A DNA stretch of 64,000 bases from Thuidium tamariscinum. Lineage: Eukaryota; Streptophyta; Bryopsida; Hypnales; Thuidiaceae. Position numbers and translations under genes: made by a program. Each line of letters opens with the position of its first letter. Within the stretch, counting starts at the first letter, position 1. This document shows positions 1 to 64,000 of the stretch, piece after piece. The stretch spans positions 2,666,001 to 2,730,000 of the forward strand of contig OX344753.2 in NCBI GenBank assembly GCA_947034885.2, given 5' to 3'. Under the pieces are notes generated by a model, which saw nothing but the letters and a program-made list of their open reading frames with translations, did no database searches and was not told the origin of the DNA.

Positions 1-12
1 ATTTGAAGGTTC

Positions 13-328
13 TATTTGATGTTTTTTTAGGGTTTTAGAAGATTGTTTCAGAGTTGTTCCCCCAAATTGTTTTCCATGTAGTGAACAGGTCACTATAATT
101 AAATTAAATTTTAAAAAACTTCAAAAATTTTGGAAAACGATTTTTAAATTTTTAAATTTTTTAAATTTTTTAATAGTTATTTCTAAACCCTAAAACCTTA
201 ACATTATCTATTGTGCCAATCTCTCAATCAGATCAAATTGCTTATGTGGTAACATTCCTCGAATTCTTAAAGCATTTCCACAATCCAAGAACTTGCAGTC
301 TTCTAGAGGATCTCCAAAACATCTAATA
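13..328 (+). repeat. MITE family B copy (CATTAGATG-type ends), degenerate
   Basis: The left end reads TATTTGATGTTTTTTTAGGG and the right end AAAACATCTAATA, which are inverted versions of one another. The interior has the same order of blocks as four other copies (14487-14778, 27225-27413, 62590-62908, 63524-63771): a T/A-rich core, a 'TTATGTGGTAAC'-like block, then a 'TTCCACAATCC...AACTTGCAGTCTTCTAGA' block. The copy is old, judging by its divergence. It is non-coding. The superfamily cannot be assigned because the target duplication is not clear. Confidence 0.5.
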
Positions 329-1909
329 AATAGCCTTGTAGATTTGATGTTAAATTTTTTTAAATATATACAAATGTCACTTTAATTCTAATTTATCCTA
401 TAATTAGAACAAAACATTTCAATTTGGTTCTCTTATATTGTTTAATAGACTTATTTGATTCTCTACTAAAAAACTTCGAAAATAATAAATAATTTGGTGT
501 ATTTAGCAAGGACTAGTGCATTAAAGAAGGATCATAATATAGGTATAGAAACTAACTAATAAACAAATGATATTTCTCTTATTGCTATTTTTTCTAAATG
601 CTTATTTTCTATTCCTAGATAAATCCTAAGTCCCTTCAAGAACAATACCTTTAATATATTTTTTTAAATTAACTTAACAAATACCTTAAAAAAAGTGTCA
701 TAAAATCTTAAAAAATAGAGAGAACAAAAATAAATTGTAGATTACAAATGGTTAGCTAAAGTAATATAGATTGTTGATTTTCATATTTTTAATTGACCTA
801 TATTACTACCAAAAATACCATAGCAATATGATCGAGCATAATTTTACTATTTTTAATTTATCTTAGCTAAATTTTTACAGAGTATTTTTTTTTCCTAATA
901 AAGAAATTATTTTTGAGTCATTTATTAATTTAGCACCCTTACTATTAGAATATATCAATTTATTGGTATTACCAAAATTGGTTTAAGAAAAATATTGGAT
1001 TGTTTAGATTGTACTTTGTGATATTAAATTACCTTATACTAATCAGTTCAATAAATTTGGCCGATACAAATAGTAGGTAGGTGAACACAATTCCAAACTA
1101 ATATGTTTTCTTATTAAATACAAATCACATCACTATCTCATTTGTCACCTTTTCACTACCAAAACGTTTCACTTTTTGTTCTTACTAGATCATGATGACA
1201 TTTCTTTTTGACAAGATAGGTTGATAAAGCCTTTTGAGCGTTGTTGCATTGTAAGTTGATTCATTCTAATATATATATGCTTTTAGTGAATTAGAAATTT
1301 GGCATACACAAAATTCATATACTAATCATGTTATATACTTTTCTCTACACAAAAAAATGTTGAAACATAATATTAAACTATATTTAAAACTAATATTATC
1401 ATTCATTGGTTATAACTCATTAATCAACAATAATTGGTGGGAAGATGCCTTTAGAAGTCATTTTCCTATCCATGGTATTCTTTTTATGTAGGCTATTGCA
1501 AACTCAAGTTCAAAAATTAAGCACAATGTGTTTAAATGTATTTAATTTGTGACAATGTAACATCTTGTGAATTAAATGTCCGCATCAAAAAATAGTGTAG
1601 CAAACAAAATTTAGACAAAGAGAATAGCTCTAGGTAGCATATGCTCAATTTTTTTCTACTTTTGAAATTTGCCATGTATTTAACTAATGTAATGTATCAA
1701 GTAATTATTTTAGAAATGATTGATTAAAAATATATTTATAAGATAAGAATGTCATTTTAAGAAGAGCCAAAGTCAATTGATCATGTCTACAATAAATCTC
1801 CAAAACTATTTATCAAACTTCATTAACAATAATCTTGCAATTTCTATGGTCAAAATGTTTGGATTTATTTTCACACATTTTAAAAGAATCTAGCACAATT
1901 TTGCGATCT
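329..1909. other. AT-rich intergenic DNA, nothing recognised
   Basis: Very AT-rich sequence with frequent stops in all frames. I see no exon-like block, RNA gene or clear repeat boundary. Confidence 0.6.
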
Positions 1910-1917
1910 TATATCAC

Positions 1918-2082
1918 AGGGGAGTAGAAGACGTTACCATGTGGGAGAAATATGACCATTCCCACATGATAAACTCTTAGTAACCAATCACAAGGAGAAT
2001 AGAAGAATTTACCAGGTGGGAATGGTCATATTTTTTCCAATTTTTTCTGGGTTTCCCATATGGTAATGTCTTCTACTTCCCC
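1918..2082. mobile_element. hAT-like MITE with ~30-bp terminal inverted repeats
   Basis: The left end AGGGGAGTAGAAGAC continues as GTTACCATGTGGGA, and the right end is its inverted copy (TTCCCATATGGTAATG, then TCTTCTACTTCCCCT). The flanks TATATCAC (left) and TATGTTAC (right) match at 6 of 8 positions, as expected for a decayed 8-bp hAT target duplication. An inner inverted pair (AATATGACCATTCCCAC and GTGGGAATGGTCATATT) gives a second hairpin. Non-coding. Confidence 0.6.
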
Positions 2083-2090
2083 TATGTTAC

Positions 2091-2690
2091 ATTTTAAACA
2101 AAAATCATTTTTTCACAATGCATTTGGAAATGGTTGTTATTGACAATTTTTGTTCAAACCTATGTCACATCAATCTTTCAAGAGATAAGGCTCATGTTCC
2201 ACATATATGATCTAAATGAATTTCCTTACTTTCAAAGAAGTTGCGCTTGTCTACTACACATTTGGCTAAAATTGGTACCATAATGGGTTGATTTAAACAA
2301 ATTTACTCTAGGTACAGTATGAGCATTTCATAACTCCAAGAAAAAAAGTTATAGTTTGATGTGAGAGAGGTTTCCTTGTGTGTTCTTGTGTGTTCTTGCC
2401 TTTGATTGCCTTAGTGACCTTAACTTTGTACTTATAAATTCTAATTGAAATTGAAAATTCTTCAAAAAAATGCCAAAAATAAGTGAAAAAGTACACAAAA
2501 ATACGTAAAATCTCACAATAAATAAATAAATTTTCCAAAATTATGATTTCCATTTACCTTCAAGTTAAGGAAAAATCTCTAACAACTGAATCAATTCAAC
2601 TCTATCAATGTACATCATCACAAATAAATATCAGAAATGAAAAGTTTTAGATAGTTCTACCTCGCTGTCAATGCAGCCCTGCCAAGTCAG
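2091..2690. other. AT-rich intergenic DNA upstream of the CBSX-like gene
   Basis: No gene or repeat recognised. Composition changes sharply at about 2660, where the GC-richer 5' region of the downstream gene begins. Confidence 0.5.
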
Positions 2691-3051
2691 CACGACCCTC
2701 AAAAGACAAAAAAGGCCAAAGTAAACAAGGGGTGGAGATGAGACCCTGTCACTCCTCCCCCGGACATCACGCCGCTCACTTCGACCCCGTAGATAACCGG
2801 AACACCCATATACCCGGATCCAGAACCCCATCCCTTCCATCCACCATCCAGCCGTGGGCTAAAATTCATGTACCAGCACTCTCGCCCCAATACTCCCAAA
2901 GCGCTCATCTCTTCCTTCCAAGCTCCCATCAAGCCTCCGACGCGTTCCTGATTAGCGCTTCGCTATTCCTCGTCGTAAGATTGCTGCAGCTTCTCTAAGG
3001 GATTGTGTGGTTGGGAATTCTTGATTCGGACCTGGGTTCGGATTTTCAGAG
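2691..3051 (+). promoter_or_regulatory. Probable promoter and 5' leader of the CBSX-like gene
   Basis: GC-richer, pyrimidine-rich stretch directly before the start codon at 3052, standing out from the AT-rich DNA on its left. The C/T-rich tracts (about 2865-2970) are typical of plant core promoters and leaders. No convincing TATA box was found. An ATG at 2738 opens a frame to 2998 that would be an upstream ORF if transcription starts that early. The transcription start is unknown, so the promoter/leader boundary is not placed. Confidence 0.45.
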
Positions 3052-6000
3052 ATGGCGGCGGCCATGGTGGTGGCCTCGAGTACGGCCGTGGGGATGGGTG
3101 CTTGCTCCTCGTCTAGGTTGTCGCCACCGCAATCGCAGCAACCACAACTGCAACAGCAACAGAAGGTGCACGTGAAGAGACGGAAGAATGCGTCGTCGAA
3201 GATTGGTGTGCAGATGTCGGTGGTGTTGGTGGGCGTGCAGTCGTCACGGTCGCGCGGAAGCTCCTTTCCCGTGATGAGGAATGCGCTCGCGGAGAATCCT
3301 GCGCCAGTGCGTTTGAAATTCGTGACCTAATCTTTCTGGGTTTCTTTGATGTTGGGGAATTGCAGTGGGTTTAGGAATTGGGACTCTTTCCGTCTTTTGA
3401 ATTGTTGCAAGGTTCGCGTGAATAGTGAGTGTAGAAAACAGGGGTTTAGTATTCTTCAGTCTTCGTTTAGAGGTGACGAGTGATAGAGAAGAGGTCGCAG
3501 ACAGGCATTGGTTTTAGAAATACTTGGCGTCCGATGCATGCCTTCCGGTTTTTATTGGTTTTGGGGTGGGTGGGTCCATTGTGGTGGAGATGCCTGTGAC
3601 CGCACACCACAAGTTTTAAATGGTTTAGAAATCGAAAATTTTGTTAAGGGACTTGAAAGATCGTGTAACTATCGATGGTTGTTATTGAGAAACAAACGGT
3701 TCAAGAATCACGAATGTTGTCTGATTTATAATGAGTTTAGTTCTGAATGTCCACGAATTTCGTCTATGACAAGTGGTTCCCCTTCACTGCATATAGTTAT
3801 TCCCGTTTGCTTGGAGGATAAAAGTTGTTCTTACTAGAAAAGTTTCTTGCAAGACATGATTGTGTGAATTGAGTCCAGAGGAGGGAACACGGTTTCTTAA
3901 AGTCTGAAAGAAAAAAATTCTTGCAATCTTTACGCGTGATTGGTGCACGGCTAGGGCGAGAAGAAGGGGATATGTGCAGTCAATTTCATGTCTACCCTAT
4001 TGCAACTTTTCCTCTAGTAGAATGAAAGTATTTGCATACTCTCTTTTGATGTCTTTTGTAGCTTCTTACGGAGAAAATTTGAATCGCTGCGCAGAGGAAG
4101 CATGAAACATTTACGGTGGGTGATTACATGACTTCTGTGGCGGAGTTGTTTTGTGCAACAGAGAGCACTACTATTGACGAAGGTGTGCAACATTATGTCA
4201 TTTGTAGAATTTTTTACTTGCTAGTTCGAGGTTGATTGAAGAGCTAGGTAGTGGCATTTCTAAATAGGGCAAATCCTACAATTTGTGTTTGACTCGTAAC
4301 ATTGACGAGTCAAGTGTATGAGTTTGGTCTCCCATTATTACAGTCCGTTTCTAAAGTCTTAAGGATGTGATCGGAGCAGCATTGGAGGTGCTTGTTGAGA
4401 AGCGCATCACTGGCATGCCCGTGATTGATGATTCTGGGGCATTGGTACGTTGACAAATATATCAGCCTTTTCATGCTTGATAATTAAGTGCTACTGCTTT
4501 TGATATTCAGGACGTGTTTTAAAAAATTTTCACTAAAGTACTATAGCTCCCTGAATTAGGTATCTTTGAAAAGCGCTGGACTATCAGGCCTTTCCATATA
4601 TAGAATCTTCTTAACGTTGTTCTTGGATATTTTCCTTTTAAAGTTTAGATATTGACTTAGGGTTTTGGTGTTAAAACTGATTAATGTCTGTTGCTTGTAG
4701 GTGGGGGTTGTCTCCGATTATGACCTATTAGCGCTTGACTCCATATCAGGTTGCCTCTAGAATCTGATTCTGCTCTACTTTGATCTTTCAGTTTATGATT
4801 GCAGCTGGACAATAGAATAACAGTGGCACATGAGAGAATGTAACAGTGATTCTAATTTTGGTGAGGATCTGGAGTGACTCTCACTATTACTGTACTGTGC
4901 AATTGAGCCCTCCACTGTGTTGAGCAAGTCAACAGTCTAACTAATGGTTCGGTCTTTTTAAGTCACGTTAAGAATTGTTACGAGTCACCTTAGTGATTGT
5001 AATATCTGTCGCTGTGATTGTTATAGGGCAAAGACAACCTGAAACCAGTTTATTTCCGGAAGCAGGCAGGACATGGAAGGTAAGACCAACCAAGCTGTTG
5101 CGTTTTTAAGAAGTGCAATTGTGTCTTACTGATGGTTCAGAACGTCATTCAATTTTACCGCGCCTGTGGAGCTGGTAGATATTATTATATTCTTTCTCAA
5201 AACTTTAGGAAATGTTGTTGGGTGGATGTACTTTTCTTCTCCAGGCTTTCAAGGAGATTCAGAAGTTATTAATTAAAACTAACGGAAAAACGGTCGGAGA
5301 TGTGATGACCCCATCACCACTCGTAGTTCGTGAGCATACCAACCTTGAAGATGCTGCTAGGTAAGTTTTCTTGGTCCTTGGAGCCTACTTTATGGATCTA
5401 GACTTGGTTCTGTATTTGTTGAAGCGCGATTGTCCCTTAGGAAGTTATGGTAGCATTCGAACAGCATTTGACACCAGATTTATTATGAGCATTCTTTCTA
5501 TACCGTGTAGTGCTTGAGTTGAGAAACGTTTGTATAGAGTTTTATAAGAGAGTGGGATTCTGAAGTTTTGTTGCATTGTATTCGCGCTCAGGGTTTTGCT
5601 TGATACCAAGTTTAGGCGATTGCCTGTTGTTGATCAGGATGGGAAATTGGTGAGTAATTCTGCTTGTACCCTCTGTATTTATTTGGGTCCACTTGTGTTT
5701 AGCCTTTGATTTGTCAAACCATGTGCAAGTGTTACATTCGGACTTCCATAACAGTTAGCAGTCGGGAGTAACAGAAAGAAAGAAATACAGACATCGCAAC
5801 CAATAACTTTTTAATCGTTTATAAGATTGACACTGTTAAACGAAACTCTGGGTGCTTCTCATTCTTTCATCTATAGTGTCCAGTGTCTGGCTATTATAAC
5901 CCTAAAAACTGAGAAAGCAAAAACTTTTACCTGTTCACTCCCAACATCAGTGGGAGTACAAGTAGTCAGCCATTAACACTTTCTCTGAACTAATATAAGA

Positions 6001-6368
6001 TATCTTCATACTTGGTGATAACGAGGGTCTTAAGAATGAGTTCAGATATTCTATTGGAATTGTTTCACTTTGCTAATATCTCTCCGAACACCAAATGTGG
6101 ACACTCTATACATGTTCTAAATTGTGATTCGGTTACCGTTATGTAGGCTCGACTTCAAGGAGATGTAATTCAAGGAGACCTTGTTTAATTCAGCTGTTCA
6201 GGACATAATGATAATTGTCAATAATCTGTGTGTGTCACGTTGATGTCACAGGTCGGACTTTTAACAAGGGGTAATGTTGTTAGAGCTGCACTGATGATGA
6301 AACGAGCTGCTGAGGAAAGACTTGGAGTAGAAAAAGCTGCAGAGGACATATTTGAAGCTAACCCGTAA
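3052..6368 (+). CDS. CBSX: Plastid CBS-pair domain protein, CBSX1/CBSX2-like (8 coding exons, 266 aa)
   Basis: Coding exons by splice sites and phase: 3052-3306, 4095-4182, 4380-4444, 4701-4749, 5027-5079, 5245-5360, 5592-5649, 6252-6368. All introns are GT-AG and the sum is 801 nt, in frame to TAA. Residues 1 to about 85 are Ala/Ser/Gln/Arg-rich and look like a chloroplast transit peptide. CBS domain 1 spans about 92-150 (TVGDYM, RITGMPVIDDSG, VGVVSDYDLLALDSISG). CBS domain 2 spans about 185-245 (TVGDVMTPSPLVV, RRLPVVDQDGKL, TRGNVVRAAL). Exon 3 has in-frame sequence before it in the genome, but the acceptor at 4378-4379 restores the family's 'IDEALE' reading. Known for the Arabidopsis family: soluble chloroplast proteins that bind adenosine nucleotides and activate thioredoxins of the ferredoxin-thioredoxin system. 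The length is slightly above the usual ~236 aa because of the N-terminus and a charged C-terminal tail. CBSX1 and CBSX2 orthology cannot be separated here. Confidence 0.92.
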
Positions 6369-6850
6369 AACATTGGTACACCTTGGAGGGGGGGAGGGAA
6401 ACACAGGTTTAGATTCTTTTTGAGCAAGCCTTGAAGCTCTTGCAAAAGGTGTAGGTGTAGCAACACTGAGTATTGTACTGGATTATTAATACACAAAAAT
6501 TCTGACACTCTTTCAGATTCTTCCATGGGTTTTTTTTACACCATGAGTTTTTTTGGCCCATAGAATCAGTTTGTCCTCGAGCCTTTATGTGATTTTCATA
6601 TTTTTCTTCCAGTGCTTCATTTGCAGGGAATATGAAACAGGTGAAGGAAGGCGTGGTGAATTATCACTCGAGGTTAGATTGAAGTTCTTGTCTCTTTCGT
6701 ATAACCTCGAGTGTTGCATACTTGTCATAAATTCAAATGCTGATGTCAATGTGATGCTCAAAGTTGACTAATTTCTAAAATTTGTGTCCTAGGGATTTCC
6801 TACCGTTTCTGAAAAAAAAGGATGATTCCTTTTTAGAAAAATAAAATTGA
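6369..6850 (+). other. Probable 3' UTR and downstream flank of the CBSX-like gene
   Basis: Sequence following the TAA stop. It is moderately GC-containing until about 6770, and an AATAAA-like hexamer lies at about 6838. It then turns into AT-rich intergenic DNA. No second gene is evident. Frames open here on either strand lack homology. Confidence 0.4.
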
Positions 6851-8577
6851 AAGTTTTTGGCATAGCTTATTGTTCATCAATATATCCAATTAAGGCTACC
6901 CTCCAATTTTCAAAGACTTTGACCACATGGATTTGTTAGGTTTTTTTCTTGGATAGAATGACTATGGGGTCGAAGGTAGAAACACCCATTTTGGCACTTG
7001 TTCCATTCTTTGTCTTTAGACTAATCCAATTATTTCCTTAGATTTTAGCGAAGGTATCTTTCAAATGCTTGATATTGATTTGTTGAGGCATTTGAAGGAC
7101 ACATATTTAAGACATTCATTGATAGTTGAATTTTGCAAAATTCTGATTTGGATGCACCTTTGTGATAGTTTCAATGGTCTAAATAGCCAATACTTTGAAA
7201 AATCATAAAAATTATCTATGACACCTAAAAAATCTTTTAAAAAAATTTCATGATATTACTTGCTAATATTGCAAAAACATTATTTTTAGAAAAAGATGCT
7301 TCCAACTATGTTGTATTACTTATATTGGCAGTTTAGGGTATTCCTACCTAATGTCTCATATTTTCACAAAAGAAATGTTTGCCAAATATCTAATTAAATG
7401 CAATTATGAATAGTTAAGTATATGCATGCTAATTTTCAAAAGGATTGAAGTAGTAAAAGATTGTTTTTAGAGCTTTGCAATTGAGTGAGGTACATTGGAA
7501 AAATAAAAATTTCACTTGATTGTGCCCATTCATCCAATACCCTCCAACCAATTAGCCCTATGTCAACTTGCTCACCTATGGAATTTTTTTCAAATGATGG
7601 CCTATGATTGACTAGGTTTTTTCTCTAAGACAATCTGAAGCAACCATCTTTACAGTGTTTGACTTTCACTAAGAGATATTATGATGCAATGTCTAGAATA
7701 TTATATTACAACTTATATAAAACACATTTACATAAGAGAAAATTTCACTAGAAGAAAAATACATTGCAATGAACCAAAAAAATAAGCTAGATTTTGTTTA
7801 TTGCGTTGTTGAAAATATAGATTTTGAGTTTTCAAATGTAGAATTTGTGTTTTCAAGAGTGCAATGAACAAAATCCAACTAATTTTTTTTCACTACAACA
7901 TTATTTTTTTCCTAGTCTTTGAGATCTCAAGAAGACTACCAAATCTTAAAATTATATCAAATTTCAATTTTTTTAATTTCACAAAAACATTAATTTTTTT
8001 ATTTGGATTGTTGGTCCAGTTGAGAAGCCTTGTAAAGGCCTCATTTTTTTCCTTATGATATAAGAAAGAACAAGTCAAACATACTTGTAGTTGGATTACA
8101 CCCATCATTTTGTTTATATGTAATGATTAACCCCTGAGTGCCTAGGCCAAAATGCAAGGGGTTCCAAAAAATTGCAATTGCATGTTCAAAAGTTTACAAT
8201 AGAAATGAACGAAGTATAATGGTCAAACATCCATTAACTAAAGGGGCAACAATGATTTGTATGGGTGGGTTTGCATTTTGAAGAGCTGCTATAGCAAAAG
8301 AAAGTCATGGAATATGTTGGTTTTTGGCCAAGGGACGAGGACACTAGTCTTGTTCTATTTGCCAAATTTCAACACTTAGAAATTTTCATTCATATTCACC
8401 ACAACATTCAATTTGAGAGGAAGACAACAAAAGTCCAACAAAATACTAGTAGATCCGAGCCCCACTACTTGGAAAATCCCTCAAAATGTAGAATTTTCAA
8501 TATTCAACCCATCTATGTTAGACCCTATACAAATTATATAGTCATGATGTTCCATTAGACCATTCTGTTGCATCATT
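6851..8577. other. AT-rich intergenic DNA with isolated element ends
   Basis: No gene recognised. Two isolated repeat ends are visible. GGTAGAAACACCC at about 6975 is the reverse of the GGGTGTTTCTACC end seen at 58046. TTAACCCCTGAGTGCC at 8127 looks like a lone terminus of a TTAA-type element, but its partner end was not found. Confidence 0.4.
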
Positions 8578-8599
8578 GTAGGGTACCCTAGTCCCTAAT

Positions 8600-9350
8600 C
8601 GAAGTATAAGTAATTTTTGAAATCCAAAGGTGAAAAAGAATTACGGGACAATTTTGGTAAACCGGTTAACGGTCAAAATTGCTCGTGAATAACCTTCACC
8701 AAAGGGTCAAAATAATTTATATTTTAACTTTTACCTAAAAATTAAGTAATTTTCGAAAATTCCAAGGGTAGAACCAAATAGTAAAGAATTTTGTAAAACC
8801 GGTTAGCGGTCAAAATTCCAAAAGAAATTCACTTTTACTAAAGAAGGCAAAAATAACTTAGAATTTTATTTACTCCTAAAAATCAAAGATAGAAATAGTT
8901 AAACCCCAAAATAAAAGTAGACTTACATTAAAGCATAGAAATAACATAGGTAGTTAGAAAAAACCAATAAAAAACATAGAAAACCTAAAACAAAATTGAT
9001 TTAGCCAATTAATTCGAACTAGGACTAAAATTAATCAACAAAGATAAAAAATAAACCAACAAATCAAGACTAATTAAATTCTAATCACTACATGTGATAA
9101 GAATTTAATTAACAAAATAAAAGTTAGAATTGACGTTAGGGAATTGTTAGAAACAAGTTAGAATTAATTTCAAAAATAGTTTAGAATAGGTGAAATACTC
9201 ACGATAAATTTTGATGAACCGTTAACAGTCAAAATTTACCGTAAAGTTTTAGAATTAAAAAATTCAAGAAAAATAAGTAAACAATCAAAATTCTTTTAAG
9301 AAAATTGAACTTAGAATAAACTTTAAAAACCAGTTAGCGGTAAAAATCCA
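8600..9350 (+). repeat. Degenerate tandem/dispersed repeat with ACCGGTTARCGGTCAAAATT core
   Basis: The 20-bp core ACCGGTTAACGGTCAAAATT occurs at 8661-8680 and, with one change, at 8798-8817. Decayed versions lie at about 9218 and 9329. The first two are embedded in a similar 137-bp context (AAGTAATTTT.GAAA... before the core), so they are a tandem duplication. The intervening DNA is A-rich and T-poor on this strand. Non-coding; origin unknown. Confidence 0.5.
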
Positions 9351-9479
9351 ATAATAAGTTTTTACTTATAGACTAAGTGGTTTAGATTTTCACCTTCATT
9401 TATCAAACACTTAGAATAGGGACAATTTAGACCTAGAAAAACGATAAAACACATTAACTAAAAAATCATAAAAAATTAT

Positions 9480-9840
9480 AGTTTAGAAATTAACGATCTT
9501 AAAATACCCGATCTTAAAATCAACTTCTACATCCGGGTATCGGTTGACATCTGGCAGGTATCAGTTTAGTGTTGGCCGGGTATCGCAGCAGGAGGGTCGC
9601 ATTGGCTTTCTCTAGGGTCAGCCTGCTTAGGGTTTAGGGTTTGCATTTCCTCGCGACAGCCTAAACCCATTGTTTATCAGAATTTTCTCTCTCCGTTGCG
9701 CGGCCGATGTCTAGGGTTTCTATGCTTGTTTTTAGGTGGAGTTGAAGGTGGTCTGGAGTGTGCATCACTTGTTTCTAGATTGTGGAGATGTTGCGCGTGC
9801 GTTGGAGGAGCATGCACGCCTTTTTGCTATCAAAATGACA
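9480..9840. other. GC-richer non-coding block with telomere-like motif
   Basis: The sequence shifts abruptly to higher GC with repeated GGGTATCGG-type motifs (about 9533-9590) and an interstitial TTAGGGTTTAGGGTTTGC (about 9628-9645). No long ORF is present. It could be a remnant of a promoter, of a retroelement LTR or of a transposon end; the sequence does not decide. Confidence 0.35.
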
Positions 9841-10515
9841 TAAGAATGTCGAAATCAAATTTTTTTTAAACATTTAAAAAGTACATTAAATCTCTTTAAC
9901 CTATATATAATATATATCCTTCCTCCTAAAAAAACTATTCACCTGAAAAGAAAATATTATGGATAAATTACTACTAAAAAATACTTTCATTAGTATCAGT
10001 GTTTTTTCCATAATAAAGACTTTTGTATTGGTAACCTCAATTTTTTGAGTTTCTTTTTACACTTGAAATTCAATTGTGATATATACATAATTATCTTCTT
10101 TGTATTCTTTTGTTGACAAGTCTATTCTATAGAAGGTAATTTAGTGTATTATTTGCAATCTAATTTTATAAAATATAAAAATACACAAAATAATTTCTAT
10201 ATGGATTTATTAAGTCATTTATGAAGTTCAATTGAACAAAATCAATTAATTAATTAGTGTTTTATGTGAAAATTTTAGTTCATATAGGAAGTTACTAAAC
10301 CTAAATCATCTAATTCATAAAAATTTGTTCTAGTCATTAATTCCTCATTCTTGATTTCCTAGTGTCCTTCAATTAATCAAATCTTTTATTGCTTTAATCT
10401 TTGTGAAATTGGCATGTATATTTTCAATTATCCATAATTGTATATATTCAAAAAAGTTGAATTATTGTTCTGTCAAAACTTTGTGGCAGTAACTTAGTGG
10501 CAGTAACTGCCTCTT

Positions 10516-10563
10516 TTGAGCTCATTGTCATTGTGACAAACTGTGTCACAATGAGCTCAAAAA
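10516..10563. repeat. Short perfect inverted repeat
   Basis: TTTTGAGCTCATTGT is followed about 18 bp later by ACAATGAGCTCAAAA, giving a 15-bp stem. It is preceded by a direct duplication of GTGGCAGTAACT (about 10482-10510). It may be the end of a small element. Confidence 0.5.
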
Positions 10564-10734
10564 GTTAAAAAAAATTTTAATTTTAAATATTTTGAGACCC
10601 CTCCCTCCCATCCCAATCTGATTTCTGATTTAAATATTAAATATTAAAATTTTAAATTTCAGAAACTTCCGAAGCTGGCCCCCACCCCACCCCCTCTTAT
10701 AATTCTGAGAGGGTGCCTGGGCCTTCTTACAATC

Positions 10735-10920
10735 CATATGGGATATCTCATATCCCGTACACGTACCAGTATCCCGTATCCGCACTCAGTATTCATACCC
10801 GTACATGTATATATATCCGTATCTGTACTCAGTATTTAAACCCGTATCCATATCACACACATACCACGTATTTCATATCCAGTATTTGTATCCGTATTTG
10901 TACTTGTATTTAATACATTT
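10735..10920 (+). repeat. Low-complexity GTATCC/GTAT-type minisatellite
   Basis: Variants of a short motif (GTATCCGTAT, CAGTATTCAT, CCCGTACA) are reiterated imperfectly for about 185 bp. The ORF that crosses it has a Tyr/Ile/Pro/Thr-rich repetitive translation and is a by-product of the repeat. Confidence 0.6.
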
Positions 10921-12317
10921 ATCAATGGCTGCTGATTTTCCTTAGGGGTAGGTGAGATTTTTTTAATTTCAAATCTGACGGTTCACAATTTTTTGATGAG
11001 GTGGGGGGTCATGGAAATTGAAAACTAGGCATGTTGCCTCTTTTCGCCACATTGTTATGCACCGTCTCTACCCCTTTTCATTTTGATCAAGAAAAAAAAT
11101 ATTATTTTTCAAGAACAAATCTTTGATTTTTAATACCTCAAAATTTATGAAGTCAAACTCTTTGAAAATTAGATAGTTTATAGACTTGATATCGTATCCT
11201 ACAATTAGAATTTTGAATAAGGTGATTTGCCGAAATCAAATTATAAATTGTTTTTAAAAACCACATACAACATTTTTAATTCCCTAGTGGAGAGGGTTTC
11301 TTTTGCCTTCCTAACAAGGAAGCTCCCCATCAATAATGAGATGTATTGTTCCAAAATCACAAACTCTAAATGTTGAGTGGCTATTGTTTGAAACTAAATT
11401 CTCTATTGAGTATCTAAGAAAACAATACTCTTTCTATTCAAAAATGCAAAGGGGTGAAAAAAGTGGACTAAGAATGTTATGCAATTTTTAGAAGACCCCC
11501 TAAGTTCATTGGGGATTAATTATTAAAGGAAACCAAAACCCTACATGGCATTATCAACCAATATGGGCAAGTCCTATTTCTCCAAATAGAAGGGACATGC
11601 CCACATTGGTTGACATTGCTTGGCTGTCATTGGCCAAACCGTAGACAAATACTGCCAAATAGAAATTGACTTCTTTAATCAAAACTCTGAAGAATACTAT
11701 CTTCTAGCATTGGACAAAACTCTAATAAACACTCCAAAATGTAGGGAGATTTTTCCTAGCATTGGTATTACAAAACTTAGACCGCTAGTAACTTCAAATC
11801 ACAATGAACTTCAAATACAAATACAAAATATAGATAATAACAAAATTATTTCACAAGAGCTAAAAATCCCCAACGATAGAGGGATCAATGTCCAAGAAGG
11901 TAGTTTCTTCACCCCCAAGCTTTGTCTTATAATAGAGACTATCAATAAAGACTATTAGTCCTTAAGACACACTAGGACTTTCAATCTTTATCTTTCTATC
12001 TTAGGTTCTAACTAGAATCATCTACTAAAGTAAAAGTCCTAGTTACTTTCTCCAATTATATCCTATCAAATTATATCTTATCCAAATCTAAATCTTCTAG
12101 TTGGAGTTATCTAATTTCAAATTCCAACACACTTGTATTTATCCAATGTGCTAGTCATTTTGGTGGAGTTGTCTAATTCCAATGCATAAATCCATCATTT
12201 GTAGATATCCATCTTTAGGCATTCTAGTGCCCTTGTCATTCAACTAGAATTGTCTAACTCCAATGGGTAAATTGACCATCTAAAGATATCTATCTCTTGG
12301 CAATCTCTCCTTATCTA
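10921..12317. other. AT-rich intergenic DNA
   Basis: No gene recognised. The 112-codon frame near 11620-11958 lacks an ATG at its 5' end, has no family signature and is of ordinary AT-rich composition. Around 11700-11770 there is one divergent unit of the minisatellite found at 13085-13545. Confidence 0.45.
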
Positions 12318-12529
12318 CACTACAAGAGAAAGGGGTGTTTTAAGTATAGTCCTAGAGATAACATTTTAAGTAATGACCTTTTCAGGAGGTTTTAAGTGAG
12401 AAATAAGTGTCTTTCTAGTAAAATTTTACTAGAAAGACACTTATTTCTTAATTAAAACCTCTTAAAAAGGTCATTACTTAAAATGTTATCTCTAGGATTA
12501 TACTTGAAACATTCCTTTCTCTTGTAGTA
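12318..12529. mobile_element. CACTA-type fold-back MITE
   Basis: A 212-bp nearly complete palindrome. The left end is CACTACAAGAGAAAGG and the right end is its inverted copy with the terminal C changed (TACTACAAGAG). The arms are about 106 bp each and meet at about 12423. It is flanked by CTA on both sides (12315-12317 and 12530-12532), the 3-bp target duplication typical of the CACTA superfamily. It encodes nothing. A transcript through it would form a long hairpin. Confidence 0.85.
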
Positions 12530-12532
12530 CTA

Positions 12533-13084
12533 CTAGTACATATTTCATTATGAATTAGTTCATGATCATTCATCATTGCATTCATCTGTCAAAGGTCATG
12601 ACAAAATTCATGATACAATCATCAATCCTTTCATCTATCAATACATTTATCCATCCAAGACTATGACAAGGGTCTTTACAATTGAAACTTACCCCCTCAA
12701 GTACTAAGAGCCTACTTTGATTTTTTTTAGAAGTTGGTGACATGCTCTATTGAATTTGTAATTTGAAATTTTTGCATGAATTTTTTAGGATGGATGCTAA
12801 TCTATTGTGGATCTTTGTTTAAAGTTATTTTGATAAATATTTTATTTCATTTGATTGTATAAATTAATATGTGTACTCAAAACAATTGAACCATACCACT
12901 CCAAATACTAAGGTGAAAGGTATGAGAATTTTTGTATTGTTGTCAATAAAGTTTTCAAAAAAATATAAAGTCATTTCTTAACACAATTTTGAAGAATTCC
13001 AAATAGAAATAGAAACATATAATTTTTTTTATTAGATCATTCTCACTATAGGGATTTGTAATTCTCAAATCCTTGTTATAGTAA
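12533..13084. other. AT-rich intergenic DNA
   Basis: Repeated 'CATCATT/TCATCA' runs just after the fold-back element, then unremarkable AT-rich DNA. Nothing recognised. Confidence 0.45.
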
Positions 13085-13545
13085 CTAGCAAATTTGGTTA
13101 CTCCAAAATATTAGGTGGCTTTCTCTATCATTGACCAAAACTCTAACTTTTATTTATAAATTCAAGGTGGTCACTCTAACATTGACCAAAACTCTTATAC
13201 ATACGTACAATGTGCGATGGCCTTCCTAATTGGCCAAAACTATTATATATACCTCCAAATGCAAGATAGCCCCTCTTACGTTGTTCCAAACTCAAATAGA
13301 CCTTCCCAAATGCAAGGTGGCGTCCTCCATCATTGGCCAAAACTTTGAGATATGCCCTCAAATGTAGGATGGCCTCTCTAAGATTAGACAAAACTTTGGC
13401 ATACCCTCCTAATACAAAGTGGCTTCTTCTAGCACTGGCCAAAACTCAAACATCTTCCAAAACTAACCAAAACTTTCATTGATACTTCCAAATGTAGGAT
13501 GGCAATCTCTAGCATTGGCCAAAACCCTAACAAATATTGTTTTAA
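13085..13545 (+). repeat. Degenerate ~60-bp minisatellite, about 7 units
   Basis: The unit reads approximately TCCAAATGTAGGATGGC, then TCTCTAGCATTGGCCAAAAC, then a variable A/T-rich spacer. The GGCCAAAACT part recurs near 13180, 13230, 13342, 13390, 13436 and 13520. Because the unit is close to a multiple of three, the minus strand stays open over 13176-13442 and translates into ~20-residue repeats of the form HLAFGG.Y.SFGQ. I regard this as a repeat artefact rather than a gene. Confidence 0.65.
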
Positions 13546-13845
13546 GATAATAAGAACTTTTGAGAGTTAAAATTGATGGTCTCCAAGGTATTCCAAAATG
13601 AGATTTATTTTACAAGTTCCTTGGAGCCTATAGGAAAGAAAAAGGACAACTTACTCCTTTTGTCCCTAAATACTAGTCCTTTTGCAATAATGAAATTATT
13701 AAAGATTTGGCAACAACTTTTTAATGCATGTTATAATCAAATGATTCTTCTATGCATATGCAGTGTATCGTTTTAATTGTAATCAAGGATAGATCAAAAT
13801 ATTAGAAGTTGCAATAGATACAAAAACCACACATAAATAAGGATA

Positions 13846-14132
13846 TGGTGAATTTTGTTAAAATGGCAGTATTCCATATGCCATTTTTTAGACCGCATGG
13901 TTTGAACTAAAAATTGACATCTAAGATAGGTATAGATTTTTAAACATCTAGGACACGTATAGATTTCCAAAATCTATGACGTATTTAGATTTTAGACCAC
14001 ATCCTCTGAAACATTTGGATAAGTGTAGATTTCAAAAATCTATGACGGATTAAGATTTTAGACTGCATGGTTTGAATTGTAAATGTGTCAAACTAATGGA
14101 ATATTGTATTGCCATTTTAACAGAATTTGCCA
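13846..14132. mobile_element. MITE with ~35-bp terminal inverted repeats
   Basis: The left end TGGTGAATTTTGTTAAAATG is mirrored by the right end CATTTTAACAGAATTTGCCA. The similarity continues inward through GGCAGTATTCCAT and its inverted partner. The flanks carry GGATA on the left (13841-13845) and GGATA on the right (14134-14138), consistent with a 4-5 bp target duplication. The interior has a duplicated block, 'GTGTAGATTT..AAAATCTATGACG'. Non-coding; superfamily unclear. Confidence 0.7.
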
Positions 14133-14486
14133 TGGATAGGCTTTACAAAGGATAAAGACTTTGTATACAACTACTTTACCCTCTATATCACGTATTTAAG
14201 TCTATCTAAGAACAATTTGAAATATAGTATATTTAATATATTAAAAAAAATTCAATACCTTTTAGTTTTCAACCTAATCAATTACAAATTGCTATAAAAA
14301 AACATCAATTTTTTAATGTCTTTTAATCTTTGACCTGGTCAACTTCAATTTGTTATTAAGAAAAGCCAAAATATAGAATCTTTTAAAATTTGTAAAGCAA
14401 GTAATAAACTATGGAGTATATTTTTTTGTGCTTCATCTCATTTGTCTAGTTGAGAATGTTAATCTTTGCCTGTGAAAGAGACTACA

Positions 14487-14778
14487 ATAGATAAGATTTG
14501 AAGCCTTGGAAGGGCCATTTTGAATTTGTTCCCAAAATAGTTCCTGAAATTGTTGGCCACTATTAGGCCAACAATTTTTTTTTAAATTTAAAAAAAAAAA
14601 TTGGTCCTAAAATGCAAAAAATAATCCAAATTTTTTTTTTTTTTCAAAATTCTTTTAATGACGCAGCATAGTCTTGACCCCATCAACTTCTAATGTTTCC
14701 GCATTCCCCACAACAATTACCGTGTTCTCATAGTTTGATAACTCGTAGTCTTCTAGAAGCCTCAAATCTCATCTAATG
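14487..14778 (-). repeat. MITE family B copy
   Basis: The right end TCAAATCTCATCTAATG matches, inverted, the GATAAGATTTGAAGCC left end. The interior shows the family B order (long A/T core, GACGCAGCATAGTC block, TTCCGCATTCCCCACAAC block, AACTCGTAGTCTTCTAGAAG). Diverged from the other copies. Confidence 0.5.
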
Positions 14779-15480
14779 TATATCGTCATTCCTAAATTTC
14801 AAACTCATTTGTGTTTGGGTAGTTAAATTTTTTTTGACAGGTTCTAAGAGATTTGACAAGCAATATGGAAGATTAACTAATATTTATTTAAAAAAACCAT
14901 AAGTTTTTACTCTTGATGAATTTTTTTACCAACTATGGGTGTGGAGTTTTCCCACTTAGAATGGTACTAGGATTTATGCACTTCGTAAAAATATTTAGGA
15001 AGAGTAAAAACTTATAGCATTTCTAAAGGAGTTAGTATGGGAAACGCTATTTATCATCATTAGTGTACTGGAAACTCTTATTCTTCTCTGAAAAAGGTAA
15101 ATGTTTTGTGACAATAACTTCTACAAATTCACACAGAATGGAATCTAACGACAGGGAATCCTAATCTGGAATCTGAAGTTGTTAGATGCACCAAATGCAT
15201 CTTTAGACAGTTGACTTCGGACGAATTACAAATTTCTAGACTAAGAATTGATTTTTCTATATTTCTGAAGATAAATGAAGTGGGGAATATCATTGCAATT
15301 TAACACCAGGAATTGATTTCAAAACTTTAGCCTGTATGATCCTGATTTACAATAATTGACCTAATAGACTGACGACCAAGTTCAGCAATCAGTGTGAACC
15401 CGGACTCCAAATTTAGAAAATCTGGAGTAAACTGACAATCTTCAACCCACTTGGAACACATGCATTAGACAATTACAAGC
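14779..15480. other. Intergenic DNA, nothing recognised
   Basis: AT-rich, becoming less so towards the DUF3511 gene. No ORF, repeat boundary or RNA gene recognised. Confidence 0.45.
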
Positions 15481-16416
15481 ATCGAACCCATCGAATATTT
15501 CGAAGAAACAATGACGGAAGGTGTCATGGCAGGGCGCGTTTTCACAATCTCAGAAAGGCTTTTTTTCTGTGGGAGGAATGAATGCTGCTGAGCATAGAAT
15601 GGTCTACAGTAAGAGTAGCTGTAGCTCTACTACCAGTCCTACTGACACCTTTGACTATACAATAATTGGTCATCAGAGCTTATTCAAAAGACCCAAACAA
15701 ACCCAGTGAACTTCTTTCTCACAAAAATCCAAACCGGAGTCGGACAGGATTTACTGAGGCGTTTCAATCATCTCATCTCTCTACATCTTCCATGAGGAGA
15801 GCAAGCACGAACCATTGCAACAAGTCCGATCACAATTGAATCTATTGAAATGCTCTGTTACATGTACAGACCATCGCATGTAGAAACTTCAAATGATAAT
15901 ATCAACATCACCCTAATTCACAAAGAGTACTCAGGCAGCGGCAAACCTCGCTACCAAAGGCCGTCCTCGCTTGCTTCTACAACACCGACAGCACAACACA
16001 GACAGTTGATAATTAAATTCCCAATTCCTGCTTACTGCTACATCAAATTCAGTGACGACTTCTGGCATGGTCTATATCTATTTATCTATTTAATGAACTA
16101 AAGACCAGGGCAGTTGATGGCACTGAAGGGATCAAACTACGGGACCAAGCACTTTTGTTACGCAGATTTTCTCTCGTTCTTGGACCGGTCTGATATCTCC
16201 TTGACGGGCAGTAATCTCCTGTACAACCAACCACGACTAAACTCCAATACAGCCATCCCCGTCGCTATCCCCACGCGAAGAAATGGCCAACGAACTTACA
16301 CGCTATTCACAAAATCCTCATGATCGAGTCACAGTTGAAAACCCCTTTCACACGCAGGCTTCGGAGGTGACACCAGAGACGAACAAGCTCAGCAAGAGCA
16401 GCAATTCGAGAGAAGC
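15481..16416 (-). other. Probable 3' UTR / downstream region of the DUF3511 gene
   Basis: On the minus strand this follows the stop of the DUF3511 reading frame. GC content is intermediate and declines away from the gene. Frames open on the plus strand (15521-15709, 15850-16101, 16114-16323) are short, unrelated to known families and lie in a likely untranslated region. The transcript end is not placed. Confidence 0.35.
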
Positions 16417-16662
16417 TCACCACACGCCATAGCGCACCGCGATGTACTTGGCTTTCAGCCAGCGGAAGCTATTCCGCATCGACTGCTTCGCCTTCCCCTC
16501 CATGGACACTAGCTTATACTTGGCCACGCGTTTCCTCCGTTTCGTCTCCGGATCAGTGAACCACGAAGTCGTGGAGCGCGACACCGCCTTCGGTTTAGGG
16601 ATGGAGTAGTTGGCCACGTTCTTGGCGTGGAACTGGTCGGCAGGGCCCCGGTCAATCCCCAT
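16417..16662 (-). CDS. DUF3511 family protein, 81 aa
   Basis: Minus-strand frame from the ATG at 16662 to the stop at 16417. The conserved C-terminal half (about residues 33-81) reads WFTDPETKRRKRVAKYK, then LVSMEGKAKQSMRNSFRWLK, then AKYIAVRYGVW. This is the basic core of plant-specific DUF3511 proteins: a KRRKRVA.YK block, EGK.K.S.R.SFRW.K, and an aromatic 'YG.W' C-terminus. The family's molecular role is unknown. The basic, Trp-rich short protein suggests nucleic-acid or membrane-surface contact, but that is inference. The length is at the short end for the family. The frame stays open 24 bp upstream of the chosen ATG but offers no ATG. An upstream exon cannot be excluded. Confidence 0.8.
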   Translation of the reverse strand: MGIDRGPADQFHAKNVANYSIPKPKAVSRSTTSWFTDPETKRRKRVAKYKLVSMEGKAKQSMRNSFRWLKAKYIAVRYGVW

Positions 16663-17220
16663 CGCCCCCACAAAACCCACAAGCAAGAATCCCCGAGATT
16701 CTCACCTCATCGGTAACTCCCAACCAACCATGCCCCCAAATGGGCCTAAGGCAGACAGAACTGGTAACGTGAGAGCCAGCAATCGCATACAGAGCTGCAA
16801 GACATTTAAGTTAGGGCAGAGAGAGAGACAGCAGCCGAAGAAGAAGAAGAAGATAGGAATAGAATATGAGAAGCGCAAAGGAGCGAAAGGAGCGAAAGGA
16901 GCCTAGGTTCTAGAATCTAAGTTCGAAAGGCAAGGCAAGTGCAGGGGAAGGAAAGGGGATAGCGCACGAGAGGAGACCGGGCTGGGTGGAGACAACCCGA
17001 CGCGACCCGACCTGGCCCGGCCCGGCCCGACCTGGAGGAAAATGGAGGTACCGAGGGGCTTGCGCCGGAAAGAAGCGTGCATTGTTCTGCCCTGCAGGCA
17101 CCTTCCTTCTCATGTTCCTAAGAGATTGCCTTATCAGCCAGTCTTTCCGTGCAATTACTGTAGGCCACACTGGAAACGATCCCACTTGGAATGTTCACAA
17201 GTACACTGATTTTTTCAAGT
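16663..17220 (-). promoter_or_regulatory. GC-rich leader/promoter region of the DUF3511 gene
   Basis: On the minus strand this precedes the ATG. It contains CTT-rich tracts (complement of the GAAGAAGAAGAAGA run at about 16836) typical of plant 5' leaders. A CCGGGC-type cluster at about 17000-17035 and a local GC peak follow. The block ends sharply at about 17220, where AT-rich DNA resumes. The overlapping open frames on both strands have no family signature. Confidence 0.4.
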
Positions 17221-17486
17221 AATGACATTTAGTGTCACCTTCATAAAATTAGTATGAATAAACTGTAACCTTGTATTCTTCAGAAGTTTTTCTTACCAAC
17301 AACTATGGTCTTCTTGAAAAGTATTGGTACACCTAAATAGTTTGTTTAATTGAGTTATTCATAAAATACCCTAAACTAGGGTTTAAACCCATGAGTTTTG
17401 TGAAAAGCCGGTTGAGTTAAAAAAAGTCGAAATAAAAGTGGGTATGAAACTTATTTTTCCATCAAAATGGTGCCTAAAAAAGTTTG

Positions 17487-17594
17487 GTCCCCACTTTTGA
17501 AATTGAGTGACATAAGTATCTTGCAAAAAAGTTTGACGCTTCAACTATAGTTGCATTTTCAACTTCAAAAAAAGTCATGTCCAAAGTGGGGGGG
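17487..17594. repeat. Small inverted-repeat element
   Basis: GGTCCCCACTTTTG and CAAAGTGGGGGGGAC face each other about 80 bp apart. The termini are short and no target duplication was identified. Confidence 0.35.
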
Positions 17595-17960
17595 ACTTTA
17601 CAAATAACTCAAATAAGAATGAATAATTTAATGGTATAAAAATTAGGCTAGATTTAGATTAGGGTACAAATTCAGGTTTAGGAAACGACATAATCAATAG
17701 CATTGCTTTCAACCATTGGAGTCCAAGCTCTCTACCAATAGGATTGTTTGGAATTTTGAGTTGTTTGGTTCTAGATCCTAATCTAAAGTTGACCTTTAGT
17801 ATGATGAATTTAACAATGCCACTTTTGCACACCATAAAATGTTAGAATGCCACCACTTTAAGTAATGTTGAATTGTATGCCCTTGTCAAAAATCAATTTA
17901 AACAATACTAAGTAACAATTTCAATGTAATATTAATATCTATGATTCTAGTACATATTCA

Positions 17961-18178
17961 TTAACCCTTGAAGGACAATGCAAACAATCAGTGGCCAATG
18001 GATGGCAAAGAATCTTTCTTTGTAGGATAGAAGTGCAACTATTCATCCTTATTATTAGGGCTGGAAAGGAGAGGTTTTCTACAGTACTTTGACTTCCAAT
18101 GAGTATATTTGGCTTATTCAAAGTAGATGATGTCATACAGTATCAAAATGCATGATTTCTACGGCCATCAATCCACCC
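17961..18178 (+). mobile_element. TTAA-type MITE, subfamily C, degraded copy
   Basis: Starts with TTAACCCTTGAAGGAC. The middle shares a long match with the copies at 21734 and 26971: GAATCTTTCT...AGAAGTGCAACTATTCATC, then TAGGGCTGGAAAGG, then CTTTGACTTCCAATGAG. The right terminus is mutated (ATCAATCCACCCC). Confidence 0.55.
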
Positions 18179-19984
18179 CTTCAAGAATTAAGACTTAAGA
18201 GTAATATCTTAAAACATTTTAAATCAATTAGTATAGGTCACATTAAATATTAAATATCATTATTATTGTAATTTGGAATCAAATTTTATTTTAATGTAAT
18301 ATTTTACTTCTTTACAAATTATAGATACATTCCAATAACATTTTTATTTACCCATTTATTTCATAGATAGTGTGAATGTGCATTAGTGATGACCATGTTT
18401 AAAATAGCAAGTGAAGTTTAACATTGCTCAGTGAAATTGAATACATTGGTAAACTTGCTTCTAAGTATGTCATGCATTTTCATCTAGTGTTGGAAAATTT
18501 GTGCTACACACATTAATAGAACAAAATTATGTACTCATGTTGATTTAATTAGAACAACTTTGAATGATAGCACTAGCTCGAACTAATTTGAGAATTAACA
18601 AAAATCCAACTAAAAATTGTCTAAATAAAAATTTGATTATAATTCATATAATTGAGTTGTCTAAGTTGTTGTCAAAAGGAGATTCTCTACTTTTGTTACT
18701 GTAGATATTTAAGGCCCCAACTCAATAAAATATGAATTTTAATGTATTAAAAATAGATATATCAAAAACTATTGCTTAGATTCCATAAATACAATTCATA
18801 CATTTTTGTGAGAATTTCTAACAATTGATTTACGAAATGGATATTATTGGGTGTAGTTACTTTAGTGCATTTTACAATAATAATTCTAATGTGTGTATTA
18901 GTTTTAGAATTTGTAAGGTACACTAACATGGTAGTTTGTAGTATTTTGAATATAATATGTATAATGTGTTCTACTGATTGTTTTAATGATATTCCAAATA
19001 ATATCATTACTATTCAACTTGCATCTATTTTCACATAAATGTTATCTAAGCTTTACTCAAATGGTTTCACTAATTAGACCAAACCAAAATTTTAATATCT
19101 GCACATGCATTTCATGTTGGGTGATTCCATCCTATTTGAAAAAACCTGAAATTTTAAAAATAATGTACCATGAAAGTGAAAAGTTCCTATGAAGAATCCA
19201 AAATGTTAAAGACAATAGTTTGGACCCTAAAGACTTTATGGTTAAAAATCATCCATTGCCTTCATTGTCAAAAATAAATTTTTTCTCTTAAAAAAATGCC
19301 AATTTTCTTCATAACATTTTAAAAAGTGAATTAAAGTGTATTTTTATGTATACTCATGTATGTGATTGAATTTGAAATTTATATATAAATCATGCTTTTA
19401 GTTTACATGATAAACAGAATTGATGACTATTCATGATGTAGATAAAAATGACGGGACCATGTTAAGTTTATTATTATTATATTGTCATTGATTGATTTTT
19501 GAACCATTTTTTGGAAAAGTAGTAATGAAGCTCAAAGAGATAGTTGAATGAATCAATTGTTCTATCACTTTGCTAATAATTAGGGCCTTCTACCATGCTT
19601 TATGGATGGATAAAGAAGCACTTGAAGACAGAAAGAGCTTCACTAATTACCTTGTTGGAGAGGATGAATGGAAAAGCAAGATTTCATGATTCACAAAAAT
19701 CATTGAGCAAAACCTTTAATTAAATCTGAAAAAATCAATATGTGTGGAATTCTTGGTGGATCCCAACCCATCCACTGGGTCTATATGAACATACAATTGC
19801 TCACTTGGATCCTATAGCTTTCTCTATGAACTTTAGGGATATGATCAGAGAATCTAGCTACAACTTCTTAGTTATGATTCATTTAAATGGAATTTTAATC
19901 AACATTTCTAAAGTTGACATTCAAATTGAAATTTATGATGTATGATTCTTAATGATGGTGTCCTTTGCATATCAAATATTTTGA
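18179..19984. other. AT-rich intergenic DNA, nothing recognised
   Basis: No gene, RNA or repeat boundary recognised. Short open frames (18762-19007 and others) are of background composition. Confidence 0.5.
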
Positions 19985-20085
19985 ACATGGATATGTATGG
20001 TTTTCAAAGATTCTATACCTACCTACAAACTAAAACTGCATAACTTTCATCTCAATAATTATAGTAGAGTGATTCAAAGTTTCTC

Positions 20086-20134
<49 letters not shown>

Positions 20135-20406
20135 TAATCAATTTCAATTTTTATTTTTTCAAAAAGTGATCTTCCAAAAAGTTTTTTGAGTTGCTTGGGC
20201 TACCCAAAGATCTAAAAAAATCACATATTGTGCAATAACTTTTTAACCACGTAGTCAAAAGCTATCAAAACTGTTGAGCCTTAAAGCTACTCCTTAGGTA
20301 CATGTTATGTCAAATTTTCAAAGAAAAAAAATAAAGTTCCATTTGTAATGAGCTGCCTACAATCTCTACATTACCAAAAAATGCATCTTGATCTTTTAGG
20401 GATCAA
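19985..20406 (-). mobile_element. Truncated TTAA-type element, subfamily A
   Basis: Matches 58840-59219: CTACAAACTAAAACT..ATAA, CTTTCATCTCAATAAT, GGGCTACCCA, AACTTTTTAACCAC, TAAAGCTACTCCTTAGG. The right terminus TTTTAGGGATCAA corresponds to the CTTTAGG..TTAA end with the TTAA mutated. The other half is missing. It contains the (TA)n(CA)n microsatellite at 20091-20134. Confidence 0.65.
20091..20134. repeat. (TA)n(CA)n compound microsatellite
   Basis: Uninterrupted TA dinucleotides followed by CA dinucleotides, inserted into the subfamily A element copy. Confidence 0.9.
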
Positions 20407-20899
20407 CCCCTCAAGGCCCAACGACTTTTTGATGATGAAGGTTTTCAATGAATTGTGCCACTTTGATATTTTTTTGCACATAGATGTGCTTGAATTTTTT
20501 AATTTTAAGCATACAAAAGTGCAGACTATTTTATCTTATATACATGAAATCAATTGTAGAAAATTTTGATGATTAGATTTTTAGATTATAACAATTGTAA
20601 ATGATCAAATTCATTGGCAAAAGGTGAAAATTTTGAAGAAAAAACTTCATAAGAAGATGAAAAATGCTTTGTTATCCCCCAAAAAAGTCCCTCAAATTTG
20701 TATAAATTTTTAAACAGAAGGAGTTTAAAGCCAAAATTGACTAAATTGGATCCTAATTTTTTCTTAAATTGGATATTTTTAAAATTTTAAAATTTAACAA
20801 TTGTTATTATTGTCATATTTTTTTAAAAATCTTTAGAAAAAAATGGAATCATTCTAATTATCTATGTTCTTAATTACATTAGATCGAACTTTTTATTTT

Positions 20900-21260
20900 T
20901 TAAATTGCTAGAAATAAAAATTTGAAAAAAAATTCTTCAAATCTTGTTTGTTTGTAAAGAATAAAGATTAAAATTCTCCAAGAAAATATGTTTTTCCATC
21001 TCTACTACTCCTTTCATTGAAAAAACATTATATTTTCTCCCTTTTTCTATTAGACTACATTTTCTAAATAAAAATTTAAATACTTTCCAAGTCAAATTTT
21101 GAAAATCAAACAATGCAACAAGTATGTAAACTTGTTATTCTACAAGATCCTAGTTTACAGAATATTGAGATTCATTTCACCCTACCAAGAATTTGCCATT
21201 GAAAATTTGTAGAGGACATTATGTCACCTTGGTCCTTGAGGGGCTAAGAAGGTTCAAAGT
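20900..21260 (+). repeat. Dispersed repeat family E, copy 1
   Basis: Aligns with 31340-31700 in the same orientation: TTTTTCCATCTCTACTACTC, CCTTTTTCTATTAGA.TACAT, ACAAGATCCTAGTTTACA, AATTTGCC.TTGAAAATTT, CATCTTG/CACCTTG.TCCTT. No termini resolved; non-coding. Confidence 0.55.
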
Positions 21261-21733
21261 CAAAAAAATCTACTCTTGCAATGTGCTAAAAAAATATCTT
21301 GTTTTCACTTTGAATGCAAATATCTTGCAATCTGTGCAACCAAAATTTTTGAAATTTATTCTACACATTTCTTATGCTAATTATGTATAAGATCCTATGG
21401 TTTAATGTCTAAGAATAATAATTTATAAGTTTTTTACTCTTTACAATAGAAATGGTAGTTTTCAGTGTTTTTTGGCAAGAAAATGCTTTAATCTTTTAAG
21501 AATTAGCATGTCCTATAACTTATCCATTTTAGTCAATATGATAAAAAATGGATTGAAAAAATGTTTTTAAAATTTAACCAAAATCCCTTCATATTTATCT
21601 TTTAAAAAATTACAGAATAATAGGTGGTCAAAAATGAAAGAAAATAAATTAAAATGCTAATAAGTCTTATAAAAGAACCCTTCAAATTGTTAATTCCAAT
21701 GGTGAGAATGTTCTAGTCTACAATCAATATTGT

Positions 21734-21982
21734 TTAACCTTGTAACATTGTTGCAAACACCAAGTGTCCAATGGATGATAGAGAATTCTAGCATCTAAGA
21801 CAGAAATGCAGAAATGCAGAAATGCAATTGTTCATCATTGGAATTTTGTCCAAATACTAGGGGAGGTGACGAATAATAATTTGATCTCCAATAAATACTT
21901 TTGAATTGTTTACAATAGATGATTCACATTGTTACAAAAAAAGATGATTTCCATGGAAACTAGCTCATCGCTCTAGGGTTAA
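21734..21982 (+). mobile_element. TTAA-type MITE, subfamily C
   Basis: The left end is TTAACCTTGTAACATTG and the right end CGCTCTAGGGTTAA, so TTAA closes both sides. The interior matches the copies at 17961 and 26971 (ATAGAGAATTCTAGC, GACAGAAATGCAG, GATTTCCATGG.AACTAGCTC). It contains a small triplication of AGAAATGC at about 21803-21825. Non-coding. Confidence 0.65.
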
Positions 21983-22019
21983 TTTTGTTAACTACTATTT
22001 TCAAAATTTTCAAAATTGA

Positions 22020-22380
22020 GTTATGGACAAACTACCAACCATTACAATCTTAACTTAATCGTTTTAACGACTGAAGGTCCAATTGGAAACCTGTTTCAGA
22101 TTTCACCCAGTGACATTAACTTGCCATGCCGACTCACTAAGTTAATGGTTAGTTCAGTAAGAGAAGAAGCATATGCTACGTGTCAAGTTCTGGTGAAGCC
22201 ACATCGTTCATTACACTTATGGCATAACAAGGTTGACTGGTTGAGTATTTCCGAGAAGTGTCTTGAAAAGCATCATTGGGGGACTAATTAGGCAGTGCCA
22301 AGTGTTGCTATATGATTGGCTTGCAGACATGAAAAATGGCGCTAGCCCCAGTTCCACTTCAAACAGAAACAAGGTCACAC
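22020..22380. repeat. Probable transposon-derived segment
   Basis: This block of intermediate GC carries TTTTAACGACTGAAGGTCC followed by AATTGGAAACC, CAGTGACATTAAC and ACGTGTCAAGT. Such phrases are common near the ends of plant transposons and LTRs. The 91-codon frame through it has no family match. Class not determined. Confidence 0.3.
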
Positions 22381-24473
22381 ATTATTTAAAAATAAATAAA
22401 TAGTTGATTTTCATTTGAAACAAAATTCATTAAAAAAACACTCATTTTCATTCTTACTAAAGTTGTTAGGTAGAAAGTAGGAATGAAATAAAAGATAAAA
22501 AATAAATTATTAATAGTTCTAAGATGGAATTGAAACACAATAAATAATCTCAAGTAGATGGTGAGATTGTTCTGACTACCAACAAAATTGTTCTGAGCCG
22601 TGTAGAACTTTTTTTCCTTAGGAAATTGTGAAAACTAAGTTTAGAAATGAATCCTACTAGTTATTCCCCTAAAACAAAATTCCCCACGACTTTCTCATCT
22701 ATTTGGTTCAAACAAAGCTTTGATTAGTTTTGATTAGCTAATGAATTTTCCTATCTTAAAAAAATTCAAAATGTTGGCTGAAAATTGAGATCATCAAAAA
22801 ATGTCAAAACCTTCAAAAAGTGCCTTGAGGAGACTTTTAGTCTTTAATATAATTGCTTTCTAAAACCAACTACTTTAGATTCTTGCCTAAAATGTACTCT
22901 TAGTATTCATAAGATCGAATTTGTAATAGGTTTCAAAAACACCTATTTTCATAACTTTGAAGATTCATAAATTATTCATACAGTGTTTGAAAAATTCATT
23001 CTATGAAAATCAAGAACCTCCTCATGACTACCAACAAGACTACACAAAAATTTCAATATAATAATGAAAACCATGGTTATTGGTGCAATTTTAGGTGTAG
23101 TTGCTATAGAGGTTAAAAGTTATTAATCCTTTATTGCCTTTAATGCCACAAAGCACTACAACTATCTAGTGGATGACTTTGATTGGCTTTGGTAACCACA
23201 TGTTTAACAATTTTCATCTAATAGTTTTTTTCTTGATAAGGATTCAAGCTCTATGACAAGAATGAATACCCCACCTCATTCAAGTTTTTTCCATTTATTC
23301 CAAAGTAAGAGATTTGAAGTAAGTGGTCCATGTGTATTACAAGAGACTTGTAGGGCAAGCTTGCATGTGGAAATTTTGGTGTGTAGGCTGGCATACAAAA
23401 TTTTCAATGATTCTTTTCTCTCTTCTATTCTCCTATTCTAAGTCATTGTTCAAGTACCATTCAACAACAAAAATAGTGTTTTGCAACCATCATCAACATA
23501 GACTATTCTTCTCTTCCCTATTTGCACTATAAATTATTTTCTATATGTCTTATTGCTCTACTAATCATCCATCAAACTTGAATTTTTTACAACTTTAAAA
23601 GACATGATTCTACTAGACAATAACATCAAAGAATGAGGGTAGAAACTTGTCAATGTAGTTCGAGATATAATTTTTGGATCCAAAACATCATGGAAGTAGA
23701 TGACACTTTTGGTCATTGCAAGCTTTGAATTTCCCGCAATTTTGGATTTTGTTCCAAGTTTTGTCTTGTTTATAGATAAATGCCAAGTCAATTTAGTCAC
23801 TTTGAACTCATATACACATTGACCAGTGAAGAAGCAAACACTAAAATGGATTTAAATATGGTTTATACATCAATACATTGACATACACCAAAATGGATAA
23901 TGGATTTGGGTATTGTTCATATATACATGAATACAATGGGCATTGAAATAATATACACCATGGTGAAACAATATAGTATTAAGAATGCATAGATAAGTGC
24001 AAAGTTGATTCAATCATTGAAGCATTTTGGAGTGATTCATTTGCCAAATTTTGCATTGGAAAGCATGTTTTACCAACACCTCAATAATTTTGTCTTTGTG
24101 TGCTTTTGATGTTGTTTATTTTCATTTTCCAATGTCTAAATGTGAGATTTCTTATATCTATTCAACATCACTTTTGAATACACTTCCAATGATTGAAATT
24201 TCAAGTTCTTCTTGTAAAGTATAATTAAGATGGTGATAAATTTGGTGGGCATGTTTTTAGATTGCATTAAGGATGTCTTGACTTCTTTTACTAATTTACC
24301 ACATACAAATGGTTTATTTTTTTTACAAATGAAATAGAATTTCATTACCATTTGTGAAAGTTTGATTGAGCACTTAGGTTCTGAAATTGATATTCCACAT
24401 ACGAGTCTTAACTCCAAAATGACAAAGAGGACAGAAAATGTCCTCACAGAATTTCAAGTCCAATTCAAAGTGC
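22381..24473. other. AT-rich intergenic DNA, nothing recognised
   Basis: No gene recognised. The minus-strand frames at 23561-23800 and 24136-24447 are AT-rich background. Confidence 0.45.
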
Positions 24474-25000
24474 CGTAACTTTTGCATCCAAGGTCCAAAT
24501 TCAAAGAAACTTGTTGGAAAAGTTGCGCAATATTTTTTAGTTTGTATGGTAAAATTTTCAAATCAATCCAAGTTATAATGAAATTTTGGTGGCCAATCAA
24601 AATTTAGAGCTCAATTTGATTTCATCAAACTGCATTTTAGGGTTGCAACTTTGGGGGCTTGTATCTACTTCATCTAATGTTTTTTTTCAGTAAAATTTGA
24701 TGGGTTTTATTCCCCTTGAAGTCTACTTATTGTGATAAAATTTTTATATCAATCCAAGTTGTTTTGAATGTTTTGGAGCGATTCAAAGTTCAACATCTTG
24801 GCATTTTGAAACTATAGTGAACTGCAAGGACTTATATCTTTTTCATAAAGAGTCGATTTTCAAAAAAAATTCCTAGGAAAGTTGCGCATACTAGTCTAGT
24901 ATGTGTGACTAATATTTCAAGTCAATCCAAGAAGAAATGAATGACTAAAGAGCATTTTAGTAGAAGGACGTTTAGGCTTAGATATGTTTTTTCCCAACTT
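24474..25000 (+). repeat. Three degenerate ~175-bp tandem units
   Basis: Each unit contains AAAGTTGCGCA or its remnant, then AATTTT..AA/ATCAATCCAAGTT (24555, 24754, 24914). Units begin at about 24474, 24657 and 24832 (AACTTTTGCATCC / CTTGTATCTACTTCATC / CTTATATCTTTTTCAT). The 'cttg-atctacttcatc' phrase also occurs inside TTAA subfamily A elements, which suggests an evolutionary link. Confidence 0.5.
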
Positions 25001-25381
25001 TTCTTGCTATTTTTTGACATTTTAAAACGGTTTTGTAGACACAATGAGTCAATTGAGTGAAAATTTTTTTCCATAGTTTTGTTTTCATACTATTTTGAAA
25101 TCACTTCATTGTGTAAAGTTTTTTCCTTTGAGTAGGTTTAAAAACCAAATTTCACCTTCAAATGTGTTTTTTGGAAAATTTCAGCATTCATTTTCAACAC
25201 TAAAACACTGTAATCTTGCAATCTACTTCATCAAATGACTCCAAATTTGATACACATCATCTACAACATGTTTTCTAAAAGATTGTATGGTTAAGATCTC
25301 TATAACTTAGTGACATTTAGATCTACAACACTTCAAAAGGAAAGTGTTTTTGAACATTGGAAATCAAATGTCATTTTGGGG

Positions 25382-25609
25382 TTAACCTTGAAGCGCTTCA
25401 ACATCCATATCCTGGACGATGACAGAGGGCTTCAAGGCACTAATTCATCCAATTAACTTCTCATTTATCAAATGTAACACTTGAATCTAGAAAAGACAAC
25501 CTTCTTTAATGACCAAATTCATTAAATTTTGGTAAATGATATATGTGTACAAAGCTATAAGTGAAAATGTGCAAAAATTCAAAAAAGGATTGAGACGCTT
25601 CAGGGTTCA
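25382..25609. mobile_element. Small TTAA-type MITE (TTAACCTTGAAGCG ends)
   Basis: The left end is TTAACCTTGAAGCGCTTCAA. The right end, read inverted, is TGAACCCTGAAGCGTCTCAA. The right TTAA has decayed to TTCA. A second lone copy of this left end lies at 59634 (TTAACCTTGAAGTCCTTCAA). Non-coding. Confidence 0.55.
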
Positions 25610-25913
25610 TGTCTCATGATACCATTCACAAGATGACATGAGGCACTTTTTTTTAAAACAAAATTGACTGAATGTATGCCAAATCTGACCTTCGCGTAGC
25701 GTAATTTGAACATGCAACCCAAGGTCTGGTTCCAAGACCAGGCCAATCCACTTAGGGTCCAATCCCACCAATCCACCGTGATGACAGACTGACAAATTTG
25801 GCAGTGATGGCAGCCCACAGGGGACTGACTTCTACAAACTTGGTCTTCACAAGAATTTACAAAATTAGAAATTTTGACTTCACAGAGAAATTTCACGAAT
25901 TCATCGCAAGACG

Positions 25914-26648
25914 TTAACCCTGAAACGCCGGGCCTGTGGCCACTGGTTTGAGGCCGCCCTCTCTGTCGCTCAGTTTGTTGCCATTTTGTAATCAGATGCG
26001 GATGAAAATTTTTATTTTTATTTTTCAGAGATGAAACTTCATGTCCTCTGTACTTCACAGAAATTTCAGATTTTTTTGAGGAAAATTGTATTTTCTGAAA
26101 TTTTCTGAAGTAAAAATGAAGAAAAAATCATATCAAATAGAAAATAATCTCAAAAAATCTGAAAATTTCACCATGTGCGAACATTACAGTGAAAATCATC
26201 ATGGTGTAAACTGATTTACCATGTACATCTATAATTAGAATGTAATGGACATTAAAAATATAGCCAAAGTGCAAACTGCAATAAAATATTCATTTTTACA
26301 AAAAGATTCAAAATTTCAATTGGAGTAGAAACTCGAGTAGATGATCTTCATTTCATTAGTTGGGCTCATACTCAGAAAATGTCATATTCAAGGAGAAATT
26401 TCAGATTATGTCAATTTCTCAAAATACAGTAAAATGGCAAATTTTGTCATCCGTTTTCTCTAATTACTTCTCAACTACATAAAAACAAACATTAGTTAGA
26501 CTAAAAACTCAATTGGAGACTATTTACAACTCAACATGAAAAGTCACTAAAATAAAATGAAGAAAAAAACTACTGTTCAGGGTCCTCCTGGGCCCCTGTG
26601 AAGCCTGCCGAACGCCAAAAATTGGCGCCAGCGGCACTTAGGGGTTAA
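25914..26648. mobile_element. TTAA-type MITE, subfamily with GCCG termini (735 bp)
   Basis: The left end TTAACCCTGAAACGCCGGGC and the inverted right end TTAACCCCTAAGTGCCGCTG form the terminal repeats. TTAA occurs at both borders (25914-25917 and 26645-26648). It has been inserted into a TTAA that lies within the inverted repeat of the element at 26645-26905, so the pre-insertion sequence GACG-TTAA-ATCAGTCCCACG can be inferred. Non-coding. A frame crossing 25600-26058 runs over the element border and is not a gene. Confidence 0.75.
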
Positions 26649-26905
26649 ATCAGTCCCACGAAGGTGTGATAGAGGGGTAGAACGCGGCTCCAATGAGGTA
26701 AAACTTATTTTACTAAGGGTTGATTGAGGTTTGGGGTTTATGATTTTTCGGGGGGGTTTGGTTGTGTTTGGATCTCTATAGGCTAATTGGGGGTCTCTGA
26801 TGCCAAATATGAACTCAGAATTTGAAAAAATAAAATTATGCAAAAAATAAAAAATTTCAGCATTTACCCTATGATAAACTCAGGGACTTCGTGGGACTGA
26901 TTTAA
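26645..26905. mobile_element. Inverted-repeat element interrupted by a TTAA element
   Basis: TTAAATCAGTCCCACGAAG at 26645 is exactly inverted at 26887-26905. With the TTAA element at 25914-26648 removed, the inverted repeat extends further left through GACG (25910-25913), matching CGTC at 26906-26909. The interior is non-coding. Confidence 0.7.
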
Positions 26906-26970
26906 CGTCACGCAAATTCATCGGGTGTTGGGTAAGAGCATCCCCATGCCTGCTCTTCAAATTCCACACT

Positions 26971-27199
26971 TTAACCCCTAAACGACTCGCAAGCCGCATT
27001 CTAGTCAACAAACAAGATAGAATCTTTCTGTATATGACAGAAATGCAGTTATTCATCTTTGGAATTAGGGGTGGAAAGGTAAGGTCTTCCATAGTGCTTT
27101 GACTTCCAATGAGAGCTTTTGATTTTCTTGGAACCAATGATTCCCATGGTATCAGAATTCATAATTTCCACAGTTACCAGCTCGTCGTTTAGGGTTTAA
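26971..27199 (+). mobile_element. TTAA-type MITE, subfamily C, best-preserved copy
   Basis: The left end is TTAACCCCTAAACGACTCG; the inverted right end is TTAAACCCTAAACGACGAG. TTAA stands at both borders. The interior matches the copies at 17961 and 21734. It is nested in the Harbinger-like element 26936-27480. The ends contain the plant telomere-like heptamer CCCTAAA. Confidence 0.75.
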
Positions 27200-27224
27200 C
27201 CATTCCAGACCATTGATCCTCTTC

Positions 27225-27413
27225 CATTAGATGTTTTTTGAGGGTTTAGAAGATTGCTTCAGGCCCATTTTTTAATTTTTTAAATAATATTATATGATGT
27301 GGCAGTCTCCCAACCACGTCAGATTCCTTATGTGGCAGTTCCCACAGCGTTCCCACAATGTTTCCATAGTCGATAACTCGCAATCTTTTAAATCGCAAAA
27401 AAACCATCTAATG
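27225..27413 (+). mobile_element. MITE family B copy, well preserved
   Basis: The left end is CATTAGATGTTTTTTGAGGG; the right end is AAAAAAACCATCTAATG. The interior has GATGTGGCAGTCTCCCAACC, then AGTTCCCACAGCGTTCCCAC, then GATAACTCGCAATC. These are the inverse of the 62620-62700 interior. Nested in the Harbinger-like element. Confidence 0.65.
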
Positions 27414-27532
27414 TGATAAGGAAGATCTATGGTCCAAAATGTTTAAAGTGTTGCTTTAAAGTGAAGCCATAGAGATGCTCTAAGCCAGGAGTGGAGTAGG
27501 TTGTGAGAAATATGAGGTGGTGGAAATTTTTC

Positions 27533-27675
27533 CACTATAAGGGAATGCAGTCATTTTCAGTCAATTCAAACGGGTTTTTTTTGTCAATTTTTTGACAATT
27601 TGGACAATTTTCTATCAATTCAAACATTGTCTATCAATTCAGACGTGTCAATTCAGACACTGTTTTCTTGTAGTG
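27533..27675. mobile_element. CACTA-type MITE (143 bp)
   Basis: The left end is CACTATAAGGGAATGCAGTC. The right end, inverted, is CACTACAAGAAAACAGTGTC, the classical plant CACTA terminus. TTC flanks both sides (27530-27532 and 27676-27678), a 3-bp target duplication. The interior has a short repeated TCAATTCAAAC/TCAATTCAGAC motif. Confidence 0.85.
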
Positions 27676-27925
27676 TTCTTATGTAGGAAGATAGAAAATA
27701 TGGAGATAACATAATTTACAAAATTTTATTCCCCAAATGAAAATTAGTGTGAATTTTGGGAGCCAAAAAGTGTATTTCTCCAATATTCAAAGTCTAAAGT
27801 CTTCCAATTCTGATAATTCCATAACTACTTTTTATTCACTACTTCTACTCACTAAGCTTAGAATTATTGCACTCCTAGAAGTTGGTTGTTGGGTATGGTT
27901 GAAAATTGGTATTTCTACCTTAGTT
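27676..27925 (-). repeat. Repeat family G, inverted partial copy
   Basis: Read on the minus strand it matches 61425-61690 (AAGTAGTGAGT.GAAAAGTA, GGAATTGGAAGA, CTTTGGCT...CCCCATATTTTCTATCTTCC). It ends at about 27910 with TATTTCTACCTTAG, the family's terminal phrase. Confidence 0.5.
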
Positions 27926-29883
27926 GCTTATGCTAAAAAGTGAACACACCCAAAATCACAATTTGCTTTTTTTAGTGACTATTATTATATTGGTTAAATT
28001 TTCATTAATTTCTTGTTGGTAAGTGAAAGGAAGTTCAAATGCACCAAAAAACGTAACATTTAGATACTAAATGTAAAAGTTATGAAGTTGGGGCAAAGTT
28101 ACTTTTGGTGGAGATTCTAAAATCATTTCTTCCACATATGTATATATTGATTTGAGAGATGTATATAAAGTAATGATGGCAATTTGGAATTTGTGGTATA
28201 TTTGGGATTTTGGGGGGCCCACCTAAGAGTATGGCTCAATACAAAAGCCAAATAGTAAAGAGAGAAATAATAAAGAGAGAAATAATAAAGAGAGAAAAGG
28301 GTTGAAGAGTCATTCCAAAGTGTCAATCTGTATAGACCATTCCTAATATGTTTTCCCAAGAAGGTGAGAATATTCAAAAGTGTTTGTATACTCATTTGTG
28401 ACAAGAAGTGATCTATTAAAATTATCTCTAGAAGTACAATTAAAATATTCCTATATTTCATTTTAGGTGGTTGATTATTGATTTTCAAGACTTTAGTATT
28501 GTGATCAAGCTATGCAATGGTTTCATTGGCCTGGGGAGTTCTACTTCAAAAATTTATAGTAATGACATGTCTTATCTAAAAATTATATATGTTTTTTTGA
28601 ATTGATGATATTCAATTGCTAATACTACAAAAATTGTTAATTCTAAAAAATATTTGTTTCTAACTATAATGTTCAAATGGTTGTTTTGAAGTGTATAGAT
28701 GTTTTCACCTCATAATTATCCACCAAAGTTTGGGCAAGAGAGACAAAGATATTAGTTGAATTAAAGCATGTTGGAGAGATTTGAAATAAGATCAAGAGAT
28801 TTTTGGAATGTTGTTGTCAAGGATGGTACTAAGACAAAAACAAGAATGTGATAAGGATTCTCAGTGAATGCAAAAGGATGTATTCAAAGTAATAAGAGTA
28901 CATAAAAGTAGGCTTGGGATTGAACACTAAGATTGAAAGCTATGAAATAGCTCTATAAATAGAATCTCTCTCTCTATCTATTTCTCTATCTATCAATATA
29001 TGCTTGAAATTCCAAAGCTTCTAAAATTTACGCTTCTAGATGACAAGAAGTAAAACATTTACATTATTTAGGAGTTTCCATCATCTTATGCATTTGTGAC
29101 AATTGGAGGCATTTGAGGCATGTGTCATTTATTAGGGTATATTGAGCAAGTTGAAGGATTCAAGAATTTTCTAAATCTAGGGTGCAAGGGTCTCTTCTTT
29201 CAAAGCCTAAGATGATAACAAGGTGAATCAAGGTTGGATTGGATCAAGAAATTTGTTTCTACATTCTTTTGTGACATTGCTAAGCCCCGTAGCGATTAGA
29301 CTAGGGTGCTCTTAAAATAAATAATATAGAAAACTCATTGTCTTGTCTTTGGTCTTAAGTTTGCACATATGTGGACTTGTTGGATTTACAAATCTTTTGG
29401 TGGTTTGAATATATAGAAAATATTTACTGTATTCTAGGTGGTCAAAGCAAAAAAATGTAGCATCCCATAGTAGACCATTGGGAGAAAGGCTATATTCATC
29501 ATTTTAGAGGCTAATAGGCTTTTGCTAATTTGTCACATCTTTGTAATCATAGTCCTAAAGAATTAGTTCTCCATGTAAGATGCATTGGTACTATCCAAAA
29601 AGGAAATCTAAACTTATAGAAATAATGTCATGGTTGTACCTATGAAATTTAAAAACTCATCATTATTTACTTGAATTGCAACTTTTGTAGCACTTGTAAT
29701 TTTGGTATTTTAAATTGATAACAATAATCATTACATTGGAATGGAAAACATTGAATTCAATGTAAGGTAGTGTTGGATACCTTAGATGCTTTTGGATAAA
29801 GGTCTAGATTCTTCAATTGTCACTTAACATCTATTTCAACTGATGATAGTAAGATTTTAGAGACTAGATTTAGATGAAACCTC
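27926..29883. other. AT-rich intergenic DNA with microsatellites
   Basis: Contains a 15-bp tandem repeat (AATAATAAAGAGAGA, three units, 28253-28298) and a CT/CTAT tract (28962-28995). The 121-codon minus-strand frame at 28123-28488 is produced by these repeats. No gene recognised. Confidence 0.5.
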
Positions 29884-30650
29884 TTAACCCCTAAAGTTTT
29901 TTTTACTATGTTTTTACCAAAAATGCTCAAAGTTGTCATTTCTAGTTTAAGTATCAAATTTTTAGAAAAACATAATTTGGGGCAAGTGTAGTTGTAGGAT
30001 CTTGTACTATGCTAGTTTGAAAAGACATGGAAAAATTTTCAAAAATTTCCACCTTATAAGGTAGGGGTACCTGTTACTAATTGGGACCTCACTAACAATA
30101 AGTAGGGTACCCTATTTTCAACCAAGATTGGAATAGATTTTCATTTTCACTTTAAAATATGTGTCTATGTATTTCTTCAAGGTTTGGACCAATAAGTTAA
30201 TGACACATAAGTAAGCACAATAGTAGGAAACAATGAGTGGAAAAGTAGTTCTTGAATGAACAGAATTGGATGACTTTAGGTATTGGTTGTAGGTCATCTC
30301 CAACTTTTGCCTTTCAAAATTTATAGTAATTTCAATTCAAGAGGTAAAATTACCAAATTTTTTGCAGTTCCCATCATTTTTGTCAATGCACCTATTAAAA
30401 TATTTTCTTTGCCTCACACTAGCCTTGGTCATGTCTAAATGTGCTTATTTGATTGGTTATGAGTATCTCGAACTTAGATTGCAAGATATTAGTATTTGAA
30501 TTGACAAAAAAATTAGAGGTTGGTGAAATATAGGGAGATTGTAGTTTTCAAGGACACATTTCTATGATTGTGGTGGTGCTTTTTTGGATTCATTCTTCAA
30601 GTCAAGTTGGCTACATGCTTGAAAAATTTCAAATCATTTGGAAATGGAAT
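29884..30650 (-). mobile_element. TTAA-type element, subfamily A, interrupted by a family G repeat
   Basis: The left terminus TTAACCCCTAAAG is followed by TTTTTTTTACTATGTTTTTACC, the same end as 58265. The match resumes at about 30478 (TAGATTGCAAGATATTAGT, GGATTCATTCTTCAAGTCAAG, GGCTACATGCTTG) after about 420 bp of foreign sequence (about 30057-30477). It is truncated at about 30650, and the other terminus is absent. Confidence 0.65.
30057..30477 (+). repeat. Repeat family G copy inserted in a TTAA element
   Basis: Matches 61330-61690: CAACCAAG.TTGGAAT, AATAAGTTAATGACACATA, AGGAAACAATGAGTGGAAAA, TTGGTTATGAGTATCTCGAA. The target is the subfamily A element starting at 29884. Confidence 0.5.
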
Positions 30651-31339
30651 TTACTAAGACATCTTAATTGAGATTTATTTCTTGCAAAAATCATATTGAA
30701 GATTGTATAACAAAATAGAGATTCAATTGAATGTTAAATTTAGTTTGAGAAAGAAACACATATTAACTTTATAAGTCAAGAATTTACATTCACCTACATG
30801 TCCATCTCCTAGCTCTCACATTCCATCAACTTTATAAGAGCTCTATTCTTTGTCCAATGAAAAATATGAATGCTAGACACCTTGAATACTAAGATGCTTG
30901 AACAGACATTGAAGAATATTAGATTCAATATGCAAAAATATATTGAACACAAAAAGTCAAAAACATATTGAAGAACTTGGAATGCAGTTTTTTTGAATTT
31001 GATTCACACAACATGTAATTGAAGTTCTTAAAACTGAATTGCAGTTAGGGAAGAACCTGAATCCAAAATGCACCCCATCACGCCTCCCATTCACAAAGGA
31101 TTTAATACAATGAATGACCAAATTGTATTGCCTAATTGTTGCGGAGAGACAAGAAAAAGTTCAAACCCTTTCATGGATTCACTAGGGCATGAGCGGTTTA
31201 TCTTTTTTTAAGATTGACTAAAATAGTAGGGCCTTTTTATTTTAAATCTCAATTTGAAGGCCATTGATTTTTGGCATGGGGTGGGAATGGGTGGAGGTGG
31301 TGGGATTCATCAATCACCATAGATAGTTTGTAATTTTAA
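30651..31339. other. Intergenic DNA, nothing recognised
   Basis: AT-rich, with a slightly GC-richer patch at about 31080-31300. No ORF or repeat boundary. Confidence 0.45.
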
Positions 31340-31700
31340 AATTTCTAAAGATACAAATTTGAGTTTTTTCTTCAAGACTGCCTTTGTTTGTGCAAAATAA
31401 ACACTAGAAATGTCTAAGAAATTATTTTTTTTCCATCCCTACTATTCCTTTTATTGGAAAAAAGTAGTGTTTGTTCCTTTTTCTATTAGATGACATTTCT
31501 CAAAGAAAATTTAATATTCTTCTCACATTAAAGTTTTTGAAAATTGAAAAATGCAACTAGTAGGTCTATTTGTTACTTTACAAGATCCCACTTCACAAAA
31601 AATTGAGATTTAATTCATCCTTTTGGAAATTTGCCTCTAAAAATTTTAAGATAATACATTCTATCATCTTGATCCTTTACGGCTTTAGTGAATTAGATTC
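31340..31700 (+). repeat. Dispersed repeat family E, copy 2
   Basis: Same orientation and order of blocks as 20900-21260; non-coding, termini unresolved. Confidence 0.55.
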
Positions 31701-34499
31701 ATCTACTAAGCCTACATTTAACACCAAGTGCAAAGATACTTTATAGTAATTGCATCTAAAATTAACATGTAGTACCATGGATTTGCAAGAAAAAATGATG
31801 AAGAATAATTGGGCATTTGCAAATGCTTATGAATTGAAGTACAAGTAGTTAAATAAATTTTAGAAGGTGCAATAATTTTCAAAAGTGACGGTCAGTGTAG
31901 TTTCATTGAATCCAAAATCCAATTGATGCATACTAAAAAAAATATTCATACTATCATAGTTTGCCAAAAGAAGAGATAAATTTGAAATAAATTTTATCCA
32001 AAATATTCCATTTACAAAGACGTGGTGTTGTGTTGTAAATTCATTCATTATGTAGAACTTTATGTTTATTGTTGAAGTAGAGGGTTTTTTGGAGAGTCTA
32101 ATCCATCTATATGGAGTGGACTCTATCTTTTTTTTTATCTCTATTAAACAACTATTTGGCATTAATATGATTTTTTAAATATTTGAAGTCATTTTAGGGT
32201 TTTAGTTTTAGTTTAAAGTTTGTTTTACCTTTCATTTAGGGTTTTAAAAAAGGACTAGAAGTCCATTTAGGAGATAAGGATAGAGTTATAGGGGAGAAGA
32301 GAAGTCTAATAGATGAACACAAGCTCTTGTGACTTTTTAGAGGTCAAACTCCACTTAACTAGGTGGTAGATAGGGTGGAACTCCTTCCTCCTTCCCTTGG
32401 TATACTTGAGAAAGCCAGGACTTTGAGATTTATTTATTGCACATTGGATAGTGAGAGTTCTTCAATAAAAATTTGTAAGGTTGTTCATTTTATTTTTGTG
32501 ACTTCAAAACCTTATTACTCGCTTTATTTGAAGTTTTAATGCAAAGGCTATGCTTGAGGAAGTGGGAGACGCAAGATTGTCATAGACAGTGAGGATTGAA
32601 CTTTTGGAGGGCTTGTAATTATGTGGTAAGGAGGGTCCTTCATTTTCCAAGACAAACCTAGTCGCAGCTAGACACCCTGTGTGTTTCCTAAGCGCGCTCC
32701 TCTCGACTCGACAACGGGAAAAGACGCTACTTCAACATTACTATATATGAATTCAATTGTTATATATCCAAAATGATCCCCAACTTCACTTTGTTGTTGT
32801 TCTATTACACATTGGTTAGATATTCTACTTGAATGAACTAATTTCTATCTTAAAACAATGGAAATTTTTTAGATTTAATTATCATGACATTAAATAAATC
32901 AAATTGATTTCATAATTGATAGACTTAATATGATCTATTTTGATTTTTGAATATTTTCAAAATTTGAATTTTCAAAATTCAAAGTTCATTCATACAATAT
33001 CTAATAATTACATAAGAAAAAATGATCTACCAACTCTTTTAAAATATTGTGAAGACTTATCAAATTAAAATCTAATTTATTAAACAATAGGAACAATGCA
33101 TAGATGCATATTTAGACAATTTTTTGTGTAGTTACCTTGTATCAAAATAAATTTAATTTAATTAAAAGACCATCCCTTGAAAGTCCATTCTTCAACAAAG
33201 TGAAATAAGGCACATGGTTTTAGGGATTGCAAACAAACTTTATACTATAATAGGCTTTTAATGAATTCAAAATAATTTTTAGAAATGGAATAGTTTGGCA
33301 AACAAGGTATATTCAAGTCTTCAAATGACCAAATCTAGATATCCTTGTATCTATTTCATGTGATTTTTTGGTGCTCTTTCACTAATGGTATTCATACATT
33401 CTAATTTCATATTTACAGAAATTTAATTCTTTAAAACAATTGTTATGGAATGTGGTGGATATGCCTTTGAGTGTAGGATAGAGGCACCAATTTTCACTCC
33501 TATTTTCATTCTCTAAAATAATGTGCATTTGAAGCATTCCTTCTCAATCTCAAATTCAAATGCCTTGACCAATCAACTTTTTGTTTATATATTCTACAAG
33601 CTTAGTTAACCTCTAAATTCCCAAGGCCTTACTAAAGCTTCCTAGAACTTGCTCTTAATTGAAGAAAAAAAAACATTTTGATATGTTTCATCAACTTTTT
33701 TTGAATTGTAACCATACAAATTCAAACTATGTATGTTAAAAATGACATGGGATAGAAAACACAACATCTTTCATGGATTGAAGGATTATAATATTTATTA
33801 ATGAAGGTGATAAAATTGTAAATGTAGAACAATTAGGTGCATCCATGAGATTGGCTATTCAATTCCCTGTTTTGACATTGCTCTCATGGTAGTGTTCTTC
33901 ATGTTCTTCTTCTTGTATCTTGATGGGGAAGCTTATGGCATATAATGTGTTATCAAAAAATTTAAAAAAATTAAATCTATTAAAGTAATTTGAAGTCTTT
34001 CAATCCTCTTTTGATAAGTTAAATTAAAAAAATTGGTCACCAAAAAAATATGAGGTTAAAGGACATAACATGTATAACCTCAATCAATTTACAACTTATT
34101 AGAATCTACATTTTTCTAAATGAATTTATAATGTGATTTTTTCTCCAAGCACTAATGTATTTGGGCATGAGTCCTCAATACTAGAAAATGAAGATTTGCA
34201 ATGGACATATGTGCATGAAATCTTGAATAGAAAAATCATAATCATTCATCTTCAAAATCAGATTTGTGATGCTAGAACTAGACTTCAAAAAGCAATTTTC
34301 AAAAATATAAAATCCTAAAATAATAATTTGGTTTAGTTTTATTTGAATGCAAAGTTTCATTGACACTATAAATGGTGCATTGGGCATTTTGAGGTTAAGA
34401 AGATAAAAAATTTGCTCTAGTTTAGGTTTTTTCTTTATACATTTTTATAGATAAGTTTGTTTATTTCTAGATTAAATAAAAATTCCAACTATATCTATT
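31701..34499. other. AT-rich intergenic DNA; possible LTR-like patch
   Basis: No gene recognised. At about 32195-32740 runs of TTTTAGGGTTTTAG-type sequence lead into a less AT-rich patch. This resembles the R/U5 part of a plant LTR, but no terminal TG..CA pair, primer-binding site or polyprotein was found. Confidence 0.35.
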
Positions 34500-35247
34500 T
34501 TAACCCCTAAAGCCCTGAGGTGCATTTTTTGGCATTATAAATTTTTTGGGCAGCTCACTACGAATGGAGTTTTTATTTTTTTTCTTTGAAATTTTTACAC
34601 AAGATGTGCCCAAGGAGTAGCTTTAAGGCCCAGCAATTTTCATAACTTTTGACTTTGTGGTTAAAAAGTTATGGCATGATATGTTGTTTTCTTCACTCGG
34701 AGGGCAGCCCGAGCAGCTGAAACAACTTCTTTAAAAAAACTTCTTTTTTCAAAAGTGAAATTTCAAATTGATTCTTTAGGTTCTTATAGACATGGAAAGC
34801 TTTGTTTCATTCCATTTGAATTAAGAAGTCAAAGGTTATGAGCAATTTTAGTTTGCGGGTAGGTATCGAATTTTTGAAAACCATACCTATCCGCAAATTA
34901 AAATTGCTCATAACTTTTGACTTCTTAATCCAAATGGAATGAAACAAAGATTTCCATATCTGTAAGAATCTAAAGAATCAATTTGAAATTTCACTTTTGA
35001 AAAAAAGTTTTTTTAAAGAAGTTGTTTCAGCTGCTCGGGCTGCCCTCCGAGTAAAGAAAACAACATATCATGCCATAACTTTTTAACCACAAAGTCAAAA
35101 GTTACGAAAATTGCTGGGCCTTAAAGCTACTCCTTGGGCACATCTTGTGTAAAAATTTCAAAGAAAAAAAATAAAAACTCCATTCGTAGTGAGCTGCCCA
35201 AAAAATTTATAATGCCAAAAAATGCACCTCAGGGCTTTAGGAGTTAA
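34500..35247. mobile_element. 748-bp near-perfect palindromic (fold-back) TTAA element
   Basis: The left arm is 34500-34866, the spacer about 16 bp, and the right arm 34883-35247. The arms are inverted copies of each other over their whole ~365 bp with few mismatches. The ends are TTAACCCCTAAAGCCCTGAG and its inverse (with CTCC for CCCC on the right), closed by TTAA on both sides. Each arm equals the 'GCCCTGA' end of the 936-bp subfamily A element at 35551. The element is therefore two copies of one end joined head to head. Non-coding; a transcript would fold into a ~365-bp hairpin. Confidence 0.9.
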
Positions 35248-35550
35248 TAGCATCAAGGATATGTATTGGAGTTTTCAATAAATATTTTGAGATGGTAATA
35301 ATTATAGAATACACCACTCCAACTTCAAAATTTTATAAGTAATTCAATAATATGAATCCATGAAATACAAATCAAAGTGATCTAGAAACAAATGCCTTTC
35401 AAGAAATATTTGAAAATATCCATTAAGTAGAATTGGATTTAATTTGTAATTTGACAATAAAAAATATGTAAGTTTCAAATTCTTGACAATAATATGTAAA
35501 AATAATATGATTGAAAAATGTTTCAAAGTGTAATCCCTGTGATAAATGTC

Positions 35551-36486
35551 TTAACCCCTAAAGCCCTGAATAATGTTTTTTGAGATTATAAATTTTTTGG
35601 GCAGCTCACTATGGATAGAGTTTGTTTTTTTTTCTTTGAAATTTTGATACAATGTGTGCCCGAGGAGTAGCTTTAAGGCCCGACAATTTTCATAACTTTT
35701 GACTTCACGGTTAAAAAGTTATGGCAAGATATGCTATTTTCTTTACTCGACGGGCAGTCCGGGCAGCTGAAAAAACTTTTTAAAAAAAAGTGAAATTTCA
35801 AATTGATTCTTTAGGTTTATATAGACATGGGAAGCTTTGAATAAATCCATTCCGATCAATGGGTCAAAAGTTATGAAGATTTTGAGTTTGGGATAGTTTG
35901 CGGCTAGTTATAGAATCTCTACAGTACAAAAAAAGTTTGAAACTCTTCATTTAATTCAATTTTTCATATTTTTGAAAAAAAAACAAAAACAGAAGGTGTA
36001 GATTGTTTATTACAACATTTTAACCATTGGGATTGAAAATTTTCAATTCCATGAATAAAATGTTCACAATTTAGTATTTTGGCTCATTTTTTACATCTTT
36101 CTACTTACTTATTTTTTCCTATATGTTGTACAATTCCAAATGGTTTGAAATTTTTTGAGAATGTAGCCAACTTGCACTGAAGTATGAATTCAAAGAGTAA
36201 CCACCATTTTGAATTTTTTTTCACACAAATGTGACCTTGTAAAGTGCTGTTGCCCGAATTTTTGTAGGGATAAAAAAACAATTTTTGTCAATTCAAATGC
36301 TTATATCTTGCAATCTACATGGTGGAAATTTCTGAAATTTTTTTCACATGTTTAGTTGTTTACAAACCAGCTTACTACAAGATCCTATGGTTACATGAGT
36401 CAAAAATAAGTTTTTAAAACAAATTGCACTTTTGCACAATTGGAGTATTTTTGGTGAAAACATAGTCAAAAACCTTTAGGGGTTAA
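35551..36486 (+). mobile_element. Full-length TTAA-type element, subfamily A (936 bp)
   Basis: The left end is TTAACCCCTAAAGCCCTGAA; the right end is CAAAAACCTTTAGGGGTTAA. TTAA occurs at both borders and no further duplication lies outside. The internal order matches 58265-59219 in inverted orientation: GGGCAGCTCACTA, GTAGCTTTAAGGCC, CATAACTTTTGACTT, CTTGCAATCTACATGG, ACAAGATCCTATGG, GGTGAAAACATAGTC. No ORF of useful length is present, so it is non-autonomous. The TTAA-CCC architecture matches piggyBac termini (family knowledge); no transposase is seen here to confirm it. Confidence 0.8.
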
Positions 36487-37923
36487 ACTGCGCTACTTCA
36501 AATGGACCACCCCATCTTAAGTACAAACTCTTTGTCAAGGTAGGTTGCTCTAAGACCAATCGTGGTTACATTTCCATCCAAATATACTATTCCATTCATT
36601 ATAAAAGCACCAATAAAAAAATGTCCACAACACCTTATTGTTAAATTTTGATGAAATTGGATTGGCATTGGTTTCATATCAACCTTCCTTACTTTATACA
36701 ATGTTGGAGATTCCTATATCCAAATTCTTCTTTAGCAATATTTCATTCAAAAAAAAATAAGATTTTCTTGCAAGGAATATTGGACAACATATTCCACTAT
36801 TTTCAATTGAAATTTGTTACATATGTCACCAGCGTTTGTAAAACTGGCGATAATGCGCCAGTTTTTTACAAAAAAAAAAATGATACTAAACGCCCATAGT
36901 GCAAAAAAATTTCCAATTTTTTTTTGAGCCAGATTCTTGATTGAACTTGCCCCTCGTTCGTCCCATGGACGAGAAGCATACATGTCCGTTAGCTAGGACG
37001 AAATACCTACGCTCGTTCGTTGTCGCGCTGGCGTTCCCCTAGTTGTCGATCAATCGCGTTGGCGGCGAGATCTGAGTCGCTCTTTTAGTAGGTAGGGTTT
37101 GGGGCGGACGCGACGAGTAACGTCCAGGTTTAGCTTGTGTTCCTCCTCTCAAGGTTTTTGAGCAACACTCATTCGCATTAACTCCTCTCCTTCATGGCGC
37201 ATTTACTCCCTGCTTCGCTCGAGATTCGTGCCTTGAGTGCATCTCTTTGATTCGCTTTTGAAATTGGTATCTCTCGCCAATTTCAGTGTTTGAAACTCGG
37301 AATTTGAGCGCACCACTTCTGGCTTGTTGTGAAGATTTGGAGGCTGGCTTACAAACTACGCCCAATGCCTCTTGCATTCATGGCACTTCTGAAATGGAGG
37401 CTCGATTCAATGTGATTCTTGGGTTCAAACTTCAGAGGAGCTGCAGAGTGTAGCAGACTACATTCTGGATTGGAAATTATTGTAGGGAGCTATTGCTCAC
37501 AACGGTGGATTAGCGTCATTGCGTCACTGCGCCATCGAAGATCTTCACGGCCTCACGGTGGAATTTAAGGACCGTCCGGGTTCTCACTTTCCCATCTGTG
37601 CGCCTTTTGCTTACAATCGTGCCATTGTGTATCCGTGATCTTCTACTCTCATGTGCATCTTGTGTTTGCAATAGTCTAATTGTGTATTCTCTGTGCATGT
37701 TGAGCCGATCTGCCGATACTGTGATTGTGTGTTTTTCTATGCATCTTGTGTCGATACTCGATAGTGTGATCGATCAGTCGTGCATTCTTATGTGTATCTT
37801 GTCCCGATATTGTGATCGTGTAGAAATAGATTTCTGTGAACCACCTTGTGTTGCTCTTCTCAATTGCACGCTTCAATTATAGATCGGTTGATTGTAGTTC
37901 ATTGTTGTTGTTCTCTTGCTCTC
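36487..37923 (+). other. Flank and 5' region of the hAT transposase pseudogene
   Basis: After about 100 bp of AT-rich DNA there is a hairpin (GTAAAACTGGCG...CGCCAGTTTTTTAC, 36839-36868). GC content rises from about 36940. The stretch 36940-37923 is probably the leader or promoter of the transposase gene. I could not identify the element's terminal inverted repeat or its target duplication. Confidence 0.4.
37615..37832 (+). repeat. Degenerate ~46-bp minisatellite in the hAT 5' region
   Basis: A unit like TGTGATTGTGTG, then TTTTTCTATGCATCTTGTG, then TCGATACTCGATAG recurs about 4.5 times with drift (GCATCTTGTG at about 37652 and 37741; related CATGTTGAGC and TATCTTGTCC). It lies just before the transposase start codon. 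Confidence 0.55.
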
Positions 37924-40900
37924 ATGGCGCCACGATTGAAACTTCCTGACAACTTCAGAGTGCGGGCATTTGGTTCCAGCCGAAACACTGACGGTATTAG
38001 AAAGTACATTGTGCGTAGCCGCACAGATGATGAGGGAGACTTGCCCCTGCAAGTGACGGGATGCGAGGTAACACACGTTTCTGAGACGCGCTTGTCTCAA
38101 TTGGTTTTCCCACTTGTAATGCGTGATCCGCCTTCTGAGGACACCGTCGCATCACCCCTGCCTTTCGATCGCACGTCAGATGCAAGCAGTGATGGTGAGT
38201 ACTGTGAGACGGGGAAGAAGAAGAGAAGCAGTTCCAAGAATGCGCGGAAGAGGCGGAAGACAGCTGCAGGGACCGTGACGAGGCGTTGGCAGGAGGTATG
38301 GGCCTGCAAGTTCTCATGGGCGCAGGCAGAATTCGACTCCAACGAACACTTATCTGGGGTCGTTTGCCTCAGTTGCAATGCAATCTCGGGAAGGAAGAAA
38401 GTTTTGGTACCGAAGGCCGACAATCTAGAAAAGCACGAGGGAAAACGGACGTGTACTGAAGATGGCGTTCCATTTCCGCACTTGAAGAAGGGCGAGAGAT
38501 TTGTGAAGAGTGACTGCAAGCACACCAAGAATACGAAGCTTTGGGCAGCGAGGAAGCATGCCGGCACTATAGCCGATCAACTAACGGCAACCTTAGAGAG
38601 CGACTTGAAGCGGAAGGGAGTGCAATTCTCAACACTTTTCCAAATTCTTCATTATGGTAGACCGATGTGTGATTATGAGCGCCAACAGTTCTTGCTTAGG
38701 CACTTGAAGGTCAAAAACTTGCCTTCAAAGCATTGGTCTGAGAGTACCGGATGGGAAATGAGTGAACATATTTATGCATCTGTTCTAACCGCCTTGAAGT
38801 GCGTTGTGCAGTCAACAACAGTTATCTCGATTAGTGCCAATGAAGTGACTGCGATCGACAACACAAGCTGGGTCGGGGTCCATGTCTATACGATGGACGG
38901 TTGGGAGAGGAAACCACACTTACTGCATTTGTCTTGCCTTGCAGATGGCGACACAGTTGATAATCTTACTAGTATTATTATGCATGCATTGTTAAATGAG
39001 GGTGGCTTGTCTTATGAGGATATTGCTTCCAAACTGATTTGCTTCGGAGCTGATGTTGTCAGTACATTCCAGGGTCCGAGAACTGGGGTCACAACATAGA
39101 TCCGTGAAAAATGGGTTCCTTTCACTTTAGGGGCATCATGTATGAGTCACAGGTTGAATCTTGTTGTGGAGACTTTGTCGAAGTATCCTATGGTGAGTCG
39201 GCTAGAAGGCCTTTTCCAGTCCATATATTCATATTTTTGCCGCTCTAACAAGCGTCATTCTGAGTTGCAAAAACTTGCAAACCTCATGGAAACTAAGGGT
39301 AACAAGATGGTCCACAATGTGGAGACGCGCTGGATCTCCATGAGGAGTCCAGCCCAGCGCATCATGGAGGAGTACAAAACACTACTTGTGAAAATGGGTA
39401 TTGACATGACTGGTGCTCCTGGCCAGAAACCTCATACACGAGTGGGTGACATTTTTGACTTGCTTGCGGACCTAGAGGTCTTACTCTCCTTGGTTTGTTT
39501 CATTCCCTTGGTGAATTGTGTGCATTGTCTCATGAAACTGTCTCAAGCTCGGGATATATTTGTATGCGATTTCATGAGTGCTGTGAAAGTTTGTCAGGGC
39601 GAGCTGGCCAGGCTTTTCATTGACAGTTCCAGTGCTTACAATGAAGTGGACTTCGTAACATACCGCAACTTGGTTTCTTTGCAATGCAAAGATATCCCCA
39701 TGTAGTGGAAACTGTTGCCTGGGGACTCCGGCATCGCTCACCTTTTGTTCGATTTTGGCGGCCCACATGTGTATGGCCGCAGCCACGATAAATTGACGGG
39801 GCAGCATATATTTGTTACACAGCAAGATTTTCATCGACTACAAGATAATATCGAACGTCAATTCTCAGGTATGGCACTTCTATCCCCATTTTTTTTTCTT
39901 CGATTGATTTCATTTTGATTTCCAATTTTTTTTCCTTTCATGTTTTGCTTTATTGCAAGTGCAACTTACATGTATTACTTCTTTCATTACTTGGAGGTTT
40001 CATGTCTCATGTTCTTCCTTAGTTGTTGGTGGTTGTTTGCAGGTTAGGTCTCATGAGCTTGGGCTGTGAGGTTTCATGGTCAGATTAGACTCTGAGGTCC
40101 GATTATAAGCTCCTCGCATGGCTTCGGATCAGCTGTTGGTTTTCCAATCCAAACCTTGAACTTGGAAACTTCGAACTTGTGGTTTTGCAGTTGAGGCTTC
40201 CGGCCTTGGGAACTCACGGATCGAGCTACAGTCCTTGTAGACTGAGGATTCTGATGTCACAAAGTTCACGAAGTTGCAATCGCTTGGGAGTTGGGAGTAC
40301 TGGCTTCCACTTCGTAGCTTCCACATTCCCTTCTAGACTTGAGGATTACATTGAGCTTCCAGTGGCTCTAAGCTGCTATGAGTATTGGTATTTCTCTTTG
40401 CTCTTTACCGTACTTTTGGATTTCATTTGTGTTGGGATTTGTGTGTACAAACATTGCACAATCACTTGTCGATGAGTTGGACCGTCGATTCCCGCAGCAA
40501 GACCTTCTCAATGCTTTCGGGATAATATATCCGCAGTATTGGAGGCAGGAAGGGGCAGAGGCCACTTTCTCACAACACTTGGCCATTCTCAAACAATTTT
40601 ACTGTCAAGCCCGACTTGTCAACAAAGGCCATGCTTCAGATGAAGGTGGTGAATCGTATACTGTACCTGCCATGCTTGATGCTTCAAAGTTGGACTTACA
40701 GCAAGCTCTTTTCAAGGTTACAATGAAAGCAAGCTGTGAAGCCGCTTGTGGCCCACCGTTGCATGTGTACCCGGTTATGAAGCTGTGGCGCAGACTATCA
40801 CAGTCCCGCCACTTGTGTAAGCTCATTTCTGAATACTTCAAACTTGCAGAAATAGGGTGCTGTCTTGTACTTGGCTCTGTAGAGGATGAGAGGTGTTTCT

Positions 40901-41070
40901 CAACTTTGAAATTCCTCAAATCATGCCATAGAAATAGACTTGACAAACACCTTCCCCTTGTTGTCCGAATGTTTGGCCAGCAGTATTTCTCTCTACAGAA
41001 TTTTCCTTACAAGGAGTCGATCAATTCTTGGAGGAGTGCTGTGAAGGTTGGACGGCAAGGGGATTTTTGA
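37924..41070 (+). pseudogene. hAT-superfamily transposase (BED-like zinc finger, ZNF862-type), inactivated
   Basis: Reading starts at the ATG at 37924. Residues about 75-117 are acidic/basic low complexity with a nuclear-localisation-like KKKRSSS..KRRK. A BED-like finger follows at about 118-180 (W.ACKFSW, VVCLSC, H..KRTC). The hAT catalytic core shows the first Asp in VYTMDGW, the second in ICFGADVVSTFQG, then CMSHRLNLV and ETRWISM. The C-terminal dimerisation domain (hATC) lies at about 40800-40960 with SVEDERCFSTLKF. The frame is broken by an in-frame TAG at 39097-39099 where related proteins continue, and by a second TAG at 39703-39705. Past 39868 (a GT donor context) about 580 bp are not conserved before coding resumes at about 40450. 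This gap may be an intron or an insertion. The stop is at 41068-41070. The copy appears recent, because coding similarity is otherwise intact, but it cannot make full-length protein. Confidence 0.85.
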
Positions 41071-41997
41071 GAAAAGGCTAGCAGATTAGTATCCTTCCAT
41101 TGCCATTCCATTTAGTGGCCTTAGTTTTCATGAGGATTTGCAAGTATTGCTGCTCAAGTTAACCTTGACACAATGTTGATAATTGATTGCGAGCTGTGGC
41201 CTACGACTCTTGTGACGGTGTCAGTTCGGAGGTGAAGTTGGGTGGCGCAGCAAGTGTGTATCGCGGTCCTGGGCTCCTGGCGTTCGATATCGATGGAAAC
41301 TGCAGGTGTCAGTCTGGCGGTGCTGAAGCTTGGGAGATGCTAGAAGGCAATCGACCTTCCTCGGTGTGTTTTGAAATACTAACTAACTTGTGTGTGTTTT
41401 GATTCTAACGTGGCTTGTCTACTTGTGTGCAGAACACTGACACTGCAATGGGTAGTCTTGCAATTTTGTAAGAAGGGTTCAACTCCCTTGTCAGTGAAAT
41501 AATGCCCCAAAAAGACTTGTAATAAAAAGTGTTTTGCAAATTGCTTTTGTGTACATTCAATATCCCACATCTGAAAACACTTCTTTGCCAAGTTGCCCAT
41601 TGCAAACTTTTCTTTGCATTGTATAGCATTTGAAAACACAAAAAGACAATATAGTAGACATTGTTTAGCATTTCAGCACACCAAAAAAACAATGGAAGAA
41701 AGTTTATAGCATTTCAAACCACCAAGAAAAGGCAAACATAGCCAACTGAAACATCAAGAAACTCCAAAATTCCCTATGTAATCGCAAGGGCATGCTACTG
41801 GAAAAAAAATGGGTAGTGAATTTGCCCCCTTTTTTTTTTACTTTTATCTGATTTTTTTTTATCATTTTTTTTTCTTTTCGCGTAGGTAGCTGCCTTTTTC
41901 GTACAGGAATAGCTTTTCCGCGAATACCCATAAATCAGTTCTGGGATCGCTGTATGTCACTCTTTGGGGGATGAATGTATGCTCTTTTGGATGAATA
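41071..41997. other. 3' flank of the hAT pseudogene and intergenic DNA
   Basis: The first ~330 bp keep the GC of the transposase gene and are probably its 3' part. After about 41400 the DNA is AT-rich with T-runs (41828-41878). No terminal inverted repeat matching the left flank was found. Confidence 0.4.
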
Positions 41998-42650
41998 AGA
42001 CAACCGGGTCACAGTCGTTCATCGAGTGCCGGCAATGCCGGCAGATTCCGTAACGAACGGCAGGCCGCCAGACAAACCAACTGCCGGCCGCCGGACTGAT
42101 GTAAGCGATTGGCATGCACTCCTGCGAGTGCAATCTACGAAACTCCCACGAAATCAAGCTTCTGCCCAATTCCGCATTCCAATGCTCCTGCTCAGACACG
42201 CTCGAACTTACAATTGCCGAAGAAGTTTCTTTGCTTTGCAAGTAGGCTAGCGCGCATGCATGGAGCTTGTCGCTGGAAACTCCGTCGCTGTCGCAGCCAC
42301 AGATGCAGCCGGAGCCAGCCGCGCAAGCTGTCGCCGCGGCGCACTACTTCGCCTCGCGCGTGACGGCCTCCTGCGGACGGATGTGACCGCGAGCATCTCT
42401 CTGATTTGGAGCAGAAGCTCCTGCAAGCGCCCCAACGGGTGAGGTCGCAACTCGATCTACCAGATACTCACCTCTCGTTTGAAATTACCTTGTGGTGGCA
42501 AGTTTCCGGTGAATTTGCAAAGTTGGGTTCAATTGTACTAAACTTCACTCAAGTCAAGGTTGTCATTGTTATCGAAAGGAAAAGAGAAAAGTCGCTGGTT
42601 ATCCTGGTTTCTTTTGTATGTTGGAACTTCACATCTTTCATGGGTACGTA
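41998..42650 (+). pseudogene. Decayed tandem copy of promoter + exon 1 of the downstream gene
   Basis: The block matches 43402-44060 nearly end to end: the CCGGGTC.CAGTCGTTC start, the AATCAAGCTTCTGCCCAATT leader, the coding exon and the following intron start. The start codon is kept at 42260. An extra base directly after ATGGAGCTT shifts the frame relative to the downstream copy. A deletion also removes most of the Ala-rich stretch. The frame as it stands would give an unrelated 60-residue peptide. It therefore looks like the inactive member of a local duplication. Confidence 0.7.
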
Positions 42651-42794
42651 AACTCTGGGGAAAGTATCCAGAAAACAAACCAATTGCAAACAACTATACA
42701 AATTTACACTTGAGCCTGGCGGGGCAAGCAAGAGTATATTTCTGTACCCTTGCTCATGAAAACTTCCACTCTACAACTCGATCACAGTTGACTA

Positions 42795-43094
42795 CTACCT
42801 CGCATCACTCACTCGTTTCAGTCGATTGTAATTTCCTCCAATTACGTATATATTTATCGCTGGACGCAGTTCCATAGCATTGAAGGACAATCCGTGACTC
42901 AACAAAGAATACTGGGCATAATTTCCAGACGATATGGCGAGCTCTGTCATCCTCTTCAGAAAAGAAGGAAATATCTCAGTTGACAGATTCTTCTTCTGGT
43001 AAGGCTCAGAGGCTCCATTCTCCTTGAGTACCGGCCCAGAGGAGTCGGTTAAAGAGAGTTTCGAATCCCCACCCGCATCCCCGGCTGTGCAGCC
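42795..43094 (-). other. Unrecognised open reading frame / possible terminal exon
   Basis: The minus strand is open for 99 codons from 43094 to the TAG at 42795-42797. No ATG lies near its 5' end, so as a gene it would need a splice acceptor (CAG at about 43085 or GAG at about 43095). The translation has balanced composition (for example STEIFPSFLKRMTELAISSG and NYAQYSLLSHGLSFNAMEL), which is more protein-like than most frames here. I recognise no family. It lies between the two members of the tandem duplication. Confidence 0.25.
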
Positions 43095-43401
43095 TCACAC
43101 AATTTGCCATGCACGCACACAGAACAAGCCTTCTTCATGACATGCGTTGGGCACAATAAAACTTCCCCTTTGAGCCTGCGATTCCTTGATTTCAACTTCA
43201 CCCAAATTTTCACAAACTTCAATCAGTCATACCCTGCGAGACAAGAGGTCGACATCAGAATTGAAACAGGAAACGGTTCCGAACCAGAGTGCCAGATGTT
43301 GCACTCAGTGTTATCAAAGTTCCCATCCCCTACATTGGAAGTGTAAGAGTCTTCCACCGGGTCCCATAAAAAACAAAACTGCTCTCACCATCACAGACCA
43401 C

Positions 43402-44060
43402 AACCGGGTCGCAGTCGTTCGTCGACTGCCGGCAAAATCTGCGGATTCCAGAGCGTCGTAACGGACGTGACGAACGGCAGGCTGCCAGACAAACCAACCG
43501 CCGGCCGCCGGACTCGTGCAAGCGATTGGTATACACGTATGAGAGTGCAATCTTCTTACGAAACCCCCACAAAATCAAGCTTCTGCCCAATTCCGCATTC
43601 CAATGCTGCTGCTCAGACACGCTCGAACTTATAATTGCCGACTTCAGAAAGTTTCTTTGCTTTGCAGGCAGGCTCGCATGGAGTTGTCGCAAGAAACTCC
43701 GTCCTCTTCGCAACCGCTGACGCAGCCGGAGCCAGCCGCGCAAGCTGCCGCTGCGGCGCACTACTTCGCCTCGCGCGCTGCGGCCGCGGCTGCTGCCGGT
43801 CTCCTGCGCTCGGACCGCGAGCGTCTCTCTGATTTGGAGCATAAGCTTCTGCAAGCGCGCCAACGGGTGAGGTCGCAACTCTACCATACTCACCTCTCGT
43901 TTGAATTTCCCTTGGCTTGCGCTCGCAAGTTTCCGGTGAATTTGCAAAGTTGGGTTCAATTATACTAAACTTCACTCGAGTCAAGGTTGTCGTTGTTATC
44001 AAAAGGAAAAGAGAAAATACTGAAAAGCCGCTGGTTACGTTGGTTTCTTATATGTACTAG
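43402..44060 (+). repeat. Second member of the tandem duplication (intact copy)
   Basis: Paired with 41998-42650 at a distance of 1.4 kb. It contains the leader and first coding exon of the four-exon gene, and the first ~190 bp of its intron (GAATTTGCAAAGTTGGGTTC shared by both). Confidence 0.75.
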
Positions 44061-46819
44061 AATTTCATATCTTGAAGTGGGTTTCTAGAGCTTTTCTGGT
44101 AGTTGATGTTGCAGGTTTGAAGGTTTGAAGTTGCGCCAAATATAGTAGAAATCAGTTGATGTTTTATGCACCTGATAATGTATGTGGATGGACGTTTTGC
44201 CGGTGTCGCACGCAGAGATTGGGAAAGAATCTGTGAGCCATGTTGAGATTGGTATAGCAGAGTTCTGACAAGGTGCACAAAAGCATTAATGAGAATAGTT
44301 GCTTTGGATGTGAAATTTCAAGGCAATCAAATGGCACAAAGTTTGCTTGTTTTGAAACAATGTCCAGCAATGACAATGCAAGCAAAGCCATGGAGAATAT
44401 CTTGCGGTCATTACCCTCCCATGGCTTGGTTTGCATTGCCATTTCGGAGGGCAATCAGAACCTTAAAATTGAACTGGGAATTGCCATAAGTGATGTCGTC
44501 AGTATGGAGATCTCACTTTGTGGTGCTGCGGGAGAGCCAAAGTACACAGATGAATCTCTTATGCAGTCACGCAAAATGGGAGGGTGTAGTTTAGTAATGA
44601 AGTCTAGACAACCCCAATTCTGATTCAAATATGAGTGGCCATCGAGATTTTGCCAATTCATTCGAACACCCAACTTGCGAATTGAGGGCAACTGAGTATT
44701 ATTTGGAGCAGATGAATTTCTCTTGAATCAAGAGATTGGACTAGTTCCCTAATGATTTTTGTCTCCTCCACCTCTATTGCTTGATAAAGATCAGAGAGCA
44801 AAAGCTTCGCATTCACAGATGTTACATGTCAGGACATCCCATTGAAAAGTGAGGAAGCGCTATACCATTACAGTCTCTAGTAGTGTGTAAATATGATAAG
44901 AACTCATTGTAGAAGCCCTCTTGGTGATTTTGGTGATTTGTTGTCAATTTACACCAAAGTAATAGACCATGCACTCAGCCCTTGGAACATACATAGTAAA
45001 ACTTTGGATGAAATCACCAAAAAACTTCAAATTAAAAAAAATCTTGGATGAAATCACTAGATTGTGGATGAAAATAAAATTATGGATACATGATATGTGC
45101 TAAAGTGATACTTTTCTATCCAATAAGTGGATGAATGTTGAAATTTAGAGCACCATTTAACATCACCACTTTGGCAATTCATAGAAAATAAAAATAAAAC
45201 ATTCAAAAAAACGTGCTCTTGATCAGTAAGCCATATGTGCTTAGATTGGCTCTGGGGTTGGGTGGAGAATGCAGTTCCAGGACTTGAAAGAGGAGAAATG
45301 CAAAGCCAGCAGCAAGGTGGAGCACCCACGCAATCTCAAATTGTTAAGTTCATCTGGTTTAGGTCAATCTGATTGCTTTCAATCAATTGTACTCATCTTT
45401 TAGTCAGGGTAAAAGCCAACAACTGGGTAACACAATTAAGTGAGGTCGAGGGACCGAATTTCGGGAATTTTGTTCATAAAATCTGGTGTAAAAAAATTGA
45501 ATTTTCGTAGTAGTGTAGGAAGTAGTGTACAATATGATGCCAAAAAAATCTACAAATAACACAGCTGAGGTGTTCCTTGTGAAAGCAAGAATGTCATTGA
45601 CGGATCACGGTACATTTGGATTTGGGAACTCAATGAGGTCACAACGTTCTATGTCTCTGCGCACCTTCCTTCGCAGGGTTGTGGATGCGGATGCTGCTCG
45701 CATGGGTATGTCCGCTCTCGTGACCAGAAAGCGACCAGCATGTAAGCAATTCGGTATTCGGTTTTGAATCCATGCGAAAGCTTACTCCACTTTTCCTTGC
45801 AATTACTCCGGTTGAGGAATCAGTACTATTCAATTATATTGTGGGTTCAAATATCTTCACACAAAGTGTACCGATTTATCTCCACAGCTTGACAATTTTG
45901 AGCTACTGTGTCCAGACCACAATCCTTAGGATTCTTGTAGACAATGTTCCTCTGTTGTGGGTTGCCAAACTGGGCTCCCATTGAGGTTAAGAATCTAGTA
46001 TTTAGGGTTTTGCTACTCACTCTTACAATTGCAGTGGACCGGACTCGCGGAGCGTTTCCGAGACCTCGCATCTCCCACCGAAGAAAGCGGCAGGCGGGCG
46101 CCAGCACCTTACGAGATCATCGGTACAGAACCTAAACCCTAATTCACCCGCCATAGGTGGATGCATGTCACAAAGCATGCAGTCCGTAGATCGATCGATC
46201 GTTCCAACTATTGCAGTTCCCGCATTTGAATGTGACAGTGATAGAATCTACAGTCAAACCTTTTTTTATTGTGATGACCGTCGCTAAGATGGCATCGTAG
46301 ATTCATATCTTGCACAACATTTGTTACATTTGTTCAGGGTTTAGGGTTGCAGATACAATCTACACTCGAACTTCTTTATTGTTATGACCTTCGTTAGATG
46401 ACATCGTAGATTAATATCCTGCACACATTGCTGTTGGGTTTAGGCTTGCAGACGGAATCTACACTCAAACCCTGTTAATTGTTATGACCTTCGCTAGAAT
46501 GGCATCGTAGATTATTATCTTGCACATATTGCTGTAGGGTTTCAGGCTTACAAATAGATTGCATCGTACATTAGTATCCTGCACCCATTAGCTAAGGGTT
46601 TAGGGTTTTAGGGTTTTAGAATTGGGAGCCTAGCTGGTCCGAGGAAAGAGGTTTGAGTGTGCGAGCGCCTACTTATCCCGTTGTTCGATGGACGCGTTTT
46701 GTTTTGTCTGTGGGAAGGTGAAATCCCTTTCTTCTCAGGACACCAGCACGATGGGCGCTGAGCACAGCAATGCCGAGGGGCTTCTGTTGGCTGTTGACAA
46801 ATTTCTTTCCATGAAGTAA
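43678..46819 (+). CDS. Predicted four-exon gene, 161 aa, unrecognised
   Basis: Proposed coding exons: 43678-43866, 45570-45705, 46035-46122, 46747-46819. All junctions are GT-AG with compatible phases (0, 1, 2), total 486 nt to TAA. Exon 1 starts MELSQETPSS and is Ala-rich, then turns into a heptad-like helix (RERLSDLEHKLLQARQR). Exon 2 is Ser/Arg-rich (SMRSQRSMSLRTFLRRVVDA). Exon 3 is very basic (RPRISHRRKRQ), and the last exon ends AEGLLLAVDKFLSMK. I recognise no family. Exon 1 and the last exon have the clearest coding character. Exon 3 could instead be read in another frame (TGLAERFRDL...), so the model is provisional. Intron 1 is 1.7 kb and holds another open frame. Intron 3 holds a minisatellite. 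Confidence 0.45.
44360..44623 (+). other. Unrecognised ORF (87 codons) in the proposed intron 1
   Basis: ATG at 44360 to TGA at 44621-44623; the frame is open upstream to about 44273 without an ATG. The translation is balanced (ENILRSLPSHGLVCIAISEG, KIELGIAISDVVSMEISLCG) but matches no family I know. It may be an extra exon, a separate small gene or chance. Confidence 0.2.
44700..45520. other. Intron-like / intergenic sequence
   Basis: AT-richer DNA between the open frame at 44360-44623 and the proposed exon 2. A short CAG-bounded, GT-terminated stretch at about 45270-45313 could be a micro-exon but cannot be tested here. Confidence 0.3.
46240..46605 (+). repeat. Minisatellite, ~105-bp unit, about 3.5 copies, with telomere-like motif
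   Basis: Units begin GAATCTACA.TCAAACC at about 46242, 46354 and 46455. They continue TTGTTATGACCTTCGCTAGA, TGGCATCGTAGATTAATATC and TTGCACA.ATTGCTGTTGGG, and end in GGTTTAGG.TTGCAGA. A partial unit closes at about 46585 in AAGGGTTTAGGGTTTTAGGG. It lies in the last intron of the predicted gene. Confidence 0.75.
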
Positions 46820-47225
46820 CTGCGTCTTCCCGGTTCACGTACTAGCAGCACGTCCGTCTACTCATGCGTGGATATGATTCCTGTGCACCTGCCAGACGCA
46901 ACAACGACTAGGAGGAGCATCGACGACTGCCCATGCCCAACGTCGAAGCCTGCGGATCAATGGCATGCTGCTGCGGCGGCGGCCTTCCAATTGCAAAGAC
47001 GACATCGACGGCGGGCTTCCTTGTTCTCCTCCTGTTTTCGACGTCGAAAGCTAGGTCGAAAGCTCCCACTCCCCTCCCTCCCTCAATAGGAATCGCCATC
47101 GCTCTTCCCAATTGCAAGCTTGGACGCAATCAAACAACTAGGATTTATCACACACTTGGAATGGCTCAGATCGAATTGCTGAACACTCAGTTTGGTTCTG
47201 TAGTGAAAATCTGTAATCGTTAAGG
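46820..47225. other. GC-rich flank with overlapping unassigned frames
   Basis: Follows the stop of the predicted four-exon gene. Both strands hold open frames of 70-96 codons (for example + 46933-47223). They overlap each other and show Arg/Ala/Ser-rich or hydrophobic low complexity. This is most likely the 3' UTR or a degraded GC-rich exon region. No family recognised. Confidence 0.3.
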
Positions 47226-50200
47226 GAGACCAACCTATTACCACCCTGATTTGCAATCTGACTATCTTGGTAACCAATTCCAAGAGGGACACATATTTTT
47301 CAGAGGTGTGTGCATGTTTCACAAATCAAATGCAAGTGGAATTATAATTTTCTGATCAAAATTGTAATTTTTGTGAATTTTTGAAGTGTTCAACCCTAAA
47401 TTACAAAAGCACCCAATATCTAAGGTCATGAACACCCTAATAACAATCCATAACCACCTTCTTATGTCCTGATAAGCATCAAGGTATTCACCAATCACCT
47501 ATTGCCATGGTACTCTAAATGACATAAATGCATTGATTTTGTTAGATTTCTATACATAATTGGTTCATTTTTGGACAGCTTTGGATGGTGGAATGGATGG
47601 AAATGGGGCCAAATATAAGATGATAGAAATGTTTTTATAAGACTTGAAATTGAATGGCAAGGCAAGGCAAGGCAAGAATCCCAACCCAGCTTCAAGAATG
47701 TTTAATCTTGCACATGTTTTGGAATGCGTTATAAGACATGAAAATAAATTTCTAAAGTCCCAAGGCCTTTTTTCATTAAAACCAACTCCAAACCCTCATT
47801 TGGAGGGGTGCTATTATGTGAGTCTAAAAGTGTAAGCCCATAAGCCTAAAAAATTACATACCTATGGTATAGGTATCTATAGTATAGAAACTTTCTGTAA
47901 TTATAGTGCAACTATACTATAGATATCTATATTATAAGCATTTATGTCATAATCATCATCAATGGTTGTTGTATATTTACTTATTGTATATACATGCTCA
48001 AGGTTCACATGTTTGCATCTTCACACTCACATACTAGCATTTTTGTTGCCATTTCTATTGCAAAGAGCAAAAAGCTTTACAAATTGTTATTTTTGCATAG
48101 GATCTTGTAGGAACAACAATTTGTAAAGCTTGCACTAGTCTAGTATAAGAATATGTGAAAGAAATTTCAAAAAATTTCACTGAATAGATTGCAAGATAAT
48201 TGCTCTCAATGTGAAGAAAAGAGTTTTTTGAGCATGTTTCATGACTAGATTATTTCATTTTGCACTAAAATTTATTTCACTTTCACTTTGGCTAGATTAA
48301 AATTATTGCACAAACATTATGATTAAGTACTAGAAGTTGGTACAAGATTGAAGGAAAAAACAAATTGTCAATAGCTTCAAGATGGAATTGAAACATACCA
48401 ATCCCAACATCGAGATTGCTACAACAAGCATCTTTTAGCACTACAACCTTGGGCTTGATTACCATGGAAATCATTCTTTTTGGTACCTTGGAAATCAATT
48501 GCATAAAAAAAACCCAAGAGCACTCATTGGAGGTCAAACTATTGTACAAGACCTACCCTTCTCATACCAAATTTTAGGAATGAACATCAACATAAACTTG
48601 TCTTTTACATAGAATGATTCTTCATCATCCATTCAACACTTTAGGCAAGTATGTGGTTATAGGGTTTACTATGGGAAATTATTTCAAGTTGTTAACATTG
48701 AGTTCAAAAACAAATTTATGTCATTATTTTGTCAAAGAATGTCTATGATTGCTCACAATATAAAAAACTCTATAACTATCACATTACTAATCCAAATGCA
48801 ATGAATCAAAGCATCACATTTAGATAAAAACATAACCTATGGAAAAAATTATTAAAAGAATCAATTTCAAATTCTCGTAGAATTTTTTTGTTGCTCAGTC
48901 TCCTCAATTTTGAGCTTATTTTAGTATGATTTTCTTTTGCTCCCAAGACATTGATTGAAATAAAACATTATACTTCTAGAAAGCTAATGTGCTTTTCTAA
49001 TTTAAGAAAATATTTTGAAAATCTTGCCAAGAATTTAGATTACACATGCCTAACCAAAATTTATTTTGTCCCTATAGAGAATGTGGGACTTTAGGACTTT
49101 TGCAAAAAATCATGTCATGAATTGAGGTTACATGAGCCTAACTAAAATCCATATTGTCTCCGAAGGGGAATGTAGGACTTTTGGGATTAACCCTAGGATG
49201 ACATGGGAGTCTAAAAGTATCCAACAAATGACACATAATACTTCAATGTAAGACAAAATTGTAGATGATCATCCTTTGGAATTTTGTGTGTAAAGGAGAG
49301 ACCCAATATAATAATTTAGCTTGTGATGATTATTCTTGGTATGTTTTAAAGCAAACATTTCACATGGTACCCAAAAGGATGATTTCCAAGTTGACCAATC
49401 CCAACGTTTCAAATTACGGGTTAATGGCAGTGCTAGTCACCTACTTATGATTGTCATCTAGTATAAGTTTTAGAATGCTTCATAATTGCATTCGTAGGGT
49501 GCAATAAAAAGAACATTCTTGATCATTCATTGATGACAAATTTCAAAATATTGTGTAAGTTGAAATCTAATAGCAATGTGTCATTTTGGAATGCTTCAAA
49601 ATTAGAAAGCATTAATTATGTTCAATGAAAAGCCTCCATGATGAATTCATGTAGGGCAATCAACAAGGGAGAGAATTTAAAAAAAAAATAAATAGGCTGA
49701 CAAGGAGGGCAAAGCTTGACAAGGAATGCCTACTTATTTTCAAATTCCCAACAACAAAGAGATTACCCAACACAAATGCCCGCCTAGAAATGGATGAATG
49801 AAAAATACATGATGGACGAATGAAAAATATGTGACGGAGGAGTATCAGTGATCCCAAAACTAGTTTATGGAATTAGTGCAATACGCTACCCTCCAAGCCC
49901 AACTGGCATCAACTTTGGCTACCTTGAGAGTGAGTAGTACCAAAATAAAATAGAAAAGGAAGGATTTTGTAAGTTGAGAAGGATTTTGGGGAGTAATGTA
50001 ACACAAAACTGATTGAAGCGATGCTAAATAATTCCATCAGGGAGGAAGTTGCGAATTCACTATTAAATTTTATTGTTTGTTGCAGTTTTGGCTAAAATGT
50101 CTCCATTGAAGGCCCTTTTTTACAATGTACTAGTAGCACAAGGATTTTGTAGGTAGAAATCCAGTGAAATTTAGCCAGTTTTGGGAAACACCGACAAGTA

Positions 50201-50359
50201 CAAAATCTACAATCACTGATTACGCAGATTTCACATGCTAAGACGGGGGATTACATGACAGGAAATCATTCATTCTCCCACGAAATGAGTGGGCCATTTC
50301 GTGGCAGGGATTCCACGACCCTTATTATACCACCAGTGAGAGAGAGACAGAGATTGAAA
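47226..50359. other. AT-rich intergenic DNA
   Basis: No gene recognised. Features: an AAGGC pentamer run at about 47655-47677, and a 25-bp inverted repeat built on CTATAGTATAG/CTATACTATAG at 47855-47940. At 48090-48200 there is a patch sharing the 'GATCTTGTAG ... AGATTGCAAGATA' phrases of TTAA subfamily A. Confidence 0.45.
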
Positions 50360-50660
50360 TTACAGATATGAAATCATGATATTTCCTCTTGCCAACTGAC
50401 AATTTGCTGGGCAATCGAGGAGGAGGATGAAGCTCTCCGCTTGGCTCCCTTTGTCGGTGATCCTCACACAGCGCCTTCCTTCAGTTGGCTTGGACAAGTT
50501 TAGGATTCGCAAGGACCACCGTCCTCGTGGGGCTGCCGCCTGCTGGAGAATGAGACAACTGCCTGCGTTGCCTCTGCGATGGAGTGAGTGTCCTTGGGTT
50601 GCAGGCCATGCTAAAATCATCCCACAATTGACAATTGAAAGGGAGACACCAGCCACATAA
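50360..50660. other. GC-richer patch with unassigned open frames
   Basis: Two overlapping minus-strand frames (50360-50656 and 50481-50663) and one plus-strand frame (ATG 50427 to 50660) are open. Composition is gene-like and sharply different from the surroundings, so this may be an exon remnant or retrogene fragment. No recognisable domain. Confidence 0.2.
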
Positions 50661-50843
50661 CATTCAGTAGCAGCCTGTCACACTGCTTCCTACAGATGAA
50701 ATGGTGTGGAATATTTCACACCATTCAGTAACTAAAGTTGCAAACTTCAAGAAATGTCAAATGAAATTAGGTGATGGGGACTTCACAAAGGGAAAGGTAG
50801 TTCTTCTATGGGCTGCTAAATGTTATGTAGGAGGGTGGATTTA

Positions 50844-50986
50844 GGGGTGTTTCACATTACGGCCATCCAAGTTGAGAGGCTGTCGATTCCACCAATCAGA
50901 TTTTAGAAACCATGATTTTCACCAATCAGATTTGAGAAAACCATGGCCTCTTGACTTGGACGGCCATTGATAGTGCGAAACACCCC
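50844..50986. mobile_element. Tourist-like (PIF/Harbinger) MITE, 143 bp
   Basis: The left end GGGGTGTTTCACATTACGGC and the inverted right end GGGGTGTTTCGCACTATCAA form the terminal repeats, continuing inward through GGCC.TCCAAGT..AGAGGC. TTA flanks both sides (50841-50843 and 50987-50989), the PIF/Harbinger target duplication. Inside, CACCAATCAGATTT is tandemly duplicated (50897 and 50920). Confidence 0.85.
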
Positions 50987-50989
50987 TTA

Positions 50990-52780
50990 CTTTTGTTGGG
51001 AAAAGCGTAGGAAGTTTTTATTTGCATCACATGATTAAGGTAGCCGACCTATTTCCAATCACTTCAGCAAGTACGTAGAGTTAGAGTGCACTTTTTTCTT
51101 ATTGCAAAATGTTTCCCATGTATGAAAATAGAGTTTGGAAGGATAGCATATTTTTTGCTAGAATTTTATTACACAAAGCATGATTACTATGAATTTTTTA
51201 GTAGAAGATTCTTTTGGACCTATAATGATAATAGAGACCTTATTGTTTCTGACCATAAGCTGATTGCATTTATGAGAGCCTTACAACCAATCCTAATGTG
51301 CCACAATTGTTCCGGGAGCTACACCACAACTTCATAAAAAGGAAACAAACTATAGATTGGAAATAGGGGGGTGATTGGAAATGGGTTGGCGGCCTTAAAT
51401 TTGCAAATTTTGAATTCGTATTTGCAATCATAGACCCCATAATATGGACAGTGGAAAGGCAGACATTGAAAAAGGTGTACTATAGGGACCAAAAAATTAA
51501 AGGGAATTATTATAGAAAACTTTAGATCTTTGAAAAATGATGTAGAGCCTCCAAACACTTTTGATCAGTAACTGTTGATGTACATGAAAAGTAGATATTT
51601 TTAGAGGGTGGAATGTTGATTAGTATTAGTATGGGTTCCTTTTAAACCGCTATTCAGGGTAGAAGAAGTTAAGAACATATTCTAATCACACCTCGATATA
51701 GGGGGCTTTTTTTACTTTTACCTCAGAGAATACAAAATTTACCTTTGTAGTTTGATTGTAGTAGAGGGACCCATAATTGATCAAATAAGCACATTTGAAC
51801 ATGATGTGGGGCAGTGCAAATACTATTAGAGGTGCATTGAAAGAAATGATGGGGATTGCAAAAAATTTGGTAATTTTATCTCTTGAATTGAAACTACCAT
51901 GAATTTTAAAAGGCAAAAGTTGGGCTTGCCCTATGACCATGATAACCCCTACTTGAGGTTATCAAAGTATTTTTTTCTTGTAACTAACCACTTATAAGTT
52001 CATCCCGATTCTTTGTGAGCATCCATTGCTATAGAGTCATCTATGAACTAAGGATGGAGACTTGGACGTCTTATTTGTGTTACAATTTGAAAGCCACCCT
52101 ACTTTGATAGCTATGTTTCAATACCCAAGGTACATTCTAGACTTCCCAATGTCCTCCATTGACACATAGTAGTTACAAAGTAGTTCAAACACTCACAAGT
52201 GCAAATAGGGGCTCTTACCTTACTTGACTTCCAATAGGAATGTCAAAGGTGACACTCACTGTAGTCAACAGTGAAATTAATTTGCCCCTAGACTCGGCCT
52301 CACGAATTCTTTAACATTTTACACGATATGAATGTTTATTATTACTATACAAGAATGCAATCATTTTTCATTGTACCAACAATGTACCGATTTCAAGAGG
52401 TGGTGGTCACTTTTCCCATGACCACTACATCTCAACTTCAAAAATTCATAACTAATTCCACAAAGGTCCAAAAACTACAAAATGACTTGAGTTCAATGCC
52501 AATTTTTATTTTGGGTTTCATAACATTCAATAGCATGATGTGGCTCCGCCTTCTCTCTACAATGAAGGATGTGGCATATCTCATACCCAACAGCCTCTCC
52601 ATCCTCTACATGTCTACTTACATCAACAGTTACTGATGAAACACTGTTGAGGGGGTTGAATAGTCCACACCCTCCATTGTTGAGAGAAAGGCAGAGCCAA
52701 CCAATGCTACTGAATGTTATGTTCCTCATAAAAAATTCACTGAATTTTTGTTCTGTTCGAAAGGACGGAGTTTTATCAGC
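50990..52780. other. Intergenic DNA with repeat fragments
   Basis: 51085-51215 resembles the left part of family G (ATGAATTTTTTAG.AGAAGAT). 51390-51440 resembles 56477-56520 (TTGCAAATTTT.AATTC.TAT). 51767-51805 resembles 57647-57680 (TTGATCAAATAAGCA). A GATAACC...GGTTATC hairpin is at 51942-51964. No gene recognised. Confidence 0.4.
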
Positions 52781-52782
52781 TA

Positions 52783-52853
52783 TCTTCTTTTTTTTTCTTC
52801 TTTTTCTTTTTTGTCCTCTTCTTTTTTCCTCTTCTTTTTTTTTTGCTTTTGAA
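52783..52853 (+). repeat. Polypyrimidine (T/C) tract
   Basis: About 70 bases of almost pure T and C. The Lys-rich frame on the opposite strand is an artefact of it. Confidence 0.85.
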
Positions 52854-52899
52854 AGGCAATCTGCTTTTCAATGGCTGCTTTACTGAGAGCAGCGGGACT

Positions 52900-53329
52900 A
52901 CCTTGATTTCACTCACTTCTGTTGTACTGTTTGTGTACTTCGAAAACCCATGCGCCACAGACCATTTCTCCCAATGCATGTGGGCGTAGAACCTGCTTGC
53001 CTCCCTGGGGGCCTTTCCCTTTGTCAGTGCCCATTCCTCCAGACTCTGCCCCCTCCCCTCCCGTCCTGCCTTATCCTATCATGCACTGCCAAACTGAAAC
53101 CATGGATTCAACTTCACATGGGCATGTCCGCCGTCTGATCAATAAATCACGACAAATCTCCGACACTCGCCCGGATGGCTCTTGGGAACAGGGTAAATTT
53201 CAAATATCCAATTCAACTCCTATTCCTGAGCGGCTGTACAAACTGATTCAACATTGCACCCTGGCCTAGCTAGGGAAAAAATAACTCAATAGTGGTCGAA
53301 GTCAAATAAAAGCAAAACGGAAAGTTATT
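52900..53329 (+). other. GC-richer patch with a 115-codon open frame
   Basis: The plus frame 52922-53269 passes through Cys/Pro-rich sequence and ends HCTLA. From the ATG at about 53083 it would give about 62 residues with STSHGHVRRLINKSRQISDT. No family recognised; probably non-coding. Confidence 0.2.
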
Positions 53330-53357
53330 GAGGCGGTGGGGCGGGGCGGGGCGGCCC
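53330..53357 (+). other. Potential G-quadruplex / G-rich box
   Basis: GGTGGGGCGGGGCGGGGCGG contains successive G-runs separated by single C or T, an unusually strong G4-forming pattern in this AT-rich DNA. Confidence 0.6.
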
Positions 53358-53389
53358 ATTTGGAAAGTGCATGCTTTCTCGTTCATAGT

Positions 53390-53835
53390 ATCCCCATGCT
53401 TGTACTTTAAGAGGTTTAAACACATTAATGTAGTGTGTTAGGGTTGCGGCATTGTCCTATGTCAAACACACCAGGCCAAAAAAAAATGGCTGGCCAAACT
53501 AAAAATAGGGACAGTACTAACAAATAGGGGGCTTGCATGTACCTTGTTATCTCCTCTGTTGTCCATTTGTGGCACACAATTCTCAAATTTGAACTCCTCA
53601 TCAGACAAGTAGCCACAAGATGATGAATTCATGGTCCTTTAGTTGGCTTGACAAAAGGTGGCCCCTTCGTGACGTGGCACGCGTACCTTCTTCATGGGAA
53701 GTATTTGGTGAGGCTTGGTACAATTTTGGTGTAGGGGAACCCTCGCGACAGAGGAGTGTGCCACTTCATAAATCTACACGAGATGCTATAGGATTGGCAC
53801 TTGGCCCCCCTACTTGGGGAGTAAGCCATGTGACC
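53390..53835 (+). repeat. Degraded relative of the 55023-55455 Harbinger-like MITE
   Basis: Shared order of blocks: ATCTCCATGC/ATCCCCATGC, AACATTAATGT, GCCAAAAAAAA, GGGACAGTACTAA, CCCCTACTT.GGG, ATGTGAC. The terminal GAGCATC motifs are mutated. Confidence 0.5.
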
Positions 53836-55019
53836 CCACAATTTGGCATAATTACCTTCACTAAAGGTTCTATATCATTAATCCCTCACCACCCACGCTC
53901 TGCCTCACCAGAGTAGCAACTTATAGAGACCACTGTAAGAATTCAACTTCCGCGTCAGATTGGTGTTCAATCGTTGTAATCCCACCGTATAGATTGAAAG
54001 ATGCTTTGCTTGGGGGGCTAGTGCCGCAAATAGCACTAATTTTCAAGGGTTCGATGTTGAGAAATTTGGGGGTAATGAGGATGGAAATTGAAGTCGCAGT
54101 CGCTTTGAGGGTTGTTTCCGAGTGCTTCAGAATTTGTGCCTGGCTGGTGGATTGGCAGAACTGCATGAAAATTCATGAGTCTGAGCGCCATACAGTGATC
54201 TTTGAATGTGCAAATTTTTACAGCATGCGCAGCATTGACTACAACGTTATACGAAATTGAAACCAAGAAGGGTGAGGGCCGGCGGAGAGGTGGCACCGAA
54301 ATGCACTGGCTACCACGTCAACAGAAAGGGCCGGGGAACTCCCGATCATAGTACGCCATGGCCTCCCCTCTGGACACATCCAAAGCCCAACAAACTGTGA
54401 CTGGTAATTGACGGTCACTTTCCGGACAGGAAGGACAAACGACTATGTCTGATTTTTTACATCTGTTGAATCACAGCCTTCTCACATACAATCTGTATCA
54501 CATCCACCGTTAACAATTGTGTAGCAACGTACGCAAAGACGGGCGCTTGCTCGTTTTGTAACCACAACCCAGGAATTCCTCCCTCAGTGCCGCCTGGATG
54601 CCGTTGTCTGATCCTGTGTGGACCGATTTGGTCACCTTGGGCGGTGAAGGGTTAATCTTCTCTGTTAGAAAAATTTCCTCCATTGATTTGCTTCATTGTA
54701 TTGTTCTGAAACTACTTTCAAGTAGTGCAACTAATGGGGCATCTCTCATCAAGGAGGGATAAATGTCACCAAGCGTGATTTGATAACTCACATGGCGTAT
54801 CATCTCACCTTGAAACTACTATTTTTTTCTCCTATACCCTATCATTGTTATTGGTAGCATGGTCAAATTTATTTTCTCATTTGCAAGTGTAGAAAGGAGG
54901 TTTTAGTGCACCAAAGATTGCAACATTTGGATATTGTATGCAAAAGTTATGAAGGATTGAATCAAAATGTTGTTTTTGGGAGAAATTCTCAAATTGTTTT
55001 TTACACCTAAATACACAAG
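53836..55019. other. Intergenic DNA with unassigned open frames
   Basis: 53994-54260 (+) is open for 88 codons. Its first ATG is at about 54054, and it contains an amphipathic stretch (MEIEVAVALRVVSECFRICA). It overlaps minus-strand frames and has no recognisable domain. A moderately GC-rich part (54270-54660) carries no identifiable gene, and the rest is AT-rich. Confidence 0.25.
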
Positions 55020-55022
55020 TAA

Positions 55023-55455
55023 GAGCATCTCCATGCCAATACTATAAAAGACAAGAAAACATTAATGTGGCATATCTAGCCTGTAGTACTATCCCATGCT
55101 AGATACACCAAGCTAAAAAAAACATCCAATAAACACTACAAAATAAGAAGGGCACTAAAATATTGGAAGTTTTCTTCTTGCCTCACTATCCCTTGTCTTT
55201 GTCCTTTCAAATCACACTCCCTTCATTGCTTGCATAGAATTCAATCAAACTCTCACTCTCTAGACAATCCAAAACCTTTTGAGGCCCCCACCTGGCCTGA
55301 CACTTATAATATGCTTGGCCCGAGGCATGCTTAGTAGGTGGATTTTCAGTTCAAGCATGGGGAGCCTCACAAATAGAGGACCTTGTGAGGTTGGAAACCC
55401 ACACCACAAACACCCCTTGGCACCCCTACTTAGGGTGTGTGACATAGGGATGCTC
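55023..55455. mobile_element. PIF/Harbinger-like MITE (433 bp)
   Basis: The left end GAGCATCTCCATGCC and right end CATAGGGATGCTC are flanked by TAA (55020-55022 and 55456-55458). Same family as 26936-27480. Non-coding. Confidence 0.8.
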
Positions 55456-55548
55456 TAAGTACATAATGATTTTGGAGATGTACCCAATATAGCAATGAAA
55501 GAGCAGTTTTAGTAGCAATGGCACATTTTGGGGTGTGCACTCTAGACC

Positions 55549-56358
55549 TTAACCCCTAACTGCCCCAGCGACCATATATGGTCGACCTGAAATTTCAGGC
55601 TCATTTCTGGATGGGCAGTTAAATTTCTGTGCCCGTTTTAAAAAAAAATTCGGGCAGTTTTAAGGGTTAACTATTGAAAACTTTCATTTTTTACTGAAAA
55701 AAGTACATATTTGATTATTGAAAGGTCTTCAAAGGCATACATGTACCAAAAGTGAAGTGTAAAGCTTGCCAATTTTACTTCATTTCCTAGCTTTATGCAA
55801 TTTCACTTAATTTGAGATCTAAAAAATTGTACATATCCATTCGCTTTGAAAATGGTCCCAATGGAAAGAGGAAAGTGTTTTCATGATATTCACCATTGAA
55901 AATTTAAACATACAACTATTGATTTGGAGTTATTTGCAATTTCTACTTATAAAAATAATTGCATTTCAACAATTGCAAGGTGGATTGTGTAATGAATTTA
56001 ATAGCTTTTCATATGAAATTAAGTTTTTTAGAAGTGCATTTTAGTGTGCTAACACTTTTTGTAGTTGTTCATGTCACCTCAAATCCCCAAAAAAATTTAT
56101 ATGCAAATTTGAGAAACATTGTGGGAAAAGGCAACATACTAAATATAGAAAATGTATTCTTCTCTCGTTATAATCTCACAACTCCAATGCAATTTTGTAC
56201 TCAAAATTTGTGTACTTACTAATAAACAAGCTTTTTAAACATCTATGAGGTTAGATTTTGAAAAAAAATCAATTTGCTTCACTAGGGATGACTACAAGTC
56301 CATGCACTTTATTCATAGTCAAAACACACTTGAAAAGGCTTGGGCATTTAGGGGTTAA
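55549..56358. mobile_element. TTAA-type element, subfamily D (810 bp)
   Basis: The left end is TTAACCCCTAACTGCCCCAG; the inverted right end is TTAACCCCTAAATGCCCAAG. TTAA is at both borders. Just inside the left end there are two palindromes, CGACCATATATGGTCG and CCTGAAATTTCAGG. An internal TTTTAAGGGTTAA at 55658-55670 could be the end of a 122-bp shorter element nested at the same left border. The 87-codon frame at 55959-56222 is background. Confidence 0.7.
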
Positions 56359-56407
56359 TTTCCATGCCAATTTGTTCTTCACAACAGGAATTTCCATGTG
56401 ATGACGC

Positions 56408-56625
56408 CTTGTCCTTGTGGGCAGGGAGAATTGACCCCCTCACTCGGCAATTTTTTTTTTCACACAATTTTCTTTTTTGCAAATTTTAAATTCATATTTG
56501 TGATCATAGACCTCTAATTAGCTAGGGGTCGAAGAAAGTAGGGGTGATCATGGCCTAAACTAGGGGGCATTTTGTTTTGATTGCACCTTTGGTAAAACAT
56601 GGTAAGGCCGAGCGAGGGGGTCAAA
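56408..56625. mobile_element. MITE with TTGACCCCCTC ends
   Basis: TTGACCCCCTCACTCGGC at about 56410 is inverted at about 56606-56623 (GCCGAGCGAGGGGGTCAA). The interior has GATCATAGACC and GGTGATCATGGCC. No clear target duplication. Confidence 0.5.
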
Positions 56626-57320
56626 CCACCTGGATTGTCCTTGTCCTCTTCTACTTGATTTTGAATTCCAACTCAAAGTCAAACCAAACCCACCACAAAA
56701 AGAAGGAAAAAAAAAACAGGGGGAAAAAAGTTGAAGATAAACCCATCAGGGTCCGTCCAAACGGTGTCCTTGTTGTCAACCTGCGGCTTGTTTTTTTTCT
56801 CCATTTCTGTTTGCGATGTCGCCCCCATAAGCAGACATCCCCTGCTGCATCGTATCCCCAAAGCCTGGTGGTATGTTTAACGTGTGCTAAAGCTTGCGCA
56901 CTTCCATCCAAAGCAGCACGGCCTTGTCTCCAAAAAAAAACGGAAAAAGAAAAGCAGCACGGCCCTCCCACCTCCATTTCATTTGTGTCCAAAAACTTTA
57001 ATCAAAAATAAAAAAAACAAAATTTTTAAAGGCAGCACGGCCCAACTTGGTCTGCTTCATAGCACTTCGCAGGCAAGCCAGAACGACACACTTCCAGAGG
57101 AAGTCAGAGAGAACCAATGGCACTGCCGTGCTAAGAGGTAATAAGTTCAATTTCTTGGCTTGCTTGCTCGACGGAAGGATGCGGGCTCGGGGCCCGAGAA
57201 AAACCCGTGGAAAAACTCACGGGTTCCCTGCCGAGCTCCGCTCAGCTAAGGTAAGGTAGAGATTGCAGCAATTTTGTTTGGCACTGTGAGATAACTTCGT
57301 TTCTGCAATCTGTGGCAGCA
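56626..57320. other. Intergenic DNA with four GCAGCACGG motifs
   Basis: GCAGCACGGCC occurs at about 56912, 56954 and 57032, and GCAGCACGGAC at 57317. The 144-codon frame 56577-57011 is Lys/Asn/Ser low complexity, overlaps antisense frames and crosses the MITE end. Not a convincing gene. A hairpin ACCCGTGG...CTCACGGGT is at 57208-57230. Confidence 0.35.
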
Positions 57321-58045
57321 CGGACCAGATGATGGCGGATACCTGGTCACGAGATGACATGCTGAGCGTGGGACGGCCAAGTGGATGGAAGCTATTTATT
57401 TTCTTTGTTTCATTTTTAAAAAAAATTGGACATGCACATCAGAAAAGTTGGGCCAGACTGTTTTGGTGCTATTTTGACACCATAGGCTGCATTTTGACAA
57501 TATAGGTGTCATTTTCTCCTTACTCAGTTGGTATGGGGGTTAGCACCAAATTTACTTGATTGCATTTCAATGCACCATCATGGCACCATATTCACATGCC
57601 GTGAAGTTCCCGATGCGGCACAATTTGTGATAGGGGAGGCGGGCAACCCATTTCTGATCAAATAAGCAATTGAGCATATAGTGGAAACACCCAAAACCGT
57701 CAGATTAAGCGATTCAGTATAGTAGGAGGTGTTTTCTTGTAAAATCAATATTTTATAGTATTAGCAAGTGGAAATCGTGAATATTAATAAATAAATAATT
57801 TCGGATGCAATATATAATTTCTATAAATTTTCAAAGTATTGGCTCCCTAGACCATTGGAATCGTCCTATAGGTGTCCCCTAAACTGAACTCTGTTGAAAT
57901 CAACTGTCAATGAATGAAAATTATACATGTGTCTTACAACTACATCAACAAATTAGAATTAAACATTTGTAGAACACTTTAATGAATGCTTATGGACAAA
58001 TTTAGTGATACTCTAGAATTCAAGAATGGGTACAGGGACAAAAAT
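57321..58045. other. AT-rich intergenic DNA
   Basis: Nothing recognised apart from the short similarity to 51767-51805 at 57647-57680. Confidence 0.4.
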
Positions 58046-58260
58046 GGGTGTTTCTACCTTACTTGGAGTATGGATATGTTGAGGAGAAAATATTCCTATA
58101 TACTGAAATACATTTGAAAAGGATTCCTTATTTTTTTTAGAATTTTATTTCCCAAAACAAAATTATCATGAATTTTTTAGGTGAAGATTTTGTTCATCCG
58201 GCATACTAGTGATATAGGTAATTCTATTTCCAACCAAGGGCAAGTTGTAAAACCAAGAGT
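58046..58260 (+). repeat. Repeat family G, left part
   Basis: Starts GGGTGTTTCTACCTTACTTG and matches 61150-61365 (AAAACAAAATTATCATGAATT, TTTTTTAGGTGAAGATTT). It abuts the TTAA element starting at 58265. Confidence 0.5.
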
Positions 58261-58264
58261 GCTC

Positions 58265-59219
58265 TTAACCCCTAAAGGTTTTTGACTATGTTTTCACCAA
58301 AAATGCTCCAAAACTGCCATTTCTAAAGCAAGTGCAAAATTTCAGAAAAAAAAAACATCTTTGAACATTTGTGACCATAGGATCTTGTATTACACTAGTT
58401 CAAGAAGATGTGGAAAAAATTTCAAAAATTTCCACCATGTAGATTGCAAGATATTAGTGTTTGAATTGTCAAAGAACCATTTCTTGACCCTATGAAAATC
58501 TGGACAGCTGCACTTCAATAGCTCACATTTATATGAAAAAATATCCAAAATGTTTGTAATTCTTTGGATTCATTCTTCAATTCAAGTTGGCTACATGCTT
58601 GAAAATTTTCAAATAATTTGGAATTGTACAAGATGTAGGAAAAAATAAATAAGTAGAAAGAAGTAGAAAATGATCCAAAATACTAAATTGATAACTATTT
58701 TATTATGGGATTGAAAAATGCCAATTCTGATAGTTGTAATGTTGTGATCAACAATATACACCCAATGTTTTTGTTTTTATTCAAAAATGTTAAAAATTGA
58801 TTAAAATAAATGACTTCAAAGTTTATTTTAGTGTAGAGATCCTATAAGTATCCATAAACTACCCACAAACTAAAACTCCTGTAACTTTCATCTCAATAAT
58901 CAAGATGGAATGATTCAAAGCTTTCCAAGTAGATAAAAATCTAAAGAACAAATTTGAAATTTGAAAATTCAAAAAAAATGATTTTTGAAGAAGTTTTTTG
59001 CTACTTGGGCTACCCACCGAGTAGAAAAAAATACATATCATACAATAACTTTTTTCACTATGTAGTCAAAAGTTATGAAAATTATTGGGCCATAAAGCTA
59101 CTCCTTGGACACATGCTTTGTGAAAATTTCAAAGAAAAAAAAATAAAAACTCCATTCGTAGTGAGCTACCCAAAATTGCTATGTTGCCAAAAAACACAAT
59201 TTGGTTCTTTAAAGGTTAA
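58265..59219 (-). mobile_element. Full-length TTAA-type element, subfamily A (955 bp)
   Basis: The left end is TTAACCCCTAAAGGTTTTTG; the right end is GGTTCTTTAAAGGTTAA. TTAA closes both borders, with no outer duplication. It is collinear with 35551-36486 in inverted orientation (GACTATGTTTTCACCAAAAA, AGGATCTTGTATTACACTAG, GTAGATTGCAAGATATTAG, TAAAGCTACTCCTTGG, CTCCATTCGTAGTGAGCT). Non-coding. Confidence 0.8.
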
Positions 59220-61149
59220 CTATGATAGAAAAATTGACACACCAATTAAGCTTTATTGCCATGTGCCACCTTACCAAACGTAAGTACCATTTCTAATTAA
59301 TATGTATGAGAACTAGTCGCAATTATATCACACTACTCTATTAGATTGGAAAGGTGATAAAAAAATGGGTTGCCTCCCCTAAAGCACACATAACATTTAG
59401 TAGCCTTGAAATAGACTACCTTCTATCTTCTATTTGGAATTCTCATCTATGAAATTCATCCACATTTCATGGGGAATTGAAGTCAACTTCAATTCCCAAA
59501 TAGTGGTAGTGTATTTTGGTATTCTCTAATCTTTTTTTTAATTCTAGGACTAGTCAATCAAATTGGCAAAAAAATGTTTAGGATGGATTGCCGAAAATTC
59601 AAAGAATCCTTTAAATCAAGTGCCTAGGTCATTTTAACCTTGAAGTCCTTCAACATCCAATTTCAAGACTATATGGCGTATGTGTAGATGGAAAAACAAT
59701 TTTCTTTCTCATTACCACTTAGATGAAAGTCATCCTTATTTGTGGACATAATTTGTCAAGTTGTTGTCCTATCTAATGGTAAGATTTGAGGTTACTATAG
59801 TACATATTGTTCTAAAATTACAAATGTAGAAATGTGTCAAGTAGTTGATGAAGCAAAAATTGCATTGACTTTAGTTCAAAACGGGATTTGCAAAAATGAA
59901 GTCATAGATTTAAAGAAACAAAAATTCCAAAAAAACCCATTATACCTAGAGAATCTCATTTCAAATCCATTCCAACAAAATTTACTCAAAAAATGATAAT
60001 ATTTTTCTTGTAATTGAATTCTAAAAGAATTTTGAAATTTTCCTTTTAAAATTTATAGAAAAATATTGGTGATAGCATTGGCGTTTAATCATATGGATGT
60101 AATCTTAAAATCAAAGTCTGCAACTTTTACTTGAGTATCATATCCTAATTATTATTTTGAATTGTTCTTTGTCATGATTTTTAACTATATATAATATTGG
60201 AAAAATTGTAACGACCCAATGAAGAGGTGCCTCATTGATGATGGTAGGATTTATTGGTGGACATATCATTTTTATAGTGAAATCCATTGTCCACCACAAA
60301 TCCTCAAAGGGTATGGGATATTATTGAAGATGAGAGCTTATTATTCATTATCAAAATGCACAAATTATATTTGAAGTAGAAAATTAAACTTCATTTAGGC
60401 ATAGTAGAATAACTCTTTGCAGAAAAATTTAAACTAAAAAAAGTTGTTAAATCAAGATAAATTTTATATTTAAATATTTGTTTGTAAGTCTGAACTTACA
60501 ATCAAAACTTATGGAGAGAATTTAGAGAGTATGTTTGAAAATGTAAAAAAAAATCTCCCTTCCAACCCCTCTTTGAAATTTGTTGATAACTTTTAATAGA
60601 AGGCTCTAAATCTCAAAAGGATTTTTGGAGGTAAAACTTAAGTTGATTTTCCAACTTTTAATAGTTTAATTTTTGTGAGGAAAGTTATTCTATTGTACCT
60701 AAAAGAGGTCTAAAATTCTATTTTTAACACAATTTCTACTTTAAGCTTCACTTTGAGTGGTCAATCTCCTCCTCCTTCTAAATTATATACCCCACATATC
60801 GATTGGGTTATTCTACTTCCTACCACCCCATGTGTTTATATAAATCTTCTCCTCTCCATGAATATTAATGGATCATGGAGCTAAGCTAATTAGTGGTTGA
60901 ATTTGATGTTCTCTATGAATTTTTTGCTCAATATTTAAAACGTCAAACTTTAAAGCTCCACTGCTTGTTTAAATACATTGATTAAATTTTTAACTCCATT
61001 GCATATAATGTTGCTCATTGTATACAATATTGACAAGTCTTGTAGTTACTAATGGGTGTGGACTATGGAATAAACCACATCATTGTATTTAGGAGGAAGG
61101 CAATAGCACTAACTACTACTGAACTAAGGAAGGTAAGAGACACAATTCA
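59220..61149. other. AT-rich intergenic DNA with a lone TTAA-type end
   Basis: TTAACCTTGAAGTCCTTCAA at 59634 is the left terminus of the 25382-type element; no right terminus was found. Otherwise unremarkable. Confidence 0.4.
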
Positions 61150-61690
61150 TTTTTGACCATTGAAACAACTGAGTATACTTGGAGTGGAGATATATTGAAT
61201 AAAAAAATCCCATGTATAAAAATAAATTTGGAAAAGATTTTATATTGTTTTTATAATTTTATTTTTCAAAACAAAATTATCATGAATTTTTTAGGTGAAG
61301 ATTTAATTCATTCCATATTAGTCATATAAGCTCAAACATATTTACAACCAAAGCTTGGAATGATTTTTTTTTCTCGTTTCAAGGTTGGGCATAGGGAATA
61401 AGATCATGACACATATCCCAAAGTAGTGAACAAGAAAGTAGGAAGTAGTGAGTGGAAAAGTATTTAGTCTATGATTGGAATTGGAAGAGTTTAGACATTG
61501 GCTATTAGTTTTGGACAACTTTTTGGCTTCTTAAAATCACACTAATTTCAATTTTGGGGATGAAATTCTAAAAAAATTGCAATCCCCATATTTTCTATCT
61601 TCCTACTTAGCAAAACTTTCATTGCCTTGTACCCCTCATGATTTGCATGCAAATTACTTAAGTGATTGACTATGGGTACCTCTACCTTAG
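61150..61690 (+). repeat. Repeat family G, longest copy
   Basis: The left part matches 58046-58260 and 51085-51215. The right part matches 30057-30477 and, inverted, 27676-27925. The right end is TGGGTACCTCTACCTTAG. Non-coding; class unknown. Confidence 0.55.
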
Positions 61691-62589
61691 ATCTTTAGGA
61701 GATACAACCTCATAAAAGAAACCTTCATTGTAGATAGAACCTTCAGAACTTGCTAAGGTTAGAAAATTCATTATAGACTAACTTTCCAATTTGGACTCCT
61801 ACCTTTCAATGTAATCTAGATATGTTGCATTCTAATATAGTTTTTTTATTACATTGAGTGTGCAATTGTGATTCTAATTTTTCATTACTTGTTTAAGTGT
61901 ATAGTCATGTCTAATAATCTTAAAAACTTCATTGCCTATTGTTCCATTCAATTTTTGAACTAAATAATACAAATTATAGTTGGCATGTTTTTCCTATGCA
62001 ATTAATATTCAATTCAATTGAAGTACACTAAACTTCAATTTCATGAAAAGAATTTTTAAAAATTTGAGTAAATTTTTTTATTTTATATTCATAGTTTTAT
62101 ATGATAAATTAATTGAAAAACATCTCCAAAAGAATTTTTTTAATTTGATTGCATATACATGTAGGAAACATCTACATATACCTTTCTTTTAGCAAGCATC
62201 TCCAAAAGAGTTTCAAGGATGTTCTATAGAGGGAATTTAGGCATGCCACTTGAACATTGAAATCCCTGTGGATGAAATAATGAAAGTTTTTTTGAAATGC
62301 TTATTAAAAAGAAGATGTCTATAGATGTTTTTGACATATCTAGGTGGTCAAATTAAAAAAATTAATTGCCAATGTTTTTCAATGAATCAAAACTATGAAT
62401 ATTAAATAAATCAATTTGCTAAAACTGAATTTCTTTTTTACAAAAGTGAAATTTGTTATGCTTGATTTGGATTGAATGCTAATTATGCAAAACAAAAATA
62501 ACATATATATCTTGTATGATGCAAAAAAAATCAAATGGCATAGTTGGCAATTTGTAAGACTATTTAGATCCAATTGTAGAAAGTATTGT
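61691..62589. other. AT-rich intergenic DNA, nothing recognised
   Basis: No gene or repeat boundary recognised. CATCTCCAAAAGA.TTT occurs twice (about 62122 and 62199). Confidence 0.45.
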
Positions 62590-62908
62590 CATAAGAGGAT
62601 TTTCAGCTGCTGTACACAACTGCGAGTTCCCAAACACTGGGAACGCATTGGGAACTCTAGAAACAGGATGCTGATGTGGTCAAGCGATTGCCACATCAGA
62701 AAATAATAATTTTTTTATTAATTTTAATTAAATATTTAAAAAAAAATTCTCTTTAATACATTCTAAATTTTTTTGGAAAAGAAAAATTTTAATTTTTTTT
62801 TTCAAAATTCAAAAATTCAGACCAGCAGGGGGCTGGTCTGTAGTAGTGGGAACAATTTCGGGGAACACCCCTGAAATGGACTTCTAGGGGCCCAAAAATC
62901 CTCTTATG
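62590..62908 (-). mobile_element. MITE family B copy with two internal perfect palindromes
   Basis: The ends CATAAGAGGATTTT and AAAATCCTCTTATG are exact inverses. Inside are CTGATGTGG/CCACATCAG (62670-62699) and CAGACCAGC/GCTGGTCTG (62819-62841). The block AACTGCGAGTTCCC...GGGAACGCATTGGGAACT is the inverse of the 27300-27400 interior. Confidence 0.7.
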
Positions 62909-63176
62909 TTTGGATTTTCATTGGAACCATGTAAGACGTAAAGAAAGCTACAAAAGAGTCCAAATGGACAAGAATAGGATCCCGAGAGACCTCAATGGAA
63001 ACCTATGTGATTTTACTATGATCACCTAAAATATCTTTTTTTTTCTTCTATAAATGAGTTGACCAAAATAAACCTTGATTTGTAATTCTTTTGCTAGAAA
63101 ATGGAAATCCAATAATTACATCTCTGCTTAGTAACCAACTAGTCCTATTTTAGTTATTGTGCAAGTGCAAGACTAA

Positions 63177-63498
63177 GGGCATTTGCAATGTATCATCCAA
63201 ATGGAAGATGGCATAAGAGGATGGAGGTCCATTCCACTTGGCCCACTTTAGTGCCGATTTTTTCTTTGAACAAAATGACCCAATGTAAAGCCAACAATCC
63301 AAACATCAATTAGACTTTATTTATTATGAAAAGAAAGAAAAGAATCTCTACTAAAAAAAGATTTTTCATAGAAACAAGGGAAGGTTGAATTGATTATCCG
63401 AATAATGGTTGCATTTGAGTCCAAATTTAAATAGAAATTAATTTGCACTAAACAAAGTGTCAATACAATGTAGGGTCTTTGTTGCATTGCAAATGCTC
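63177..63498. mobile_element. PIF/Harbinger-like MITE with GGGCATTTGCAATG ends
   Basis: The left end is GGGCATTTGCAATG; the inverted right end is GAGCATTTGCAATG. TAA flanks both sides (63174-63176 and 63499-63501). Non-coding. Confidence 0.75.
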
Positions 63499-63523
63499 TA
63501 AGAGCATTGTCGCTTGTAGCATC

Positions 63524-63771
63524 CATTACATGAAATTTGAGGGCATTGGAAGACTACAAGTTCCCGGACTATGGGAATAGGAATCTTAAATAGTCGAGAG
63601 GTTGCCATGTAATTAATTAATTTTTAAATAATAAGTTTTGGACTTTTTTTCATATTTCAAGATCCAATTTTTTTTGGATTAATGCTAGCCTGATAGTGGC
63701 CAACGACATCGGGAATTGTTTTGGGAACCAACCCAAAACAACCCTCCAATGCCCTCAAATTTCATCTAATG
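63524..63771 (-). mobile_element. MITE family B copy
   Basis: CATTACATGAAATTTGAGGG with GCATTGGA at the left is inverted at the right (CCAATGCCCTCAAATTTC, ATCTAATG). The interior contains GACTACAAGTTCCC and GTCGAGAGGTTGCCATGTAA in the family B order. Confidence 0.65.
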
Positions 63772-64000
63772 TCTATTTGACTATGGCTTCAAGGAGTAGT
63801 GAAGCACTTAGAGCACTTCTAGTGCAACACAAAAACACATATAGGAAGTGCATTATGAAGTGAATACAAAAAAATATGCCCTTATGCACTTGGCATTAAT
63901 CACTCTTTATTCTTAACCCTATCACTTTCCATCCCCGGCTTGGTATTTTGAGGAAATACAAAGAGCTTGAAAGGTGGCGCACAATAGTAATAGTCAACAA
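63772..64000. other. Intergenic DNA to window end, nothing recognised
   Basis: No gene or repeat boundary recognised. Confidence 0.4.

Follow-up and report, generated by a model that had tools for sequence, protein, structure and literature searches.

Our analysis indicates that the window (the whole 64-kb stretch of DNA that was analysed) carries a set of short elements that are very probably non-autonomous MITEs of the piggyBac superfamily in a land plant, most of them old. This assignment is supported by their TTAA boundaries, by C-rich ends that are common to elements with unlike interiors, by one good empty site holding a single TTAA (that of element F), and by subterminal palindromes located at a fixed place on part of the ends. 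Twelve elements with TTAA at both ends were identified, ranging from 229 to 978 bp and summing to 7,680 bp, or 12% of the window. Two partial copies, I and J, and an unpaired end, N, at 8127 complete the set. Elements C, D, E, F, G, H and M were found by pairing TTAA sites with matching inward sequences, and K, L and O were added from family alignments and inspection. The features are listed below, with the strand where one was assigned.

35551-36486, plus strand: element A, family 1, full length, TTAA to TTAA
58265-59219, minus strand: element B, family 1, full length, in the orientation opposite to A
34500-35247 (748 bp): element C, foldback of two inverted copies of one family-1 end
29884-30646, plus strand: J, family-1 copy, truncated and collinear with the beginning of B
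19985-20406: I, partial family-1 copy with a decayed right end, TCAA where the others have TTAA
17961-18191: element K, ~240-bp family, right end TTAATTCTTGAAGGGG with a weak motif score
21734-21982: element L, ~240-bp family, weak left end
26971-27199: element F, ~240-bp family, nested in a Tourist-like MITE
49187-49424: element O, ~240-bp family, weak right end
24408-25385: element H, palindrome GAGGACA-GAAAA-TGTCCTC after the left end
25914-26648: element M, palindrome CGCCAA-TTT-TTGGCG after the right end
33606-34398: element E, weak palindrome after the right end
53878-54655: element G, palindromes after both ends
55549-56358: element D, palindrome CGACCA-TATA-TGGTCG after the left end
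8127-8166, plus strand: N, lone end TTAACCCCTGAGTGCC
27443-27446: TTAA of the empty site for element F, in the other arm of its host MITE
26902-26905: TTAA of the probable empty site for element M, in the right repeat of the adjoining inverted-repeat element

The first-pass annotation had listed part of this set, and E, G, O and the lone end at 8127 lie beyond its list. The separate subfamilies with the same TTAA-CCC ends that it placed at 17961, 25914, 26971 and 55549 were all recovered as elements, whereas the one at 21734 starts with TTAACCTTG and not with CCC. The copy that it placed at 25382 turned out to be the right end of H, which extends leftward from there. For the lone end N, no convincing partner was found within 8200-16000.

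Family 1 comprises A, B, C, I and J. Aligned in opposite orientation with their 40-bp flanks included, A and B are identical at 776 of 953 aligned bases (81%; ~0.21 substitutions per site, K2P), and their likeness ends exactly at TTAA on both sides, with the alignment collapsing just outside. In agreement with the first-pass annotation, the two are thus inverted copies, and no consistent duplication beyond TTAA was observed, as between 0 and 4 of the 6 bases next to it match across the 12 elements. The description of the A and B ends as one sequence and its inverse applies to the TTAA-bounded ends with one correction, namely that the right end of B, TTAACCTTTAAAG, is an imperfect inverse. The further copies that had been reported at 19985, 29884 and 34500 correspond to the partial copy I, to the truncated copy J, which contains an unrelated insert of ~416 bp at about 30059-30474, and to the foldback C. 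The two arms of C are 97% identical (10 transitions and one transversion in 363 positions), and C is therefore either the youngest of those measured or homogenised.

The ~240-bp family includes K, L, F and O, with 66-76% identity in the four of six pairs that were aligned over their full length. The remaining elements, D, E, G, H and M, each occur once in the window and have the end motif in common and little else, apart from a 100-bp stretch of H that is 67% identical to B. Comparison of the interior sequences yields about seven groups. The divergence between pairs of different copies is 13-34%, and that between the two arms of C is 3%; the copies compared are mostly old. Element G has a GC content of 0.48 and 34 CpG, compared to 0.28-0.39 and 0-12 CpG for the other 11 elements, and may contain captured DNA or be of younger age.

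We counted nine occurrences of TTAACCCCTAA over both strands, whereas 200 local dinucleotide shuffles gave a mean of 0.06 and never more than one. The shorter TTAACCC, present 19 times against a shuffle mean of 8.9 and up to 23 times in one shuffle, is not telling alone. An end-motif score of at least 9, using a motif trained on the ends of these same elements, was reached by 22 of 936 TTAA sides and by no side of ten other tetramers. When the motif was trained without the tested family and each end was ranked against 910 other TTAA sides, 13 of the 26 ends scored above all of them, and 23 had no more than six other sides above or level. The poor ends were the right ends of K and O and the left end of L (K3, O3 and L5), with 30, 24 and 53 other TTAA sides as high, respectively. 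The presence of TTAA in 26 of 26 ends is no independent count, because the ends were picked for it. As for the tips, 17 of the 26 ends start with CCC and 25 have at least two C among the first three bases; C occupies position 1 in 23 and position 2 in 23. Position 4 is C in 17 ends, T in 8 and G in 1, followed by T in 19, so that most ends read CCCC rather than CCCT. The plant telomere repeat is CCCTAAA, and we set aside its likeness to these ends as a presumed coincidence. According to the passage on piggyBac hallmarks in a study of coral elements, the superfamily is marked by TTAA duplications and by terminal repeats of 12-19 bp that carry CC[C/T]T at their tips (PMC2872659). The tips found here are piggyBac-like, short of this strict motif.

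In six ends, a palindrome lies immediately inward of the end motif: the left ends of D and H (D5 and H5), the right ends of M and E (M3 and E3), and both ends of G (G5 and G3). The palindromes differ in sequence, and their middle is A/T-rich in most cases (not in G5), yet they are all centred 28 or 28.5 bases from the start of TTAA. The passages describing the left end of Trichoplusia ni piggyBac (LE35) place a palindrome at bp 17-33, bound by a dimer of the cysteine-rich domain (CRD) (PMC7351741), and we computed its centre at 28.5 on the same scale. To evaluate this position, 15 end groups were scored, covering 25 of the 26 ends, with C3 left out as a copy of C5. The mean log-odds at centre 28/28.5 was 13.4, the best of 82 centres (next best 9.3, median 7.0). 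In 20,000 draws from 900 other TTAA sides, which averaged 7.2, this value was never attained. The six carrying groups scored 16.8-31.9, and the other nine, with 0-11.5, lay around the control mean; leaving out D5 and H5 gave p 0.009. Our first measure, the plain fraction of paired bases, gave p 0.0004 against shuffles. As it placed centre 28 only third in its two-centre form and outside the top 12 in its single-centre form, we changed to log-odds, a measure chosen afterwards. The palindromes were noticed and tested on the same ends, and it is the T. ni position alone that was not fitted to these data. Carried at that position by six of the 15 groups, the palindromes appear to fit piggyBac. When the opposite ends of the elements were searched for a second occurrence of the same palindrome, an arrangement seen in T. 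ni piggyBac, none was found.

Element F provides the good empty site with a single TTAA. Its host, at 26936-27480, is an inverted-repeat element whose ends read GAGCATC and which has TAA on either side; we take it to be probably a Tourist/Harbinger MITE. The sequence made by joining the two flanks of F aligns to 27380-27487 in reverse complement, with 73% identity over 109 columns (E 2e-11), and the match holds one TTAA, with 42 bp to its left and 58 bp to its right. As a control, the flanks of 1000 TTAA pairs were joined, and hits of a query to its own locus with >93% identity were dropped beforehand; this replaced an earlier control of 300 pairs that was swamped by such hits (95 of 300). Seven of the 1000 pairs gave comparable hits, of which five were remaining overlaps with the own locus (one pair having been drawn twice), one was element L itself and one shares the left flank of L. 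Among the 12 elements, joined-flank hits were obtained for F and L. The case of L, whose joined flanks match inside A (70% over 96 columns), was rejected because A lacks the TTAA at this place and the matching stretch is rich in A/T.

Element M adjoins an inverted repeat of ~260 bp. This neighbour, at 26644-26906, is an element with 20-bp perfect inverted repeats, GTTAAATCAGTCCCACGAAG, and its TTAA is common to the right end of M. When the joined flanks of M were compared with the other repeat, 23 of 23 bases matched across the junction, only four of them to the left of TTAA, and two of the next four bases also match. We regard M as a weaker, supporting case.

The filled and empty sites also parse as TA duplications of an element starting with A and ending with T, as would be produced by a Tc1/mariner- or Harbinger-type transposase that duplicates 2 or 3 bp (TA, TTA or TAA) and strongly prefers TTAA. 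These groups are common in plants. We nevertheless consider such an origin unlikely, since TTAA is found at both ends of all 12 paired elements (which were, however, chosen with TTAA), the TAA-type MITE in the same window (26936-27480) has the quite different ends GAGCATC, and the palindrome position fits piggyBac. The TTAA duplication, C-rich ends and MITE-like structure proposed in the first-pass annotation all hold, and the empty site of F and the palindromes also favour the piggyBac superfamily.

With 229-978 bp, the 12 elements are too short for a transposase; two families have four to five copies each in the window. We found no Pfam match to the piggyBac transposase (PF13843) in six frames of 44001-57500 and 8127-12100, nor any piggyBac Pfam match among 20 selected ORFs, 13 of which lie outside these two regions. 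The Pfam scans returned only unrelated families, below the curated cut-offs, and Rfam gave no match at gathering scores. That no transposase was seen in the scanned parts of the window would also agree with an undescribed or other TTAA-using superfamily. Sola3, probably TTAA-specific, is one example. The C-rich ends and the palindrome position match piggyBac instead, and nothing here points to Sola3, the ends of which were outside the comparison; we judge this origin to be about as improbable as a Tc1/mariner- or Harbinger-type one. Kolobok MITEs are the least credible candidates. This superfamily likewise duplicates TTAA and, in the passages concerned, is reported from chlorophytes and rhodophytes with 5'-RR...YY-3' termini (PMC9587614), whereas none of the 26 ends here starts with two purines and C prevails at positions 1 and 2 (23 of 26 each).

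Under the piggyBac assignment, a transposase encoded elsewhere would grip the CCC(C/T)TAAA ends, with a dimer of its C-terminal domains gripping the palindrome next to the end motif. The element would then be cut out at TTAA, and its insertion into a new TTAA would duplicate those four bases. We infer this enzyme, its domain structure and its native action in the present plant lineage. The first-pass proposal that a TTAA-specific transposase has been active in the lineage is in this respect fairly drawn, with the reservations that no transposase was seen and that the copies compared are mostly old. It is an evenly balanced question whether this land-plant lineage has had its own long-lived piggyBac radiation. 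Such a radiation would comprise about seven MITE groups with a common end motif and a palindrome changed in sequence and not in place, as if successive transposases had switched CRD specificity, and, at 12% of the window, its products may form a major part of the genome.

Regarding the host, the ratio of observed to expected counts is 0.65 for CAG/CTG (block bootstrap 0.57-0.74) and 1.28 for TAG/CTA (1.21-1.35), with CpG at 0.52 in the window. CHG methylation leaves a loss of CAG/CTG towards TAG/CTA and is a pointer to plants. The depletion argues for a CHG-methylating plant host and supports the earlier designation of the DNA as plant, although without an identified gene. Several other features were noticed in the window. 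Interrupted ORFs on the plus strand at 37840-41070 resemble a hAT transposase, with a Pfam hAT dimerisation match of 14.0 bits that falls short of the 21.4 cut-off, and no PDB sequence was matched by the hAT-like ORF. A direct repeat (42000-42637 and 43400-44073; 80% identical, starts 1.4 kb apart) lies in the most GC-rich part of the window. The palindrome at 12319-12528, starting with ACTACAAGAGAAAGG, has two 105-bp arms that are 92% complementary, without a spacer, and long self-complementary stretches with arms ~66% identical occur at 61913-62564 and 60362-60735. Partly overlapping copies of one repeat are present at 6973-7342, 51113-51210, 57686-58237 and 61176-61351, and element B adjoins one of them.

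PiggyBac is known mainly from animals. Among the matches listed for open-licence papers, we found none that describes piggyBac or TTAA MITEs from a land plant. The repeat table of the fern Ceratopteris richardii gives 1,230 PiggyBac elements (122 kb), as counts in a passage that does not describe their structure (PMC6890710), and those of feather grass and pomegranate give one copy of 75 bp (PMC8319324) and zero (PMC9130716), respectively. Passages in other papers mention piggyBac in animals, fungi, protists and occasionally plant genomes such as red algae (PMC12732532), state without example that it is found in plants (PMC10813416, PMC10140906), or, in a review, count it among the plant superfamilies (PMC10794571). 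In view of these listings, any novelty here is one of host, structure and abundance, not of kind. The occurrence of abundant and varied piggyBac MITEs in a land plant would show how far the superfamily extends there. It would also prompt the question whether piggyBac was present ancestrally or arrived horizontally, and would indicate a plant as a native source of a footprint-free transposon. A palindrome of fixed place and variable sequence, should it be confirmed on further copies, would in addition allow elements of this type to be recognised and sorted without reference to a transposase.

Compared with known systems, the elements resemble T. ni LE35, as described in the relevant passages, in the TTAA target, the CCC start and the place of the palindrome (PMC7351741). 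Element C has two like ends, and the same source describes LE35/LE35 as inactive in cells with the native enzyme, a restriction that is relaxed with a hyperactive one (PMC7351741). The differences are that the palindromes here vary among subfamilies and differ in sequence from that of LE35, that the end is mostly CCCCTAAA rather than CCCTAGAAA, and that no transposase ORF was seen in the parts scanned. The unequal ends of D, H, M and E, with a palindrome on one side only (G has it on both), also recall T. ni piggyBac. The end of piggyBat, from Myotis lucifugus, starts with CAC and is different in sequence from the elements here. In the passage on its left end, a GCGGGA motif at bp 11-16 is followed at a distance of 3 bp by an imperfect palindrome with an A/T-rich middle (PMC11707139), the centre of which is by our reckoning at ~29, similar to the 28-28.5 observed here. 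The subterminal CRD palindrome has thus been described for the left ends of T. ni piggyBac and piggyBat and is no superfamily-wide rule. Finally, the coral CMITEs, in the parts of their description concerned, are likewise short TTAA elements of non-autonomous type, most of their ends reading CCCTT, and an allele lacking the element is described (PMC2872659); they are ~100 bp long with a conserved interior in an animal host, whereas the elements reported here span 229-978 bp and have unlike interiors.
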